NCBI RefSeq assembly: GCF_900110125.1
Contig: NZ_FOCN01000010.1
Location: forward strand, 1 to 64,000
Direction: 5' to 3'
From: Cryobacterium luteum
GTDB taxonomy: Bacteria > Actinomycetota > Actinomycetes > Actinomycetales > Microbacteriaceae
DNA length: 64,000 bases
Shown here: piece by piece, positions 1 through 64,000 of the stretch
Layout: each line of letters starts with the position of its first letter
Position numbering within the stretch: position 1 is the stretch's first letter
Made by a program: the position numbers and the translations under genes
The notes under the pieces: generated by a model
Told to the model about the DNA's origin: nothing
Database searches by the model: none
Seen by the model: the letters and a program-made list of their open reading frames with translations, nothing else

Positions 1-308
1 GATTTACGGATCCCTTTGTCCCAGTCGACGGCAGTCCTGATATCGACATCGGCCAAAGCGGCCGCCTCACGGCGGGGAGTGCCAGCCGCGCGGAGCTCAC
101 GGAACATCTCACGCCCAGGGTGCGGTTTCGGCCCTCGAATCCCAACGCTGCGCGCCCAACGGTAGCCAGTGCCGCGGTTGATGCCCAGCTCAGCCGAGGC
201 AGAAGTCACGTCACCAAGTCGCTCCAGCAGAGCCAGAAAAGACGCCTTGTCCGCGCACGGATTCTGTTCGTCGGTCGAGGGCTCATTGGTCGGGTTTAAC
301 GTGGTCAT
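1..308 (-). CDS. IS30-like transposase, N-terminal part (cut by window edge)
   Basis: The reverse strand is open from an ATG at 308 to the window edge (102 complete codons), with GGGAG upstream as ribosome site. The product starts with a short polar leader. It then reads like two successive helix-turn-helix units, one around SAELGINRGTGYRW (about residues 37-50) and one around REAAALADVDIRTAVDW (about 79-95). Paired HTH units before a DDE core are the layout of actinobacterial IS30-family transposases. The catalytic core lies outside the window, so family and intactness are inference. A phage-type HTH regulator is the alternative. Confidence 0.5.
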   Translation of the reverse strand, partial: MTTLNPTNEPSTDEQNPCADKASFLALLERLGDVTSASAELGINRGTGYRWARSVGIRGPKPHPGREMFRELRAAGTPRREAAALADVDIRTAVDWDKGIRK

Positions 309-488
309 ACAAACTCCCAAGAGTCTGGGTGTTGCAACGACCAGTAGAACCCAAGTCTATCCTGGGCCCGGTTTCGTAACCTGGACCCCGACGGCCCGGG
401 CATAACCGCCTCCTCCGACACCGCACGTTAACCCGGCACCCCTAAGCTGCACGCAAAGACCCCACCTCGCACCTGCAGAAACGGTCCC

Positions 489-1811
489 ATGTCCACAATC
501 TTCGATCGGGTTGACGCCCGCCTGGCGACAGCGCTCACCCCGAGCCGCCGTCTCACCCTGCAACGCCCGCGCACCCTGGCGCTCGGCTTCCTCGTCCTGC
601 ACACGGTTTTCCTGCTCGCACTCCTCCCCACCATCCTCACCGGCCGCGTGCTTGGAGACCTTCCGCTCTACCGCACCTGGGCCGAGCTCGGCTTCAGCAA
701 CGGCGTCTGGCAGGGAATCGATACCGCCTGGGTCTACCCGATCGGCGCCATTCTCCCAATCGCCTTCGCGAGCGTCGCTGGTCCGCTGCTGTATCAACTG
801 CTGTGGTTCCTGATGACGACCGTGCTCAACGCGGTTGCCGTCGGGGCGCTCACCGACTGGGGGCGCCGCCGCAGCGGGTTCAAGTCTGCCTGGTACTGGC
901 TGCTCGCATCGTTCCTGCTCAGCCCGGTGGGCCTGCTGCGCCTCGAAGGGATAACGGCCCCCCTCGTCATCGTCGGCCTCGTGCTGCTCGCCCGGCGTCC
1001 GCTGGTAGCCGCGGTCCTGCTCACTCTCGCCACCTGGATCAAGGTCTGGCCGGCCGCGGTCATTCTCGCCGTGGTCACGGTGTCACCCCGACGACGCACG
1101 GTACTGCTCACCGGGGCCGCGCTGTCCGCCGGAGTGGCAGCATCCGTTTGGCTGCTGGGCGGACTGCGCTATCTCACCGGCTTCATCACGGAACAAACCG
1201 ACCGTGCCCTGCAGCTCGAGGCGCCCATCACCACCCCGTGGGTATGGCTGGCCACCCTGGGTCGCCCCGACACGGTCATCTACGAGAACTATTCCATCGC
1301 CACGCGTGAGGTGTCGGGCCCGGGCACCGATCTGGTTGCCTCGCTGATGACGCCGGTCATGTTCGCGGCCATCGCGGCTATTTTTGTGCTGTTACTCATC
1401 GCCACACTGCGGCGAGCGGATGCCGCCCAGCTCGTTCTGCTTGGTTCCCTCGCCCTGGTCAGCGCGTTCGTCGTCTTCAACAAGGTCGGGTCACCGCAGT
1501 ACATGCTGTGGCTGGTGCCGGTGGTCGCCGTCGGTGTCGGGCGCAGCTGGATGCTGTGGCGGGTTCCGGCCGTGCTCATGCTGGCCATAGCCGGCCTGAC
1601 CACGCTGGTCTTCCCCATCTTCTACCTGCCGCTCATCGCCGGCGACCCGTTTTCGCTCCTGCTGCTCACCGTGCGCAACGTGCTCCTCGTCATGCTGTTG
1701 AGCTGGTCGGTCAGGGAAGTCGCTCGATTGGCCTGGGCTGCGCCGAAGCACGAGGTGGAATCCGCGGCACGCCGCCCACTCCCAGTCGGCCAAGGCAGAA
1801 TAGACGGGTGA
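489..1811 (+). CDS. GT87/DUF2029-like polytopic mannosyltransferase
   Basis: This 440-residue integral membrane protein has roughly ten hydrophobic segments starting near residue 30, and an acidic or aromatic first loop (LPLYRTWAELGF, about residues 58-69). That layout is typical of GT-C glycosyltransferases of the GT87/DUF2029 group, which use polyprenyl-phosphate mannose at the outer face of the membrane in actinobacteria. The acceptor cannot be told from sequence. The stop overlaps the start of the next gene in a GTGA, so the two are probably translationally coupled. Confidence in 'membrane glycosyltransferase' is good; the exact reaction is inferred. Confidence 0.7.
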   Translation: MSTIFDRVDARLATALTPSRRLTLQRPRTLALGFLVLHTVFLLALLPTILTGRVLGDLPLYRTWAELGFSNGVWQGIDTAWVYPIGAILPIAFASVAGPLLYQLLWFLMTTVLNAVAVGALTDWGRRRSGFKSAWYWLLASFLLSPVGLLRLEGITAPLVIVGLVLLARRPLVAAVLLTLATWIKVWPAAVILAVVTVSPRRRTVLLTGAALSAGVAASVWLLGGLRYLTGFITEQTDRALQLEAPITTPWVWLATLGRPDTVIYENYSIATREVSGPGTDLVASLMTPVMFAAIAAIFVLLLIATLRRADAAQLVLLGSLALVSAFVVFNKVGSPQYMLWLVPVVAVGVGRSWMLWRVPAVLMLAIAGLTTLVFPIFYLPLIAGDPFSLLLLTVRNVLLVMLLSWSVREVARLAWAAPKHEVESAARRPLPVGQGRIDG

Positions 1812-2401
1812 CCACGACGACGACCTTCGCCCTCATCCGCCACGGCCAAACCGATTGGAATGCCGCCCTGCGCATCCAGGGTGCCACCGATATCCCGCTC
1901 AACGACGTGGGACGTGGCCAGGCAGCGGATGCCGTCGTTCCCCTCCAGCGCTACGGCTGGGATTTCATCGTTTCGTCGCCGCTGTCTCGGGCCGCCGAAA
2001 CTGCTGACCTGATCGGCGAACAGCTCGGCCTCGACATCGCCCGGCGCATTCCGGGCCTGATCGAGCGCAACTACGGGCCGGCCGAGGGTCTCAGCGCCGG
2101 ACCGGAGCTTGATGCCCTGCGATTTCCCGGTGGATTCCACGGCGCCGAGACCGAAGAGGCTGTCGCGGAGCGCGGGGTCGATGCGCTGCACCAGCTGGCC
2201 GAACGCCATCCCGGTGCGCGCATCATCGTCGTTGCCCACGGCACCCTCATACGGCTGAGCCTTGAGCACGCCCTCGACCAGCGCATTGGCAGCATCAGCA
2301 ATGCCACGCTCAACCTCGTGCACCATCACCACGTGGCCGCCGACGACGCGACACAGTGGCAGCTCGACGTGTTGAACGGCGAGCAGCTCGTCGGTGCCTG
2401 A
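1808..2401 (+). CDS. Histidine phosphatase family protein (phosphoglycerate mutase-like)
   Basis: This 197-residue branch-1 histidine phosphatase has the catalytic RHG at residues 11-13 (His12 is the phosphate acceptor), the arginine in SSPLSRA near 61, the acidic ERNYG near 87, and the second histidine in VVAHG near 144. The GTG start overlaps the upstream TGA (GTGA). A longer open frame exists upstream but runs through the glycosyltransferase gene, so it is not used. Such enzymes dephosphorylate metabolites such as sugar or nucleotide phosphates. Two-residue motifs do not reveal the substrate. Coupling to a glycosyltransferase could hint at a cell-envelope role. Confidence 0.85.
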   Translation: MTTTTTFALIRHGQTDWNAALRIQGATDIPLNDVGRGQAADAVVPLQRYGWDFIVSSPLSRAAETADLIGEQLGLDIARRIPGLIERNYGPAEGLSAGPELDALRFPGGFHGAETEEAVAERGVDALHQLAERHPGARIIVVAHGTLIRLSLEHALDQRIGSISNATLNLVHHHHVAADDATQWQLDVLNGEQLVGA

Positions 2402-2415
2402 CCCGCGCCAACGAG

Positions 2416-3606
2416 TCAGCGGCCGGTTGATACCGTCACGGTGAATTTGGTGTTGCGGCCGACCTGGCGGGTCGAGCCGACGATGCGGGTGAGCATCGGG
2501 CGGTAGCCGAGGTGGGTGTTCCACACCGTCCAGAGTTCGCCGCCGGGTGCGAGCACCCTCGCCGCGTCGATGAACAACTTCTCGGCCAGGCCGGCATGCA
2601 CCGACGCTCCGATATGGAACGGCGGATTGAGCAGAATCAGGTCGGCCGAGTTGTCGGCCTGGCCGGACAGCCCGTCAGCGCGCACCACGGTGACGCGATC
2701 GGCGAGCGCGTTGGCGTCGACGGTCGCGCGAGCGGATGCGACGGCGACGGCCGACTGATCCGTAGCGAGCACCTGCAGCAGCGGACGCTGCGCGGCCAGT
2801 GCCGCGGCGAGCACACCGGTTCCACAGCCGAGGTCGATGGCGCGTTCGGCGTCGGGCTTCATGCGGTCGAGCACCTCGAGCAATGCCCGGGTACCGATAT
2901 CGATACTGGTGCCGGCGAACACGCCGCCGTGGCCGCGCACGGTGAGGTCGAAGTCCTCGTGCCGCTCGCTGTGCGGCCAGTCTGTGATCGACGTGGCTAG
3001 CGGCGAGGAAGCGATCAGCACGCGGGATTTCTGGCGTGCCGGGCGCACGTTGAGGGCGCCGAAGTGGCGGCGCAACACCTCGTTCATGCTCACGGTCATG
3101 TGTTTGATGCGGCCACCAGCGAAGACGATGACGTCGGGCGAGGCGTACCTGGCGATGGCGCCGGCGATCTCGTCGAGGGCATCGAGGCTTTTCGGCAACT
3201 GCAGCAGCACGACGTGGGCGTCTTTCAGCAGTTCTTCGCCAAGGGGCAGCGAGCGGTAAGCATCCGTCAGGTTGACGCCGGAGGCGTTGCTGTCGAGCGC
3301 GTATTCTCCCGAGAGGGCGTCCTGGTAGACCCGGATGCCGCGGGCGTTATGCAGGGCGGCCGCGCCAAGGGTGAGGGCGCCGTAGCGGTCCTCGAGTACG
3401 ACGACGCCGTCAAGGCGGTAGGCGGCGAGCGCGCCGGCCGCTTCGTCGAGAATGAGTCGGTCGCTCGCATCGACGGCAAAGAGGTTCTCCGCCTCGATGT
3501 CGGGACGACGACGCAGACGGTCGAAATCGAATTCGTTCACACGCTCATTCTCGTGCTTGCTGGTGTTCCGCGGCGCGGACTGGTCGTGCGTGCCCGATTC
3601 GGACAT
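2416..3606 (-). CDS. RsmC/RlmG-like rRNA guanine-N2 methyltransferase
   Basis: The 396-residue protein has two Rossmann-like halves. The C-terminal one carries the SAM-binding DLGCGTG (about 258-264) and the NPPFH tetrad (327-331) of N2-guanine methyltransferases (MTS/PF05175). The N-terminal half lacks these motifs, which is the RsmC/RlmG layout (degenerate N domain, active C domain). Those enzymes methylate G1207 of 16S or G1835 of 23S rRNA; which one cannot be decided here. The first ~22 residues are polar, and a GTG at residue 23 is an alternative start. It converges on the phosphatase gene, with 14 bp between the stops. Confidence 0.85.
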   Translation of the reverse strand: MSESGTHDQSAPRNTSKHENERVNEFDFDRLRRRPDIEAENLFAVDASDRLILDEAAGALAAYRLDGVVVLEDRYGALTLGAAALHNARGIRVYQDALSGEYALDSNASGVNLTDAYRSLPLGEELLKDAHVVLLQLPKSLDALDEIAGAIARYASPDVIVFAGGRIKHMTVSMNEVLRRHFGALNVRPARQKSRVLIASSPLATSITDWPHSERHEDFDLTVRGHGGVFAGTSIDIGTRALLEVLDRMKPDAERAIDLGCGTGVLAAALAAQRPLLQVLATDQSAVAVASARATVDANALADRVTVVRADGLSGQADNSADLILLNPPFHIGASVHAGLAEKLFIDAARVLAPGGELWTVWNTHLGYRPMLTRIVGSTRQVGRNTKFTVTVSTGR

Positions 3607-3680
3607 GGTTCCCCCTGAAAGTGGTGCCGGTGCAACCAGTTCGTGCTGTGAAACAGAAACGTGGAGCTTGTTACAAATGA

Positions 3681-4094
3681 CTATGGTCTGGGCTGCCGCC
3701 AGATGACGATCTGGTTGCTGCGCCTGGTGCGGGTGCCCGCCTTCATCGAAATGACGTCACCGGCGGAGCCAGCCGCAAAAACGCGGCGGCCCGGACGGTT
3801 CAGCAGTTCGTCAGCGAGCGTCGATTCTAGTTCGCGCACGCGATTTTCGAGTCCGCGCACGTGATCCTCGAGTTCGAGGATACGACGGATGCCTTCCAGA
3901 CTCACACCCTCCGAGCCCAGGAATGCGATTTCACGGAGCTTTGCCACGTCGAGCATGGAGTAGCGGCGGCTCTTGCCGGGGGTGCGTTCCGGGCTGACGA
4001 GGCCCAGGCGATCGTATTGGCGCAGGGTTTGCGGGTGCATTCCCGCAAGCTCGGCGGCCGTGGAAATCACGAAGACCCGGGTGGTCTCGTCCAT
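3681..4094 (-). CDS. hspR: MerR-family heat-shock repressor HspR
   Basis: The 137-residue protein opens with a MerR-type winged helix (AAELAGMHPQTLRQYDRLGLV, split around residues 14-34). It continues with a helix rich in charged residues (about 75-95) that should form the dimer coiled coil, and ends in a basic tail. HspR binds the HAIR inverted repeat and represses the dnaK operon, with DnaK as co-repressor. Two HAIR sites lie upstream of dnaK here. It is the last gene of dnaK-grpE-dnaJ-hspR and starts 2 bp after the dnaJ stop, so it autoregulates as part of the operon. Confidence 0.95.
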   Translation of the reverse strand: MDETTRVFVISTAAELAGMHPQTLRQYDRLGLVSPERTPGKSRRYSMLDVAKLREIAFLGSEGVSLEGIRRILELEDHVRGLENRVRELESTLADELLNRPGRRVFAAGSAGDVISMKAGTRTRRSNQIVIWRQPRP

Positions 4095-4096
4095 GA

Positions 4097-5098
4097 CTAA
4101 CCCTTCGCCCGCGCGATCAGTTCATCGCGTGGGTTTTCCTTGGGCAGTGCTTCGGCGAACGCTGCGAGTTTCTCTTCCGCGTCCTTCGACAAGTGCGAGG
4201 GCACCGCGACCTGCACGATAGCGAGCAGGTCGCCCGTGCCTTTCGCGGTGGTTACTCCGCGACCCTTGACCCGCAGCACGCGGCCACCGGGAGTACCGGG
4301 GGCAACGCGCAACTTGACCGGTCTGCCTCCGAGGGTGGGCACCTCGATCGTCGCGCCGAGGCTGGCCTCGACGAAGGTGACCGGAACTGTCACGCGCAGG
4401 TTGAGGCCGTCGCGTTCGAACACCGGATGCTTGCGCACAGTGATCGTCAGCACAATATCGCCGGATTCTCCTCCGTCGGGGCTGGACTGACCCTTGCCGC
4501 GCAGGCGAATCTTCTGCCCGTCCGCGACTCCGGCCGGAATCTTCACCTTGATCGGTCGGCCGTCCTGGGTCTGCAGACTGATCTGGTCGCCCTGGGTGGC
4601 CGTGATGAAGTCGATGGTCGTCGACGCGATCACATCGCGGCCCCTGGTCGGCGCGCCCGATCCCCGGTAGCCGCCGGTGGGGTTACCGAAGCCGGCCCCA
4701 CCACCGCCACCTCTGCCGAACATACCCCCGAGGATATCGTCGAAGCCACCCTGCTCGAAGGTGTAACTCTGCTGACGGCTTCCGCCGCCGAACATGCCTC
4801 CGAAAGCGTCCTCGAAGCCGCCGCTCTGAGCCCGGCCGCCGGGCGCAGCGAACCGCGCCCCGCTGCCCATGGCCCGGACGGCGTCATATTCCTTGCGCTG
4901 GGCGGCATCATTGAGCACCGAGTGCGCCTCGCTGAGTTCCTTGAACTTCGCCTCAGCGGCTGGGTTTCCCGGGTTGGAGTCCGGGTGGTACTTTCGGGCG
5001 AGTTTGCGGTACGCCTTCTTCAACTCGGCCGGCGTGACATCTTTCGATACCCCGAGAACCTTGTAGAAGTCTTTGTCGAACCAGTCCTGGCTAGCCAT
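4097..5098 (-). CDS. dnaJ: DnaJ co-chaperone lacking the zinc-finger domain
   Basis: This 333-residue J protein stimulates the ATPase of DnaK. The J domain (about 9-75) has the HPD motif in RKYHPDSNPG. A Gly/Phe-rich linker follows (about 85-155), then two beta-rich C-terminal domains. There is no cysteine at all, so the CxxCxGxG zinc module of type I DnaJ is absent and this is a type II/CbpA-like protein. The start is the ATG overlapping the end of grpE by 8 bp. The open frame upstream of it is only grpE read out of frame. A canonical zinc-containing DnaJ would be expected elsewhere, near hrcA. Confidence 0.93.
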   Translation of the reverse strand: MASQDWFDKDFYKVLGVSKDVTPAELKKAYRKLARKYHPDSNPGNPAAEAKFKELSEAHSVLNDAAQRKEYDAVRAMGSGARFAAPGGRAQSGGFEDAFGGMFGGGSRQQSYTFEQGGFDDILGGMFGRGGGGGAGFGNPTGGYRGSGAPTRGRDVIASTTIDFITATQGDQISLQTQDGRPIKVKIPAGVADGQKIRLRGKGQSSPDGGESGDIVLTITVRKHPVFERDGLNLRVTVPVTFVEASLGATIEVPTLGGRPVKLRVAPGTPGGRVLRVKGRGVTTAKGTGDLLAIVQVAVPSHLSKDAEEKLAAFAEALPKENPRDELIARAKG

Positions 5099-5708
5099 CG
5101 CTCGGTACCTGAACGACGACCTTGGCCGCGCGCAGCAGCGTGGAACCGAGGTAATACCCCGTCTCCGCGACATCGCCGACGGTTTCGGTGTCGACGGCCG
5201 CACTCGGCTGCTGGAAGATCGCCTCGTGCATGGTCGGGTCAAAGGGGTCGCCGACCGTGCCGAATGACGTCAGGCCCAGGCGCTCAACACTTGCCCGCAG
5301 CTTGGCCGCGATCGTGGCGAAAGCAGAGTCGGGTACGAGGTCGCCGTGCTTCTCAGCACGGTAGATGTCATCGAGTACCGGAATAAGCACCTTGACGATA
5401 TCCCCGGTCACGCGCTCTTTTTCGATGGCGCGGTTGGCTTCGGTACGCCGACGGTAGTTGGCGTACTCGGCCGTCACACGCTTGAGGTCGGCGAGGTGTT
5501 CGCTCGTCGGCTCCGCCACTTCACGCTCTGCCGCGTCCAGAATGTCCTGAACGGTCAGTTCGTCTTCTTCGATCCCGTCGGCCGAAGCCGCGGCTTCTTC
5601 GTCACCAGCGGATGCGGCATCGGGCGCTGCTTCCGAGGGAACGCCCGCGCCGGTGCCGTCATCGGGCACCCCCGCAGCGTCCTTGCCTGGATGTTTCTTG
5701 TCAGCCAT
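5091..5708 (-). CDS. grpE: Nucleotide exchange factor GrpE
   Basis: The 205-residue GrpE releases ADP from DnaK. The first ~80 residues are acidic and Ala-rich, as in other actinobacterial GrpE. A long charged helix follows (about 80-130), then the beta-wing core ending ... AKVVVQVPSDG. The conserved region with DPTMHEAI is seen near residues 153-160. It begins 9 bp after the dnaK stop and overlaps dnaJ by 8 bp, which indicates a tight operon under the two HAIR operators. Confidence 0.95.
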   Translation of the reverse strand: MADKKHPGKDAAGVPDDGTGAGVPSEAAPDAASAGDEEAAASADGIEEDELTVQDILDAAEREVAEPTSEHLADLKRVTAEYANYRRRTEANRAIEKERVTGDIVKVLIPVLDDIYRAEKHGDLVPDSAFATIAAKLRASVERLGLTSFGTVGDPFDPTMHEAIFQQPSAAVDTETVGDVAETGYYLGSTLLRAAKVVVQVPSDG

Positions 5709-5717
5709 AGTTGCGGC

Positions 5718-7592
<1,875 letters not shown>

Positions 7593-7646
7593 GTGGGTTG
7601 TTCTCCTTCAATCATGTGCGAAACGAACTACAAAGTAATCTCAAGA

Positions 7647-7667
7647 CTTGAGCCTCGATGACTCAAG
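7647..7667. promoter_or_regulatory. HAIR operator 1 (HspR site)
   Basis: CTTGAGC-N7-ACTCAAG matches the HspR-associated inverted repeat (CTTGAGT-N7-ACTCAAG) with one mismatch. It lies 55-75 bp upstream of the dnaK start and next to the putative -10. A further half site (CTCAAG) lies directly beside it at 7640-7645. Confidence 0.93.
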
Positions 7668-7695
7668 TATTCCAGAACCGATTCGTCCGTGTCAA
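7667..7695 (-). promoter_or_regulatory. Putative dnaK promoter
   Basis: Read on the minus strand, a perfect TTGACA (7695-7690) is followed after 17 bp by GAATAC (7672-7667), a weak -10. The -10 abuts HAIR site 1 and the -35 lies between the two HAIR sites, so HspR bound at either would block RNA polymerase. Assignment is by spacing and consensus only. Confidence 0.5.
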
Positions 7696-7710
7696 TTTCT
7701 CGGGCTGAAA

Positions 7711-7731
7711 GTTGAGTGTGAGTGACTCAAG
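7711..7731. promoter_or_regulatory. HAIR operator 2 (HspR site)
   Basis: GTTGAGT-N7-ACTCAAG matches the HAIR consensus with one mismatch. It lies upstream of the putative dnaK -35, 64 bp centre-to-centre from HAIR 1 (six helical turns), a spacing that would allow cooperative binding on one face of the DNA. Confidence 0.9.
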
Positions 7732-7807
7732 TTTCAACGCACCCACTGAGACACAAGCGGATGCCGCGGGCCGGCAAATCCGGATGTTTACCCCGGAGCA
7801 GTAGATT

Positions 7808-9124
7808 GTGCACATGACCGAGACTGTCGCCGTAGACGCGGGTGCCCCTCCAACGCGTGGCCGGGTGGTGGCCTGGGCGTTCTGGGACTGGGGCTCCGCT
7901 TCATTCAACGCTGTCGTCACCACGTTCGTGTTCAGCGTGTACCTCACCGGCTCCGCGTTCGGCGACGAAGCCGCCGTCTCGGCCCAACTGGGCTGGGCGC
8001 TGGCCATTGCCGGGCTCCTCGTAGCGGTTCTGGCCCCGATCACCGGGCAGCGCTCCGATACCTCGGGGAGGCGCAAATTCTGGCTCGGTGCCAACACGTT
8101 CGTGGTGGTCGGCCTCACCACCGCCATGTTCTTCATCGAAGCCAGCCCCAGCTATCTGGTGCTCGGGCTGGTTCTGCTCGCTGCGGGCAACGTCTTCTTC
8201 GAATTCGCCGGTGTCAACTACAACGCGATGCTCGGCCAGGTCTCGACTCCCCGCACCATCGGCAAGGTCAGCGGGTTCGGCTGGGGCATGGGCTACCTCG
8301 GCGGAATTGTGCTGCTGCTCATCGTCTACTTCGGCTTCATCGCCCCCGAAGTGGGATTGTTCGGTGTGACGAGCGAGAACGGCCTGGCCGTGCGCGTCAC
8401 AATGCTCGTTGCCGCAGCCTGGTTCGGGCTCTTCGCGCTGCCCGTGCTTCTGCGGGTACCCGAGTATCGGGCGCCCGCAGCAGCACGCCGCGAGAAGGTC
8501 GGCTTTCTGCAGAGCTACGTCGTGCTCGCCCACGACGTCAAGCGTCTCTGGAGCACCAGCCGCCCGACCGTCTATTTTCTGTTCGCGAGTGCCATCTTTC
8601 GCGACGGCCTGGCCGGTGTCTTCACCTTCGGAGGTGTGCTCGCGGCATCCGTTTTCGGATTTTCGCCGAGCGAAGTGATCATATTCGCCATCGCCGCCAA
8701 CGTCGTGGCCGGCATCGCCACCATGGCCGTGGGATCGCTCGACGACCGTCTCGGTGCCAAACCCGTGATCGTGACCGCACTCGTGGGCTTGCTGGTCAGC
8801 GGGATGCTCGTATTCCTGCTGCACGATGGCGGCCAGATCGTCTTCTGGACCGCCGGCCTGGCCCTCTGCCTGTTCGTCGGTCCGGCGCAATCCGCCAGCC
8901 GTACTTTTCTGGCGCGACTCATTCCGGTCGGGCGTGAGGGTGAAGTCTTCGGGCTCTACGCAACCACCGGTCGCGCTGTCAGCTTTCTCGCCCCCACGGC
9001 CTTCGCGATCTTCGTGTCGATCTTCGGCGCCGTCTACTGGGGCATTCTCGGCATCATGCTCGTACTGCTCCTCGGCCTGCTCCTGTTGATCCCCGTCACT
9101 GCACGTCAGCAGCAGATCCGCTAG
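7808..9124 (+). CDS. UMF1-type MFS transporter
   Basis: The protein of about 438 residues has about twelve membrane segments. It begins with VVAWAFWDWGSASFNAVV near residue 20, the entry seen in the Atg22/UMF1 family of the major facilitator superfamily. The loop TGQRSDTSGRRKF (about 79-91) is the family's A-motif equivalent. Substrate is unknown; relatives in fungi export vacuolar amino acids. GGAG lies about 9 bp before the GTG at 7808 and 15 bp before the ATG at 7814, so I prefer the GTG. It is divergent from dnaK, sharing the HAIR-containing spacer. Confidence 0.85.
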   Translation: MHMTETVAVDAGAPPTRGRVVAWAFWDWGSASFNAVVTTFVFSVYLTGSAFGDEAAVSAQLGWALAIAGLLVAVLAPITGQRSDTSGRRKFWLGANTFVVVGLTTAMFFIEASPSYLVLGLVLLAAGNVFFEFAGVNYNAMLGQVSTPRTIGKVSGFGWGMGYLGGIVLLLIVYFGFIAPEVGLFGVTSENGLAVRVTMLVAAAWFGLFALPVLLRVPEYRAPAAARREKVGFLQSYVVLAHDVKRLWSTSRPTVYFLFASAIFRDGLAGVFTFGGVLAASVFGFSPSEVIIFAIAANVVAGIATMAVGSLDDRLGAKPVIVTALVGLLVSGMLVFLLHDGGQIVFWTAGLALCLFVGPAQSASRTFLARLIPVGREGEVFGLYATTGRAVSFLAPTAFAIFVSIFGAVYWGILGIMLVLLLGLLLLIPVTARQQQIR

Positions 9125-9229
9125 AAGCGCCGCAGTGCCGGCTGGGCGCCAGCCAGCGGTTGCCTGAGCATCCCCTGAAATCAGATTTTCCTCTCGCTTA
9201 GGTGGCTCAGGCCAGTCAGACTGAAACGC

Positions 9230-10030
9230 ATGACACTCACCCAGCTCCAGAAGGCCGAACTCCTGCTCTCGCTGCATGTGCCCGGCGAGCCCCTCATCGT
9301 GACCAACGTGTGGGATGCCATCACCGCCAAGGTCGTGGCCGATACCCCCGACGTCAAGGCCCTCGCCACCGCGAGCCACTCCATCTCGAACGTGCGCGGC
9401 CTGCAAGACGGCGAAGGGCTCTCCCTCGACGAGGCCATCATCGCCGCCACGATCATCGCCGGCGCCGTCGACCTTCCGGTCTCGGCCGACTTCGAGAAGG
9501 GCTACGCACCGGATGCCCTCGGCGTGACCCGCAACGTACGTCGCCTCATCGAGGAATCCGGAATCGTCGGCATCAACATCGAAGACTCCGTCGGCGCCGA
9601 GAAAACCCCGCAATTCGACATCGAGACGGCCGCCGCGCGCGTGGCTGCCGCCCGAGTTGGCGCCGACCAGAGCGGGATTCCGCTCGTCATCAACGCCCGC
9701 GTCGACACCCTCGCCGGCGGCGGCGCTTGGGACGAAGCCGTCGCCCGCGCCAACGCCTACCTCGGCGCCGGCGCCGACGTCATCTTCTTCCTCGGCCTCA
9801 CAGACGAAAACAAAGTGGCCCGCGCCATCGAGCAGGTCAACGGCAAAATCTCGGTGATCGGTGCGCCCGGACTCGTTCCGCTGAAGCGGCTCGCCGAACT
9901 CGGCATCAGCCGAGTCAGCTTTGGACCGGGCACCCTCGCACTCACGCTCGCAGCCCTGCAGGCCGCAGCCGCGAACCTCACCGCCCTCGGCGACTACCCC
10001 ACCGACCTCGGCTTCAAGTTCGCCCTGTAA
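9230..10030 (+). CDS. Isocitrate lyase/PEP mutase family enzyme
   Basis: The 266-residue TIM-barrel enzyme resembles the carboxyvinyl-carboxyphosphonate mutase branch. Visible are NVWDAITAKVV (about 26-36), the metal-binding SADFEKGYA (85-93) in place of the DxDxGYG of methylisocitrate lyase, GINIEDS (114-120), and NARVDT (about 154-159). It lacks the KKCGH loop of true isocitrate and methylisocitrate lyases. The reaction is therefore probably cleavage or rearrangement of a small 2-oxo acid or phosphonate, but cannot be named. It appears monocistronic and faces the next gene across a long hairpin. Confidence 0.85.
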   Translation: MTLTQLQKAELLLSLHVPGEPLIVTNVWDAITAKVVADTPDVKALATASHSISNVRGLQDGEGLSLDEAIIAATIIAGAVDLPVSADFEKGYAPDALGVTRNVRRLIEESGIVGINIEDSVGAEKTPQFDIETAAARVAAARVGADQSGIPLVINARVDTLAGGGAWDEAVARANAYLGAGADVIFFLGLTDENKVARAIEQVNGKISVIGAPGLVPLKRLAELGISRVSFGPGTLALTLAALQAAAANLTALGDYPTDLGFKFAL

Positions 10031-10036
10031 GTCGCT

Positions 10037-10090
10037 CACACCGAGGCCATCAGCATCCGTTTCTCAGCGGATGCGGGTGGCCTCGGTGTG
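10037..10090. terminator. Nested bidirectional hairpin between convergent genes
   Basis: CACACCGAGGCC (10037-10048) pairs perfectly with GGCCTCGGTGTG (10079-10090). Inside it, GCATCCG pairs with CGGATGC around an eight-base loop. The structure lies between two converging genes and overlaps the last codons of the minus-strand one. No long T run follows on either side, so a terminator role is likely but not certain. Confidence 0.55.
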
Positions 10091-10585
10091 TTCAATGAGT
10101 TGCCAGGTTGTGCCCTCGTCGGCTGAGACCCAGCCCTCCCACTTGTAGCTGTCCGGAGTGATGGCCGTGAAGTTCCAGCGGATCGGGCGACCGTCGGTGC
10201 GCGTGCCCTCCTGCCGCACGCCGTGGCGGTACGGGGTCGCAATGAGTTGGCAGTATTCGCCGAGTACCGGCGCGAAGTAGCTGACCCGCCAGGCGCCGGC
10301 GAACGGGTCGTAGACGCGCACGGTGGTGGCGACGGTTTCAAATCCCGACGGATGCGTCGTGCTCGCGACGACCTCGATGTCTTGCACCGCCCGACCGTCG
10401 AGGATGAATTCGACCATCCAGACGAAATCGCGTTCGATCCATTCGCCCGTGGTCTCATCGAGCCGAGTGCCTTTCGCGGCCCAGGAGCCGACCATCTGGC
10501 CGAAGCGGTGCATGCGCCCCGGGTAGGCCGGCGTGGGACCGTGCGCGATGAGCGCCTCGTCGAATCGGGTGGGCATGGAGGTCAT
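10064..10585 (-). CDS. DUF1579-like calycin-type hypothetical protein
   Basis: The 173-residue soluble protein is rich in Trp and aromatic strands (GSWAAKGTRLDETTGEW, near 33-49; KWEGWVSADEGTTWQ, near 149-163). It alternates strands as in small ligand-binding beta barrels (DUF1579/calycin-like). No catalytic motif is visible. A second ATG three codons in is an equally good start. The last codons overlap the hairpin shared with the upstream convergent gene. Function is unknown. Confidence 0.7.
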   Translation of the reverse strand: MTSMPTRFDEALIAHGPTPAYPGRMHRFGQMVGSWAAKGTRLDETTGEWIERDFVWMVEFILDGRAVQDIEVVASTTHPSGFETVATTVRVYDPFAGAWRVSYFAPVLGEYCQLIATPYRHGVRQEGTRTDGRPIRWNFTAITPDSYKWEGWVSADEGTTWQLIEHTEATRIR

Positions 10586-10675
10586 ACCCAGATTTTACCC
10601 GACGGAAGGTTACCTTCGATGTACTGCGTTTGCTCGGCTTGCCGGCATCCGCTATACCCGGTGAAGGTGCGCGGG

Positions 10676-11257
10676 TCAGCGCTCGATCGTGGTGCGGTGA
10701 AAGTTCTGGAATGAGCGCGACGCCGTCGGGCCGCGCTGGCCCTGATAGCGGGAGCCGTACTCGCTCGAGCCGTACGGTTTCTCGGCCGGCGAGCTGAGCT
10801 GAAAGAAGCACAGCTGGCCAATCTTCATGCCGGGCCACAGCTTGATCGGCAGGGTCGCGACATTGCTGAGCTCGAGCGTGACGTGGCCGGAGAACCCGGG
10901 GTCGATGAAGCCGGCGGTCGAGTGGGTGAGCAGGCCGAGGCGACCGAGCGAACTCTTGCCCTCGAGCCGCGCCGCCACATTGTCGGGCAGGGTGACCTGC
11001 TCGTAGGTGGCACCGAGCACGAACTCGCCCGGGTGCAGAATGAACGGCTCGTCGGGCTTGGTCTCGATGAGGTGGGTCAGTTCGGGCTGGTCCTCGGCCG
11101 GATCGATGTAGGCGTACTTGTGGTTGTCGAACAGCCGAAACAGGCGGTCGAGGCGCACGTCAATGCTCGACGGCTGGATCATGGCGGGGTCGAGCGGCTC
11201 CAAACCGATTCGTCCAGCGTCGAGTTCAGCCTTGATATCACGATCGGAGAGCAGCAC
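10676..11257 (-). CDS. dcd: dCTP deaminase
   Basis: The 193-residue enzyme converts dCTP to dUTP; in several actinobacteria the same active site continues to dUMP. Motifs are PSSIDVRLD (29-37), the nucleotide loop [10 protein letters not shown] (100-109), and [18 protein letters not shown] (112-129) with the presumed catalytic Glu129. The C-terminal [11 protein letters not shown] (about 171-181) is the lid over the triphosphate. Length is normal. It is transcribed away from the tRNA-Gly gene. Whether it is mono- or bifunctional cannot be settled by eye. Confidence 0.96.
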
Positions 11258-11327
11258 GATGCCAGCCTAGCCGTGAGGGCTTGATATGCTGGCACGGTTC
11301 CGGTTGTTGTTCAGTCACAGCGGGCGC

Positions 11328-11398
11328 GCGGATGTAGTTCAATGGTAGAACTTCAGCTTCCCAAGCTGATAGCGCGGGTTCGATTCCCGTCATCCGCT
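11328..11398 (+). tRNA. tRNA-Gly (anticodon CCC)
   Basis: The full cloverleaf can be folded by hand. The acceptor is GCGGATG/CATCCGC, the D stem GTTC/GAAC, and the anticodon stem TCAGC/GCTGA with loop TTCCCAA (anticodon CCC at 11360-11362). The T stem GCGGG/CCCGT has the loop TTCGATT. The discriminator base is T and no CCA is encoded, so it depends on the CCA-adding enzyme also present in this window. Confidence 0.97.
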
Positions 11399-12151
11399 CC
11401 CTGCCGGCCCGGTCGCAGGTGTCAGTTCTCACGGTAATCAAGACTTTAATCATTCATACCGAGACTGCTTTTCGAATCCGCAATGGCTTCGGCGTACGTC
11501 CAGGGCCGCCTGTGGCCGGAAGGTGATCCCTGTGTCACGGGGAAGGCCTGGGCCAAAGCTTCGAAAGTACGCACGGCGATGCACGCTTGTCGTCGGCAAC
11601 CACCGAACCGCCTGTCGCATTCGCTTCGGTAGATGGCAGCGTTTGCATCCTCAGTTGATCGACAAGCTCCCGGTCAAGTCAGATCGGCGGCCACGACGAC
11701 GTTTCCCCATGCGCCCTGACAAAGCTATGCCGCGCTCGTATAGAGCGCACGGAAAACCGCATTCTGCAGCCACTTCGTGAGGTTTGCACTGTCCGCGTAC
11801 TCCTCGAACAACTGAGTTTCGTCCCTAACGAGATCGAACATGACCTTGCCGAGGGCGTCGACCATCGCGACTTCTGCCCCGGGCAGATCACAATTCGAGA
11901 AGCCGGAGCACGTGACCGTCATCGACGCCCGGCAGTTTGCGGCGCTGGCTCCTGAATCTTCCCGATGTCCTCGAGCTGCCCGATCTCGAAGAACTGGTGG
12001 CCAACATCGACGACCCGGCAACGTGGGAAGCGCGGCCGACGAGCGCCCACGACGACGTCATGGCCCGGTTCAGGGCTCTCGACGCGAGCAAAGGGACCGG
12101 GGAGAACAACGGATGTCGTCTCCCCGGCCCGTATTGCGGCCTGCGAAGTAG
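11399..12151. other. Gene-poor stretch with decayed coding remnants
   Basis: No intact gene is recognisable in these 750 bases. On the minus strand, 11725 to about 11920 reads like a protein tail (FDLVRDETQLFEEYADSAN ... WLQNAVFRALYTSAA) with no sensible start. It vaguely recalls the C-terminus of helicase/restriction-type proteins. On the plus strand, 11937-12115 contains LPDVLELPDLEELVANIDDP, out of frame with what precedes it. Both look like truncated or frameshifted remnants. The parental families cannot be named with confidence. Confidence 0.4.
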
Positions 12152-12925
12152 TTACTTCGTCGGCTCGGTGACGGTGTTGCTCTGCAGGGTGACCGCGGTC
12201 TGCGCCAGCAGGCGGCCGTTGATCGATGCGCCGGTGTTCATCGCGATCATGGTCTTGCTCAGGATGGTGCCCTCGAAGTGGGCGGTGGTGCCGAGAGTCA
12301 CGGCGCCGGCTGTCTGCCAGAACACGTTCTTGGCCTGAACGCCGCCCACGAGGGTTACGTTCTTGGCCGGCGCCTGGTCGATGTTGCCGGAGATCTGGAA
12401 GACGAAGACGTCGTTCGGACCACCGGAGAGTTTGACGTCGCTGGAGAGTGAAACGTCGGTGCTCCACGTGTAGAGGCCTGGTACGAGGGTGCGTCCGCCG
12501 ATCTCGCCGGCACCGAGGTTGACAAAGTCGGGGTTCACGCGCCCGGCCGCATCCGTGTATGCGATGCCCATGTCGCCGATGGCGCTCGTGAGCAGCGTGG
12601 CATCCGTGACCTTGCACGGCGGGCCTGCGGCGTCAACCGAAAAGATCGTGCCGGTCACCTCCGGGCAGGTCAGCAAGATGGCGGCACCGCTGATCGGGCT
12701 CGCCCCGACGTTGCCGGTGACGGCGGATGAGGGGACATCCGTCACCCCGGTCTTGGACAGGATTGCGAAGGTGCCGGCAACGCCGAGGGCGACGGGCGCC
12801 TGGGGGAGCGGGCCCGCGGCGGCTGCTCCGCCGAAGCCGGCGCTGCCGACTCCGACCACTGCGACGGCCAGCAGGGCAGCCAGAAGTCGTTTGCGCGGGT
12901 TGGATCGATGCTGGAATTGGGTCAT
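12152..12925 (-). CDS. Secreted DUF3494 ice-binding protein
   Basis: The 257-residue protein has a Sec signal peptide (basic start with NPRKR, hydrophobic core near 14-36, Ala-rich cleavage region). A single DUF3494 domain follows, about residues 45-253. Family hallmarks are GVAGTFAILSKTGVTDVP, VTGNVGASPISG, the ISGNIDQAP strand and VFWQTAGAVTLGTTAHFEGTIL-type turns. In this fold a triangular beta-solenoid presents a flat Thr/Ala face that binds ice, and secreted forms inhibit recrystallisation or structure brine. There is no anchor, so it should be released. The start has a GAGAGGGAAG ribosome site. Placement in a decayed region suggests acquisition by transfer. Confidence 0.92.
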   Translation of the reverse strand: MTQFQHRSNPRKRLLAALLAVAVVGVGSAGFGGAAAAGPLPQAPVALGVAGTFAILSKTGVTDVPSSAVTGNVGASPISGAAILLTCPEVTGTIFSVDAAGPPCKVTDATLLTSAIGDMGIAYTDAAGRVNPDFVNLGAGEIGGRTLVPGLYTWSTDVSLSSDVKLSGGPNDVFVFQISGNIDQAPAKNVTLVGGVQAKNVFWQTAGAVTLGTTAHFEGTILSKTMIAMNTGASINGRLLAQTAVTLQSNTVTEPTK

Positions 12926-13802
12926 GGTGTCTTCCCTCTCAATGGACGCGCAGGATGTAGATCTGGGCAGGGCCGCGGTGGGCGCGGTCTCCGATGTTGC
13001 ACATCGGGTATCTAAGCGTTGGCCAACTGCTCCCCTGGCCTAATCCACCCAAAAAAGAGAGCCCCCGGTCCCACGCTCAACAGGCGTCCACCACGCACAC
13101 ATGTGCACGCCCCACGGGACCGGTTCCAACGAATCGAATCTGTCTACCCCAACAGTAGGGGGTACCTTATTCGCCCAGCATCCAGCAAGGAGTCGTATTC
13201 TCCCAACGTTCATGTGGGCCAGACACGCCTCGTAGGTTGAGCCTGTCGATGCCCCTCCCGCCGCCGAAGGTCGAGCCCGGCTATACCTGCCGCATGGGCA
13301 CCACGCTCGGCCTCACGCCCGCGCTCTGGCGCGACAGCTCCGACTGATCGAGGCTTTCAACGAGTCCATGCGCGAGCCGCTCGCCAAAACGGCTGGCGAC
13401 ATTGTCCCGGCGAGCGAAGCGGCCGAGTTCGCCGAGCTGCCTGTATTTTTCGAAGTCGTTTGCATAACAGCCCCTGAGTTTTCGGGCTTGTGCAGACGAA
13501 TGTGAACCCATGACATGGCGATGGAGTGCCGGGCTCAAGCACTCCCGGTTCCGTCTCGGAGCAGTGTGGAGCGGCGGATTCGGGCGCTAAATCCGGTGGA
13601 GGTGGGCCGGCGCCGGGGAAGTCCGGATGCGGCGCGGTCGTTGCAGTCAGCCGGCGCCGTGCCGGCCAGACGCCCACCGGCCGGGGAATTGAAGTAAGTT
13701 CGTCGCTGGCCGGCGCGAGCTGTGCAGGCGAGTGTGAACATTTGTGCTTGTGCCGACGTCGGCATAGTTGTGCACACGACTTCGAAAAATGACAGGCGCC
13801 TC
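12926..13802. other. Non-coding or decayed region upstream of the ice-binding gene
   Basis: No convincing gene is seen in these ~880 bases. The first 100 hold the leader of the ice-binding gene. On the plus strand, about 13290-13460 reads as a plausible but startless coding fragment (RLIEAFNESMREPLAKTAGD then EFAELPVFFE) just after a fragment in another frame (GTTLGLTPALWRDSSD, stop). That looks like a broken gene. From 13442 to 13792 there are inverted and direct repeats, described separately. Confidence 0.4.
13442..13792. repeat. Inverted-repeat-bounded 350-bp segment (MITE-like?)
   Basis: ATTTTTCGAAGTCGT (13445-13459) is repeated in perfect inverted orientation at 13776-13790. Flanking bases are also partly conserved (TGT...TTTGCATAAC against TGT...GTGCACAAC). 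Inside, TGTGCAGACGAATGTGAAC (13489-13507) recurs as a direct copy with 17 of 19 matches at 13721-13739. Nothing between them looks coding. A small non-autonomous element is one explanation; paired regulator sites are another. Confidence 0.45.
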
Positions 13803-14324
13803 TTAGTCAGCGCCCACGTCGTGCCGATGGTGCACGATGTCGTGCAGAAAGTACGCGCCGAAAGTCGCCACGGTGAACGACGGCCCGTCGCTGCGGCGGG
13901 CGGTGCGCTGGCGGGCATCCGCTGGTACGGCGGCGAAACTCTCGGCCACGCTTGAAGCGGCTGCCACGAGCTCGCGTCCCACGGTCTGCGGATCCTGTAA
14001 GTCGTACCGCTCCGCGATCGCCGTGGCGTCCTGGTCCCAGTTCGCCAGCAACGGGTCGTCGTCGTCGAGGATGAGGCGCAGGCGCTCGTCGAACAGGCGA
14101 CAGACATCACGCACGTGAGCCGCGTATTCGAGGGCTGACCAGGTGTGATCGTTCGGACGCACCGCAGCATCCGTTTGCGTCAGCACGCCCGGCCAGGTTG
14201 CGGCGTTCGCGCGGATCAGGCGCGGCAGGCTCTCGAAGTCCACCTCGTTCGCCCGAAATCCACAGGCGGGGCAGGGGCGTTCGAGCACCCAGGTCCAGTC
14301 AGACGTGTCAGGAATAATTGGCAT
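13803..14324 (-). CDS. DinB-like / mycothiol-dependent-type four-helix protein
   Basis: The 173-residue protein has the helical DinB layout. An N-terminal CPACGF (about 18-23) precedes a helix with HTWSALEYAAHVRDV (about 60-74), where the histidine in AAHV would be the first metal ligand. A C-terminal HDIVHHRHDV supplies the rest. Actinobacterial members include mycothiol S-transferases; this assignment rests on fold-level similarity. The Cys pair at the start is unusual and could bind zinc. An in-frame GTG at 14396 would add 24 atypical residues, so I choose the ATG. Confidence 0.75.
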   Translation of the reverse strand: MPIIPDTSDWTWVLERPCPACGFRANEVDFESLPRLIRANAATWPGVLTQTDAAVRPNDHTWSALEYAAHVRDVCRLFDERLRLILDDDDPLLANWDQDATAIAERYDLQDPQTVGRELVAAASSVAESFAAVPADARQRTARRSDGPSFTVATFGAYFLHDIVHHRHDVGAD

Positions 14325-14444
14325 GGCTTCATGGTAACAACCGCGATTTGGCGCGCAGTCGGCCGATGGCGCGGCCGTCGTAGACGAACGCGCCACCCGG
14401 GCGCCGAAGCGACTACCGGGCGGCGCGTCGAAGCCAGGTCGGGC

Positions 14445-15710
14445 TTAGCGTTTGCTGATCTTCCAGATGCCGTCAGCGAGCGCCTTGTCGGGGTGCTGCA
14501 CGCTCAGGAAGAGCTCCTTCGGGTTCTTTCCAAAGTAGATGCCGGTCGTCTCGGCGCCCTGATCCGTCAGCGAAGCGAAGAGCTCAACGTTGATGGAGTT
14601 GCCGACCGTATTGGCGCGCGTGCTGGCCCGGTAGACATCGCTGAAGCTGTTGTCTTCGACGATCCACAGGGCGCCATCGGGGCCCTCCGCCAGGTTGTCG
14701 GGGTTGTTGAATCCCGTGATTCCGGCGGCCTGGTTCTCGACCGGCACGTTGACCCCAGCCTGCACGAAGGTGCTGAGCATGCTCTTTTTCAAATCGATGG
14801 CGATGACGCGGTCTTCCGAGGTGTTGGCCACGTAGAGCGTGTGGTCGATGATCTCGACGTCTTCGGGGCGACCGAATTCGGTCGCGACGACCGCGTTCGA
14901 CGCGACGTCGGCATCCATTTCGACCTGGTTCTGATCGAGGGCCACCCAACTGAAGGCCCCGACCTTGTTCGCGAAGGTGCCCGCGTTCCAGAGCTGGTCG
15001 GCATTGGCCAGCCCGGTCAGCTTGAGCGCGTAGAGCTGGCCCGCCGCGAGGTTGCCCTTCTGGGTGGGTACGAACTTGTAGATCGAGCCACCGTTGAGCT
15101 CGTCGATGACGTAGACGTTGCCGTCTTTGTCTACGTCGATGCCTTCGTGGCGCAACACGCCGAGCGCGATTCGCTCTTCGATCTTGACGACCTTGGTGAG
15201 GTCCTTCTTATCGAAGAACAGCTCGTAGACCTTGCCGCCCGCCGTCTCTTCGGTGATCAGCAGGCTGCCCCACGGCGTCCAGCGGATGCCATCCAGCCGA
15301 TTCCAGTCGGCCCGTTGGGCGATGACCGAGGTTGTCCCGGTCTTCAAATCGGTGACAGCCACAGCGCCGTTCGCGCCAACCTCGTAGGTGTTGTATAGGT
15401 AGCGTCCGGCTTCGCGGCCGGTCTCATTCTGAGTATTCATGTCGTGCAGGTCATCGACGCCGGGGTAAACGTCGAGCACGGTCTCGTCTTTCACCAGGGT
15501 CTGCGTGAAACCGGCCGGAACCAGGTACGGCACGGTCCAGTCGCTGCTGGCCTGGCCGTAGGCGGATGCGGCGAGGGGCTCGAAGGCGAACGGGCCCTGA
15601 GCGTGGTCGCCGGGACCCGCCGTAGGGCCGGCCGGATCTGCGTGGGCGGCACTGCCGAGGCTGAGCAGCAGGGAGACGAATACAGCGCCAGTTGCAATCT
15701 TCTTGATCAT
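14445..15710 (-). CDS. Secreted PhoX/DUF839-like beta-propeller protein
   Basis: The 421-residue protein has a clear Sec signal peptide (about 1-24, cleavage after AHA). The body is a repeated-strand propeller with RLDGIRWTPWGSLLITEET (about 138-156), RHEGIDVDKDGNVYVIDE (about 187-204) and FNNPDNLAEGPDGALWIVED (about 329-348). These loops recur in PhoX-type and DUF839 proteins, where they help bind calcium. Phosphatase activity is plausible but not shown. With the ice-binding protein it makes two exported proteins in one accessory block. Confidence 0.75.
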   Translation of the reverse strand: MIKKIATGAVFVSLLLSLGSAAHADPAGPTAGPGDHAQGPFAFEPLAASAYGQASSDWTVPYLVPAGFTQTLVKDETVLDVYPGVDDLHDMNTQNETGREAGRYLYNTYEVGANGAVAVTDLKTGTTSVIAQRADWNRLDGIRWTPWGSLLITEETAGGKVYELFFDKKDLTKVVKIEERIALGVLRHEGIDVDKDGNVYVIDELNGGSIYKFVPTQKGNLAAGQLYALKLTGLANADQLWNAGTFANKVGAFSWVALDQNQVEMDADVASNAVVATEFGRPEDVEIIDHTLYVANTSEDRVIAIDLKKSMLSTFVQAGVNVPVENQAAGITGFNNPDNLAEGPDGALWIVEDNSFSDVYRASTRANTVGNSINVELFASLTDQGAETTGIYFGKNPKELFLSVQHPDKALADGIWKISKR

Positions 15711-15864
15711 GTTAATCTTTCTGAGTCGACGGCTGAGAACTCCTCCAGAGTATTTGTCGTGGGTGAACAGTCAGCAACGCTCATCCCACGTTTTGGTGAC
15801 CATCCCGGCGTGTCCATTTCGGCGCCGAAGCCAGCTAGCGTTGTCACCAAGCACAAGGAGAGTG

Positions 15865-16761
15865 ATGACGGTACTCATTGCCGGATGCGGCGACCTCGGC
15901 ACCGAGGTGGGGCTGCGATTCGCGCGCCTGGGGCACCCTGTGGTCGGGCTGCGCCGCAACGCGAGTGTGCTCCCGCCAGAGATCTGCGGCCAAGCCGTTG
16001 ACCTCAGCGTGACGAAGCCCGTCATCCCGCTCGACACCGACTTCGTCGTCATCGCCATCTCCGCCGGCAGCCCCACCATCGACGCCTATCGCGCCGCATA
16101 CCTCGACGGCCTGCGCAACCTGCTCGACGCCCTCGCCTCTCACGACGAGACCAGCGCCGCCGTCACACCCCGCCGCGTGCTGCTGGTGTCGTCCACGGCT
16201 GTCTATGACGTCAACGACGGCAGCCGGGTTGACGAGCAAACCCCTGCGAATCCCAGGCCGGGCACCGATTCCATCGTGCTTGAAGCCGAGCGGATGCTGC
16301 ACCAGCGTCTCCCCGCCGCCACCGTGCTGCGCCTGGCCGGCGTCTACGGACCCGGCCGGGAACGCCTGATCCAGCAGGTGCGAGACGGCGCCCAGCTCTC
16401 CACCCAGTCACGCCACACCAACCGCATACACCGGGACGACGCAGCCGCCGCGATTGTTCACCTGCTGCTGCGCCCGGAACAGCCCGCACCGCTCTATCTG
16501 GGTGTCGACAATGCCCCGGTGCCGGCCAACGAGGTCCTGACCTTTCTCGCCGCCGAGCTCGGCCTGCCTGAGCCAACCCTCAAGCCTGAGGCGACGCCGC
16601 AGCCGACGCCGAGCAAGCCAGCATCGCGCGAAAGCCAGCGCGGCGGTGACAAACTCCTCAGCAACCAGCTCCTGCTGCGGACCGGATTCACCTTCAGCTA
16701 CCCGAGCTATCGCGAGGGCTACCGGGCTCTACTGGCCGGAGTCGGAACCCGCCACCCCTAA
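15865..16761 (+). CDS. NAD(P)-dependent epimerase/SDR protein (YeeZ-like)
   Basis: This 298-residue extended short-chain dehydrogenase starts with the dinucleotide motif VLIAGCGDLGTEVG (residues 3-16). RVLLVSSTAVY (about 108-118) and a downstream VYGPGR complete the core, but the usual YxxxK is not obvious. That is typical of atypical SDR5/YeeZ-like members. AAGGAG lies just before the start, and a GTG one codon earlier is a possible alternative. The substrate is unknown. The gene seems monocistronic. Confidence 0.8.
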   Translation: MTVLIAGCGDLGTEVGLRFARLGHPVVGLRRNASVLPPEICGQAVDLSVTKPVIPLDTDFVVIAISAGSPTIDAYRAAYLDGLRNLLDALASHDETSAAVTPRRVLLVSSTAVYDVNDGSRVDEQTPANPRPGTDSIVLEAERMLHQRLPAATVLRLAGVYGPGRERLIQQVRDGAQLSTQSRHTNRIHRDDAAAAIVHLLLRPEQPAPLYLGVDNAPVPANEVLTFLAAELGLPEPTLKPEATPQPTPSKPASRESQRGGDKLLSNQLLLRTGFTFSYPSYREGYRALLAGVGTRHP

Positions 16762-17002
16762 TCGTTCGACGAGGAGGACGGCCCGGCCAGGCTCGGTTCG
16801 GCGTTATTGGATCGATTGAATCGTTCCAGCGGACCGGCCGCAATCGCGGCGGCGGCCAGCATCCGCTATTCGAGATTTCAATCGAACTCCCCTCTGCGTG
16901 CCATTGACGATGAGCACGCAGACGGATAGGTTCACGCGAGCGGCAGTACGCCGTCATCCATCGCTGACGTCCTGACAGCACGAACAACGGAAAGGCAGTC
17001 TC

Positions 17003-17266
17003 ATGAGTTTCCTCGGATTCCTCTTGCTCGGTCTCATCGCCGGCGCCATTGCAAAAGCAATCTTGCCCGGTCGCCAAGGCGGGGGATGGTTTATCACCCT
17101 GCTTCTGGGAGTCGTCGGCGCACTACTCGGCGGCTGGCTCGGCGGGCTCCTGTTCAACGTGAACCTGCAGGAGTTCTTCTCGGTGACCACCTGGATTCTC
17201 GCCATCGTCGGGGCGCTCATCGTGCTCCTCATCTACGGCGCGATCACGAACCGCCGCAAAGCCTGA
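17003..17266 (+). CDS. GlsB/YeaQ/YmgE family stress membrane protein
   Basis: The 87-residue protein consists almost entirely of three hydrophobic helices with glycine zippers (GLIAGAIAKAILPG and LLGVVGALLGGWLGG). GRQGG forms the cytosolic turn. It belongs to the transglycosylase-associated-protein group, which is induced by general or envelope stress in many bacteria; molecular function is unknown. A strong hairpin follows the gene. Confidence 0.9.
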   Translation: MSFLGFLLLGLIAGAIAKAILPGRQGGGWFITLLLGVVGALLGGWLGGLLFNVNLQEFFSVTTWILAIVGALIVLLIYGAITNRRKA

Positions 17267-17280
17267 CCCACCAGCAGACA

Positions 17281-17317
17281 GCAGCGCGGCACCCAGACGG
17301 GTGCCGCGCTGATTTGT
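17281..17317 (+). terminator. Strong hairpin after the GlsB-like gene
   Basis: CAGCGCGGCACCC (17282-17294) pairs perfectly with GGGTGCCGCGCTG (17299-17311) around AGAC and is followed by ATTTGT. The 13-bp GC stem makes termination likely even though the T tract is short. Confidence 0.75.
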
Positions 17318-17450
17318 GTCCATTTTGGCAGACCTGTCGCCACCCGCTCGGGGAACATCAGGGCCACAATTAGTACCAATCCGAAGCAGATGGAGCTCCG
17401 AATACAAAGCAACCACGGGTTAGCCGTGAATCACCTAGGAGGCACCTGAA

Positions 17451-17861
17451 ATGCGCACATCACCCAATCGCCTGATCGCCACCGTCTTCGGCGCGGTCTA
17501 CGTTCTCGTCGGACTACTCGGCTTCGCCGTCACCGGCAGCGTCGGATTCATCGCCACAGAAGGCGGATTACTCCTCGGCATTTTCGAGGTTAACCCGCTG
17601 CACAACGTCGCGCACCTCTTGATCGGCGCAGCCCTGCTGATCGCCGGACTCTCCAACGCCATGGCTGCCAAAGCCACGAACACGACGATCGGTGCCGTGT
17701 ATCTGCTGCTTGGCATCGTCGGTTTCTTCATCGCGAGCACCTCATTGAATATCCTGGCGCTCAACACCGCTGACCACTTTCTGCACCTCGCCAGCGCGAT
17801 CGTGCTCCTCGGGGTCGGCCTGACCGCTGACAAGACAATTCGCAGCCACGCGACGGTCTAA
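17451..17861 (+). CDS. DUF4383 family membrane protein
   Basis: The 136-residue protein has four membrane helices and the family pattern of a Gly-rich first helix (VFGAVYVLVGLLGF) and the sequence NPLHNVAHLLIGAALL (about 48-63). A second loop follows with NTADHFLHLASAIVLLG. DUF4383 proteins are common in actinobacteria and have no established role. It has an AGGAGG ribosome site and is followed by another membrane protein on the same strand 48 bp later. Confidence 0.9.
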   Translation: MRTSPNRLIATVFGAVYVLVGLLGFAVTGSVGFIATEGGLLLGIFEVNPLHNVAHLLIGAALLIAGLSNAMAAKATNTTIGAVYLLLGIVGFFIASTSLNILALNTADHFLHLASAIVLLGVGLTADKTIRSHATV

Positions 17862-17909
17862 GCAAACCCCCACTCCATCCCTTCGCAGCAGGTTTATCCC
17901 AGGAGCATC

Positions 17910-18491
17910 ATGTCCCCGGTTCTTCGCATCTGGCTCGGCTTCGCCGCACTCGGCGCCGCCCTGATCCACCTGGCCGTTGGCGTGACCGCTCCGCTTCCCC
18001 TGTCGGTTCTCCTGGTCGGGTTCGGCATCGCTGAACTCGGCTGGGGAATCGCCACCCTCGCCGCGGGCCGCGTCATCGCGCCCCGCGTCGTCGTGGGCGC
18101 AGCCCTCATCCCGGTCTTCATCTGGGGATCGACCGCCGCCCTTGGCAGCGGTCTCGGCGTCACGAGCGCGCAGACCGGCCTGCCGTTGTATCCGATGGCC
18201 GTGTCGTCTCTGTTCAACATTTTTCTGGCCGCCACGGTGGCCATTGCACTGCGTCGCGCATCGCATGGGATCCCTACACCCGTCGGTGCCGCTGGGGCCG
18301 GTGAACTGCGTGCAGCAACACCCGGTGGCTGGCGTTTTCTCACCGGCCTCGTCGTTGGAGGCTTTCTGCTCTCGGCACTCACCACCCCGGCCCTCGCCGC
18401 CACCGAGGTCGGTTCCCACGCGGTACCCCACGGTTCGCACGGAGTGACGCAGGTCACCGAGCCTGACCCAGGCTCCCACGGGGCACACTAG
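17910..18491 (+). CDS. Membrane protein with His-rich tail
   Basis: The 193-residue protein has four to five membrane helices through residue ~160. A short extracytoplasmic or cytoplasmic tail follows, holding five histidines spaced in Ser/Gly (SHAVPHGSHG ... GSHGAH). No family is recognised by eye. The gene follows the DUF4383 gene and may share its transcript. The tail could bind Cu or Zn ions; this is inference from composition only. Confidence 0.7.
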   Translation: MSPVLRIWLGFAALGAALIHLAVGVTAPLPLSVLLVGFGIAELGWGIATLAAGRVIAPRVVVGAALIPVFIWGSTAALGSGLGVTSAQTGLPLYPMAVSSLFNIFLAATVAIALRRASHGIPTPVGAAGAGELRAATPGGWRFLTGLVVGGFLLSALTTPALAATEVGSHAVPHGSHGVTQVTEPDPGSHGAH

Positions 18492-18528
18492 AGTCCCTCG
18501 CGAAACACTCGGCCCCGGTCGATCTGCC

Positions 18529-19863
18529 TCACCCCGAAGGGTCGCGCCCCGACTCATCGAGCCCCGCCAGGTCGGCCACCGGTGGCACGACCTCGATATT
18601 CATGAACCGTTTGACGTTTTCATCAACGATGATGTCGCTCGGTCGCAGCGGCCGGGTCAGGTACAGCCCGTCCAGGCTGGTCAGCCGGCTCAGCGCCACA
18701 TAGGTCTGGCCGGGGCTGAACACCCGAGCTCCGAGGTCGACAACGGCCCGCTCATAGGTGGCACCCTGCGACTTGTGAATGGTGACCGCCCAGGCCAGGC
18801 GCAACGGAAACTGGGTGAATTCCGCCACGACATCCCGGCTCAGCTTCTTGGTCGCAGCGTTGTAGGTGTACTTGTACTTCTCCCAGACGGTCGGCTCCAC
18901 CTCGTGCACGTCACCGTCGATATCGACGAACACGGTGGAGGTGACCTTCGTCACCGTGCCGATGCTGCCGTTCACCCAGCGCGGCCCACCGTCGAGTGGT
19001 GAATCGTTGCGCAGGAACATCACCTGCGCGCCAACCTTGAGCTCGAGCACCTCGTCGGCCGGAAACTGTTTGCCGCCGAAATCCCCGGTGATGTCCGCCT
19101 TGGCGGTGAGCGATTTGCCCGACAGCTTCTTCAAAGCGGATGCGTTGATACGGTTGACAGCATCATTGCGCGTCGCGAGGGTGATCACGCCCTCACTGGG
19201 CGGTGTGCGCGCACCGGCGCCGTTGAGCGCACCGCCGATCTCGGGGGTGACCTGCCCGTGGCGTACGGCGTTGAGCATGAGCTTGAAGTCGTTGTCGCGC
19301 TGGCGGTGAATCTCAGTCAGCTCGAAGATGCGCAGTTCGGCGTCACGCCAGACCTTCGCATCGAAGAACCACATCGACCGGTAATGGTCGGCGAAATAGG
19401 CACGCTCGTCGGGGCCGCCTGGTACCGGAGCCAGCTGGTACGGGTCGCCGAACAGCACGATCTGCACGCCGCCGAACACGTCAAAGGGTCGCTGTCTGGC
19501 CTGCCGCAGGCTGCGGTCGATGGCGTCCATCAGGTCGGCGTTGACCATGGAGACCTCGTCGATGACGAGGGTGTCAATGGTGTTCAAAAGCTTGCGCACC
19601 TGGTCGTTCTGGTCGATCGGGCTGTCGGCGATCACACCGATCGGCAGTCGAAAGAGCGAGTGAATGGTCTGCCCACCCACGTTCAGTGCGGCCACGCCGG
19701 TGGGAGCGGCGATCACAATCTGCTTGCTGGTATTCCAGGACAGGTGGTTCAGCAGGGTGGACTTCCCCGTTCCGGCCCGGCCGGTGACGAAGACATTCTG
19801 TTTCGTACCCTCAATGGCCGCGAAGATCAGCGCCTGTTCACGGCTGAGCGGAATCTCGGACAC
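18529..19863 (-). CDS. Pif1/RecD2-like superfamily 1 DNA helicase
   Basis: The 444-residue helicase has Walker A GRAGTGKST (28-36), motif Ia TGVAALNVGGQTIHS (about 55-69), Walker B IDEVSM (101-106), motif III LFGDPYQLAPV, and the late motif LAWAVTIHKSQGATY near 350-365. That is the Pif1-type SF1B order without accessory domains. Such enzymes unwind DNA 5' to 3' and clear obstacles such as R-loops or G-quadruplexes. It is a single gene, and its upstream spacer carries the 15-bp tandem repeats, so expression may vary with repeat number. Confidence 0.88.
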   Translation of the reverse strand: MSEIPLSREQALIFAAIEGTKQNVFVTGRAGTGKSTLLNHLSWNTSKQIVIAAPTGVAALNVGGQTIHSLFRLPIGVIADSPIDQNDQVRKLLNTIDTLVIDEVSMVNADLMDAIDRSLRQARQRPFDVFGGVQIVLFGDPYQLAPVPGGPDERAYFADHYRSMWFFDAKVWRDAELRIFELTEIHRQRDNDFKLMLNAVRHGQVTPEIGGALNGAGARTPPSEGVITLATRNDAVNRINASALKKLSGKSLTAKADITGDFGGKQFPADEVLELKVGAQVMFLRNDSPLDGGPRWVNGSIGTVTKVTSTVFVDIDGDVHEVEPTVWEKYKYTYNAATKKLSRDVVAEFTQFPLRLAWAVTIHKSQGATYERAVVDLGARVFSPGQTYVALSRLTSLDGLYLTRPLRPSDIIVDENVKRFMNIEVVPPVADLAGLDESGRDPSG

Positions 19864-19905
19864 GGCACACTTTCTCTGGCAGGCGAATACGGCACGCTGG
19901 TTGCG

Positions 19906-20040
19906 ACACAGGTGAAATCGACACTGGTGTTATCGACACTGGTGTTATCGACACTGGTGTTATCGACACTGGTGTTATCGACACTGGTGTTATCGACACT
20001 GGTGTTATCGACACTGGTGTTATCGACATTGGGGACATCC
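19906..20040. repeat. 15-bp tandem repeat array (7 perfect + 2 diverged units)
   Basis: ACACTGGTGTTATCG is repeated seven times without error from 19921 to 20025. It is flanked by a diverged unit at 19906-19920 and another at 20026-20040. Each unit contains near-palindromic ACAC-TG-GTGT. It sits between the divergent Pif1-like gene (start 19863) and the gene starting at 20107. The unit length is a multiple of three, so long open frames run through it, but these are artefacts. Confidence 0.95.
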
Positions 20041-20106
20041 CACTGTAACCGCCCCGAACCCGCGCGGGGGCTGGACCGGGCGCGGAAGCGGCACGCCCGG
20101 TACAAT

Positions 20107-21195
20107 ATGGACGTGACCATTCCGGCCGAGCAGCAGCGGGCGAGAGGGCGCCGCGGCAGTATGCTCCGGGCCGTTCTCGCCATCGTTGTGGTCGCTGCGC
20201 TGCTGGCAGCCGGCCTCGTGGCCACGATCGGAGCCCTTAATCGCACGGTGTACAGTGCCGGCGGCTTCGTGGAGCAGTACCTCGACGCCCTGGCCCGCGG
20301 CGATACCGTCGGTGCCCTCGCCCTCGGCGGCGTTATGCCCGACACAGCCGACCTCACGGCGTGGGGGCTGACCGACGAGGCGGCGGGCGACCTCCCGCAG
20401 ACGCTGCTGCGGGCATCCGTTCTCGGCGGCCTCGACAATATTGAGCTCGCGAGCGCGACCGCCACCGCGGCCACCGACGACGAAACCGCCCAGACCGTAG
20501 TGTTCGACTTCGATTTGAACGGCACCGCGTCGAGCATGGTGTTCACCGTTGAGCGGGCCGGCACCTTCGCAGGCGTGTTCCATGCCTGGCGGTTCACCGT
20601 CAGCCCCCTCGCTGTGCTGCAGGTATCGGTGCTGCACGAGCGATCCTTCACGGTCAACGACCTCACTCTTGACACGCGCGCCCACAGCGCAGCGGATGCC
20701 CCCGCCACGTTCTCCACGTCTGCCGCCTATCTCGCCTTCGCCCCGAACCGCTACGAATTCAAGCATGAGTCGGCGATGCTCACCGCGAAGAAGGCCACGG
20801 TGCGCGTCACAGCGGCCGGCCCGACCGCTGTCGAGGTCGACGCGGTACCCAACGAGGCCATGGTGTCCCAGGTGCAGTCGGAACTGAACAAGTTCCTCGA
20901 CGCATGCGCCACCCAGACGGTGCTGCAACCGACCAGCTGCCCGATGAGCTTTCCCATCGATGACCGCATTGACGGCGCACCGGCGTGGTCCATCACGGCG
21001 TATCCTCCCGTCACCCTGACCGCCGGCGAGTTGTCCTTCGAAATGGTGTCCACCGACGGGCTGGCCCATATTGTGGTCGAGGTGCAGTCCCTGTTCGACG
21101 GCGATATCAACATCCGCGACGAAGACGTGCCGTTCACGATGGGCCTCAGCGTTGTCGTGCAGCCCAGCGGCGCCCTCGCCATCCAACTGCACTAG
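20107..21195 (+). CDS. Membrane-anchored hypothetical protein
   Basis: The 362-residue protein has a basic cytoplasmic start and one membrane helix (about 18-41). A long extracytoplasmic part follows, with an NTF2-like opening (VEQYLDALARGDTVGALAL) and a second domain containing the only cysteine pair (CATQTVLQPTSC). No family is recognised. There is no good ribosome site, but TACAAT stands at 20101-20106, a -10-like hexamer. Transcription from it would begin near the GTG at 20113, so a leaderless mRNA starting there is an alternative. Confidence 0.7.
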   Translation: MDVTIPAEQQRARGRRGSMLRAVLAIVVVAALLAAGLVATIGALNRTVYSAGGFVEQYLDALARGDTVGALALGGVMPDTADLTAWGLTDEAAGDLPQTLLRASVLGGLDNIELASATATAATDDETAQTVVFDFDLNGTASSMVFTVERAGTFAGVFHAWRFTVSPLAVLQVSVLHERSFTVNDLTLDTRAHSAADAPATFSTSAAYLAFAPNRYEFKHESAMLTAKKATVRVTAAGPTAVEVDAVPNEAMVSQVQSELNKFLDACATQTVLQPTSCPMSFPIDDRIDGAPAWSITAYPPVTLTAGELSFEMVSTDGLAHIVVEVQSLFDGDINIRDEDVPFTMGLSVVVQPSGALAIQLH

Positions 21196-21223
21196 CCGAG
21201 CCCGCCCGCCGCGCGACCCGCCT

Positions 21224-21282
21224 GTGAGGGGTTACAAATCGACCTATAACAGCCTCCGGAAGGTCGATTTACGCCCCCTCAC
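21224..21282. terminator. Long imperfect hairpin between convergent genes
   Basis: GTGAGGGGTTACAAATCGACC (21224-21244, start GTGAGGG) pairs, with a few mismatches, with the stretch 21261-21282 (AGGTCGATTTACG then CCCCCTCAC). Fifteen loop bases separate the arms of about 22 bp. It lies midway between converging stops. There is no T run; the conserved AAATCGACCT arms are longer than needed for a terminator. Confidence 0.55.
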
Positions 21283-21300
21283 CGGGGATGGAGGTCGCAG

Positions 21301-23289
21301 CTAGCCGGGGGTCTGCGCGTCGCGCTGGGCGATTCGGGCCAGATTGGCGTTGTACGCGATCAACTCGGCGTCCTCGTTACGGTCGGCCTTGCGATCGAGT
21401 CGCCTGGTGACCTTGGTATCGTCGCGGCTCCATTGGATCGCCACTACGACGGCCAGCACGAAGGTCGGCAATTCTCCGATTCCCCAGGCTACGCCGCCGC
21501 CCATCTGTTGGTCGGCGATGGCCGAGAGGCCCCAGGTACGGCCCATCGCCCCGTACCAGTCAGCCAGGAGCAGCCCGGTGCCGCTCATCAGGGCGAGACC
21601 GAAGAACGCGTGGAACGCCATGGTCACGAGCAGCAACAACAGGCGGAAGGCGTACGGCAACCGGAACGGCACCGGGTCGATACCGATCAGGGACTGGACG
21701 AACAGGTAGCCGGTGATCAAGAAGTGCACGATCATCCACTGGTGGCCAATGTGGTCGGTCGTCGCCCAGCTGAAGATCGACGTGTAGTAGAACACCCAGA
21801 GCGAGACGCCGAACAGGATGGCAGCGACGATCGGATTGGCCACGATGCCAGCGAAACGCGAGTGCACCGCGGTGAGGATCCATTCGCGCGCACCGCGGCT
21901 GCCGTCCTGCCGCTTGGCGATGGCGCGCGCGGCGAGCGTCACCGGGGCGCCGGGCACGAGCATCAGCGGTACGAGCATGGTCAGCATCATGTGCATGAGC
22001 ATGTGGGTGGAGAAAAGGTACTTCTCGTACACGTTCACACCGCCGTTGGTGATGTAGAACAGGGTGAGCATGCCGAGAATCCAGAGCACGCTGCGGTATA
22101 TCGGCCAGGCATCACCGCGATGCCGCAGCCGCCAGACGCCGGCGAGGTAGAAGAAGATGCCGAAGGCACAGAACAGGATCCAGGCGAGGTCGAAGTTCCA
22201 CTCGGTGAAGTAGCGCGAAAAGGTCAGTTCGGGCGGCAGCAGCTCACCGGTGAGGATCTGCGCCGGGGTGCTCTGCGGAATCTCGGTCGCGACCACCTGG
22301 GCCACGGGTGTCGCCGTGCGGGCGAGCGCCGCAGCCACGCCGGAGGCAAGCCCCATGAAGCCGAGCTCGGTCACGACGAGCCACCAGAACCAGCGGCCGC
22401 GCGCGGGCTCGGCCCGCTGCATCCGCTTGATGAAGAACTGGCGCTGCAGTGCCCCGAAGGCGCCGAGGGCCACGAGCGCGATGACCTTGACCAGAACCAG
22501 AATGCCGTAGGGGCTGAACAGGTTCTCCCAGGTACCGATACGCAGCTCAGCGCTGACATAGCCGGACGCCGCCACGACGACGAAGGAGACCAGCGCGAGC
22601 GCGGAATACCGACCGATCACCTGGCGGATGCGTTCGCCGTCCAGCTGGGTGCGCAGCACGATGATGGTCAGCAGGCCGCCCAGCCAGATCGCCGCGAAGA
22701 CGAGGTGCAGACCCAGGGCGGTGATCGCGGCGTTGTGCCCGGCAGCGCCCGCCGAGTGGCCCTGCTGGGCCATGGGCAGCAACGAGGTGAGGGCCAGCAC
22801 GGTCACGAAGACCAGCGCAGTCTGGTTGCGCACGGCGAAACACAAGACGGTGACGCCGGCTGCGATCAGGGTCGTGGCGAGCCAGGCCTGCCCGAGTTCG
22901 ATCTGGCTGAAGAACTGGCCGACCGTCGCGCTGAACTGGTCGCTGACGCCGAAGGGCACGTTGGTGACCTGCAGAAAGGTCAGAAACCCCGTCACAGCGG
23001 ATGCGACGGCGAACACTGCCGCCGACGCCGCAGCGAAGTCCAGGGCGGTACCGAACTCGCGTTCCTTCGGGCTGAGCGCGAAGAGAGTGAGCACGAGGGC
23101 ACCGATCGTGCCGGCCGCCGCGAGGTTGACCACGAGCTTGGCGATGGGGAGTCCCCAGCGCACCACCGGCCCGGGGTCGGCGAGCAGCTGGGCCGAGGCA
23201 CCCCCGCCATAGGACAGGGCGACAAGGGTGGACAACACAGCGACCAGCAGCAGGGCTGCCGGTCCGAGAACGCGGACGAGACGGGGCAC
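21301..23289 (-). CDS. Fused CopD copper-import / CtaG cytochrome oxidase assembly protein
   Basis: This 662-residue polytopic protein has two modules. Residues ~1-330 are CopD-like with about eight helices (HLVFAAIWLGGLL near 195). Residues ~360-640 are CtaG/caa3-assembly-like, with HMLMHMMLTMLVPLML (about 420-435) supplying histidine and methionine copper ligands. The fusion is usual in actinobacteria and is thought to move copper to the aa3 oxidase. The large plus-strand open frame across it is a composition shadow. Confidence 0.92.
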   Translation of the reverse strand: MPRLVRVLGPAALLLVAVLSTLVALSYGGGASAQLLADPGPVVRWGLPIAKLVVNLAAAGTIGALVLTLFALSPKEREFGTALDFAAASAAVFAVASAVTGFLTFLQVTNVPFGVSDQFSATVGQFFSQIELGQAWLATTLIAAGVTVLCFAVRNQTALVFVTVLALTSLLPMAQQGHSAGAAGHNAAITALGLHLVFAAIWLGGLLTIIVLRTQLDGERIRQVIGRYSALALVSFVVVAASGYVSAELRIGTWENLFSPYGILVLVKVIALVALGAFGALQRQFFIKRMQRAEPARGRWFWWLVVTELGFMGLASGVAAALARTATPVAQVVATEIPQSTPAQILTGELLPPELTFSRYFTEWNFDLAWILFCAFGIFFYLAGVWRLRHRGDAWPIYRSVLWILGMLTLFYITNGGVNVYEKYLFSTHMLMHMMLTMLVPLMLVPGAPVTLAARAIAKRQDGSRGAREWILTAVHSRFAGIVANPIVAAILFGVSLWVFYYTSIFSWATTDHIGHQWMIVHFLITGYLFVQSLIGIDPVPFRLPYAFRLLLLLVTMAFHAFFGLALMSGTGLLLADWYGAMGRTWGLSAIADQQMGGGVAWGIGELPTFVLAVVVAIQWSRDDTKVTRRLDRKADRNEDAELIAYNANLARIAQRDAQTPG

Positions 23290-23369
23290 CAGCCCAGCTT
23301 ATTCGCCCAGCCCTGGGCATCCGTCGCCAGCTGGCGACCGCACCCGCCAAATGGATGCCTTCGGGCGCG

Positions 23370-23399
23370 AAAAAAGGGCGCCGACCGTAGCCGACGCCC
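23370..23399 (-). terminator. Terminator of the HU gene
   Basis: On the minus strand GGGCGTCGGC and GTCGGCGCCC pair around TACG with G-U wobbles and are followed directly by six T. It lies about 20 bp past the stop of the HU gene. Confidence 0.85.
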
Positions 23400-23416
23400 C
23401 TCTGTTACAGCAAAAG

Positions 23417-23704
23417 CTACTTGGCGGCAGCCTTGAGCTTGCTTCCGGCGGTCAGCTTGACGCGGTGGCCGGCGGCGATGGCGATCTCTTCGCCGGTCTG
23501 CGGGTTGCGGCCGGTGCGAGCGGCGGTTGCGGTGCGCTCGACGCCCAACCATCCCGGGATGGTGACCTTGCCGTCAGCGGCAACGGTCTCGGCCAGGGTT
23601 GCAAAGAATGCGTTCAGAACGCCGTCAACGGCGGCCTGGCTCTGTCCGGAGTCAGCGGCAACCTTGGCAACGAGCTCGGTCTTGTTCAGCGACTTGTCAG
23701 CCAT
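23417..23704 (-). CDS. hup: HU family nucleoid protein
   Basis: The 95-residue DNA-bending protein starts MADKSLNKTELVAKVA and carries the arm region GRNPQTGEEIAIAAGHRVKL (about 63-82), with the proline that kinks DNA. It lacks the long Lys/Ala/Pro tail of mycobacterial HupB, so it is a short-type HU. An AGGAGGA ribosome site precedes the ATG, and a good terminator follows. Confidence 0.96.
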   Translation of the reverse strand: MADKSLNKTELVAKVAADSGQSQAAVDGVLNAFFATLAETVAADGKVTIPGWLGVERTATAARTGRNPQTGEEIAIAAGHRVKLTAGSKLKAAAK

Positions 23705-24015
23705 TGAGTGTCCTCCTCGGACCTTCGTCTGTAAAAACAGCGATATTCGTAGTACGGATGCTCCTCGAGAGAGAAACCCCGCTGGTCGGTTCGACCGAGT
23801 TGAAATCTAGCATTGATCCACCAAAATCCCCGGATTTACGGCGTTTTTAGGCCATTTCAAGGTAATTTCCCCCTCAGTGGCACCCGATTTTCGCTCTCCG
23901 CGAAACATCAGAGGGGCTACAGTGAACACCGCCCGAACACAAAACGGGATGCCGACCGAAGTCGACATCCCGTTTCTATGGTGCAGGGGCCGGTAAAACC
24001 GGCTTCCAGCAGGAG
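23705..24015. other. Spacer between HU and rpsN
   Basis: These 311 bases hold the HU promoter region and the terminator of the ribosomal operon. About 23810-23890 is AT-richer than its surroundings, as expected for a strong promoter. I see no coding sequence. Confidence 0.5.
23940..23972 (-). terminator. Terminator of rpmB-rpmG-rpsN
   Basis: On the minus strand CGGGATGTCGAC and its complement (plus strand 23945-23972) form a stem with a TTCG loop, followed by GTTTTGT. It lies about 45 bp beyond the rpsN stop. Confidence 0.8.
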
Positions 24016-24321
24016 TTACCAGCTGGACTTGGTGATGCCGGGCAGCTCGCCGCGGTGCGCCATGTCGCGAAAACGAACGCGCGAGATGCCGAACTTGGAG
24101 AGGTGGCCACGGGGACGACCGTCAACGGCGTCACGGTTGCGCAGGCGCACCGGGCTCGCGTTGCGCGGCAGCTTCTGCAGGCCCTTACGAGCTGCTTCAC
24201 GCGACTCGTCGGTGCCGGCCGGGTCAACCAGTGCCTTCTTGAGCTCAAGGCGCTTGACGGCGTAGCGCTCGACGATGACCTTGCGCTGGTTGTTCTTGGC
24301 AATCATGCTCTTCTTCGCCAT
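24016..24321 (-). CDS. rpsN: 30S ribosomal protein S14, zinc-free type
   Basis: The 101-residue S14 is the long form with no cysteine; the zinc form is about 61 residues with CxxC-CxxC. It ends [19 protein letters not shown] as usual. Third gene of rpmB-rpmG-rpsN, 2 bp after rpmG. Cysteine-free S14, L33 and L28 together are the set that actinobacteria often place under Zur to spare zinc; here they sit beside a Fur-family gene. Confidence 0.97.
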
Positions 24322-24323
24322 GT

Positions 24324-24491
24324 TTAGCGCTCCTCACGGAAGTCAACGTGCTTACGGATGACCGGGTCGTACTTCTTGAGCACGAGACGGTCGGGGTCGT
24401 TACGGCGGTTCTTCTTGGTCACGTAGGTGTAACCGGTTCCAGCCGTGGAACGAAGCTTGATGATCGGACGTACGTCATGAGCCTTAGCCAT
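24324..24491 (-). CDS. rpmG: 50S ribosomal protein L33, zinc-free type
   Basis: This 55-residue protein reads [18 protein letters not shown] at its start, has [20 protein letters not shown] in the middle, and ends HVDFREER. It has the L33 pattern without the two CxxC pairs of the zinc-binding version. The ATG overlaps the rpmB stop by one base (TAATG), and the gene is followed by rpsN after 2 bp. Confidence 0.97.
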
Positions 24492-24727
24492 TAGATCTTC
24501 ACCCCACGAGCGAGAACGTCCTTGACGACGCTCTCGATACCACGAGCATCAATAACCTTGATGCCCTTTGCGGACAAGGTCAGTGTGACCTTGCGACGAA
24601 GCGACGGCACGTAGTACGTCTTCTTCTGAACGTTCGGGTCGAAACGACGCTTGGTGCGTCGGTGCGAGTGCGAAATGTTGTGTCCGAAGCCGGGAACAGC
24701 TCCGGTCACCTGGCATACAGATGCCAT
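24491..24727 (-). CDS. rpmB: 50S ribosomal protein L28, zinc-free type
   Basis: The 78-residue L28 starts [20 protein letters not shown] and contains [20 protein letters not shown] single cysteine remains of the four that bind zinc in C+ forms. It is the first gene of the operon and has GAGGTAAC before the ATG. The upstream frame extension is rejected. I searched the ~195 bases upstream by eye and found no Zur-like palindrome, unlike the znuA promoter. Confidence 0.97.
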
Positions 24728-24922
24728 GGTTACCTCCATTACCGAAGGGCGAGTGCCCTTCCCAAGATCCCTTGTCGACGGGCACAACCCCACAGCAGCC
24801 CCGAGCGAACTCAAGGCCGGGAGAGAAACGCCCGCAGTGTACGCACACAGGCGTAGCAGCTCCCTACGTTACTCGATGGCAGAGCGTCCTGCAAACTCGT
24901 CAGCGCATCAGCGCTGAATAGT

Positions 24923-25327
24923 TTACGAAGCGGATGCCGCGGCCAGGGCACTGCAGGCAGCGCACAGCCCGAAGACGTCCACGACATGCTCCGCCTGGGT
25001 GAACCCGTTCGCGGCGGCGACGTCGTTCGCCCACTGCTCGACGGCATGCGGTTCGATCTCGATCGTCAACCCGCAATTGCGACAGATCAGGTGGTGATGA
25101 TGCTTGCTCGTGCTGCAGGCGCGATACAGGCTTTCACCCTCCGGCGACTGCAGCGAGTCCGCATCGCCCTTGGTCGCGAGGTCGGCGAGCGCCCGATAGA
25201 CCGTGGCAAGGCCGATGGGAGATCCGGTCGCGTGCAGGGCGGAGTGCAGTGCCTGGGCGCTGACGAAGCCGTCGTTCGCGTCGAGGGCGCCACGCACGGC
25301 CTCGCGCTGCCAGGTGTTTCGCTTCAT
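24923..25327 (-). CDS. zur: Fur-family metalloregulator, probably Zur
   Basis: The 134-residue regulator has a winged helix (about 5-60, with GSPIGLATVYRALADL as the recognition region) and a metal domain. The metal domain has SKHHHHLICRNCG (74-86; His76-79, Cys82, Cys85) and CAAC (122-125). The CxxC pairs are the structural zinc site of Fur proteins. Its start overlaps the second permease gene (ATGA), so it is the last gene of a zinc-type transporter operon. Zur is inferred from that context; Mur/Fur cannot be excluded. Confidence 0.85.
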   Translation of the reverse strand: MKRNTWQREAVRGALDANDGFVSAQALHSALHATGSPIGLATVYRALADLATKGDADSLQSPEGESLYRACSTSKHHHHLICRNCGLTIEIEPHAVEQWANDVAAANGFTQAEHVVDVFGLCAACSALAAASAS

Positions 25328-26175
25328 GACTTCAACCGTAGCGATGTTCGCGACCTCCGATTCGCATCCGCGGGGCCTGGGCCTCCTCCTGCGCGCACAA
25401 GCCGCCGCAGCAGCAGGGCGAGCAGGAATAGCGCAGCCGCCGTGAGGGCGATCGCCGGGCCGGCCGCCACGTCGAGGGATCGCGAGAACAGCACGCCGGC
25501 CAGGCCGGACAGGGCACCGAGCAGGGGGGCAATGACGAACATCTGGGTCGTCGTGCGGGAGACGAGCCGGGCGGCCGCGGCGGGCGCGGCGATCAGGGCG
25601 ATCGCGAGAATGGCTCCGACGGCCGGCATCGCGGTCACCACGGTGGCTGTGATCAGCACGAGGGTCAGCAGTTCGATGGGCCACTCCCGGTAGCCGGCCG
25701 CGCGAAAACCGTTCACGTCGAAGGTCGAGAACATGATCTGCTTGCCGAGAAAGACGATGGCGAGCACCGCGAACACCAGCACGACGGCCACGAGCGTCAC
25801 ATCGCGTTCGGTCACCGTGAGAATGGACCCGACCAGATAGGAGTCGACCTTCACCGGCAAAGACGGGTTGAGCCCCTGCAACAGCACGCCGAGGGCGAAT
25901 CCCGCGGTCAGCAGAATGCCGGAGGCCACCTGGTTGCCCTGCCGCTTGACGCGCCCGATCATGGTCATGACGCCCACGATGATCACACTCGCCAGCGCCG
26001 CGCCGAGGGGGATGCTCACTCCCAGGATGGCCGCGCCGACCGCTCCCGGAAAAGTCGCGTGGGTGAGGGCCTGGGCGAAAAAGGTGCGCTGCCGCAAGAC
26101 CACGAGGGTGCCCACGAGGCCGCTGACCGCCCCGATCAATACCGCGGCCAGCAGTGCCTGCTCGAAGTAGCCCAT
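25324..26175 (-). CDS. Zinc/manganese ABC transporter permease, second
   Basis: The 283-residue ABC-3 family permease has eight or so membrane helices, with the ATPase-contact region FDVNGFRAAGYREWPIE (about residues 155-171) and QALTHATFPGAVGAAIL (about 31-47) near the start. ATG overlaps the stop of the first permease (TGATG). A two-permease arrangement resembles SitCD/MntCD. The larger open frame that runs on upstream is the first permease out of frame. Confidence 0.9.
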   Translation of the reverse strand: MGYFEQALLAAVLIGAVSGLVGTLVVLRQRTFFAQALTHATFPGAVGAAILGVSIPLGAALASVIIVGVMTMIGRVKRQGNQVASGILLTAGFALGVLLQGLNPSLPVKVDSYLVGSILTVTERDVTLVAVVLVFAVLAIVFLGKQIMFSTFDVNGFRAAGYREWPIELLTLVLITATVVTAMPAVGAILAIALIAAPAAAARLVSRTTTQMFVIAPLLGALSGLAGVLFSRSLDVAAGPAIALTAAALFLLALLLRRLVRAGGGPGPADANRRSRTSLRLKS

Positions 26176-27059
26176 CAGTGCGCCACCGCCACACGGCGTG
26201 CTCGGCGCGGACCGCCGGTCCGGTCCAGGGCCAGGCGCACGATCAGGGCCACCACGTAGCCCGCAACGAGCACGAGCACGACGGTGGCTCCGCTCGGCAG
26301 GTCGACGCCACCGTTCACCGAGGCGTCGTAGCCGAGCGCGAGCCCGACCCATGCCGCCAGGATCGCGAAGCCGGCGGCGACCGGAAAGAGCAGCCACAGG
26401 CGATTGGTCACCAGACGCGCGACCGCGCCGGGCACGATCAGCACGGCGAGCACGAGCAGATTGCCCACGGCACTGCTCGCGGCCACCACGACGAGGGCGA
26501 TGGCGACATTGAGTAGAACGTCGAGCACGAGCGGGCGGTATCCGGCTGCCCGGCTGCCTTCGAGGTCGAAGGCTCGAAAGACCTGCTCCTTGAGGGTGGA
26601 CCCCACGATGATCAACGCGATCAGGCAGACCACGACGGTCTGATTGACCTCGGCCGGGCTCACGGTCAACAGGCGTCCGAACAGCAGGGCATCGAGCTGA
26701 CCGACATAATTTGTTTCCCGTGAAACCACGATGATTCCCACGCTGAACATGGCGGTGAACACAATGGCGATGGCGGCGTCCGAGGTGACCGCGCGTTTGA
26801 CGATCACTGTCAGCACGACGGCGGCGATGAGGGCCGCCACCATGGCACCCACGAACAGGCCGTCGCGGCCGCCCCAGACGAATCCGATGGCCACCCCGGG
26901 AAAGACCGCGTGGGTCAGTCCGTCGCTGATGAACTCGAGCCCGCGCAGGTTGACGAGCACACCGACGAGCCCGGCGACCAGGCTGAGCACAACGAGCACG
27001 AGCAGCGCCCGCGCCATGAACGGCAGGTCGAAGGCGGTGAACAGCATGGCCAGGTCCAT
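26175..27059 (-). CDS. Zinc/manganese ABC transporter permease, first
   Basis: The 294-residue ABC-3 permease has [18 protein letters not shown] (about 42-59) and [17 protein letters not shown] (about 158-174), both family hallmarks. It starts directly after the ATPase gene, whose stop it follows without a gap. A parS-like sequence with one mismatch lies within it (26713-26726). With the neighbouring permease it probably forms a heterodimer. Confidence 0.92.
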
Positions 27060-27857
27060 TCAGTGACCTCCGTGGCCCGGAACAACGATGGTGTGCTCGT
27101 CCATCTCCACACCGACCGACCCGAAGGCCTGCTGCACGTTCGCCAGAGTCAGCACCGTGTCGCGCGGCCCGAACGCCACCTGCGCCCCGTTGAGCAGCAG
27201 CACGCTCTCGCACACGGCACGAGCCAGATCAAGGTCGTGCGTCGAGACCAGCACTGCAACACCCTGCTTCTTGAGCCGTTTCACGGTGTCAATGAGGGCA
27301 TCCCGGTTGACCTGGTCCAGACCGTTGAACGGCTCATCCAGCAATAACAAGCGCGGGGCGGATGCGACGGCGCGCGCGAGCAGACCGCGTTGCTGCTGGC
27401 CGCCCGACAGCTCACCGAAGCGAGTCTTCGCGCGGTTGCCCAGGCCGACGGTCTCCAGCGCCTCGGCGACTGCCCGGCGATCGGCTTTGGCTGGCATGCG
27501 CCACCAGCCGAGCGAGCGGTAACGGCCCATCATGACGACCTGCTCGAGCGAGACCGGAAAGTTCGGGTCGAGCTGGTCGGTCTGCGGCACGTAACCGATG
27601 TAGCCGGCCGGAGCCGGCCATTGCCCGAGCACCTCGACGTCACCCGCCGTGCGGGCGATGAGCCCGAGAATACCCTTGAGCAGGGTGGACTTGCCCGAAC
27701 CGTTGGGGCCAATCAGGGCAACGGCCTGGCCGGGCAGCACCATGAAGTCGATCCCGGTGAGCGCGGGCTCAGCATCGTACGCGAACGACGCCGCCGCCAC
27801 TCGGAGAGCGGCGGCAGCGTTCGCTGTGGGTGTTACTTGAGAAGTGTTCTCGATCAC
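27060..27857 (-). CDS. znuC: Zinc/manganese ABC transporter ATP-binding protein
   Basis: The 265-residue ABC ATPase has Walker A GPNGSGKST (50-58), Q-loop VPQTDQLD (90-97), signature LSGGQQQR (150-157), Walker B LLLLDEP (170-176) and switch His in STHDLD. The family-typical insertion MMGRYRSLGWW lies near 109-119. It powers import of divalent metal with the two downstream permeases. 7 bp separate it from the binding-protein gene. Confidence 0.95.
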   Translation of the reverse strand: MIENTSQVTPTANAAAALRVAAASFAYDAEPALTGIDFMVLPGQAVALIGPNGSGKSTLLKGILGLIARTAGDVEVLGQWPAPAGYIGYVPQTDQLDPNFPVSLEQVVMMGRYRSLGWWRMPAKADRRAVAEALETVGLGNRAKTRFGELSGGQQQRGLLARAVASAPRLLLLDEPFNGLDQVNRDALIDTVKRLKKQGVAVLVSTHDLDLARAVCESVLLLNGAQVAFGPRDTVLTLANVQQAFGSVGVEMDEHTIVVPGHGGH

Positions 27858-27864
27858 GGGTTAA

Positions 27865-28890
27865 CTATTGCAGGTCGGCGGGCAGCGCAGAGGGCGTGAC
27901 GCCCCATGATTCGAGCATGAGCGTTGCATTGTGCAGCTGCGCCCTGATGTAGGTGTCGCCCGAGCTCCCCTCGGGTCCGAGGGAGTCGACGTAGAGGGCA
28001 TCATCGCCGGAGTAGACGGTGACGCCGGCCTCGGTCGCGATCGTCCCGGCGGTTTTGGGGCTGAGTGAGGCCTCGGAGAACACGGCCGTGACGCCGGTCG
28101 CCGTGATGGCTGCCACCAGGGTGTCGATTTCGGTGGCGCTCGGCTCAGCGTTGTCATCGAAGCTCGGAATCACCGAGCCGACGTAGTCGATGTGGTACGC
28201 CGCGGTGAAGTAGCCGAGGGCATCATGGTTGCTCACGAGCAACCGGTCGCTCTCCGGAACGGTCGCGACGTTGGTGCGGATCCACTCGTCGAGGGCGCTG
28301 AGCCGGGCCGTATACGCCGTCGCATTGGACTCAAAAGTCGCCGCGTTGGCCTCGTCTGCGGCAGTGAGGCCGTCGGCGATCGTCGCGACGATGGTCTCGG
28401 CGTTCTGCACGTCCGTCCAGATGTGCGGGTCGCCGCCCTCGTGGGCGTGCTCGTCCTCGGTGACGTCGGTGTGTGCGTCCGTTGTTTCACCGGAGTGACC
28501 CGCTCCGGCTCCCACGTCGGAGATGGTGATGCCCTCGTCGGCATCGATCGTGAGGCCGTCGAAGCCGGACGCGGCGATGGCATCGTCGAGCCATTCTTCG
28601 AGGCCGACACCGTTGACCACGAGCACGTCGGCGGCACCGAGCGCGGTCAGGTCGGCCGCAGAGGGGTCGTAGCTGTGGGCGCTCTGGTTCGGCTGGATGA
28701 GCTGGGTCAGGTCGACACCGCTGGAGTCACCAATGACGTTGCGGGTGAAGTCGGCGACCTGGGTGGTCGTCGCGACGACTTTGAGGTCGCCACCCCCGTC
28801 GGCGCTCGCTGTGGTGCCGGCCGTGCACCCCGACAGAGCTAGAGTGGCTGACCCGAGGAGTGCGGGAACAATAAAAAATCTTTTGTGCAT
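27865..28890 (-). CDS. znuA: Zinc-type metal-binding lipoprotein (ZnuA-like)
   Basis: This 341-residue cluster A-I binding protein is a lipoprotein: the lipobox LSGC places the anchor at Cys22. The metal histidine lies in QSAHSYDPS (His72). A His/Asp/Glu-rich loop (about 129-157, His at 132, 140, 148, 150, 156) marks zinc rather than manganese proteins. It is the first gene of the operon, and a Zur-like palindrome lies 20 bp upstream of the start. Confidence 0.93.
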   Translation of the reverse strand: MHKRFFIVPALLGSATLALSGCTAGTTASADGGGDLKVVATTTQVADFTRNVIGDSSGVDLTQLIQPNQSAHSYDPSAADLTALGAADVLVVNGVGLEEWLDDAIAASGFDGLTIDADEGITISDVGAGAGHSGETTDAHTDVTEDEHAHEGGDPHIWTDVQNAETIVATIADGLTAADEANAATFESNATAYTARLSALDEWIRTNVATVPESDRLLVSNHDALGYFTAAYHIDYVGSVIPSFDDNAEPSATEIDTLVAAITATGVTAVFSEASLSPKTAGTIATEAGVTVYSGDDALYVDSLGPEGSSGDTYIRAQLHNATLMLESWGVTPSALPADLQ

Positions 28891-28909
28891 TCCTCGACAC
28901 TATCCTTGC

Positions 28910-28924
28910 TGATAATGATTGTCA
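28910..28924. promoter_or_regulatory. Zur-like operator of the znu operon
   Basis: TGATAATGATTGTCA is a 15-bp near-perfect palindrome (arms TGATAAT/ATTGTCA) of the actinobacterial Zur-box type, just upstream of znuA. With the Fur-family gene in the same operon, zinc-dependent autorepression is the likely control. Confidence 0.8.
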
Positions 28925-28945
28925 AAACCATTAGCAGGGATTGCG

Positions 28946-30328
28946 CTACTCGAGCAGCAGTGCGGGCTCCTCGATGATGCTCGCGACGTCGGCGAGAAAT
29001 CGACTTGCGACATCACCGTCGACGACCCGATGGTCAAAGCTTGCACCGATCGTGGTCACGTACCGTACCCGCACCTCACCGTCGACGACCCACGGCTTCT
29101 GCTTGATCGTGCCGAGGGCCACGATTCCGGCTTCGGGCGAGTTGAGGATGGGGGTTCCGGTGTCCATGCCGAACACACCGATATTGGTGATCGTGATAGT
29201 GCCGTTGCTCATCTCCGCCGGGCTGGTCTTGCCGTCACGCGCGGTCATCGTGAGCTTCTCGAGGGCTGAGGCGAGCTCGAGCAGGCTCATGTCCTGCGCT
29301 TCCTTGATATTCGGCACGATCAGCCCGCGCGGGGTCGCAGCGGCAATCCCGAGGTTCACGTAGTGCCGCACGATGATTTCCTCATCGGTGAAGGTGGAGT
29401 TCACCGTTGGGTTGCGTCGCACCGCCCAGATCATGGCCTTGGCCATGATCAGCAGCGGCGACACCCGAATTCCGGCGAAATCGGTGGACGCCTTGAGTCG
29501 CTTGACGAATTCCATGGTGCGGGTGGCATCGACGTCGACGAACAGGCTCACGTGCGGCGCGGTGAACGCACTCTTGACCATCGCCTGCGCGATGGCCTTG
29601 CGCACGCCCTTCACCGGAATGTGTTCGTCGCGATCGATTGGCCATTCCGGCGTCTGAATGTTGCGGAACACGCTGGCCTGGGTCGCGCCGCGCAGCACGT
29701 CTTCCCGGGTCACGTCGCCGACGGGCCCGGTTGCCTCAACGAGCGTCAGGTCGACGCCGAGGTCCTTGGCCAGCTTGCGAATGGGTGGTTTCGCCATGAC
29801 CGGTCCAGCGGATGCCGCGCGCCGGGTCGGTTCCAGCGGCTCGGAGTGCGATCGCGTCGGGGCTTGCGGGGCCAGGGTCTCGTGGGCGACGGGAGCGCCG
29901 GTGTGCCGGCGACGTCGGGTCGGCATCGTGGCGGTGGCGCCGCGACCGACGAGCACCGGCTCCGGAGCTTCGTCGCTGATGCTGCTGCTCACGTCTGCAG
30001 CCAGTGCAGTCGCTGCCAGGGTGTCGGCGGCGGATGCTGCGGCATCCGCCGCCGAAGCCGCCGCCGACTGGTCTGTGCTCGCAGTGGCGTCGGAATTGAT
30101 CGTGATGATGAGCGTGCCGACGTCCACCGTGGTGCCGGCAGCGACCAGGATTTCCCCGACCACGCCCACGAACGGCGACGGCAGTTCGACGAGCGATTTG
30201 GCCGTTTCGATTTCAACCAGCACCTGGTTGATCGTCACGGTGTCGCCGGGGGCAACCTTCCACTCGACGATCTCGGCCTCGGTCAGGCCTTCGCCCACGT
30301 CGGGGAGAGTGAACTTCATCGCGTTCAT
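28946..30328 (-). CDS. bkdC: E2 acyltransferase of a 2-oxoacid dehydrogenase complex
   Basis: The 460-residue E2 has one lipoyl domain (lipoyl Lys44 in EIETAKS). An Ala/Ser/Pro linker, an E3-binding domain ([17 protein letters not shown], near 160-176) and the catalytic domain follow. The catalytic domain ends in [14 protein letters not shown], with the catalytic His and Asp. It transfers the acyl group to CoA. GGAAAGG precedes the ATG at 30328. No E3 gene is linked. Branched-chain oxo acids are the favoured substrate by gene arrangement. Confidence 0.92.
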
Positions 30329-30365
30329 GCTGCGCCTTTCCTGCTGCTGGTAAAAGTAAGAATGA

Positions 30366-31370
30366 TCAGTAGGCGAGAACGCGGTCGACGGCTTCGAGCA
30401 CCCGGTCGGGGCTCGGCAGAAAGTGCGTCTCGACGGCGGCAGGGGGAAACGGCGTGTCAAAGCCGGAGACCCGCAGCACGGGAGCTTCGAGGGTATAGAA
30501 CGAGCGTTCGGCGACCGTGGCGGCGATCTCACTTCCGACACTCACGAAGCCGGGGGCTTCCTGGGTCACGACGAGTCGGCCGGTCTTCTGCACGGAGCCG
30601 AGAATCGGGCCGTAGTCGATCGGGGAAATCGAGCGCAGGTCGATGACCTCGAGACTGATGCCCTCGGCTGCGGCGAGGTCGGCCGCCTGCAGCAGCACAC
30701 TCACCATGGCGCCGTGGCCCACGACGGTGACGTCGAGACCGGCCCGCACCACGCGGCTGGCGTGCAGCGGAGTTCCACTCGCGCCGAAACGCACCTCGCC
30801 CTTGGGCCAGTAACGGCTCTTCGGTTCGAAGAAGATCACCGGGTCGTCACTGGCAATGGCTTCCTGCATCATCCAGTAGGCGTCGTGCGGGTTGGACGGG
30901 CTCACCACGCGCAGTCCGGGGGTGTGCGCGAAGTACGCCTCGGGGCTCTCCTGGTGGTGCTCGACCGAGCCGATGTGCCCGCCGTAGGGAATGCGAATGA
31001 CCACGGGCATGATCAAGCCGCCCTCGTGGCGGTTGCGCATGCGGGCCAGCTGGCTGGTGATCTGGTCGAAGCCGGGAAAGACGAACCCGTCGAACTGAAT
31101 CTCGCAGACCGGCCGGAACCCGCGCATGGCCAGGCCGATGGCCGTGCCGATGATGCCGGATTCAGCGAGCGGGGTGTCGAGCACCCGCTTGTCACCGAAC
31201 TCGGCGATCAGGCCCTCGGTCACGCGAAAAACGCCGCCGAGCGGGCCGATGTCCTCACCCATCAGCAGCACCCTGGGGTCATCCAGCATCGCGCGGCGCA
31301 GCCCGGCGTTCAGGGCCTTCGTCATCGGCAGCGCAGCGGATGCCACGCTCGTGTCGGTAGCAGCGATCAT
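30366..31370 (-). CDS. bkdB: E1 beta subunit of branched-chain-type 2-oxoacid dehydrogenase
   Basis: The 334-residue transketolase-like subunit has [19 protein letters not shown] near 36-54, [18 protein letters not shown] near 67-84 and a C-terminal domain beginning near [12 protein letters not shown]. With E1alpha it forms the thiamine-diphosphate heterotetramer that decarboxylates 2-oxo acids. Its ATG overlaps the E1alpha stop (TGATG), with GAGGG as ribosome site. Confidence 0.93.
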
Positions 31371-32575
31371 CAATTCTTACCCTCGTCAAAAGACGCTTCG
31401 TAGCGTTCCAGCCAGGCTTTTTGCTCAGCCACGAGCGGATGCGGTTCGGCGTAGACGTTATCGAAGATCACCGACTTCTCGGGGCCGGTGACCTCCAGCG
31501 CCCGACGCCGGGTGTCGGCGGCGAAATCGGCGGCTTCCTCGTCGACGGAGTCGAGGAACTGCTGCTCGATGCCCCGGCCTTGCAGGTAGCTGCGAAAGCG
31601 CACGATCGGGTCGCGGGCCACCCAGTAAGCGAGTTCGTCGGGATCACGGTATTTGGTGGGGTCGTCGGCGGTGGTGTGGGCACCGACGCGATAGGTGAGC
31701 GCCTCGATCAGTGACGGGCCGTGCCCGGCGCGGGCGTCGTCCATCGACTTGGCCGTGACAGCGAAACTCGCGAGCACGTCGTTGCCGTCGATCTGCGTGC
31801 CGGGCATACCGAAACCGCCGGCACGCAGGTAGAGCGGGGTGCGGGACTGCCGCGCGACGGGCACCGAGATGGCCCAGTGGTTGTTCTGCAAAAAAAACAC
31901 CTGCGGCGTCTGGTAACTCGCCGCGAAGACGAGCGCCTCGTTTGCGTCACCCTGTGAGGAGGCACCGTCGCCGTAGTAGACGATGACGGCCTGATCGGTT
32001 TGCGGATTGCCGGTCGCGGTTGAACCATCGAGCTGCATGCCCATGGCATAGCCGGTCGCGTGCAGGGTCTGCGAGGCGAGCACCAGGGTGTACAGATGAA
32101 AGTTTCCGTGTTCTTCGGGCACCCAGCCGCCGAGGGTGACCCCGCGCAGCATGCGCAGAATGTCGACGACATCGAGGCCGCGGATCATGCCAACGACGTG
32201 TTCCCGGTAGGAGGGGAACACGTGGTCCTGCACTCGCGTGGCGTAGGCCGACCCGACCTGGGCGGCTTCCTGCCCGTGGCTCGGCACCCAGAGGGCGAGC
32301 TGGCCCTGCCGTTGCAGGTTGGCTGCCTCGGTGTCGAACCGGCGCACCACGACCATGTCGCGGTAAAACCGTCGATGATCGGCTTCGGTCAGCCGATCCA
32401 GATAGGGCAGGTACTCTTCGGCGGCCGCATTCGGCTCGAACGCCCCGTTCGGGGCGATCATGCGCACGCAGGTTTCGGCCCCATCGAGGCCGAAGGCCTC
32501 AGCTGCGGAGGAAGTCACTGCGGCAGTGCGCATGTCGGGAGCTGGTGCGGTCGAGTCGTTTCGGGTGGCTGACAC
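31370..32575 (-). CDS. bkdA: E1 alpha subunit of branched-chain-type 2-oxoacid dehydrogenase
   Basis: The 401-residue subunit carries the thiamine-diphosphate motif GDGASSQGD...NN (202-232) and the phosphorylation-loop-like YRVGAHTTADDPTKYRD near 310-326. The latter contains the conserved DDPTKYR typical of BCKDH/acetoin types. The GTG start follows the aminotransferase stop by 4 bp, so the four genes form one operon. The ~60-residue N-terminus is poorly conserved. A pyruvate-type complex is less likely, because actinobacteria use AceE for pyruvate. Confidence 0.92.
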   Translation of the reverse strand: MSATRNDSTAPAPDMRTAAVTSSAAEAFGLDGAETCVRMIAPNGAFEPNAAAEEYLPYLDRLTEADHRRFYRDMVVVRRFDTEAANLQRQGQLALWVPSHGQEAAQVGSAYATRVQDHVFPSYREHVVGMIRGLDVVDILRMLRGVTLGGWVPEEHGNFHLYTLVLASQTLHATGYAMGMQLDGSTATGNPQTDQAVIVYYGDGASSQGDANEALVFAASYQTPQVFFLQNNHWAISVPVARQSRTPLYLRAGGFGMPGTQIDGNDVLASFAVTAKSMDDARAGHGPSLIEALTYRVGAHTTADDPTKYRDPDELAYWVARDPIVRFRSYLQGRGIEQQFLDSVDEEAADFAADTRRRALEVTGPEKSVIFDNVYAEPHPLVAEQKAWLERYEASFDEGKN

Positions 32576-32579
32576 CGTT

Positions 32580-33686
32580 CTAACCTATCTTCCGAGCCGG
32601 GTGATCGGCGGGAAGGGCGTCGACAAGATCCGCGCTCATAAGTAGGAGTGTCGCCACAGCCTCCTCCTCCCCGATTGAGACTCGAATGCCTTCGGGCGCG
32701 AAGGGACGCACGACGAGCCCGGCCGCACCGAGCGCCTCAGCCACGCTCGTCGTTTCAGCCCCGGTCGGCAGCCAGAGAAAATTTCCCTGCGGCACGGGGA
32801 TGTTCCACCCCTGGCGGGTGAGCGCCTGCCAGGTCGCGTCGCGGCGGGCAGCCAGGATCCGAACTCGGGCGAGCAACTCCTTCTCAGCCTCGAGTGAGGC
32901 AATCGCGGCGGCGGCAGCCTGCGCTGTCACCGAAAGAGGAATCGCGGTTGAGCGGGCAGCATTCAGAATGTCCACCGGGCCGAGCGCATAGCCGACCCGC
33001 AGTCCGGCGAGCCCGTAGGCCTTCGAGAACGTGCGCAGTACAACCAGATTTGGGTAGCGAGCCAGCAGGGGCGGGCCGTTCACGGCATCCGTCTGGGTGA
33101 CGAACTCGATATATGCCTCATCGAGAATAACGAGCAGATCGGACGGGACGACGGCCATGAAGGCCTCGAATTCGTCTTTCGTGACGATGGTTCCGGTGGG
33201 GTTGTTCGGCGAGCAGACGATGACGACCCGGGTGTGGTCGCCGATGGCCGCGGCCATTTCGGGCAGGTCGTGGCCGTGATCGCTACGATTGGCGACGCGC
33301 ACGCTCGTGGCCCCGGCCACCGTCACGAGGGAGGGATACGCCTCAAACGACCGCCAGGAGTAGAGCACCTCATCATTGGGACCGGCGGCAGCAAGAATCA
33401 GTTGAGCCAGCAGCGCGACTGAGCCGGAGCCAACGTGCACCTGATCGACGTCGACGCTGTACTTGGCGGCGAGGCGTTCACGCAGCGCGAGCGCCGAGGC
33501 ATCCGGGTAACGGTTGAAGGCCGTTTCGGCCGTGACCGCGGCGACGACCCCGGGCAGCGGGTCGAAGGGGTTCTCATTGCTCGAAAGTTTGAAGGCACTG
33601 GCGTCAGCCGGTTTTCCCTGCTTATAGGCCGGGAGGGCGATGATCTCCGGGCGCAGGCGCACGGTGGGTCGGTCTGAAGGGCTCAC
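32580..33686 (-). CDS. HisC-like / aromatic amino acid aminotransferase
   Basis: The 368-residue class I/II PLP enzyme has SNENPF (36-41), SPNNPTG (159-165), LDEAYIEF (188-195) and the Schiff-base Lys222 in [15 protein letters not shown]. This is the HisC/Pat subgroup that acts on histidinol phosphate or phenylalanine. It is not beside his genes but heads the E1alpha-E1beta-E2 operon, so amino-acid to oxo-acid conversion feeding that complex is possible. Confidence 0.88.
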
Positions 33687-33775
33687 CCGGTGAGTCTACG
33701 CTCGGATATATTCGCAATAGCGAATGAATGTTCGCGTGACTTTCGCCCGCCCCGAGCCGGTGAGATAGTAGAGAT

Positions 33776-34168
33776 ATGGCCAGATTCCTGATCCAACTGA
33801 TCGTCAATGCGGTAGCCCTGTGGTTCACCGCCCTGCTCGTGACCGGGGTGCACGTCACCCCCTACGCCCCCGACGCCGGTGCCAGCGTGCTCACCTATCT
33901 GCTCATCGCGCTCATCTTCGGGTTCGTCAACAGCGTTGTCGGCGGGGTGCTGCGCGTCGTCGCTTTTCCGCTCTACATCCTGACGCTCGGTCTGTTCTCC
34001 TTGATCGTCAACGGCTTGCTGCTGCTGCTCGTGGGGTGGATCTCCGGATTTTTGGGCTTCGGCCTCGTCGTGGACAGCTTCTGGTGGGGTGTACTCGGCG
34101 CCCTGGTGCTCGGCATCATCTCCTGGCTGCTCGGCCTCATTCTGCGCCCGGTCACCACCCGCGACTGA
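33776..34168 (+). CDS. Phage holin family IV / DUF360 membrane protein
   Basis: The 130-residue protein has four membrane helices and the pattern LIALIFGFVNSVVGGVLRVVAFP (split near residues 40-62) with LPLYILTLGLFSLIVN-type second half. The family name refers to a phage protein, but chromosomal copies are widespread housekeeping membrane proteins. No phage genes are near. It is divergent from the aminotransferase gene (89-bp spacer). Role unknown. Confidence 0.88.
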   Translation: MARFLIQLIVNAVALWFTALLVTGVHVTPYAPDAGASVLTYLLIALIFGFVNSVVGGVLRVVAFPLYILTLGLFSLIVNGLLLLLVGWISGFLGFGLVVDSFWWGVLGALVLGIISWLLGLILRPVTTRD

Positions 34169-34190
34169 TCCGGTCATACCCGCGCGCCTT

Positions 34191-35606
34191 CTACCGTGGC
34201 GTCGGTCGTTCCGGCAAGCGGATGCCGCGCCACAACACGGCGTCGCCGGGTTCGCTCCCGAGAACACCGGTCACGGTGTCGCGAAAGTCGGTCAGGTTCT
34301 TTTCCGGCGAGGCGTCGATCAGGAGCGCCGTCTCCCGATAGGTATCCAGGTGGTGCGCCGGAAGTGCCTCGCCGGCCGGTGGTTCCGCTGAGAAGAAAGC
34401 CTCACGCCGAACCGTTATTCGGTCCTCGGACTGGACCATGCTCGCCCCGCCTAACCCGGTCGTCACGTCGTCGGTGTGCTCGACCGTCATAGTGGCGACG
34501 CCGGAAGGAACGCTAACACGCGATTCGGGCGCCCCGAAGGTCACGACCGCCCGCACGGCGAAAGCGCCTGAGGCGGCGACCTGGGTGGCTACCAGTCCAC
34601 CCTGTGAATGACCGGCAATCACAACCGGATCGCCCGCGGTAATGCCCGCGGCGTGCATAGCCTGCATGACTGCCTGGAGGGAGCCGGCATTCTGCCCGGC
34701 CATCGCTGTGACGTTGGCGGTGAGATCCCAGGGCTCGGTCGTGGCGACGGCATTCCAGTCGATCGTCCCACCGACGTAGACCGCCCAGGACAGATTCTCG
34801 GGCGTGCCGTAGTTCTCGATGAGTACCTGCGGCTGCCCGGCGATCGCCTTGGGAATTCTGGCGGCCAAATCACCGACACCCGTGGGCGGCGTCGCGCTCG
34901 TAGCCGCGCCCGCCGTCGCCACTTTCACCGGGCCCTCCCGAAACAGCCCACGACTGCGTGCAGCGGCAAGCACGGCAACCGCCGTGGTCGAAACCCCGAC
35001 CAGGCCGAGGCCGCTGTCGCCCAGCAACAAATCGATGGGCAACGGCACACCGAGGGCACCCGCAGCGACGTCATCGAGGGATGTGACGATCAACTTGGTG
35101 AGGACGACGGCCGCCGGACTCGTCAGAAACCGGTAGTCGATCCCGGGTGAGCCATGATGGCTGTTCCACGCCCGCCAGGCCAGCGCGCCCCTGGCCGCGG
35201 GCCCAGCGGCGAGAAGAAATACCAGAGCGCGAAACCGGCCCAGGTCGTAGCCCAGCCCCGCGCTCCCCAGCACGGCCATATGCATCACCGCTCGTTCCGT
35301 CCAACCGTACCGTTCGGCGGCGTCGGTGAGACTCGCGGCAAGATCGCCGGTGCGCTCTTCCAATTGACCGAGCGCAACCCCCGCCCAGGTCAAAGTCAGG
35401 CTGGGGTCCTCCGGAGTCCAGGTCCACACCCCGCCCAGATCCAGCTGTCGGATGCTCTCCACCCGACTCTGCCAGTCACCGGCCTGCACCTGAGCGTTTC
35501 GCAACATCTCGGCCTGTGCCAGGACTGCGTCGGTCGCCACGAGCGTCGTTCCGCCCACGGAAATAGTCAGTTCACCCTCCGGCACCGCATCCGGACGCTC
35601 GCTCAC
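34191..35606 (-). CDS. Alpha/beta hydrolase (lipase-like) with WXG-like N-terminal region
   Basis: The 471-residue protein has a helical N-terminal region (~1-110, Trp-rich, with LTWAGVALGQLEERTGDL near 72-89). Hydrophobic stretches follow (about 125-215), then an alpha/beta hydrolase domain (~255-471). The nucleophile elbow is GHSQGG (332-337, Ser334). Candidate partners are Asp in EHTDD (376-380) and His in AHHLD (417-421). GTG start overlaps the stop of the 95-residue WXG-like gene (GTGA). The pair resembles effector/partner gene pairs of type VII secretion, but no ESX machinery is in the window. Confidence 0.7.
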   Translation of the reverse strand: MSERPDAVPEGELTISVGGTTLVATDAVLAQAEMLRNAQVQAGDWQSRVESIRQLDLGGVWTWTPEDPSLTLTWAGVALGQLEERTGDLAASLTDAAERYGWTERAVMHMAVLGSAGLGYDLGRFRALVFLLAAGPAARGALAWRAWNSHHGSPGIDYRFLTSPAAVVLTKLIVTSLDDVAAGALGVPLPIDLLLGDSGLGLVGVSTTAVAVLAAARSRGLFREGPVKVATAGAATSATPPTGVGDLAARIPKAIAGQPQVLIENYGTPENLSWAVYVGGTIDWNAVATTEPWDLTANVTAMAGQNAGSLQAVMQAMHAAGITAGDPVVIAGHSQGGLVATQVAASGAFAVRAVVTFGAPESRVSVPSGVATMTVEHTDDVTTGLGGASMVQSEDRITVRREAFFSAEPPAGEALPAHHLDTYRETALLIDASPEKNLTDFRDTVTGVLGSEPGDAVLWRGIRLPERPTPR

Positions 35607-35890
35607 TCCTCGCCTGCCGCCTGCAACTGGCGGATGTTGCGCCAAATCTGGTCCTGGGCGGTGATGAGGTGGTTTAGCACGCCCTGCACATCGTTCACTA
35701 TTTCCGCGATCCGCTCGCGGTAGGCCCGTTGGGCACTGGAACTCCAGAATTCACTGGGATCGAGCATCGACAGTCGCAGTTTCGCATCCCTGATGTCTGC
35801 GGTCAGCAGGAGAATGCGTTTTCGCTGTGCCCATAGCGCAGCGAGTTGATCGGCCTGATTGGGTTCGAAATTACCGTAGGGAACGTCCAT
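35603..35890 (-). CDS. WXG100-like small helical protein
   Basis: The 95-residue all-helical protein has a central turn DPSEFWSSSAQRAYRERI (44-61), where W49-S-S replaces the WxG hairpin. A long C-terminal helix ends QIWRNIRQLQAAGEE. Length and two-helix layout fit the WXG100/ESAT-6 fold, usually secreted or used as a chaperone partner. It is translated just before the lipase-like gene (overlap 4 bp), suggesting complex formation. No YxxxD/E export signal is evident at the C-terminus. Confidence 0.65.
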   Translation of the reverse strand: MDVPYGNFEPNQADQLAALWAQRKRILLLTADIRDAKLRLSMLDPSEFWSSSAQRAYRERIAEIVNDVQGVLNHLITAQDQIWRNIRQLQAAGEE

Positions 35891-36016
35891 GACACCTCCC
35901 GGTCGGGGCCGATCTTCGCAGCCTCAAGCCTCGCTGGGCCGTTCTTCGGGCTATCTGTGCACAGACGCCGAATACTGGGTGTGTGGAGAAGTCGAATCTG
36001 TTCCACAATGGGAGGC

Positions 36017-36544
36017 ATGCCCTTTGCGTCACTCACCCCCGACGAGTCGACGCCGTTTCGCATCATTTTTGTCTGCACCGGAAATATCTGCCGATCGCCG
36101 ATGGCCGAGGTTGTGCTGCGTGACCTCGCGGCCAAGCTCGGACTCGGCCGACTCATCAATAGCAGCTCCGCCGGCACCGGAGACTGGCATGTCGGTGAGC
36201 AGGCTGACGGTCGCACGATCGCGGCCCTGGCCAAACGCGGGTACGACGGCAGCCATCATCGAGCTCGCCAGTTCGACCCGCTCTGGTTCGCTGAACATGA
36301 CCTCGTCGTGGTGCTGGATCGCAGCCAGGAGCGTATTCTGCGCAATTGGGCCCTGGAAGATCGCGATCGTGCCAAGATCCGGCTGTTGCTGAGCTTTGAC
36401 GCGGAGCAGGCCGCCCTATTCGACGTTCCAGACCCCTACTATTCCGACGATGCGTTGTTTGACGCCGTATTAGGCATGATTGAGAGGGCAAGCCACGCAC
36501 TTGTGAAACAACTTGCACCCGCAATTCGACAGGGAGTCCGATGA
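36017..36544 (+). CDS. Low-molecular-weight protein tyrosine phosphatase
   Basis: The 175-residue phosphatase has the P-loop VCTGNICRS (19-27; Cys20, Arg26) and the general-acid loop DVPDPYY near 133-139. It acts on phosphotyrosine or phospho-arginine substrates, or polysaccharide regulators; the target is unknown. GGAGG sits only 2 bp before the chosen ATG. An ATG three codons earlier (36008) has no ribosome site, so the start is uncertain. The stop overlaps purB (ATGA). Confidence 0.9.
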   Translation: MPFASLTPDESTPFRIIFVCTGNICRSPMAEVVLRDLAAKLGLGRLINSSSAGTGDWHVGEQADGRTIAALAKRGYDGSHHRARQFDPLWFAEHDLVVVLDRSQERILRNWALEDRDRAKIRLLLSFDAEQAALFDVPDPYYSDDALFDAVLGMIERASHALVKQLAPAIRQGVR

Positions 36545-37923
36545 GTCACCTACCCGTACAGGTTCTGAGCCCGCTAGATGGCCGCTACCGAGCCGCCGTT
36601 TCCGATCTGGGCGAATTCCTGTCCGAGGCCGGCCTCAACCGTGCCCGGGTGCGCGTGGAGGTGGAATGGCTGATCGTTCTCACCGACCGTTCCCTGTTCG
36701 GCTCCGAGCCGTTGACGACCGCGCAGAAGCTGTCCCTGCGCGCCTTGGTGACCGACTTCGGCCAGGCCGAGATCGACGAACTGGCCGAGCTTGAAGCCAC
36801 CACCCGCCACGACGTGAAGGCCGTTGAGTACCTCGTGCGGCGACGCCTCGGCACGCTCGGCCTCGACGACATCAGCGAACTCACCCACTTCGCCGCGACC
36901 AGCGAAGACATCAACAACCTCTCCTACGCTTTGACCGTGCGTGACGCCGTACAGACGGTCTGGTTGCCCAAGCTGCGCCAAGTCATCGAGGCGCTGCGCA
37001 GCAACGCACTCGAGTTTCGAGCGGATGCGATGCTCGCCCGCACCCACGGACAGCCCGCGACGCCGACCACCATGGGTAAAGAACTCGCCGTGTTCGTTTA
37101 TCGTCTCGAGCGCATAGTGCGCCAGATCGAGTCCGGCGAATACCTGGGCAAGTTCAGTGGCGCCACCGGCACCTTCGCCGCCCATGTGACCGCCGAGCCG
37201 TCCGTCGACTGGCCCGCCGTGTCGCGCGAATTCGTCGAGGGCCTCGGCCTGGGCTGGAACCCGCTCACCACCCAGATCGAATCACACGACTGGCAGGCCG
37301 AGCTGTACTCGCGCGCCGCACACGCGAACCGTATTCTGCACAACCTGGCCACCGACATCTGGACCTACATCTCCATCGGCTACTTCCGCCAGATTCCTCA
37401 GGTCGGCGCCACCGGCTCGTCGACGATGCCGCACAAGATCAACCCGATCCGCTTCGAGAACGCCGAAGCGAATCTCGAACTGTCCTGCGCCATTCTGGAC
37501 TCGCTCGCGGCCACCCTCGTGACCAGCCGTCTGCAGCGTGACCTCACCGACTCCACCACCCAGCGCAACATCGGTGTCGGCTTCGGGCATTCACTCCTCG
37601 CCCTCGACAACATTCTGCGCGGCCTTGGCGAGATCGACATCGACCGCGCACTCCTGGCGAGCGACCTCGACTCGAACTGGGAGATTCTGGGTGAGGCGAT
37701 CCAGACCGTGATTCGTGCGGAGGTCTCGGCCGGGCGTTCGTCGATCGAGGATCCCTACGCCCTGCTCAAGGAACTCACCCGCGGCAAGCGCATCACGAGC
37801 ACCGACCTGTCGGCGTTCGTCTCCGCCCTCGACATCGGTGCCGCCGCCAAGACCCGGCTCCTCGCCCTTACGCCGGCGGGTTACGTCGGGCTGGCCGACC
37901 CCCTGGTCGACTACCTGCCCTGA
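36541..37923 (+). CDS. purB: Adenylosuccinate lyase
   Basis: The 460-residue fumarase-superfamily lyase cleaves SAICAR and adenylosuccinate in purine synthesis. The signature TGSSTMPHKINP (291-302) supplies the catalytic serine. THFAATSEDINN (115-126) and ARTHGQPATPTTMGK (166-180) are the other two substrate regions. It starts inside the phosphatase stop and is followed by a strong terminator, so the two are cotranscribed. Confidence 0.98.
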   Translation: MSHLPVQVLSPLDGRYRAAVSDLGEFLSEAGLNRARVRVEVEWLIVLTDRSLFGSEPLTTAQKLSLRALVTDFGQAEIDELAELEATTRHDVKAVEYLVRRRLGTLGLDDISELTHFAATSEDINNLSYALTVRDAVQTVWLPKLRQVIEALRSNALEFRADAMLARTHGQPATPTTMGKELAVFVYRLERIVRQIESGEYLGKFSGATGTFAAHVTAEPSVDWPAVSREFVEGLGLGWNPLTTQIESHDWQAELYSRAAHANRILHNLATDIWTYISIGYFRQIPQVGATGSSTMPHKINPIRFENAEANLELSCAILDSLAATLVTSRLQRDLTDSTTQRNIGVGFGHSLLALDNILRGLGEIDIDRALLASDLDSNWEILGEAIQTVIRAEVSAGRSSIEDPYALLKELTRGKRITSTDLSAFVSALDIGAAAKTRLLALTPAGYVGLADPLVDYLP

Positions 37924-37937
37924 CCCGGGTCAGAAAT

Positions 37938-37976
37938 AAAGGCACCTTCGTCGGTTCGACGAAGGTGCCTTTTTTC
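37938..37976 (+). terminator. Terminator of purB
   Basis: GGCACCTTCGTC (37941-37952) pairs perfectly with GACGAAGGTGCC (37958-37969) around GGTTC and is followed by six to seven T. Upstream AAA pairs with the T tract, so it may also act on the opposite strand. Confidence 0.95.
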
Positions 37977-37990
37977 TGCTCCCGTGCCGG

Positions 37991-38260
37991 CTAGTGGCCG
38001 TTCTGCTCGTCCAAGTCGGTCTGCTCCGACGCATTCGGCTTCATTCCGAGCACGAGCATCGCGATCACCACGAGTGCCACAATGAACGTCACTCCCAGCC
38101 CGATGGCCGAGAGCATCAATTCGCGGGTGGTCACCAAAATGGTCAGGCCGACGAACAAGGCCATCCCGCCCGAGATTGCGAGCAATTCGGCCGGCTTCAA
38201 CCGGTCGGATCGGCTGGGCTGGTGCGCCGAGTTGGGGGTACCAGGAGTCTTAGGGGTCAC
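37991..38260 (-). CDS. Small two-helix membrane protein
   Basis: The 89-residue protein has a polar start (~1-22), two membrane helices (about 25-44 and 50-72) and an acidic tail. Its GTG overlaps the stop of the upstream membrane protein (GTGA), so the two should be made together. No family recognised. Confidence 0.7.
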   Translation of the reverse strand: MTPKTPGTPNSAHQPSRSDRLKPAELLAISGGMALFVGLTILVTTRELMLSAIGLGVTFIVALVVIAMLVLGMKPNASEQTDLDEQNGH

Positions 38261-38922
38261 AGGGAGTCCGAATCATTGGGTGCGGTGTTCGTAGGTGCAT
38301 TTTTCACGAGTGCGGTGTTCATGGGCGCAGCGCTCGTGGGTGCGCTGTTCGTTGGTGCGGCGCGGCGCTGGCGGGGAGTATCCCATTTGAGGGAGAGTCC
38401 GGCGATGGGCAGGAAGACAGCCAGGAAGACCAGATAGGCACCGAACAAGCCGACCGAGACCACCGGGTTCGGCGGCAGCAGCAGCAAGAGCAGGGCGAGC
38501 GTGGCGGTGGCAAGCCCGGTAAACAGCCAGTCCTTGGCGGGCGCCGGGCGTTTACGCACACGGATGCCGGCATAGATTTCGAGAAAACCGGTGACTGCTC
38601 CCCACACACTCACCACGAACAAAAAGAAGCCGTGGCCGCCAGCGTGGAAGCCCAGGGCCAGCCCGCCGGCGGTCATGCTCACGATGCCGTTGATGAGGAA
38701 CAGGTTTCGATCGACCGCGACCGTCAGGGTACGTCGCACGCTCAGAACGAGCAGGAGGCCGCTCGCCAGGGCGAAGGCACCGAATACGATCAGGCCCAGC
38801 TGGGCGGAGTGATCGCGGTTGAAGGTGATGATCACGGCGGGTAGCACGGCGATCAGGGCGCGACCGACGGCCACGGACCAATACCCAGGACCGACGCTTG
38901 ATGGTGCCTGGGCGTTCGCCAC
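38257..38922 (-). CDS. HdeD/DUF308-like membrane protein with repetitive tail
   Basis: The 221-residue protein has six membrane helices with GGLALGFHAGGHGFFLFVVSVWG-type pairs (split, near 85-107), as in the HdeD/DUF308 group. The last ~40 residues are hydrophilic and repetitive (TNSAPTSAAPMNTA... NAPTNTAPN), encoded by imperfect ~30-bp tandem units. AGAGG precedes the GTG at 38922; the longer frame is rejected. Function unknown. Confidence 0.7.
   Translation of the reverse strand: MANAQAPSSVGPGYWSVAVGRALIAVLPAVIITFNRDHSAQLGLIVFGAFALASGLLLVLSVRRTLTVAVDRNLFLINGIVSMTAGGLALGFHAGGHGFFLFVVSVWGAVTGFLEIYAGIRVRKRPAPAKDWLFTGLATATLALLLLLLPPNPVVSVGLFGAYLVFLAVFLPIAGLSLKWDTPRQRRAAPTNSAPTSAAPMNTALVKNAPTNTAPNDSDSL
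38275..38365. repeat. Imperfect ~30-bp tandem repeats in the membrane-protein tail
   Basis: About three diverged copies of a unit built on GGTGCGGTGTTC(G/A)T(G)GGTGC occur in line, encoding the Thr/Ala/Pro-rich C-terminal tail. The repetition suggests slippage-driven length variation. Confidence 0.55.
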
Positions 38923-39017
38923 GCACAACCTCTTTCGTTGCAAAATTTGTCAGGCCTAGTCTACGCGGCGACCCACCGGCGCATCTGCGAGCCGCCTGCA
39001 TGCCCGAATCGTGGGGA

Positions 39018-40445
39018 TTACCCGCCCGCGACCATGTCGGCGAACCGGGAGTAGTGGCCGTGGAATGCGACGGTGACGGTCCGGGTCGGGCCGTTACGGT
39101 GCTTGGCCACGATGAGGTCGGCCTCGCCAGCCCGCGGGTTGTCTTTCTCGTAGGCACTTTCGCGGTGCAGGAGAATGACCATGTCGGCGTCCTGCTCGAG
39201 TGAGCCCGACTCGCGAAGGTCGGAGATGGCCGGCATCTTATCGGCGCGCTGCTCGGGCCCACGGTTGAGCTGGGAGAGCGCGATGACCGGAACCTGAAGC
39301 TCCTTGGCGAGCAACTTGAGCGCTCGCGAGAACTCACTGACTTCCTGCTGCCGGGACTCGACTTTCTTGCCGCTGGTCATCAGCTGCAGATAGTCGATGA
39401 TGACCATCTTGAGCCCCACCCGCTGTTTGAGCCGGCGGCACTTGGCACGAATCTCCACCAGGGTCATGTTCGGGCTGTCGTCGATGTACAGCGGTGCATC
39501 GTTGATGCGCCCGCGCGTGGCGGCGATCGTAGTCCAGTCACGGGCCTCAACGGTTCCCTTGCGCATGCTCTGCAGGGGAACGGATGCCTCCGCCGCGAGC
39601 AGGCGCATCGCGATTTCACTGCGCCCCATTTCAAGCGAGAAGAAAATGCTCGGCATGTTGTGGTGGATGGAGGCCGACCGTGCAAAGTCGAGGGCGAGCG
39701 TGGACTTACCCAGCGCCGGGCGCGCTGCCACGATGATGAGCTGGCCACCGTGAAACCCGTTGGTGAGTTCATCGAGGTCAGCGAACCCCGTCGGCACGCC
39801 GCTCATCTGGCCGTCTTTGAGCTTGGCGGCCTCAATCTCTTCGATGGCCGCTGTGACGGCGTCGGTGAGCGGAACGTAATCTTCGGTCTGGGTGCCCCCG
39901 GTGACCGAGTAGATCTCGGCCTGGGCGGTGTTCACGAGGTCGAGCACCTCACCCTCGGCGGCGTAACCCATCTGGGCGATGCGCGTGCCGGCCTCGACGA
40001 GCCGGCGCAGCAGTGCCCGTTCCGCCACGATGGTCGAGTAGAACCCCGCGTTGGCTGCGGTGGGAACCAGACTCGTGAGGGTGTGCAGGTAATCGGCGCC
40101 ACCGGCTCGGGACAGTTCGCCAACCTTGGTTAGCTCATCGGTGACCGTGATGACGTCGGTGGGCTCACCCTGGGCGTACAGCGAAAGGATCGCATCGAAG
40201 ATGATCTCGTGCTTGGGGATATAGAAATCTCCGCCTCGCACGGTCTCGACGACGTCGGCGACAGCATCTTTGCTGAGCATCATTCCACCGAGGGCGCTCT
40301 GTTCGGCCAGGAGGTCGTGGGGCAGCGCTCGCTCCGACTTCCAGGCTTCGGCGGGTCGCTCGCCACGGTCGACCGCTCCGCGGGCCGATGAACCGTACTC
40401 GTTTGATGCTGGCTGGTTGGCCAGACCCAGGTGAGCGATCGACAC
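39018..40445 (-). CDS. dnaB: Replicative DNA helicase DnaB
   Basis: The 475-residue hexameric helicase has the N-terminal helical domain (DLLAEQSALGGMML, about 44-57) and a RecA-like domain with Walker A ARPALGKST (241-249). The downstream motif is MVIIDYLQLM, with ALSQLNRGPEQR as the arginine-finger region. No intein interrupts it. GTG at 40445 with AAAGAGGTG is the start; the longer frame runs into the regulatory spacer. It follows rpsF-ssb-rpsR-rplI as in many actinobacteria, separated by a 458-bp spacer rich in DnaA boxes. Confidence 0.97.
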   Translation of the reverse strand: MSIAHLGLANQPASNEYGSSARGAVDRGERPAEAWKSERALPHDLLAEQSALGGMMLSKDAVADVVETVRGGDFYIPKHEIIFDAILSLYAQGEPTDVITVTDELTKVGELSRAGGADYLHTLTSLVPTAANAGFYSTIVAERALLRRLVEAGTRIAQMGYAAEGEVLDLVNTAQAEIYSVTGGTQTEDYVPLTDAVTAAIEEIEAAKLKDGQMSGVPTGFADLDELTNGFHGGQLIIVAARPALGKSTLALDFARSASIHHNMPSIFFSLEMGRSEIAMRLLAAEASVPLQSMRKGTVEARDWTTIAATRGRINDAPLYIDDSPNMTLVEIRAKCRRLKQRVGLKMVIIDYLQLMTSGKKVESRQQEVSEFSRALKLLAKELQVPVIALSQLNRGPEQRADKMPAISDLRESGSLEQDADMVILLHRESAYEKDNPRAGEADLIVAKHRNGPTRTVTVAFHGHYSRFADMVAGG

Positions 40446-40903
40446 TCGGCACCTCTTTCTCTGTCGTGCTAATAGGTGTATCAGGACCCACCGACACGGG
40501 ACGTGACGCACCAGCGTGAGTGAGATGCCGGTACTGGAACACACTAAGGAGCCAACAACACCCGTCACAAACCCCCCTGTGGATAAGTCTGTGGAAAATC
40601 TGCGCGAAACGCCGTGGAGATTGTGCAGAACCTGTGCACTCGCCTGTGGACAAACATTATTTTTGTCCAATTAAAAATGCTTTGATCGGGTGTTTAAGTT
40701 TTACACACGGGTGTGAATAAAGTAACTTCAATCAACCCTTGAACCTTACTGAGACGAATGCTCACCTGTGCACAAAAGCGGCGGGTCAATGCCCCCAAAG
40801 GGGCTCTTAACGCCGCATAGCGGAGGGTTCCTTTCGGAACCCCCCGCTATGGGAGTAGGACAAACAACCGGCCGCACAGCACCGGACCTACTGGCGTGCG
40901 ATG
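40446..40903. other. AT-richer spacer with DnaA-box cluster
   Basis: No gene is seen. Matches to the DnaA box lie at 40578-40586 (TGTGGATAA, perfect), 40645-40653 (TGTGGACAA, the TTGTCCACA variant), 40712-40720 (TGTGAATAA, perfect to TTATNCACA) and 40767-40775 (TGTGCACAA, one mismatch). Between them lies an AT-rich run (40655-40705). A strong hairpin follows nearer to rplI. Confidence 0.7.
40816..40851. terminator. Hairpin downstream of rplI
   Basis: CATAGCGG and GGGTTCC pair with GGAACCC and CCGCTATG around a TTTC loop, a 15-bp stem with one bulge. It lies ~50 bp beyond the rplI stop on the minus strand. It has no T run, so it may attenuate rather than end transcription into dnaB. Confidence 0.6.
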
Positions 40904-41353
40904 CTACTTTGCGGCGACGACCACGAGGGTGATCGTGGCGCTGAGCTCGTCGCGAAGACGAACCGTTGCCGTGTGCTCACCGGTCAGCTTGATGGCGGTG
41001 AGCTCAATCTTGCGCTTGTCGACCGTGCCGAGACCGGCAGCTGCGACGGCGTTGGCCACATCCGTGGTCTTGACCGAACCGAACAAGCGTCCGCCGGCGC
41101 CGGCCTTGACGACCAGGGTGACCTTGGTGTTCTCAAGCTTGACCTTGAGCGCCTCAGCCTCTTCGAAGGTGGCGTGCTCGCGGGCTGCGCGAGCGGCCTT
41201 GATCTGCTCGATCTGCTTCTCGCCACCGCGGGTCCACGCAACAGCGAAGCCCTTGGGAACGAGGTAGTTACGAGCAAATCCGTTCTTGACGTCTACGACG
41301 TCGCCGGGTGCACCGAGGCCGGAGACCTCATGCGTCAGAATCAATTTCGACAT
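40904..41353 (-). CDS. rplI: 50S ribosomal protein L9
   Basis: The 149-residue L9 has the N-domain start [20 protein letters not shown] and [14 protein letters not shown] (about 25-38). A long connecting helix (about 41-75) and a C-terminal rRNA-binding domain follow. Normal length. It is the last of the rpsF-ssb-rpsR-rplI genes and begins 9 bp after rpsR. Confidence 0.98.
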
Positions 41354-41362
41354 TTGGTTTCC

Positions 41363-41626
41363 TTACCGGCCTGAGCCTGCGTAGGGCAGCAAAGCCATTT
41401 CGCGGGCGTTCTTGACGGCACGGGCGATGAGGCGCTGTTCCTGAACGGAAACGCCTGTGATGCGACGGGCGCGGATCTTTCCACGCTCGGAGATGAACTT
41501 GCGCAGGGTGGGGACATCTTTGTAATCGATGACACCAACCCGAATCGACTTCGCGGGAGCGGCGTTCTTGCCACCCTTAGCTCCGCGAAGCGGCTTGCGG
41601 CGGTCGCCGCTCGACTTTCCAGCCAT
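41363..41626 (-). CDS. rpsR: 30S ribosomal protein S18
   Basis: The 87-residue S18 has a basic start, the core [20 protein letters not shown] (about 32-51) and [22 protein letters not shown] (split near 54-75). No cysteines, so zinc-free. It pairs with S6 in the ribosome platform, and the S6 gene is two genes upstream. Confidence 0.98.
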
Positions 41627-41674
41627 GATTTCCTTACTTTCTCAAAAAGGTTTTAGCTACGCGCCAGGCGTGGC

Positions 41675-42193
41675 TTAGAAGGGGGTCTCGTCGCTGAAGT
41701 TGCCTGGACTGTTCCAGACGTCTCCACCAGATGCTGCGGGCGACGCAGTCTTGGCGGGGGCGCTGGGTGCCCACGGCTCATCGTTGCCCTGGCCACCGGC
41801 AGCGGGAGCACCGCTGCGGGGACCGGACGACTGCGCGCGAGTGAGGGAAGCAGTGGCGTAGCGCAGCGAAGGACCAATTTCGTCGATCTCGAGCTCCATG
41901 CTCGTGCGCTTTTCACCTTCCTTCGTCTCATACGAACGCTGCTTGAGACGCCCGGAAGCGATGACACGCGACCCCTTGGTCAATGAACCCGCCACGTGTT
42001 CGGCGAATTCACGCCAAACGCTCGCGCGCAGGAACAGCGCGTCGCCATCTTTCCACTCGTTAGCCGCACGATCGAACGTGCGCGGAGTGGAAGCGATGGT
42101 GAAGTTGGCAACCGCCAGCCCGTTCTGCGTGTAACGCAGCTCCGGATCGCTGGTGAGGTTGCCCACCACGGTGATTACGGTCTCGCCAGCCAT
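41675..42193 (-). CDS. ssb: Single-stranded DNA-binding protein
   Basis: The 172-residue SSB has an OB fold over ~1-110 ([20 protein letters not shown] near 10-29; [18 protein letters not shown] near 58-75) and a Gly/Ala/Pro linker. The tail NFSDETPF is the acidic tip that recruits repair and replication partners. The stop of rpsF lies 3 bp upstream. Confidence 0.97.
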
Positions 42194-42196
42194 GGG

Positions 42197-42826
42197 CTAC
42201 TTGTCGCTCGCCTTGTCGGCAACAGCGGCCGCGGCGGGCTTGACAGCAGCAGGCTTGGCAGCAGCGGGCTTGGCAGCAGCAACCTTGGCGGCCGGAACCG
42301 CGGTGGAGGCGGCAGCAACCGGAACGGCAGCTTCAACCTTGGCGGCAACCGGAGCAGCAGCGGCCGGAACCTCGGCTGCGTCGGCAACGACGGGCTTGGC
42401 AGCAGCGGCTACCTTCGCAGCCGGAGCGGCAGCGGCTGCAGCAGCGGCGTCAGCCTTGGCAGCGATGACCTTCGGGTTGGCAGCCTTGCGGGCGGCCTTC
42501 TCTGCGGCCAGCTTGGTGGCTACGACGACCTGGGCGATGCCCTCTTCGGCGCGGAGCACCTTGGTGCGCATGACTGCCTCGGACAGGCTCAGCTGGCGGT
42601 CGAGTTCGACCGTCGCTGAGGCGTTCGCGGTGAAGTCAACGACGGCGTAAATGCCTTCGGTCTTCTTGTTGATCTCGTATGCGAGACGACGACGACCCCA
42701 GACATCAACCTTGTCAATGGTGCCACCATCGTTGCGAACAACGTTGAGGAACTTGTCAAGGCTGGGAGCTACGGTGCGCTCATCGATCTCGGGATCGAGG
42801 ATAACCATAAGTTCGTACTGATGCAT
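42197..42826 (-). CDS. rpsF: 30S ribosomal protein S6 with long Ala-rich C-terminal extension
   Basis: Residues ~1-95 are a complete S6 ([18 protein letters not shown] at the start, [19 protein letters not shown] near 40-58). The rest, ~96-209, is a low-complexity Ala/Lys/Pro/Val tail that more than doubles the usual 95-120 residues. The tail remains in frame and the gene is followed at once by ssb, so it is not a sequencing artefact by frame. A GGAGGT ribosome site precedes the ATG. Tail role unknown; it may be disordered. Confidence 0.96.
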
Positions 42827-42994
42827 GACTAACCCACCTCCTTCGGACTAAAACGGCTGCAGACTTTCTGCAACAGGAGGGTTGTGCATGTGCTGAATGC
42901 GGAGGCCGGGAATCCGGCACGCAGGCAACCTGCCCAGACTACCGGATGCCCGGCCCATGCGCCAGTCGACCGATCCGTTGATCGGCGCAGGGGG

Positions 42995-44335
42995 CTATTC
43001 GGCGAGGGTGGCGTTGGCGGCGTCCTGGGCGGCGCGCACACCGTGGCCGGCCGGCGTGCGCCCGAGGAAGACTTCGTTGAGCAGCGGGCGCATGGCGTTC
43101 TCGGCGGCCGGCCAGCCGGCTCCGCGCGGAGCCGGCGCCGTTCCGGCGGCCAGGACGTCGTAGAACGGGCTGATGTCGACCTTCTCGGCGGCCCAATAGG
43201 CCGCATACGCGGGTTGCGCTGCGAGCACGGCTGGGGAAGCAGCGCCGGAGGTTCCAAGGAACTCGGCTCCAACCGCGCTTCCGAGCCACTCCAAAACCCG
43301 CTGGGTCTCATCCGGGTGCGAAGACGCGGCATTGCCGGCGGCCGCGATGCCGTCAACGGCGCTGATCGCGCCGGCCGGACCGCTCGGCAGCTGCACGACG
43401 CCCCAATCGAAGTTCGCCCCGGCGCTCACGTTGGCAAGGTTGTAGACACCACTCTGAAACAGAGCCATCTTGCCCTGGAGGAACTGCTCGCGACTGAAAT
43501 CACCATTGGTGTTCGTATCGGCGGCCGACGGAGCGACCTGCCACTTATTCATGAGATCGACAAGGTATTGGAACGAAGCGACTCCGGCGTCGGACGCGAA
43601 GGAGTACTCATTGCTATCGTCCTGTAACTGGGCACCATTGGAGGCCAGATAGTTCAGCACCATCGCCTGCAGGTCGTAGCCCGCGTTGTAGCCGTATTGG
43701 CTGAGGTTGGAACCGTCGAACTCCGCACTGTCAGCCGTGTTGCCGTTGTAGTCCTTAGTGAGTTTCTGCAGGACCGCAATGAGGGTGTCGGTCTCCCCGG
43801 TGGGATCCCAGGTGAGTGCGGACACATCGGCGGGGGTCAGGCCGGCGTCACCGAGCAGGTCTGCGTTGTAGAACACCGCGATGCCGGGATCGGCGAGTTG
43901 GGGCACCCCCCAGAGTGCGCCGTCGCGGGTGTACTGATCAGTTACGGCCGCGGACCAGCCGGCCGGAGCATCCGCTGAAAGAGCGGTCGTGATGTTGAGC
44001 AGCGCGCCCGCGTCGGCGTACGCGGGATAGCTGCCGCCGTCGACCCAGAAGACATCCGGAGCACCGTCACCGGCCACGTCGGTGCGCAGCTTCTCGAAGT
44101 AATCGTTCCAGGGCACGACCTCAACGTCGACCTCGATGTCGGTGTTGTTGTCCTCGAAAGCGGCAAAGGACTTCTCATAGGCGGCGGCGACCGGTTCGTC
44201 CCAGAGCCGCACGGTGACGTGTGTGGCCTCGCCGGGCGCATCAGAGTCGGAGAAGTTCAGTGCGGCAACGGCCCCGACGATGACGAGCAACACGGCGGCA
44301 GCGCCGGCAGCAATGATGGTGGAACGCTTGGCCAT
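42995..44335 (-). CDS. Sugar ABC transporter substrate-binding protein
   Basis: The 446-residue cluster B/D binding protein has THVTVRLWDEPVAAAYEKSF (about 38-57) and WNDYFEKLRTDVAGDGAPDVFWVDGG (split near 76-101), usual in carbohydrate-binding proteins. The N-terminus has a hydrophobic helix but no lipobox Cys, so it would be anchored by an uncleaved or SPI-type signal, which is unusual for a Gram-positive binding protein. No ATPase gene is adjacent; a shared MsiK-type ATPase is expected. Ligand unknown. Confidence 0.88.
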   Translation of the reverse strand: MAKRSTIIAAGAAAVLLVIVGAVAALNFSDSDAPGEATHVTVRLWDEPVAAAYEKSFAAFEDNNTDIEVDVEVVPWNDYFEKLRTDVAGDGAPDVFWVDGGSYPAYADAGALLNITTALSADAPAGWSAAVTDQYTRDGALWGVPQLADPGIAVFYNADLLGDAGLTPADVSALTWDPTGETDTLIAVLQKLTKDYNGNTADSAEFDGSNLSQYGYNAGYDLQAMVLNYLASNGAQLQDDSNEYSFASDAGVASFQYLVDLMNKWQVAPSAADTNTNGDFSREQFLQGKMALFQSGVYNLANVSAGANFDWGVVQLPSGPAGAISAVDGIAAAGNAASSHPDETQRVLEWLGSAVGAEFLGTSGAASPAVLAAQPAYAAYWAAEKVDISPFYDVLAAGTAPAPRGAGWPAAENAMRPLLNEVFLGRTPAGHGVRAAQDAANATLAE

Positions 44336-44380
44336 GATGTCCTCTGTTGACGGTTCGAACCTAAACCCCAATAGACCAGA

Positions 44381-45211
44381 CTACGCAGAACCCGCGATGG
44401 TGATCGACCGCACGAAGCTGCGCTGGAACAGGAGAAACAAGACCAGGAGCGGAACCAGAGCAAGCGTGGTGGCCGCCATGACGAGCGTCCAGTTGCCGTT
44501 GAACTGGCTCTGCAGGCTCGCGGTGGCGACGGTCACGACCCGCCATTCGGTGCCGGTGGTCACCACGAGCGGCCACATGAAACTGTTCCAGTGGCTCACG
44601 ATCGTGATGAGGGTCAAGGTGGCGATGATCGGTCTCGACAGCGGCACCACGATCTCGACCAGAACGTCGAGGGTGTTCGCCCCGTCAAGCCGGGCGGCGT
44701 CAATGAGTTCCTGGGGAATCCCACGAAAATATTCGCGCAGCAGAAAGATCGCGTAGGGAGACGCAAAAGCGAACGGCAGCACGAGGCTCCAGAACGAGTT
44801 GCGCAGCCCAGCCTCGGTCATCATGAGGTACAGCGGCACCACGAGCACGACCGGCGGGATCATCAGGGTCGACAGGTACACCCAGAACAGCACCTGGCGA
44901 CCGGGAAAATCGACCCGGGCGAAGGCGTAGGCGGCGAGGATCGAGCAGATCAACTGCCCGACCAGAATGAGCATGGCCGCGAGCACCGTGATCACGATGG
45001 CGCGGCCGAATTGTGCCGGCCCGGTGAGCAGCTGCGCAAAATTCTCCACCGTGAACGGGTCTGGCCAACTCAACGCTGACTGCTGCGCAAACTGCTCTCG
45101 CGTCTTGAACGCGGTCAGGATGCTCAGCAGGAACGGACCCAGAGTTAACAGGGCGCCGAGCAGCAGCACCAGGTAGATGGCCGCCGTTGAACCGAATTTA
45201 GTCCATTTCAT
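44381..45211 (-). CDS. Sugar ABC transporter permease (MalG type)
   Basis: The 276-residue permease has six membrane helices and the EAA loop PQELIDAARLDGANTLDVLVEI (split near 164-185) that docks the ATPase. It overlaps the upstream MalF-type gene by 14 bp and precedes the binding-protein gene by 45 bp. Confidence 0.93.
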   Translation of the reverse strand: MKWTKFGSTAAIYLVLLLGALLTLGPFLLSILTAFKTREQFAQQSALSWPDPFTVENFAQLLTGPAQFGRAIVITVLAAMLILVGQLICSILAAYAFARVDFPGRQVLFWVYLSTLMIPPVVLVVPLYLMMTEAGLRNSFWSLVLPFAFASPYAIFLLREYFRGIPQELIDAARLDGANTLDVLVEIVVPLSRPIIATLTLITIVSHWNSFMWPLVVTTGTEWRVVTVATASLQSQFNGNWTLVMAATTLALVPLLVLFLLFQRSFVRSITIAGSA

Positions 45212-46079
45212 AGGTGACCCTCCGGCGAAAGTAAAGCTGCTGGGCCAGGGTGATGACCACCAGGATCACCAGCAGAACGACGGCCATGACGGCCGCCCGG
45301 CCGAGGTCGAAAGCATCGAACGCTTCGTAATAGATACGCGCGGCCACGAGATCCGTTGATCGCGCCGGTCCGCCCTGGGTGAGTGCGTACACCTGGTCAA
45401 AGACCTGAAAGGCCGAAATAACGGTGGTGACGAGTACGAAGAACATGGTCGGACGCAGCAGCGGCAGCTTGATGTGCCAGAACATCTTCACCGCACCGGC
45501 ACCGTCGATCCGGGCCGCCTCCAGAATCTGCCCCGGAATATTGAGCAGTCCGGCCATGAAGAACAGTGTGACGTAGCCGACGTTGGTCCAGATCACGACG
45601 GCGGCCACCGCCGGCAGCGCCAGGGTGGGATCACTGAGCCATTCGACGCGCTGGCCGAGCAGGGTATTGAGGGCTCCGTCGGTGGGCGCGAGAATCCACT
45701 TCCACACCACACCGAGAGCAAGCGGGGCACAAATCCACGGCAGTACATAAATCGTGCGAAACCAGGCGGACCCGGGCAGACTCCGGGTGAGCAGGGTCGC
45801 AGCGCCGAGCCCGATCAGGGTCTGAATCGGCACAACGAGCAGCACGAAGATCAGCGTGACCAACAGGGAGTTGCCGAAGACCCCGTCACTGAGCACGGAT
45901 CGGTAGTTGTCGAGGCCGACGAAGGTGATCGGGCCGATCAGGTCCCAGCTCTGAAAGCTGAGCCAGAGCACGACGAGCACCGGAAGCAGCAAAAAGCAGA
46001 CCACGCCGAACAAGCTGGGGGCGAGCAGGGCATAGCCGGTGATCGCACTTCGTCGACGTAGGCTGCCCCTACTGAACAC
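45198..46079 (-). CDS. Sugar ABC transporter permease (MalF type)
   Basis: The 293-residue permease has six membrane helices (SAITGYALLAPSLFGVVCF first) and the EAA loop PGQILEAARIDGAGAVKMFWHI (split near 195-216). The GTG at 46079 lies inside the last codons of pcnA (11-bp overlap). An ATG 19 codons earlier is possible but would add non-hydrophobic residues. Order is permease-permease-binding protein, without ATPase. Confidence 0.9.
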   Translation of the reverse strand: MFSRGSLRRRSAITGYALLAPSLFGVVCFLLLPVLVVLWLSFQSWDLIGPITFVGLDNYRSVLSDGVFGNSLLVTLIFVLLVVPIQTLIGLGAATLLTRSLPGSAWFRTIYVLPWICAPLALGVVWKWILAPTDGALNTLLGQRVEWLSDPTLALPAVAAVVIWTNVGYVTLFFMAGLLNIPGQILEAARIDGAGAVKMFWHIKLPLLRPTMFFVLVTTVISAFQVFDQVYALTQGGPARSTDLVAARIYYEAFDAFDLGRAAVMAVVLLVILVVITLAQQLYFRRRVTYEMD

Positions 46080-47520
46080 GCTCCGCCCACCAGGTGAGCA
46101 ACCTGCGGGTGGCCTCTTGCTCGCCGATCGGCCCATCGTCGAGCCGCTGTTCCAGCAGGTATCGGTAGGCCTCGCCCACCTCACGCCCCGGTTTCACGCC
46201 GAGCACGGCCATGATCTGTTCTCCGTCGAGGTCGGGGCGCACCGCGCCGAGCTCTTCCTGCTCATTCAGCGCGGCAATGCGCTGCTCAAGGTCGTCGTAA
46301 GCGAAGCCGAGCCGGTCGGCCTTGCGCCGATTGCGGGTCGTGACGTCGGCACGGGTCAGGATGTGCAGTCGTTCCAGCTGATCCCCGGCGTCGCGCACAT
46401 AGCGGCGCACAGCCGAGTCGGTCCAGGCCCCCTCGGTGTAACCGAAGAACCGCAGGTGCAGCTCAATCAGGCGGGCGACGGCATTGATGGTGTCATTGTC
46501 GAAACGCAGGGCGCGCAATCGCTTCTTCGCAAGCTTCGCCCCGACCACATCGTGGTGGTAGAAGCTCACGACTCCCCCCGCCTCGAGCCGACGGGTGGCG
46601 GGCTTGCCGATGTCGTGCAGCAGCGCGGCAAGACGTACGATCAGGTCGGGGGACTCGAGGTTGCCGCGAGAAGTCTCGTAGCCGATGGCCTGTTCCAGCA
46701 CGGTGAGGGTGTGCTGGTAGACGTCCTTGTGATGGTGGTGCTCGTCGATTTCCAATTGCAGGCCGGGAATCTCCGGAAGCACGATCGCGGCGAGGCCCGA
46801 TTCCATCAGCACTTCGATGCCGGCGCGCGGGTCCTTTGAGACCAACAATTTCGACAGCTCGTCACCGATGCGCTCGGCCGACACGATTCGGATGCTGTCG
46901 CGCATCTTCTCCATCGCGAGTGCGGTGTCGAGGTCCAGCGTGAAACCGAGCTGTCCGGTGAACCTGGCCGCGCGCAGCATCCGCAGCGGGTCGTCTCCGA
47001 ACGAAACCTCCGGAGTGCTCGGGGTACGCAGGCGCCCGGCGAGGAGGTCATCAATTCCGCCGGCCGGGTCGACCAGCGTCAGCTGGGGCAGCCGCAGGGC
47101 CATCGCGTTGACGGTGAAGTCCCGGCGGAGCAGATCGGGCTCGAGGGTCGTCCCGAACTGAACGTCGGGCTTACGGGTGGTGCCGTCGTAGCTGTCTGCT
47201 CGATAGGTGGTGATCTCCACGGTCTCGCCGGCCAGGCTGGCACCGATCGTGCCGTAGGCCCGGCCGATGTCCCACTGGGCTTCGGAGAGCGGTTTGACGA
47301 GCGCAAGGATCTGATCCGGCGTCGCATCGGTTGTGAAGTCGAGGTCGTGGAGCGTACGGTTCAGGAAAGCATCGCGCACCGGGCCGCCCACCAGGGCCAG
47401 CTCATGGCCGGCCGCCGCAAATGCGTTCGCCAGACGGGATACCGTGGGGGTGGCAGCCAGGTCGCCCAGTCGTGCGAGGGCTGCCGCGACGCTCTGCATA
47501 TGCCCCATATTAGTTGCCAT
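46069..47520 (-). CDS. pcnA: CCA tRNA nucleotidyltransferase
   Basis: The 483-residue class II enzyme adds or repairs the 3' CCA of tRNAs. It has LVGGPVRDAFLNRTLHDLDFTT (split near 42-63; catalytic DxD in DLDF) and DFTVNAMALRLP (about 134-145). A C-terminal HD domain follows, with LLHDIGKPATR (about 293-303). The tRNA-Gly in this window has no encoded CCA and would need it. The ATG start at 47520 could instead be at 47505 or 47496. Confidence 0.96.
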   Translation of the reverse strand: MATNMGHMQSVAAALARLGDLAATPTVSRLANAFAAAGHELALVGGPVRDAFLNRTLHDLDFTTDATPDQILALVKPLSEAQWDIGRAYGTIGASLAGETVEITTYRADSYDGTTRKPDVQFGTTLEPDLLRRDFTVNAMALRLPQLTLVDPAGGIDDLLAGRLRTPSTPEVSFGDDPLRMLRAARFTGQLGFTLDLDTALAMEKMRDSIRIVSAERIGDELSKLLVSKDPRAGIEVLMESGLAAIVLPEIPGLQLEIDEHHHHKDVYQHTLTVLEQAIGYETSRGNLESPDLIVRLAALLHDIGKPATRRLEAGGVVSFYHHDVVGAKLAKKRLRALRFDNDTINAVARLIELHLRFFGYTEGAWTDSAVRRYVRDAGDQLERLHILTRADVTTRNRRKADRLGFAYDDLEQRIAALNEQEELGAVRPDLDGEQIMAVLGVKPGREVGEAYRYLLEQRLDDGPIGEQEATRRLLTWWAERVQ

Positions 47521-47579
47521 CGGAGGGCGCGCAGTCGCGGTGCAGGTGGCTCAAGGCTGGCACGCCGTAGAATCCACCT

Positions 47580-49898
47580 ATGGTGGCCGATTCAGATTCC
47601 GCGCATCGGCCCGCGCTCTCGGCTGCCGCGTGCAGTGCCGTGCGCCCGGCCCGGCGCCGTCAGAAGCGACGAATCAGGCGACCGTTCACGGCCGTCCTGG
47701 TCGGATTTCTCACCCTCGCGTCGTTGATTTTTGCGCCGACTCCATCCCTCCGACCGGCCAGCGCGCAAACCGAGATGGGCACCGCTTCGAGCGCCACCAC
47801 CCCCGCCGATACGGTCGGCATCACCGTTTCTCCGCGCGATTCGTCCGAGCTTTCGCCCGGCCAGGACCTGCTGCTGACGGTGGCCGTGCACAACAACACC
47901 GACGCCGACATTCCCGTCGGCCGAGTCGATGTCTACCTGGCGGATCTGGCCCTCACCACCCGCGCTGCGCTCGACAGTTGGCTGCGACCCTCCGCTGACA
48001 CGAATTCCGGCGACCAGCTCGTGAGCGTGCCCACGGCGGGAATCATTCCAGCCGGTGCCGGCACGACCGTCAGTGTCACGGTGCCGGCGGAATCCGTCGG
48101 ATTGACCGATCAGAACGCGTGGGGAGCTCGGGGAATCGCCGCGATTCTCAGCGCGGATGATGTGGTTCGGGCAGAAGGCCGCGGCACGTTCGTGTGGTCG
48201 CAGGGCAGCGCGATCACCCCGGTGGCACTCACAACCATTCTGCCGATCACGACTCCGGCCAACGCGACCGGCCTGATCACCGCCAAGGCGCTCGAGTCGT
48301 ACACGAGCTCGGTCGGTCTGCTCTCCCGCCAATTGGATGCCGCGATCGACGCGCCGACGGCAACGATCGCGATCGATCCGCAGATCATCGCGTCTATTCG
48401 GGTGCTCGGCACAGCAGCTCCCGCGTCGGCGCTCGCCTGGCTCGATCGCCTGGCCGGCGCGAGCAATGACATCTTTCCGCTCAGCTACGCGGATGCCGAC
48501 ATCGCGGTGCAAGCGCAGGCGGGCGCCCCGACACTGCTCGCGCCGACATCCTTCGACCCGGCCATCGATGCGAGTCTATTCGTGGTCCCCCCGAGTACAC
48601 CGGCCCCCGAGATAACCACTGATCCGACCGATGTGCCCAGTGTGACGTCGCGCACGAAGGCCCAGACCAGCCCGTCACCGACGCCGTCACCCACGCCCAC
48701 GGTGGAGCCGGGCCAGACGGTCATTCCGAGCACGAGCGACCTGCTGGCCTGGAACTACACGAGCACCGCCATCGGCTGGCCGGCCGCCGGTCAGGTCGCC
48801 CGCAGCGACCTGGACGTGTTCGCCGCGAGCGGCCTGACCACCACCATCCTCTCGAGCGGCAACGTGGAGCAATCAGACGTCTTCACGCCGAATACCGCGG
48901 TCACCCTTCCGACCGGGCTGGGCCTGGTCAGTGACAGCCCGCTCTCTGCGGCCATCCGTGCCGCCGCCGAAGCCACCACCGACGAGGAATGGCGGGTGAA
49001 TGTCACCGAGGCGGCTTCGCTCCTGGCGATCGTCTCGGCGGAGAATCCCGATTCGGCGCGCACCCTGCTGGTCACCTTCGACCGCAGCAGTCCTGCGACC
49101 GCGACCAGAATCGGCCAAACGCTCACGGCCCTCGACGGCGCCGCCTGGTCGACGGCGGCGTCACTACAGTCGGCCCTGGCCGCCACCCCGGCCACCACGG
49201 TGACCTTTCAGGCTGAAGCCATCGACGGCAGCCGGGTCACGCTCGCCCGATCATTGCTGGAGCGCGAAGGTGCCCTCGCCGAATTCGCGACGATCCTGGC
49301 CGATCCGGTAGCCATCACGGCCCCGGCCCGCCTGGACCTGCTGGCTCTGCTGGACACGACCTGGACGGCCCAGGCGTCGGTCTGGGAAGACCAGGTTCGA
49401 GCGAGCCTCGCCGCTTCCTTCGACCTGATGCACGCCGTGACCGTGACCACCCGCGGGCCCATCATCGTGGTGGGGAGCAAGGTCGACCTGCGCATCACGC
49501 TCAACAACGCCCTCGACCAGGCTGTCACCGTGCGCACCGAGATCGTACCGTCCAACGGACGCCTCGTCGTCGGTGAGACCCTCGAGACCATTATTCAACC
49601 GAACTCGGCACAGGCCGTCTCCGTGCCGCTCAGCGCCGCCGTCGGCAACGGCGACGTCGTCCTGCGGGTCACCCTGTTCACCCTGAACGGCACCCCGCTC
49701 GGCCAACCGGCCCCCATCGATGTCAGCGTGCGCGCCGACTGGGAGGGAGTCGGCGCGACCATCTTCGCGATCCTCGTCATCGGCTTCTTCGGATTCGGCA
49801 TCTGGCGCAATATCGTTGGTCGACGCCGGGAACGCGCCGCTGAGGCATCCGCTGCTGCAGTTGAACCGGCGATACCGGCGGCGGAACCCGATGTCTGA
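47580..49898 (+). CDS. DUF6049 family exported membrane protein
   Basis: The 772-residue protein has a basic start and a membrane helix or signal (about 37-58). A very long extracytoplasmic part with Ala/Thr/Ser strands (including a Pro/Thr linker near 350-375) follows, then a C-terminal membrane helix (about 727-747). This DUF6049 architecture sits between pcnA and murJ in many actinobacteria and suggests an envelope role with MurJ, but function is unknown. It overlaps murJ by 8 bp. Confidence 0.85.
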   Translation: MVADSDSAHRPALSAAACSAVRPARRRQKRRIRRPFTAVLVGFLTLASLIFAPTPSLRPASAQTEMGTASSATTPADTVGITVSPRDSSELSPGQDLLLTVAVHNNTDADIPVGRVDVYLADLALTTRAALDSWLRPSADTNSGDQLVSVPTAGIIPAGAGTTVSVTVPAESVGLTDQNAWGARGIAAILSADDVVRAEGRGTFVWSQGSAITPVALTTILPITTPANATGLITAKALESYTSSVGLLSRQLDAAIDAPTATIAIDPQIIASIRVLGTAAPASALAWLDRLAGASNDIFPLSYADADIAVQAQAGAPTLLAPTSFDPAIDASLFVVPPSTPAPEITTDPTDVPSVTSRTKAQTSPSPTPSPTPTVEPGQTVIPSTSDLLAWNYTSTAIGWPAAGQVARSDLDVFAASGLTTTILSSGNVEQSDVFTPNTAVTLPTGLGLVSDSPLSAAIRAAAEATTDEEWRVNVTEAASLLAIVSAENPDSARTLLVTFDRSSPATATRIGQTLTALDGAAWSTAASLQSALAATPATTVTFQAEAIDGSRVTLARSLLEREGALAEFATILADPVAITAPARLDLLALLDTTWTAQASVWEDQVRASLAASFDLMHAVTVTTRGPIIVVGSKVDLRITLNNALDQAVTVRTEIVPSNGRLVVGETLETIIQPNSAQAVSVPLSAAVGNGDVVLRVTLFTLNGTPLGQPAPIDVSVRADWEGVGATIFAILVIGFFGFGIWRNIVGRRRERAAEASAAAVEPAIPAAEPDV

Positions 49899-51513
49899 CA
49901 CAGTGACCGGCAACGGCGGAATCGGTCGAGCCAGCGCGTTCCTGGCCTCCGGCACGATCGTGTCGCGCATTCTCGGGTTCGTGAAGGTCATCGTCTTGAC
50001 CGCCATCATCGGCGCCGTCGGCGCCACCGCCGACACGTTCTCGATCGCCAATCAGCTGCCCAATACGATCTATACGATCGTGGCCGGCGGCATCCTGACC
50101 GCCGTCCTGGTGCCACAAATCGTTCGAGCCACCCTGCACGCCGACGGCGGCACGGCTTACATCAACAAATTGCTGACCCTGGCGCTGGTCATACTGTTCG
50201 CGACGACCCTCGTCGCCACTCTGTTGGCGCCGATGATCACCGGGTTCATCGGAATTAACCTTCCCGAGAACCAGAAGGCACTCGCCGTGGCTTTCGCCTA
50301 CTGGTGCCTGCCGCAAATGTTCTTTTACGGTCTGTACACGCTGCTCGGCGAGGTGCTCAACGCCCGCAAGTCGTTCGGGCCATTCACCTGGGTCCCGGTT
50401 TTGAACAACGTCGTTGCCATCATCGGCCTGATCGTCTTTGCCGCCGTGTTCAGCCCCGACCCGGCGGGTGATCGGTCCGCCGTCGACACCACGGCGGCCA
50501 TGGTGGCCATTCTCGGGGGCAGCGCGACACTGGGTGTGATCACGCAGGCCGTCGTTTTGTTTTACTTCTGGCGGCGGATCGGCCTGCGCTTTCGCCCGGA
50601 CTTTCATTTTCGCGGCGTCGGGCTCGGAGCCGCAGGCAAGTTGGCGAGCTGGACCTTCGGCATGCTGCTGCTCACGACCTACGCTGGCATCATCGAAACG
50701 CAGGTCGTCACGCTCGCGCACGGCAAGGCATCCGTTGCCGTGCTTGCAACGGCGTGGCTCATCTTCATGTTGCCGCACTCCGTCATCACCGTGTCGGTCG
50801 CGACGGCCTACTTCACCCGCATGAGCGAACACGCCTCGGTCGGTAACTGGTCATTGCTGAAAACGGATGCCTCCAGCGCGATTCGGGGAACGTCACTGCT
50901 GATCGTGCTCGCTACGGCCGTCATCGCGGTCTGTGCCTATCCGTTCGCTGCGGTCTTCGTTCCCTTCGACCAGGTTCCGGCCGTGGGCAACGTCATCCTG
51001 GCCTTCATTGTGGGGCTCGTGCCGTTCTGCCTGCTGTTCGTGCTGCAGCGCACGTTCTATGCCATCGGTGATACCCGCACGCCGTTCTTTTTCACGCTGT
51101 TCCAGGTCGTTCTGCTGATCGGCGCCGTGCTTGCCTGCGCACTCCTGCCCACGGACTGGATCGCGGTCGGCATCGCCACGTCGATCACCGTGACCGGCAC
51201 CCTGCAGGCCGTTCTGGCGGCGATCCTGCTGCGGCGTCGGCTGGGCGGCATCGACGGGCGTCGCATCCTACGCAGCCTGGTGAAGTATTTCGCCGCCGCG
51301 ATGCTTCCCATCGGCCTCGGCCTGACCCTGCTCTTCACCCTCGGCGTCGCCGGTGAGAACGACTTTGCCGTATCGTCGCGTCTCACCGCCATGGTGTCCA
51401 TGGTTCTGATCGGCCTTGTCATGGCGGCCGCCTACTTCGGCCTGCTGCTAGTGATGCGCAGCGGGGAGCTCACAGCGTTCCTCACGCCCTTGCGGGCGCG
51501 ACTTCGCCGCTGA
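49891..51513 (+). CDS. murJ: Lipid II flippase MurJ
   Basis: The 540-residue MOP-superfamily protein has fourteen membrane helices with ASGTIVSRILGFVKVIVLTA (about 18-37) and DTFSIANQLPNTIYTIVAGG (about 48-67) at the first helices. It flips lipid II across the membrane for peptidoglycan synthesis. It lacks the pseudokinase tail of mycobacterial MviN. The ATG lies within the DUF6049 end; the earlier frame is rejected. Confidence 0.95.
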   Translation: MSDTVTGNGGIGRASAFLASGTIVSRILGFVKVIVLTAIIGAVGATADTFSIANQLPNTIYTIVAGGILTAVLVPQIVRATLHADGGTAYINKLLTLALVILFATTLVATLLAPMITGFIGINLPENQKALAVAFAYWCLPQMFFYGLYTLLGEVLNARKSFGPFTWVPVLNNVVAIIGLIVFAAVFSPDPAGDRSAVDTTAAMVAILGGSATLGVITQAVVLFYFWRRIGLRFRPDFHFRGVGLGAAGKLASWTFGMLLLTTYAGIIETQVVTLAHGKASVAVLATAWLIFMLPHSVITVSVATAYFTRMSEHASVGNWSLLKTDASSAIRGTSLLIVLATAVIAVCAYPFAAVFVPFDQVPAVGNVILAFIVGLVPFCLLFVLQRTFYAIGDTRTPFFFTLFQVVLLIGAVLACALLPTDWIAVGIATSITVTGTLQAVLAAILLRRRLGGIDGRRILRSLVKYFAAAMLPIGLGLTLLFTLGVAGENDFAVSSRLTAMVSMVLIGLVMAAAYFGLLLVMRSGELTAFLTPLRARLRR

Positions 51514-51702
51514 GTACCCCGACGCTCAGTCACACCCACGGTGCCCGGCTGAGAGCCGCCCCCGTTCGTCGGGCGGGTTCCCGTGGCTGTGCAGCACCTC
51601 CCAAGCTGGGAGGGCCCGGAATAGCATCCGATTAGGATGTGTTGTATCGAAACGTGAGCCGGGATTTTGCCCGTCTTGCCCACCATTGCAAGGAGTGTGC
51701 GC

Positions 51703-52674
51703 GTGCGTCAGATCATCATCATCGGTTCCGGACCGGCCGGTTACACCGCGGCGATCTATGCCGCTAGAGCCAACCTCAAGCCGCTCCTGATCGCCAGCTC
51801 GGTGGAGGCCGGCGGTGAGCTGATGAACACGACCGACGTCGAAAACTTTCCCGGATTCCCGGAGGGAGTGCAGGGGCCCGACCTGATGACCAAGATGCAG
51901 GAACAGGCCGAGCGATTCGGTACCGAGGTGGTCTATGACGATGTTGAGTCGGTCGATCTGACCGGCCCGATCAAGACTGTGACCCTCGGCAACGGCGACG
52001 TGGAGCAAGCCCTCGCGGTCATCTTCGCGACCGGGTCGGCCTACCGCAAACTGGGCCTGAGCGACGAAGAACGACTCTCCGGGCGCGGTGTCTCCTGGTG
52101 TGCCACCTGCGATGGCTTCTTCTTCAAGGGCAAGGAAATCGCCGTCATCGGTGGCGGTGACTCCGCCATGGAAGAAGCGACTTTTCTCACCAGGTTCGCC
52201 TCCAAGGTGTACGTCATTCACCGCAAGGGCGAGCTGCGCGCCTCCAAGATCATGCAGGAACGCGCCTTTGCCAATGACAAGATCGAGTTCACCTGGAACT
52301 CCGAGGTCGTCGGCATCACCGGCACCGACGCTGTTGACGGTCTCACCCTGCGCGACACCGTCACCGGCACCGAGACCAGCCTTCCGGTCGGCGGCGTCTT
52401 CGTGGCGATCGGCAACGACCCACGCACCCATCTCGTGCACCAGCAGCTCGACCTCACCCCCGCGGGCACCATCGCCGTCGCCGGGCGGTCGTCACTCACC
52501 AGCCAGGCCGGGGTCTTCGCAGCCGGCGACGTCATCGACTCCAGCTACCGTCAGGCCATCACCGCCGCCGGCTCCGGCTGCGCGGCCGCTCTCGACGCCG
52601 AGCACTACCTCAGCACTCTTCCCACCGCTTTGCTGGCTCAGGCCGGCGACACCGAACTCGTTTCAGTCAACTAA
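51703..52674 (+). CDS. trxB: Thioredoxin reductase
   Basis: The 323-residue flavoenzyme has the [13 protein letters not shown] (8-17), redox CATC (133-136), [15 protein letters not shown] (about 150-160), and C-terminal [26 protein letters not shown] start 8 bp after AAGGAG. It reduces the thioredoxin encoded immediately downstream (10 bp). Confidence 0.98.
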
Positions 52675-52684
52675 GGAGCACCGA

Positions 52685-53008
52685 ATGACCGCACGATCCG
52701 TCACCGAAGCCAACTTCGACCAGGAAGTCATCAACAACGAAAAGACCGTGTTGGTGGACTTCTGGGCTGAGTGGTGTGGCCCCTGCCGCGCCGTCAGCCC
52801 GATTCTCGACCAGATCGCGGCCGAGAACGCCGACAAGCTCGACATCGTCAAGCTCAACGTCGACGAGCACCCCGCTCTCGCGGCCAAATACCAGATCACC
52901 TCCATCCCGGCCATGAAGGTCTTCCAGAAGGGCGAGGTCGTCAAGACCGTCATCGGTGCCAAGCCGAAGCCGCAGCTCGAAAAGGACCTGGCCGACTACC
53001 TCGTCTAA
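52685..53008 (+). CDS. trxA: Thioredoxin
   Basis: The 107-residue thioredoxin has WCGPC (30-34) and the cis-Pro region TSIPAMKVFQKGE. Its ATG follows AAGGAG after trxB, making a trxB-trxA operon closed by a strong terminator. Confidence 0.98.
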   Translation: MTARSVTEANFDQEVINNEKTVLVDFWAEWCGPCRAVSPILDQIAAENADKLDIVKLNVDEHPALAAKYQITSIPAMKVFQKGEVVKTVIGAKPKPQLEKDLADYLV

Positions 53009-53024
53009 CCAGTTTTTCTGCGTG

Positions 53025-53057
53025 AAACCCGCCCGGCTTCGACCGGGCGGGTTTTTT
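53025..53057 (+). terminator. Terminator of trxB-trxA
   Basis: ACCCGCCCGG pairs with CCGGGCGGGT around CTTCGA and is followed by a T6 run. Upstream AAA pairs with the T tract. Confidence 0.95.
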
Positions 53058-53108
53058 CGTGCCGGGTACCACCCCATACGATGAAGACGACAGCAGAACG
53101 GATGCGAC

Positions 53109-54458
53109 GTGACAAATCAGGGTTCTCCACAGGCCGTTGGCAAACAAGGCGGCAACAACCTCGACCCGTGGTACCACCACTACGCCGAGCGAGCCGCCGG
53201 CCTCAAAGCCTCCGAGGTGCGCGCTCTCTTCGCTGTGGCCTCCCGCCCCGAAGTTGTCTCACTTGCCGGCGGTATGCCGTACGTGGCAGCCCTGCCGCAG
53301 GATCTGGTGATCGATGCCATGGACCGCGTCATGCGCGAAAAGGGGGCGACCGCCCTGCAATATGGCTCTGGTCAGGGAGTTCCTTTGCTTCGCGAACAGA
53401 TTCTCGACGTCATGGCGCTCGAAGGAATCAAGGCCAACGCCGACGACGTCGTAGTCACGACCGGCTCCCAGCACGCTCTGGAACTGGTCAGCAAGCTCTT
53501 TCTGAACCCCGGGGACGTCGTAATCTCGGAGGGCCCGAGCTACGTCACAGCCATGGTCATCTTCAAGTCTTATCAGGCCGAGGTCGACCACGTACCGATG
53601 GACGAGGACGGCATGATCCCGGCCGCCCTGATCGAGCACATCGCTGCCCTGAAGGCCGCCGGACGCACCATCAAATTCCTGTACACGATCCCCAGCTTCC
53701 ACAATCCAGCCGGTGTCACCCTCAGCTGGGAGCGGCGCCTGCAAATTCTTGAGATCTGCCGTTCCAACAACATTCTGGTGCTCGAAGACAACCCCTATGG
53801 GCTGCTGTACTTCGACAAACCGGCACCGGACGCCATCCGCTCGCTCGAGCGCGACGGGGTCGTCTACCTCGGCACCTTCTCCAAGACCCTCGCCCCTGGT
53901 TTTCGGGTCGGCTGGGCCCTCGCCCCGCACGCAATCCGGGAAAAACTCGTTCTGGCGAACGAGGCCGCCGTGCTGTCCCCCAGCTCCTTCACGCAGATGG
54001 TCATCTCGGAGTATCTCTCCACCGCCGACTGGAAGGGGCAGATCAACACTTTCCGCGGCGTGTACCAGGAACGCAAGAACGCCATGCTGGCCGCGCTCGA
54101 CGAATATCTGCCCGACCTCACCTGGACCAACCCCGCCGGGGGCTTTTACGTCTGGGTAACCCTGCCCGAACAGCTCGATTCCAAGGCCATGCTGCCCCGC
54201 GCGGTCACGGAACTCGTGGCCTACACGCCCGGCACGGCCTTCTACGCCGATGGTGAGGGGCGGCAGAGTATGCGTCTGGCTTTCTGCTATCCCAGTCCGG
54301 AGAACATTCGGGTGGGCATCCGTCGTCTTGCCACGGTGATTCGCGGCGAGATGGATCTGCTCGACACCTTCGCCGGCACCGGCGCGCTCGGCGCCGCGCC
54401 CGACCGACCAGGGGCCACGAACCAGCGATATGCCGGCCCGCCAGCCAATATCTCGTGA
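53109..54458 (+). CDS. PLP-dependent aminotransferase (2-aminoadipate/LysN-like)
   Basis: The 449-residue class I aminotransferase of the MocR-domain-like group lacks the DNA-binding N-terminus. It has LQYGSGQGVPLLRE near 83-96, IPSFHNPAGVTLS near 197-209, LEDNPYG near 227-233 and the Schiff-base Lys in GTFSKTLAPGFRVGW. LysN-like enzymes act on 2-aminoadipate, kynurenine or aromatic/branched amino acids. GTG start; the C-terminal ~25 residues are disordered. Conserved next to trxA/par genes, but its physiological substrate is unknown. Confidence 0.88.
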   Translation: MTNQGSPQAVGKQGGNNLDPWYHHYAERAAGLKASEVRALFAVASRPEVVSLAGGMPYVAALPQDLVIDAMDRVMREKGATALQYGSGQGVPLLREQILDVMALEGIKANADDVVVTTGSQHALELVSKLFLNPGDVVISEGPSYVTAMVIFKSYQAEVDHVPMDEDGMIPAALIEHIAALKAAGRTIKFLYTIPSFHNPAGVTLSWERRLQILEICRSNNILVLEDNPYGLLYFDKPAPDAIRSLERDGVVYLGTFSKTLAPGFRVGWALAPHAIREKLVLANEAAVLSPSSFTQMVISEYLSTADWKGQINTFRGVYQERKNAMLAALDEYLPDLTWTNPAGGFYVWVTLPEQLDSKAMLPRAVTELVAYTPGTAFYADGEGRQSMRLAFCYPSPENIRVGIRRLATVIRGEMDLLDTFAGTGALGAAPDRPGATNQRYAGPPANIS

Positions 54459-54513
54459 CCCCGTCACGTCGATGAGCCTCCTCAACCGCAATCAGCTAGG
54501 AAAAGACCTGATC

Positions 54514-55470
54514 ATGAGCGAATTCACCGCACTGAAAATTGTCATTCTCGCTGGCGGAATCTCACACGAACGCGACGTTTCGTTGCGCTCCGGGCGCCGA
54601 GTAGCGGATGCCCTCGGTGACGCGGGCCACTCCGTCACCGTACTGGACCCCGGATCCAACCTGCTCACCACCCTCAGCCAGCAGGCTCCCGATCTGGTCT
54701 GGCCTACCCTGCACGGCGCTACCGGCGAGGATGGCGCGCTGCTGTCGCTGCTCGAAACTACCGGTATTCCCTTTCTCGGATCGCGCGGCCCCGCGGCCGC
54801 CCTGGCCTGGAACAAGGCCACCGCCAAGGAGCTCGTGCTGCGGGCCGGTATCGACACTCCCCCGGCCATTGCACTGTCCACCGAGACCTTTCGAGACCTC
54901 GGCGCCACGAGCGTGCTCGAGCACTTGATCAGCGCGATCGGCCTGCCCCTCGTCGTCAAGCCCGCCCAGGGCGGATCTTCCCAGGGTGTCACCATCGTGC
55001 GCACGCCCGCCGACCTGCCGCGCGCCATGGTAGACGCCTACACCTACGCCAATACCGCCCTCGTTGAGGCCTACATCGAAGGCACCGAGGTCACCGTGGC
55101 CATTATCGACACCGGCGACGGCCCCACAGCCCTTCCCATTGTAGAAATTGTTCCCGTAGACGGCGTCTACAGCTTCGAAGCGCGCTACAACGCCGGCGAA
55201 ACCGACTTCTACACGCCAGCCCGCCTTGCTGACGAGGTCGCAGGGGCCGTTTCTGAGGCCGCTATCGCCATTCACGTGCTTCTCGGACTGCGCCACCTAA
55301 GCCGCATCGACCTCATCGTCGACGCGGCCGGCACCCCCTGGTTCCTCGAGGCCAACGTGCTCCCCGGCCTCACCGAGACCTCCCTGGTGCCCCAGGCTAT
55401 CGAAGCCGCCGGTCAGACCCTCGGCGCGACCTATTCGGCCCTCGCCACCCACGCCCGCACTGACCGGTAG
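54514..55470 (+). CDS. ddl: D-alanine--D-alanine ligase
   Basis: The 318-residue ATP-grasp ligase joins D-Ala for peptidoglycan. It has VILAGGISHERDVSLRSG (about 11-28), the substrate loop LPLVVKPAQGGSSQGV (about 144-159), EGTEVTVAI (~190-198), and the metal site FLEANVLPGLTETSLVP. AGGAAAA precedes the ATG. Slightly shorter than the usual 330-370. Confidence 0.95.
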   Translation: MSEFTALKIVILAGGISHERDVSLRSGRRVADALGDAGHSVTVLDPGSNLLTTLSQQAPDLVWPTLHGATGEDGALLSLLETTGIPFLGSRGPAAALAWNKATAKELVLRAGIDTPPAIALSTETFRDLGATSVLEHLISAIGLPLVVKPAQGGSSQGVTIVRTPADLPRAMVDAYTYANTALVEAYIEGTEVTVAIIDTGDGPTALPIVEIVPVDGVYSFEARYNAGETDFYTPARLADEVAGAVSEAAIAIHVLLGLRHLSRIDLIVDAAGTPWFLEANVLPGLTETSLVPQAIEAAGQTLGATYSALATHARTDR

Positions 55471-55480
55471 CCGCTCGCGC

Positions 55481-55496
55481 CGTTTCACGTGAAACA
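55481..55496. other. parS site 1
   Basis: GTTTCACGTGAAAC core with CGTTTCACGTGAAACA 16-mer, one mismatch from the TGTTTCACGTGAAACA consensus. It is 12 bp past the ddl stop. Confidence 0.95.
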
Positions 55497-55579
55497 TCCC
55501 ATCGCCCTACCGCAGATAGCTCGCGGCACGGCGCTGGTGGTCTCGGCCAGGTCGATCAACTCGATCAACAATGAACGCA

Positions 55580-55595
55580 TGTTTCACGTGAAACA
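55580..55595. other. parS site 2 (perfect)
   Basis: TGTTTCACGTGAAACA is the exact ParB consensus. It lies 99 bp from site 1. Confidence 0.98.
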
Positions 55596-55671
55596 GCCGC
55601 GTCCAGACTCGCGGAAACCAGCCATCGGGACGGTGATTACGGTCTCGGTAAGGTCGACCCACGATACGCCA

Positions 55672-55687
55672 TGTTTCACGTGAAACA
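55672..55687. other. parS site 3 (perfect)
   Basis: A second exact TGTTTCACGTGAAACA, 92 bp from site 2. Confidence 0.98.
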
Positions 55688-55862
55688 ACATGTACGCTGA
55701 GGCAGCGGCGGCGGGTTGTCCGCGGAGTAGCGAGTTTTGAGGAGTTTCGGGGTGTTGCGCACGCACTTCGCGCAATGCTCCCAAACACCTCAATGTCTGG
55801 GCGGGGAGCGCATGACCCGTTGACGATGCCCACCCCTTCACGAGCACTCCGGCGAGAAATCA

Positions 55863-55878
55863 TGTTTCACGTGAAACT
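55863..55878. other. parS site 4
   Basis: TGTTTCACGTGAAACT, core perfect, directly downstream of the parB stop. Confidence 0.96.
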
Positions 55879-55897
55879 ACGCAGTTGCCAAACAGTT

Positions 55898-56848
55898 CTA
55901 GCTCGCGCTGAAGCCTGGTTCTCCGAGTACGGTCAGAATGCGATTGAGATCTCCGATGGTAGCGAAATCCACTGTGATCTGGCCTTTTCGTGCGCCCAGG
56001 TTGATTTTCACGCGCGTATCGAGACGGTCACCCAGGTGTTCGGCGATCTCATCGAGGTGTCCCTGGCGGCGCCCGGGAAGCGGTTTAGCCTTGACGAGTT
56101 TCGGAACGGCCGTCGCTGCAGCCTCCGCTGCGCGCACGGACAGGTCTTCCTCGACGATCTTGTCGGCCAGGCGCAGCATGCCGGCCAGGTCACCCACCGA
56201 TAGAATTGCTCGCGCGTGGCCAGCCGACAGCACGCCGGCGGCGACTCGAATTTGTACCGGCTCCGGCAGCTTCAGCAGGCGCAGCGTGTTGGTGATCTGA
56301 GGGCGCGAACGACCGATTCGGGTCGCCAGTTCTTCCTGGGTAATACCGAAATCAGCGAGCAGCTGCTGGTACGCAGACGCCTCTTCGAGCGGGTTCAACT
56401 GGGCGCGGTGAAGGTTCTCCAGCAGGGCATCGCGCAGCATGTCGACGTCGGCCGTTTCGCGCACGACCGCCGGAATACTGTCGAGCCCAACCTCCTTGGT
56501 GGCCCTTAGACGACGTTCACCCATGACGAGCTCGTATTTGCCCGGCTCATCAGACAGGGGACGCACGACGATCGGCTGCAGCACCCCGACCTCGCGAATG
56601 CTGTGCACCAGTTCGGCGAGGTCATCTTCGTCGAAAATCGTGCGCGGCTGGGCCCGGTTCGGCACGATGTTTTGCGGGTTTAGGTGAGCCAGGCGAGCCC
56701 CGGGTACGGGAATCAGCTCGGGGGAGGCATCCGCTGCAGTCGCCACACCGCGGGGAAAGAAGACGTCAACCGGGCGGGGAGCTGAAGCATCATCCTGTAC
56801 CGGAATAAGTGCACCGATGCCGCGGCCCAGACCAGTTCGTTTCGCCAT
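55898..56848 (-). CDS. parB: Chromosome partition protein ParB
   Basis: The 316-residue CTP-dependent clamp loads at parS. It has VMGERRLRAT (108-117, CTPase/ParB box II), the QPIVVRPL box (~91-98), and a helix-turn-helix TQEELATRIGRSRPQITNTLRLL (split near 165-187). A C-terminal dimer domain follows. The N-terminus MAKRTGLGRGIGALI is the usual ParA-contact peptide. The ATG overlaps the parA stop by one base. Five parS cores are nearby. Confidence 0.98.
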   Translation of the reverse strand: MAKRTGLGRGIGALIPVQDDASAPRPVDVFFPRGVATAADASPELIPVPGARLAHLNPQNIVPNRAQPRTIFDEDDLAELVHSIREVGVLQPIVVRPLSDEPGKYELVMGERRLRATKEVGLDSIPAVVRETADVDMLRDALLENLHRAQLNPLEEASAYQQLLADFGITQEELATRIGRSRPQITNTLRLLKLPEPVQIRVAAGVLSAGHARAILSVGDLAGMLRLADKIVEEDLSVRAAEAAATAVPKLVKAKPLPGRRQGHLDEIAEHLGDRLDTRVKINLGARKGQITVDFATIGDLNRILTVLGEPGFSAS

Positions 56849-57819
56849 TATTGCTTTTCTCCTAATTGGGACTTTTCTCCTCTTTCGGCCGGTTCTCCCG
56901 TTCCGGGAGCCCCACGATGGGCCATTTCTGCTGCTGCTTCGAGGTAGGAGAGCGATCCTGCGGAGTTGAGGTCGTAACTGACGACGCTCTGCCCGTAGCT
57001 CGGGGCCTCAGAAACGCGCACAGATCGCGGAATTGCGGTGTTCAGCACTTCTTTGGGGAAGTGATCGCGTACTTCCTGGGCTACCTGGGTCGCCAAATTG
57101 GTGCGGCTGTCATACATGGTGAGCAGAATTGTCGATACGACCAGGTCGGGGTTGAGGTGTTTCTCGATCAGGGCGATGTTCTTGAGCAGCTGGCTCAGAC
57201 CCTCAAGCGCGTAATACTCGCACTGAATCGGAATGAGAACCTCACGTGCCGCGACGAAGGCATTGATGGTGAGCAGCCCTAACGATGGCGGGCAGTCGAT
57301 GAAGACGTAGTCGTAGGGCTCAGCCATCTCAACCAGATAGAGGTCAAGGGCCCGGCGCAGGCGCTGCTCACGGGCGACGAGCGATACCAGTTCAATCTCT
57401 GCTCCGGCAAGGTGAATGGTGGCGGGCACACAGTACAGGGCACCGAATTCCGGGCTCTTCTGCACGACCTCAGACATTGGCATGTCGTTGATAATGACGT
57501 CGTAGACGCTCGGCGTCTCGGCGCGGTGTTCCACACCGAGAGCGGTTGAAGCGTTGCCCTGCGGGTCCAGGTCGATGACCAGCACGCGAGCTCCCTGCCG
57601 CGCAAGAGCGGCTGCGAGGTTGACGGCCGTCGTGGTTTTACCTACGCCACCCTTCTGGTTGGAGATCGTAAGCACCCGGGTCTTCTCGGGTTTGGGCAAC
57701 TCGCCTGCCGCGATGACCTGGCGGCGGCGCGTGAGTTCAGCTATCTCGCGGGCGAGCGGCGTTGTACCGTCAAACCCGGCCGCCTTGCCCGTGCGCTGAT
57801 TTTCAGCAGGATGTTTCAC
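56848..57819 (-). CDS. parA: Chromosome partition ATPase ParA
   Basis: The 323-residue deviant Walker ATPase has KGGVGKTTT (56-64), FIDCPPSLGLLT for the B motif, and DLDPQGNAST (about 80-89). A ~45-residue N-terminal extension precedes the core. The start is the GTG at 57819, which lies in the middle of parS site 5, with AAAGG 6 bp upstream as the ribosome site. No other start with a good site is seen nearby. It moves ParB-bound origins. Confidence 0.97.
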   Translation of the reverse strand: MKHPAENQRTGKAAGFDGTTPLAREIAELTRRRQVIAAGELPKPEKTRVLTISNQKGGVGKTTTAVNLAAALARQGARVLVIDLDPQGNASTALGVEHRAETPSVYDVIINDMPMSEVVQKSPEFGALYCVPATIHLAGAEIELVSLVAREQRLRRALDLYLVEMAEPYDYVFIDCPPSLGLLTINAFVAAREVLIPIQCEYYALEGLSQLLKNIALIEKHLNPDLVVSTILLTMYDSRTNLATQVAQEVRDHFPKEVLNTAIPRSVRVSEAPSYGQSVVSYDLNSAGSLSYLEAAAEMAHRGAPGTGEPAERGEKSQLGEKQ

Positions 57820-57827
57820 GTGAAACC
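57812..57827. other. parS site 5, containing the parA start codon
   Basis: TGTTTCACGTGAAACC; core perfect. On the minus strand the central CACGTG supplies the GTG start of parA, and the AAAGG ribosome site touches its edge. ParB bound here could influence parA expression. Confidence 0.95.
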
Positions 57828-57895
57828 TTTACGTTCGACGGTTGATGAGCCACCCGAAAGGGACTCCCGAACACCAAAACCGGTGACATTCGGGA

Positions 57896-58636
57896 CTAGT
57901 CCACTGTAGCTCGGATGACCCGGGTTACCTCGGGCAGCACGCCAGCACCGAGGGTGATGACCTCGACATCACGCAGCCGATACTTGCGAACGGGCTTTGC
58001 TGCGGCGTCGATTTCACGCTGGGCTCCCTCGCCCTTCATGAGAATAAGCTCACCGCCGGTGCGCAACAACGGCGCCGTCAAGGGAATGAGCTTGCTGAAC
58101 GCACTGACAGCGCGAGCCGTGACCTGGTCGAGCGGATGCGCCAGCCGCGCGTCTTCCGCACGCGCCCGCACCACCGACACATTCGCCAGCTGCAACGAGG
58201 CAACCTGATCATTCAGCCAGGCCACCCGACGTTCCATCGGTTCGATCAGCACGAAATTAACGTCTGGCCGCGCTATGGCCAGCACCAGTCCGGGCAAGCC
58301 GGCTCCGGAACCCACGTCACCGACGAAGCCCGGTCGCAAGAGTGGTGCCACGATGGCGCAGTTGAGAATGTGACGAGACCAGAGCCGGGGGAGCTCCAGC
58401 GGCCCAATCAGACCCAGGATTTCGCCCTGATCAGCTAAATTGTTGGTAAAAGCACGAATGGCATCAATTTGGGACCCGAAAAGTTCAGCCGCTGCGGCCG
58501 GTTCGATCTCCAGAACCGCCGGCTCCACAGAACCTGAGTCAGAGACATCCCGGGCGGACTCGACTGGTTCTGCGCTCGCGGGCACAGGCGTGTTTCCGGC
58601 GAAACGAGTTACTTCCGGCGTGGCAGATTCCGACAT
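57896..58636 (-). CDS. rsmG: 16S rRNA m7G527 methyltransferase
   Basis: The 246-residue enzyme has the SAM site GDVGSGAGLPGLVLA (106-120), and RLWSRHILNCA (about 84-94) in the helical part. Residues 1-40 are a non-conserved acidic extension, so a downstream start is possible. Loss causes low-level streptomycin resistance in other bacteria. It is between khpB and parA. Confidence 0.95.
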   Translation of the reverse strand: MSESATPEVTRFAGNTPVPASAEPVESARDVSDSGSVEPAVLEIEPAAAAELFGSQIDAIRAFTNNLADQGEILGLIGPLELPRLWSRHILNCAIVAPLLRPGFVGDVGSGAGLPGLVLAIARPDVNFVLIEPMERRVAWLNDQVASLQLANVSVVRARAEDARLAHPLDQVTARAVSAFSKLIPLTAPLLRTGGELILMKGEGAQREIDAAAKPVRKYRLRDVEVITLGAGVLPEVTRVIRATVD

Positions 58637-58647
58637 GACCAGCGAGG

Positions 58648-59265
58648 CTACGCTGCGGTGATGACGGTATGGCGGTCGCGACCCTCACCGGAGGACTCGG
58701 ACCGATAGCCGCCGCTCTCGGCGACAATGTCATGCACGAGCTTGCGCTCGTACGAAGACATGGCGGGAAGGTCAGCCTCGCTCGCGCCAGCCACGATCCG
58801 CTCAATGGCACGCGCTACGAGCGTGCCAAGCTCAGCTTCACGCACCTCGCGAGACCCACCGATATCAAGAATCAGGCGGGAGAACGAGCCCGTTTTGTTC
58901 TGCACCGCCAGCCGCGTCAGTTCCTGCAGGGCATTGACCGTTTCCGGCTTGGAGAGCACCCGCAGGTTGTCGGCATCGGACGCCTTGACCGAGAGGTAGG
59001 CACGGCCGTTACGGGCATCGATGTCGATATCGCCATCCAGGTCGCAAATGTCGAGAAATTCTTCGATGTAGTCGGCAGCGATGTCGCCTTCACGCTCGAG
59101 CTGGTCGGTTGTCAGGGGTACCTCAGCGACGCTGCCCGTCTCGGGAACCGCGGGGGAGGCATCCGTCGTGGCGGGGGCAGTGGGAACTGCACTGGCAGCC
59201 GAGACGCTCGTGGTCTCGATGCTGACCTCGGTGAGGCCGGTCTTGTCCGTCACGGTGATCTCCAC
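58648..59265 (-). CDS. khpB: RNA-binding protein KhpB/Jag (KH-R3H)
   Basis: The 205-residue protein has an acidic Ala/Thr/Pro first part (~1-55), a KH-like domain (~65-125) and a C-terminal R3H domain with SSYERKLVHDIVAE near 170-183. KhpB acts with KhpA on RNAs affecting cell division and envelope. GTG start overlaps the yidC stop by one base (TAGTG). Confidence 0.95.
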   Translation of the reverse strand: MEITVTDKTGLTEVSIETTSVSAASAVPTAPATTDASPAVPETGSVAEVPLTTDQLEREGDIAADYIEEFLDICDLDGDIDIDARNGRAYLSVKASDADNLRVLSKPETVNALQELTRLAVQNKTGSFSRLILDIGGSREVREAELGTLVARAIERIVAGASEADLPAMSSYERKLVHDIVAESGGYRSESSGEGRDRHTVITAA

Positions 59266-60248
59266 TACTTTTTCGGGCCGGTTTGCTTCTTGGCGCGTGC
59301 TTTGCCCACCGGCTGCTGGCGCTGCACAGGCTTGGCAGGCTCCTCAACGACAATGATGTCACCATCGGTCGCGATGAGCTTGCCCTTGCGGGCCATACGC
59401 TCTTCGCGCGCCTTGGCGGCCTCACTGCCCGGGGTCGGCATGTTTCGGATCACCAGGAACTGCTGAATCATGGTCCAGAAGTTGGAGGTGAGCCAGTAGA
59501 ACATGACGCCGAGCGGGAATGCCACTCCGGAGAAGGCGAAGACGAGGGGGAGCAGGTAGAGCATGATGCGCTGCTGCTTGAACATGGGGCTCGCCTTGGT
59601 CTCCGGTGACATGTTCTTGGAGACGATCTGCAGCTGCGTGATGAACTGCGACGCCGTCATCAGCACGACCATGGTGGCGGCGATGATCATGACGGTCACG
59701 TTGAAGGGTTCACCCGCGGTCCAGAGCGACCACTGCGAGGCAAAGGTATCGTGCAAGGGTGCATTACCGAACAGCGTGGCACTACCGAAGCTCTCGGCGA
59801 GGCTCTGATTGAGCGGGCCGACACCACGGGTGGAGCGCTGGGCGTCGTTCAGTACCGAGAACAGGGCGAAGAAGATCGGCATCTGCAACAGCAGCGGCAG
59901 GCAGGAACTCAGCGGGTTGGTACCCGTCTTCTTGTACATGGCCATGGTCTCGCGGCTCATGGCCTCGCGTGAGAACTGGTCCTTCTTGCCCTTGTACTTG
60001 TCCTGGATCTTCTTGAGCTGGGGGGCGACCTCAAGCATCTTGCGCTGGCTCTTGATCTGCCGCACGAAGATGGGAATGAGGGCCGCGCGCACAACCAGGA
60101 CGAGGCCGACGATGGACAGCACCCAGGTGAGACCGTCGTCGTAGCCGAGTCCCGCGAATCCGATCTGGGAAAAGAGCCAGTGGAAGGCTACGAGGAGCAG
60201 CTCGACCACCCATTTCAGAGGCCAGAGGATCGTACCTATGAGGTCCAT
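59265..60248 (-). CDS. yidC: Membrane insertase YidC
   Basis: The 327-residue Oxa1-type insertase has five helices, with VRAALIPIFVRQIKSQRKM carrying the substrate-groove Arg, the coiled-coil hairpin (about 75-115) and LFSVLNDAQRSTRG in the third region. The C-terminus is basic (ARAKKQTGPKK) as expected for ribosome binding. Inserts membrane proteins alone or with SecYEG. Confidence 0.97.
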   Translation of the reverse strand: MDLIGTILWPLKWVVELLLVAFHWLFSQIGFAGLGYDDGLTWVLSIVGLVLVVRAALIPIFVRQIKSQRKMLEVAPQLKKIQDKYKGKKDQFSREAMSRETMAMYKKTGTNPLSSCLPLLLQMPIFFALFSVLNDAQRSTRGVGPLNQSLAESFGSATLFGNAPLHDTFASQWSLWTAGEPFNVTVMIIAATMVVLMTASQFITQLQIVSKNMSPETKASPMFKQQRIMLYLLPLVFAFSGVAFPLGVMFYWLTSNFWTMIQQFLVIRNMPTPGSEAAKAREERMARKGKLIATDGDIIVVEEPAKPVQRQQPVGKARAKKQTGPKK

Positions 60249-60256
60249 ACTGTGGG

Positions 60257-60568
60257 TTAGCCCTTTCCGTGGCTGGGTGCGACGACAAAACCGAACGACG
60301 TCACCCTAAAGCGACGTTTCTTCTTGAGAGGTACATCATCGATGCCGCCTTCAGACCACGGATGACAGTGGCTCAGTCTGCGAGCAGTGAGGGCGCAGCC
60401 CCACGTTAGTCCGTGTTCCTGAACGGCCCCCAGTGCGTAAGCCGAACAGGACGGGTAAAACCGGCAAACATCGCCATACAGCGGTGAGATAACGGCCCGA
60501 TAGACGCGAAGAACCAGCACACCCACGTTGCGGGGCAGCAGAATGATCGTCGCGAGGATCGCGTTCAT
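60257..60568 (-). CDS. yidD: Membrane insertion factor YidD
   Basis: The 103-residue protein has the YidD core YRAVISPLYGDVCRFYPSCSAYAL (split near 23-46) with its three conserved cysteines, and GCALTARRLSHCHPW. The ATG overlaps the rnpA stop (ATGA), and the gene precedes yidC by 8 bp. Longer frame rejected. Confidence 0.95.
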   Translation of the reverse strand: MNAILATIILLPRNVGVLVLRVYRAVISPLYGDVCRFYPSCSAYALGAVQEHGLTWGCALTARRLSHCHPWSEGGIDDVPLKKKRRFRVTSFGFVVAPSHGKG

Positions 60569-60942
60569 CGGCTGGCAGTTCCCTTTCGCGCCGGTAGCGG
60601 ACGCGACAGGGAAAATCGGACTTCTTCGTGCAGCGTCTGCCACGCGGCATCGCGCGCCGTCGGTAAAGCACGGATCACGACATCCGTTCCCGGAGGCACC
60701 AGGGAGAGCATCTCGAACGTGACCGCCTTGAGGCGGCGGCGCACGAGATTGCGCCGCACGGCGTTACCCACATTCTTCGCGACAATGAAGCCGAAACGAA
60801 CCGGTGTACCGAGTGGGCCCGAGGGGCCCCCGGCACTTTTTCGTACATAGAGAACGGTATGCGCACCTACGATGCGCACACCGCGCCGAACGACGCCTTG
60901 ATAGTCGCTGCCGCTCGTAATGCGATTTACGTGAGCGAGCAC
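60565..60942 (-). CDS. rnpA: RNase P protein component
   Basis: The 125-residue protein begins MLAHVNRITSGSDYQ when the GTG at 60942 is used. It has the RNR motif in NAVRRNLVRRRLKAV (about 60-74), which binds the RNase P RNA and pre-tRNA leaders. Upstream frame extension is rejected because it reaches into the rpmH gene. It sits between rpmH and yidD. Confidence 0.95.
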   Translation of the reverse strand: MLAHVNRITSGSDYQGVVRRGVRIVGAHTVLYVRKSAGGPSGPLGTPVRFGFIVAKNVGNAVRRNLVRRRLKAVTFEMLSLVPPGTDVVIRALPTARDAAWQTLHEEVRFSLSRPLPARKGTASR

Positions 60943-60964
60943 GAGAACCTGGCGACCACGAGAC

Positions 60965-61102
60965 CTACGCGGAGAGTTCGGTGCGGCCCTTGCGACGGCG
61001 AGCACCGAGGATGGCGCGGCCTGCACGGGTACGCATGCGCAAACGGAAGCCGTGCACCTTGGCGCGACGACGGTTGTTCGGCTGGAAGGTTCTCTTGCTC
61101 AT
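60965..61102 (-). CDS. rpmH: 50S ribosomal protein L34
   Basis: The 45-residue L34 reads [20 protein letters not shown] at its start and ends GRTELSA. It is the first gene of rpmH-rnpA-yidD-yidC-khpB-rsmG, divergent from dnaA across the rpmH-dnaA part of oriC. Confidence 0.98.
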
Positions 61103-61568
61103 AGTTCAATCTCCACGTATTTGAATCACCGCTGGCCAAATTCCCCTCGGCCAGAACAGCAGCGCGCACAGAAGTTGGAAGCCCGCGGGATGGGGTCAAC
61201 TGATTAAAACTACGGCCTTGGGGACTCCTGGTCAAACTCAGGCCCCGAATCATCGGAATCTCCACAATAATGACTCCAACGTACATACCAAACAGGCCAG
61301 GCGACGTCACGGGTGAATTCGCCACACTGACCGGGATTGACTACCGTAAAGACAAGTTATCCACAGGTTGGAGGCCTCAACCTGAGAATTGGGTCGGTTT
61401 TATACACAAGCGGTGGATAACTTAAACGATGAGCTCGAAGCATGCTCGGAAACACCCATCGTCCGGCCTACGTAACCGTAGCGGGAACCACGTGCAACAC
61501 CGGCCCCGCGCAACACGCTCGCCCGCGGCCCGATCGTACAAACCCGAAATACACAGATTGTAGGAACA
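61103..61568. other. rpmH-dnaA intergenic region with DnaA boxes
   Basis: No gene is seen. DnaA-box matches are at 61358-61366 (TTATCCACA, perfect), 61400-61408 (TTATACACA, perfect to TTATNCACA) and 61412-61420 (one mismatch). They lie 140-210 bp upstream of the dnaA start, where they can repress dnaA and form part of the origin. Confidence 0.85.
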
Positions 61569-62987
61569 ATGGCAGATGTTGAAGCGCCGATAGCCGAGAC
61601 ATGGCGGTCCGTTCTGACCACCTTGGAATCCGACGCCACCATCACGCCCATGCTCTACGGCTTTCTCAGCCTGGTCGAGCCGAAAGGCATCGCCGCCGGT
61701 ACCTTCTATCTCGAGGTGCCCAACGAATTCACGGCCAGCATGCTCAACCAGCGCATGCGAGTTCCCCTGCTCACCGCGATGGGGCAGCTCGATGAAGCCA
61801 CCGCAGTCTCGACGTTCTATGTGGTCGTCAACCCCGAACTCGAGCAGGAATCACTGCGTCCGGTGCAGCAGACGCTGACTCCGCCCGACGTCGTTACGCC
61901 GGCCCCGCCACAATCGGTGTTCGAAGGTGTCGTTCCGGCGCAACCGCATGAGACCAGGCTCAACCCTAAGTACAGTTTCGATAACTTCGTCATCGGCCAG
62001 TCGAACCGGTTTGCGCATGCCGCCGCCGTCGCGGTGGCAGAGGCGCCGGCCAAGGCCTATAATCCACTCTTCATCTACGGATCCTCGGGCCTCGGTAAGA
62101 CTCACCTCCTGCACGCCATCGGGCATTACGCCATGAGTCTGTATCCAGGCATCCGAGTGCGGTATGTCAGTTCCGAGGAATTCACCAACGATTTCATCAA
62201 TTCCATTGCGAACAACCGTGGCGCGGCGTTCCAGTCGCGCTATCGCAACATCGACATCCTGATGATCGACGACATCCAATTTCTACAGAACAAGGCGGAA
62301 ACCCAGGAAGCTTTCTTCCACACCTTCAACACCCTGCACGACCACAACAAGCAGGTGGTCATTACGAGCGACCTGCCGCCCAAGCATCTCACCGGCTTCG
62401 AAGACCGCATGCGCAGTCGTTTCGAGTGGGGCCTGATCACGGATGTCCAGGCTCCCGACCTCGAGACCCGCATCGCCATTCTTCGTAAGAAGGCCCAGAG
62501 CGAAAAGCTGCAGGTTCCACATGACATCCTCGAATTCATGGCGTCCAAGGTCTCCTCGAACATTCGAGAACTGGAGGGTACTCTCATCCGGGTGACCGCC
62601 TTCGCGAGCCTTAATCGAACTCCGGTCGACATGGATCTGGTGCAAACAGTCTTGAAAGACCTCATCACCCTCGACGAAGACAACGTGATCGCGCCGGTGG
62701 ACATCATCACGAACACGGCCAACTACTTCAAGCTTTCGGTCGACGATCTGTACGGCTCCAGCCGGTCCCAAGCGATTGCTACGGCTCGACAAATCGCGAT
62801 GTACCTGTGCCGTGAACTCACGAATCTGTCGCTGCCCAAGATTGGACAGCTCTTCGGCAACCGTGATCACACTACGGTCATGTACGCGAACAAGAAGATC
62901 AGTGAGCTCATGAAAGAGCGTCGGTCTATCTATAACCAGGTGACTGAGCTGACCAACCGGATCAAGCAGGACCACCGCTACAAGTAG
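61569..62987 (+). CDS. dnaA: Chromosomal replication initiator DnaA
   Basis: The 472-residue AAA+ protein has domain I (about 1-90), a short Pro/Gln-rich domain II (~95-130), and an ATPase with Walker A GSSGLGKTH (171-179) and Walker B IDDIQF (233-238). The C-terminal HTH has the box RDHTTVMYANKKI (432-444). Domain II is short. It opens the origin at DnaA boxes on both sides of this gene. Confidence 0.99.
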   Translation: MADVEAPIAETWRSVLTTLESDATITPMLYGFLSLVEPKGIAAGTFYLEVPNEFTASMLNQRMRVPLLTAMGQLDEATAVSTFYVVVNPELEQESLRPVQQTLTPPDVVTPAPPQSVFEGVVPAQPHETRLNPKYSFDNFVIGQSNRFAHAAAVAVAEAPAKAYNPLFIYGSSGLGKTHLLHAIGHYAMSLYPGIRVRYVSSEEFTNDFINSIANNRGAAFQSRYRNIDILMIDDIQFLQNKAETQEAFFHTFNTLHDHNKQVVITSDLPPKHLTGFEDRMRSRFEWGLITDVQAPDLETRIAILRKKAQSEKLQVPHDILEFMASKVSSNIRELEGTLIRVTAFASLNRTPVDMDLVQTVLKDLITLDEDNVIAPVDIITNTANYFKLSVDDLYGSSRSQAIATARQIAMYLCRELTNLSLPKIGQLFGNRDHTTVMYANKKISELMKERRSIYNQVTELTNRIKQDHRYK

Positions 62988-63454
62988 TTCATCAGTGTCA
63001 GGGAGCGCCCAAATTCTGCGTCCCCTCCGAGAGTTTTCACGTTTTTCACCGTGTTGGAAGACGTTTAGCCCCGGAGGGGGGGTTTTTTTTTTAGTTTTCA
63101 CACCTGTGGATAACCCTGTGGAATTAACTCACACAACGTGGCCATTCCTGTAGAAACTTTGGGCCAGCCTGTTGAAACCTGTAGTTACACGAAGTTCGAC
63201 TTGCTCAAACGAATGACAAACTTCCACAGCTCGCCCACAACTTACAAACGTGTAGTTCTCAATGCTTCAGCGGTTTTCACAGAGTTATCCACAGTTTCCA
63301 CAACGGTTAAGAAGATTAACAAGAATTACTTAACTGGATCTAGCCGACAACCTTGACGACCAGGCCGTGCAATCCAACACGGTGCCGAACCGGTCGGTGA
63401 CAACAGCTAGCATTGAGGCCCACCCACCCGCCCGTCGAACGCAAGGACTGTTTC
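62988..63454. other. oriC core: dnaA-dnaN intergenic region
   Basis: No gene is seen. Perfect DnaA boxes lie at 63105-63113 and 63285-63293, with weaker ones between. An AT-rich stretch (about 63300-63345) beside the second box fits a DNA-unwinding element. The position between dnaA and dnaN is the standard origin location. Confidence 0.88.
63022..63092 (+). terminator. Probable dnaA terminator
   Basis: CCCCTCCG (63022-63029) pairs with CGGAGGGG (63072-63079) across a long loop and is followed by a run of ten T (63083-63092). The distant stem is less compact than usual. Confidence 0.55.
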
Positions 63455-64000
63455 GTGAGATTTCAGGCAAATCGGGATGTCTTCAGCGAGGCAGTGTCCT
63501 TCGCCGTCAAACTTCTTCCCCAACGAACGACCCTGCCGATTCTGAGCGGCGTGCTCATCGAAGCCACCGCCACGGGCCTAATCCTCTCCTCTTTCGACTA
63601 CGAAGTCTCGGCCCAGACCGAAATCGTCGCCGAGGTGGAAGAAACCGGCAAGGTGCTCGTCTCTGGCCGGCTGCTCGCTGAAATCGCCAGCCGTCTCCCC
63701 AACGCACCCGTGCGTTTCTCCACGGAGAACTCGCGCATCAAGGTCAGCTGTGGTTCCGCGAGCTTCACCCTGCTGTCCATGCCTGTTGAGGAATATCCGA
63801 GCATTCCGGTCGTCAGCACCCAATCCGGCCTCGTACCGGCTGAAGATTTCGCCGCAGCAGTCGCCCAGGTCGCCGTTGCCGCATCGCGGGACGACGTCAC
63901 TCCCGTCATCACCGGCGTGCAGCTGGAAGTCACCGAAAACAGCCTGAGTCTCGTCGCCACCGACCGCTACCGCGTCGCGGTTCGTGAGATCGACTGGGAT
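63455..64000 (+). CDS. dnaN: DNA polymerase III beta clamp, N-terminal part
   Basis: The frame starts at GTG 63455 (AAGGA 7 bp upstream) and is open to the window edge (182 codons). It begins MRFQANRDVFSEAVSFAVKL and contains PILSGVLIEA and EEYPSIPVV of the sliding clamp. Truncated by the window, otherwise normal. Confidence 0.97.
   Translation, partial: MRFQANRDVFSEAVSFAVKLLPQRTTLPILSGVLIEATATGLILSSFDYEVSAQTEIVAEVEETGKVLVSGRLLAEIASRLPNAPVRFSTENSRIKVSCGSASFTLLSMPVEEYPSIPVVSTQSGLVPAEDFAAAVAQVAVAASRDDVTPVITGVQLEVTENSLSLVATDRYRVAVREIDWD

Follow-up and report, generated by a model that had tools for sequence, protein, structure and literature searches.

The question raised by this locus is why one heptamer, CGGATGC, and its complement GCATCCG recur throughout a 64,000-nucleotide stretch of the Cryobacterium luteum genome (the window, meaning the whole stretch that was analysed), and what function keeps them there. 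A word scan located 67 copies on both strands between positions 1140 and 62155 (39 on the plus and 28 on the minus strand, the last beginning at 62149), while 13.9 were expected from base composition; this excess was stronger than an earlier note had claimed (about 60 copies versus about 14), and its statement that both strands carry the word was borne out. Markov models of orders 1 to 5 gave expectations of 20, 15, 15, 23 and 46 copies for the window, the order-5 figure being conditioned on hexamers that are themselves enriched. By our own gene calls, 11 of the 67 core sites were not wholly inside a gene; of the seven intergenic places that had been named, six match such sites to within a few bases; the seventh, near 10069, falls in a predicted gene (10064–10585). 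The form AGCGGATGC was present 27 times in the window (19 plus, 8 minus), among others on the plus strand at 1415–1423, 1924–1932, 2731–2739, 5607–5615, 15281–15289, 16289–16297, 19135–19143, 54603–54611 and 58131–58139, on the minus strand at 5833–5841, 13915–13923, 43968–43976 and 49845–49853, and between genes at 7756–7764 (plus), 10645–10653, 16859–16867 and 56727–56735 (all minus).

Counts were extended to the window and 20 further stretches of its genome, 355,090 bases in all, in which AGCGGATGC was the top 9-mer, with 124 copies versus 4.9 (order 3) or 25.2 (order 5) expected; the order-3 enrichment was about 25-fold, and 22-fold in the relative G037. In the whole genome 1460 copies of AGCGGATGC were counted versus 145 of a reversed-word control, and 3492 of CGGATGC versus 743 of its reverse. 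Chance or base composition was ruled out as the cause of the excess by the window counts and the Markov enrichment. The word is enriched over the Markov expectation, and its copies are not confined to a single codon frame; neither of the two outcomes that would have contradicted the earlier note (a count as expected, copies in one frame only) was seen. The base preference spans about nine positions with graded flanks, and the degenerate form can be written A[GA]CGGATGC, often with C next; a strong genome-wide excess of one 9–12-mer, as is characteristic of DNA uptake sequences (DUS), was found for AGCGGATGC.

For coding copies of AGCGGATGC, the observed number of 94 was compared with that left after synonymous-codon shuffling, which was 8.3 ± 2.7. 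Copies occupied all six phases on both strands, so that more than one coding frame is used, as had been claimed, but not only the two proposed. The two commonest phases encode Ala-Asp-Ala and Ala-Ser-Ala, as a by-product of codon or peptide preference (or of base composition) would predict; that explanation is refuted by the shuffle and is left with practically no probability, since the word also lies in every phase and between genes, its third codon positions are conserved and its order-3 enrichment is 25-fold, and confinement to a single frame is refuted by the use of six. Within AGCGGATGC, third codon positions of same-dialect species had an identity of 0.930 versus 0.600 for matched background. 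Most copies are in genes, the intergenic share (19% versus 16% for the control) being barely raised. That selection or drive targets the DNA word and not the codons, as the earlier note had argued for selection, is supported by the shuffle, the six phases, the third positions, the Markov counts and the relatives alike.

Conservation was then read from pairs of genomes (20 congeners were fetched; G003, G040 and G037 were left out), which were classed as A-dialect if rich in AGCGGATGC and B-dialect if rich in GACGGATGC. Between A-dialect genomes AGCGGATGC was identical in 510 of 763 cases (0.318 for permuted words), from A- towards B-dialect genomes in 35 of 473 (0.104 for permuted words), and from A-dialect genomes to G007 in 10 of 53 (0.156). 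Residual AGCGGATGC copies in B genomes were kept above control (B to B, 36 of 75 versus 0.233; B to A, 35 of 124 versus 0.096), and the B word was mildly conserved between B genomes (18 of 49 versus 0.233, with few copies in the compared region). Identity was not elevated around copies: it was 0.851 over the nearest 50 bases and 0.87 to 0.90 at distances above 200. In the window, copies identical in aligned A-dialect relatives were found on the plus strand at 20691–20699 (7 of 8 relatives), 22996–23004 (8 of 8), 24929–24937 (6 of 7), 29807–29815 (3 of 9), 31335–31343 (6 of 9), 31434–31442 (9 of 9), 34217–34225 (2 of 9) and 37020–37028 (8 of 9), and on the minus strand at 22419–22427 (5 of 8).

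Its relatives mark the genome as that of a Cryobacterium (Microbacteriaceae). Cryobacterium species differ in the flanks of the word, one sister pair (G003 and G040) being rich in both AGCGGATGC and GACGGATGC. The dialects largely track the tree, as do DUS dialects around an invariant core, although here the core varies between genera; G007, which has neither word, was placed among B-rich species. Over 41 genomes the A and B counts were negatively correlated, without reaching significance (rho −0.27, p 0.09). Conservation in related Microbacteriaceae, a check that had been proposed for the word, took the form of enrichment with dialects: of 11 Microbacteriaceae from three genera, 10 showed CGGATGC in 3.7- to 8.5-fold excess over the reversed word, the core excess in sampled members of the family greatly surpassed what other families of the order show, further word forms occurred in several other genera, and a few genera were without the core. 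It was altered or missing in g5, g33, g46 and one g76 species; the variant GGAGGC was found in G072, and a palindromic core, GGATCC, in G044 and, weaker, in G182 (one genome each from two genera), the word being asymmetric in most genomes sampled. No clear word was seen in the small genomes G049, G053, G099 and G064, for which the sample (20 kb each) is too small. A weak excess of CGGATGC was found in ComEC-neighbourhood loci, a sample biased by conserved genes (Leifsonia 87 versus 49.7, Agreia 35 versus 18.6). G045 tends to GCGGATC; in G104 a poly-C run outscored the word, and in G048 three 9-mers of one repeat family did so. The best explanation, which taken jointly with a function as uptake label has about an even chance of being right, is that a non-palindromic DNA recognition word is widespread in Microbacteriaceae, and that AGCGGATGC is the form of it which serves as dialect in this Cryobacterium and its closest relatives.

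Other functions were weighed against the same data. A methylation-linked word of the HIP1 kind, in which an orphan methyltransferase would modify the core, methyl-biased repair would create and keep copies and dialects would follow methylase turnover, fits the DNA-level constraint equally well, and for the cyanobacterial HIP1 a huge over-representation, alternates in certain genomes and a link to methyltransferases are likewise described (PMC4390886). Whereas HIP1 is palindromic, AGCGGATGC is not, and GGATCC cores, which would suit this reading, were confined in the sampled genomes to G044 and G182; methylase sites do not usually resemble this mostly asymmetric word with its some nine positions and graded flanks. 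Moreover, HIP1 as modelled requires methyl-directed mismatch repair, which Actinomycetota are generally held to lack, and we regard this reading as rather unlikely. Slightly less credit is given to a nucleoid or chromosome-organising protein as the one that would bind the word; such a protein would need many dispersed, non-polar sites, and the dialects would follow its evolution. The word is genome-wide, lies on both strands and is kept by constraint, and an IS-rich 20-kb stretch (L106) carries no AGCGGATGC, as is likewise the case for a housekeeping stretch (L109). Against such a protein, spacing is random rather than even (gap CV 1.03, with 13 of 86 10-kb chunks empty), most copies are in genes, and dialect turnover within one genus would presumably be unusual for an essential protein.

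Lower still we place a Chi-like recombination signal for an AddAB- or AdnAB-type helicase-nuclease, which is improbable even though the word is non-palindromic, species-variable and frequent, and AGCGGATGC contains AGCGG, the Chi sequence of B. subtilis. Co-orientation with replication, typical of Chi, was not found in the chromosomes of G037 (66 leading, 74 lagging) and G083 (232 leading, 257 lagging), nor was the strong ori-to-ter polarity typical of KOPS/SRS (FtsK/SpoIIIE); in the oriC-proximal window the lagging strand had 19 copies and the leading strand 8 (p=0.05). The strand-bias check suggested earlier was thereby run, a replication-polar signal was rejected for lack of strand bias in the two chromosomes, and recombination or segregation signals of this kind (Chi, KOPS) are not supported. 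Chi of the RecBCD type was rejected because none of 28 genomes gave a match to RecC (PF04257), whereas the E. coli control did.

Among the functions that the earlier note offered, uptake fits best, and AGCGGATGC most likely labels DNA for uptake in natural transformation, a reading that we hold with about as much belief as doubt. A surface or pilus-associated protein would favour DNA bearing the word, the imported strand would pass through ComEA/ComEC to recombination, biased import would seed and repair copies across the genome and so maintain them, and a change of receptor would bring a change of dialect. On the broader proposal we stay just short of an even call: Microbacteriaceae may possess a complete, undescribed uptake-specificity system with fast-evolving dialects, outside the two proteobacterial families, which would probably be read by a Flp/Tad-type pilus or a ComEA-linked receptor and would act as a mating barrier among Cryobacterium and relatives. 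Counting against uptake are the absence of an intergenic preference, a weak TadE association and, in the C. luteum genome (G000), an interrupted comEC adjoining a recombinase gene. DUS are expected to be rare in recently acquired DNA; the empty IS-rich stretch L106 would match this, but the housekeeping stretch L109 is just as empty. ComEC was found in 158 and ComEA in 159 of 159 family genomes (109 over the cut-off for ComEA), and TadE in 137; competence machinery, as expected with DUS, is therefore present, yet the presence of ComEC and ComEA discriminates nothing because both are near-universal in the family, genomes that lack the GGATGC core included, and E. coli is matched by the ComEC model as well. 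With AGCGGATGC taken as proxy for the word, the word ratio was lower in TadE-less genomes (p=6e-4 with genomes as units and 0.011 with genera, kinship ignored), although 30 TadE-positive genomes were low and 3 of 22 TadE-less genomes were more than 2-fold enriched.

The Pasteurellaceae competence pilus is of another kind. Uptake sequences are defined by the preferential uptake of DNA that carries them and come with a cognate receptor (ComP, ComN or an equivalent). In the literature covered they are described from Neisseriaceae and Pasteurellaceae; none was found for Actinomycetota in the open-access literature searched, matches listed for the literal word AGCGGATGC looked unrelated by title and abstract, and phage searches returned integrase relatives, with no Microbacteriaceae phage among the matches listed. 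The Pasteurellaceae uptake signal sequence (USS) resembles AGCGGATGC as a 9-bp over-represented word (PMC1626085) with two subtypes within the family (PMC3630211), but is unrelated in sequence and phylum. Closer is the Neisseriaceae DUS (receptor ComP), a non-palindromic word of about 10 bp with hundreds to thousands of copies in and between genes, whose dialects share a short common core and follow phylogeny, one species carrying two of them at almost the same abundance (PMC3630211), and which shows no orientation bias (PMC1939737); it differs in phylum and sequence, and in Microbacteriaceae even the core is altered in a few genera. Micrococcus luteus offers an actinobacterial case of competence with comEA, comEC and Flp/Tad pili, for which the available part of the source mentions no uptake sequence (PMC6370729). 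If the uptake reading is true, uptake sequences would have arisen independently in an actinobacterial family, and a genus that contains both single- and dual-dialect species would offer a tractable case for molecular drive, receptor–word co-evolution and bacterial sexual isolation, the origin and change of uptake labels being still debated; laboratory transformation of these organisms would also be helped. Whatever the function, a 9-mer that is so strongly enriched, maintained and variable between species makes one expect a protein dedicated to reading it.

Inverted pairs, a further usual though not defining trait of DUS, described in Neisseriaceae (PMC3630211), were found here at about two-fold excess for the core but not for the full 9-mer. 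Close inverted core pairs (7–60 bp apart) numbered 33 versus 16.6 expected, with 7 tandem pairs, while permuted control heptamers leaned the opposite way; pairs of the full 9-mer within 60 bp numbered 6 versus 5.4 expected (4 inverted, 2 tandem), without clear excess. Terminator hairpins were rejected as the main role, since only these 33 close inverted pairs occur among 734 core copies. In the window, inverted pairs lie at 10053–10074 (GCATCCG-N8-CGGATGC, the right member being AGCGGATGC at 10066–10074) and, as core only, at 30031–30048 (CGGATGC-N4-GCATCCG).

The heptamer CGGATGC and its complement GCATCCG were counted 67 times in the window (39 copies on the forward and 28 on the reverse strand) against an expectation of 13.9 from base composition and of 15 to 23 from Markov models of orders 2 to 4, which bore out the earlier note's estimate of about sixty copies where about fourteen were expected. 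In the 67 aligned copies the base at −2 of this core was A in 40, the base at −1 was G or A in 55, and C followed directly in 34, and the unit was therefore taken as A[GA]CGGATGC plus a less strongly favoured trailing C. In 355,090 bases sampled from the window's genome (the window and 20 further stretches), AGCGGATGC was the top over-represented 9-mer (124 copies against 4.9 expected, order 3). Among its 27 single-base neighbours AACGGATGC was the outlier (55 against 3.0), the other 26 occurring at 0 to 7 times expectation (e.g. AGTGGATGC, 14 against 2.0). Across the whole genome (3.83 Mb in 73 contigs) AGCGGATGC was found 1460 times and the reversed word 145 times.

In this genome 94 copies of AGCGGATGC lay in a set of 263 predicted genes, and 8.3 ± 2.7 copies (maximum 16) were obtained when synonymous codons were shuffled within the same genes over 100 rounds; a codon effect was thus rejected as the source of the word. 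In 844 kb from three genomes rich in AGCGGATGC (A dialect), the 281 copies used all six phases (sense 80, 28 and 3; antisense 59, 24 and 31), with 53 lying between genes and 3 on gene edges, so the word is not tied to a codon frame, in keeping with the earlier note. The between-gene share was 19% for the word and 16% for permuted words, rough figures with a gene caller that spans 80% of the DNA. When A-dialect genomes were compared, third-position identity within the word was 0.930 against 0.600 in a base-matched background (0.714 unmatched), and this excess is the strongest single sign of maintenance of the DNA word itself. First and second positions were at background level (0.939 against 0.945 and 0.968 against 0.956), and between genes word identity was 0.922 against 0.862. 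The shuffle and the third positions together uphold selection or drive on the DNA word and not on codons.

Conservation was measured in the stretch matching 20-40 kb of the window from 20 congeners. Ten A-dialect genomes (86% identical) kept the word unchanged in 510 of their 763 aligned cells, the rate for permuted words being 31.8%; from these to seven genomes rich in GACGGATGC (B dialect) it was identical in 35 of 473 cells, under the 10.4% control, and the core was kept at 31% against 22%. Aligned cells are non-independent units; averaged per site, the mean was 0.72 at the nine window sites and 0.27 at 157 control sites (p=1.5e-4). The B word was sparse in this region (14 copies in the seven B genomes) and, when B genomes were compared, identical in 18 of 49 cells against a 23.3% control, which makes the converse test weak. 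Maintenance of the word is lineage-specific. No rise of identity was seen in its flanks in the A-dialect comparison of these stretches. Identity was 0.85 to 0.865 within about 200 bp of AGCGGATGC sites (stretches L200-L219) and 0.87 to 0.90 further out, so copies tend toward weakly constrained DNA.

In a scan around ComEC the closest named relatives were Cryobacterium species, which points to this genus for the window's genome. Both words were counted in 41 genomes of the genus (AGCGGATGC/GACGGATGC). A-rich species included the window's own (1460/288) and G017 (1486/326), B-rich species included G012 (201/722) and G025 (209/755), two species were rich in both (1321/1416 and 1254/1377), and others in neither (e.g. 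G004, 351/375). In a tree of 21 of these genomes the two dual-dialect species were sisters, A-rich species clustered together, and B-rich species clustered with G007 (288/267, neither) among them; G036 and G037 were placed with weak support (0.31 and 0.37).

In other genera (samples of 44 to 500 kb; words are composites of overlapping top words) the forms were GAGCGGATGCGC in G104, AGCGGATGC with GGATGCCG in G048, GCGGATGCG[TG] in G083, CCGGATGCG in G109, ACGGATGCC in G149, [CA]AGGATCCG in G044 and AGGAGGCGCGG in G072. The top word also varied inside one genus, being CGGATGCCG in G133 (L223-L225) and the weaker, palindrome-bearing CGGATCC in G182 (L220-L222; 79 against 34). Repeat families GGTTGAGGAG (G048, L025-L029) and GAGGAGCCTGG (G085, L095-L096) resemble longer REP-type repeats and are separate from the 9-mer. 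A survey of the order covered 149 genomes, 11 from three genera of Microbacteriaceae and 138 from 16 other families. The ratio of CGGATGC to its reversed word was 3.7 to 8.5 in 10 of the 11 (the eleventh, G182, gave 1.9), and about 0.5 to 2.7 in the 138, with the exception of G307 (3.5).

Copies in G083 were evenly oriented (251 forward, 255 reverse; heterogeneity p=0.56), and no replication polarity of the word was found on the chromosomes of G083 (232 leading, 257 lagging; origin set by dnaA) and G037 (AGCGGATGC, 66 leading, 74 lagging; origin set by synteny). In the window, whose origin region carries parA-like (56848-57819), yidC-like (59265-60248) and dnaA (61569-62987) genes, 8 leading and 19 lagging copies lay left of oriC (p=0.05). 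Gaps between copies were random (CV 1.03), and 10-kb chunks were over-dispersed (variance/mean 1.85; 13 of 86 empty). Two 20-kb stretches of G037 held no 9-mer copy, one an IS-rich sugar-utilisation segment and the other a housekeeping block that encodes a sigma factor and subunits of type II topoisomerase. Close pairs of the 9-mer were at expectation (6 up to 60 bp apart, 5.4 predicted); for the core, spacings of 7 to 60 bp gave 33 inverted and 7 tandem pairs against 16.6 of each expected (inverted excess p=2.6e-4), and 419 permuted heptamers gave 871 inverted and 1294 tandem close pairs.

The asymmetric, actively maintained word, its non-polarity, the inverted excess of core pairs (not shared by pairs of the 9-mer), and dialects that largely follow phylogeny with a dual-dialect pair match the description of Neisseriaceae DUS dialects in PMC3630211, and features of the word fit uptake sequences generally as described in PMC1939737 and PMC2346458. 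Natural competence is described for the actinobacterium Micrococcus luteus, through comEA, comEC and Flp/Tad pili (PMC6370729). On these likenesses, uptake specificity in natural transformation is the favoured function, at what we judge to be even odds, in part because the core changes among genera. The main rival would be a methylation-linked origin of the word, which is suggested by comparison with HIP1 as covered in PMC4390886. Among the matches listed from titles and abstracts of open-access journal papers, neither an uptake sequence from Actinomycetota nor AGCGGATGC as a genome signal was found.

As regards uptake machinery, ComEC was found in 158 of 159 family genomes, ComEA in all 159 (109 above the curated cut-off) and TadE in 137 (136 above cut-off); a search for RecC in 28 genomes found none. 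With kinship ignored, TadE-less genomes had a lower AGCGGATGC/reversed ratio, both counted singly (22 against 134, p=6e-4) and grouped by genus (13 against 62, p=0.011), though exceptions were numerous. The comEC gene of the window's genome is broken in two near codon 290, where conservation is high: residues 3-292 lie on contig C72 and residues 290-816 on contig C52 (interrupted region at L227:2842-3654 and L081:735-3949, in that order). A large serine recombinase of 514 aa, akin to phage integrases, adjoins the break. Should the word serve uptake, this loss of comEC must be recent or reversible. A different recombinase adjoins comEC at residue 283 in G002, another Cryobacterium (L228:4130-6999), and the gene may have been a target of integration more than once, an event that would switch off uptake. 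The gene also showed an apparent 5' truncation in G006 and G025.
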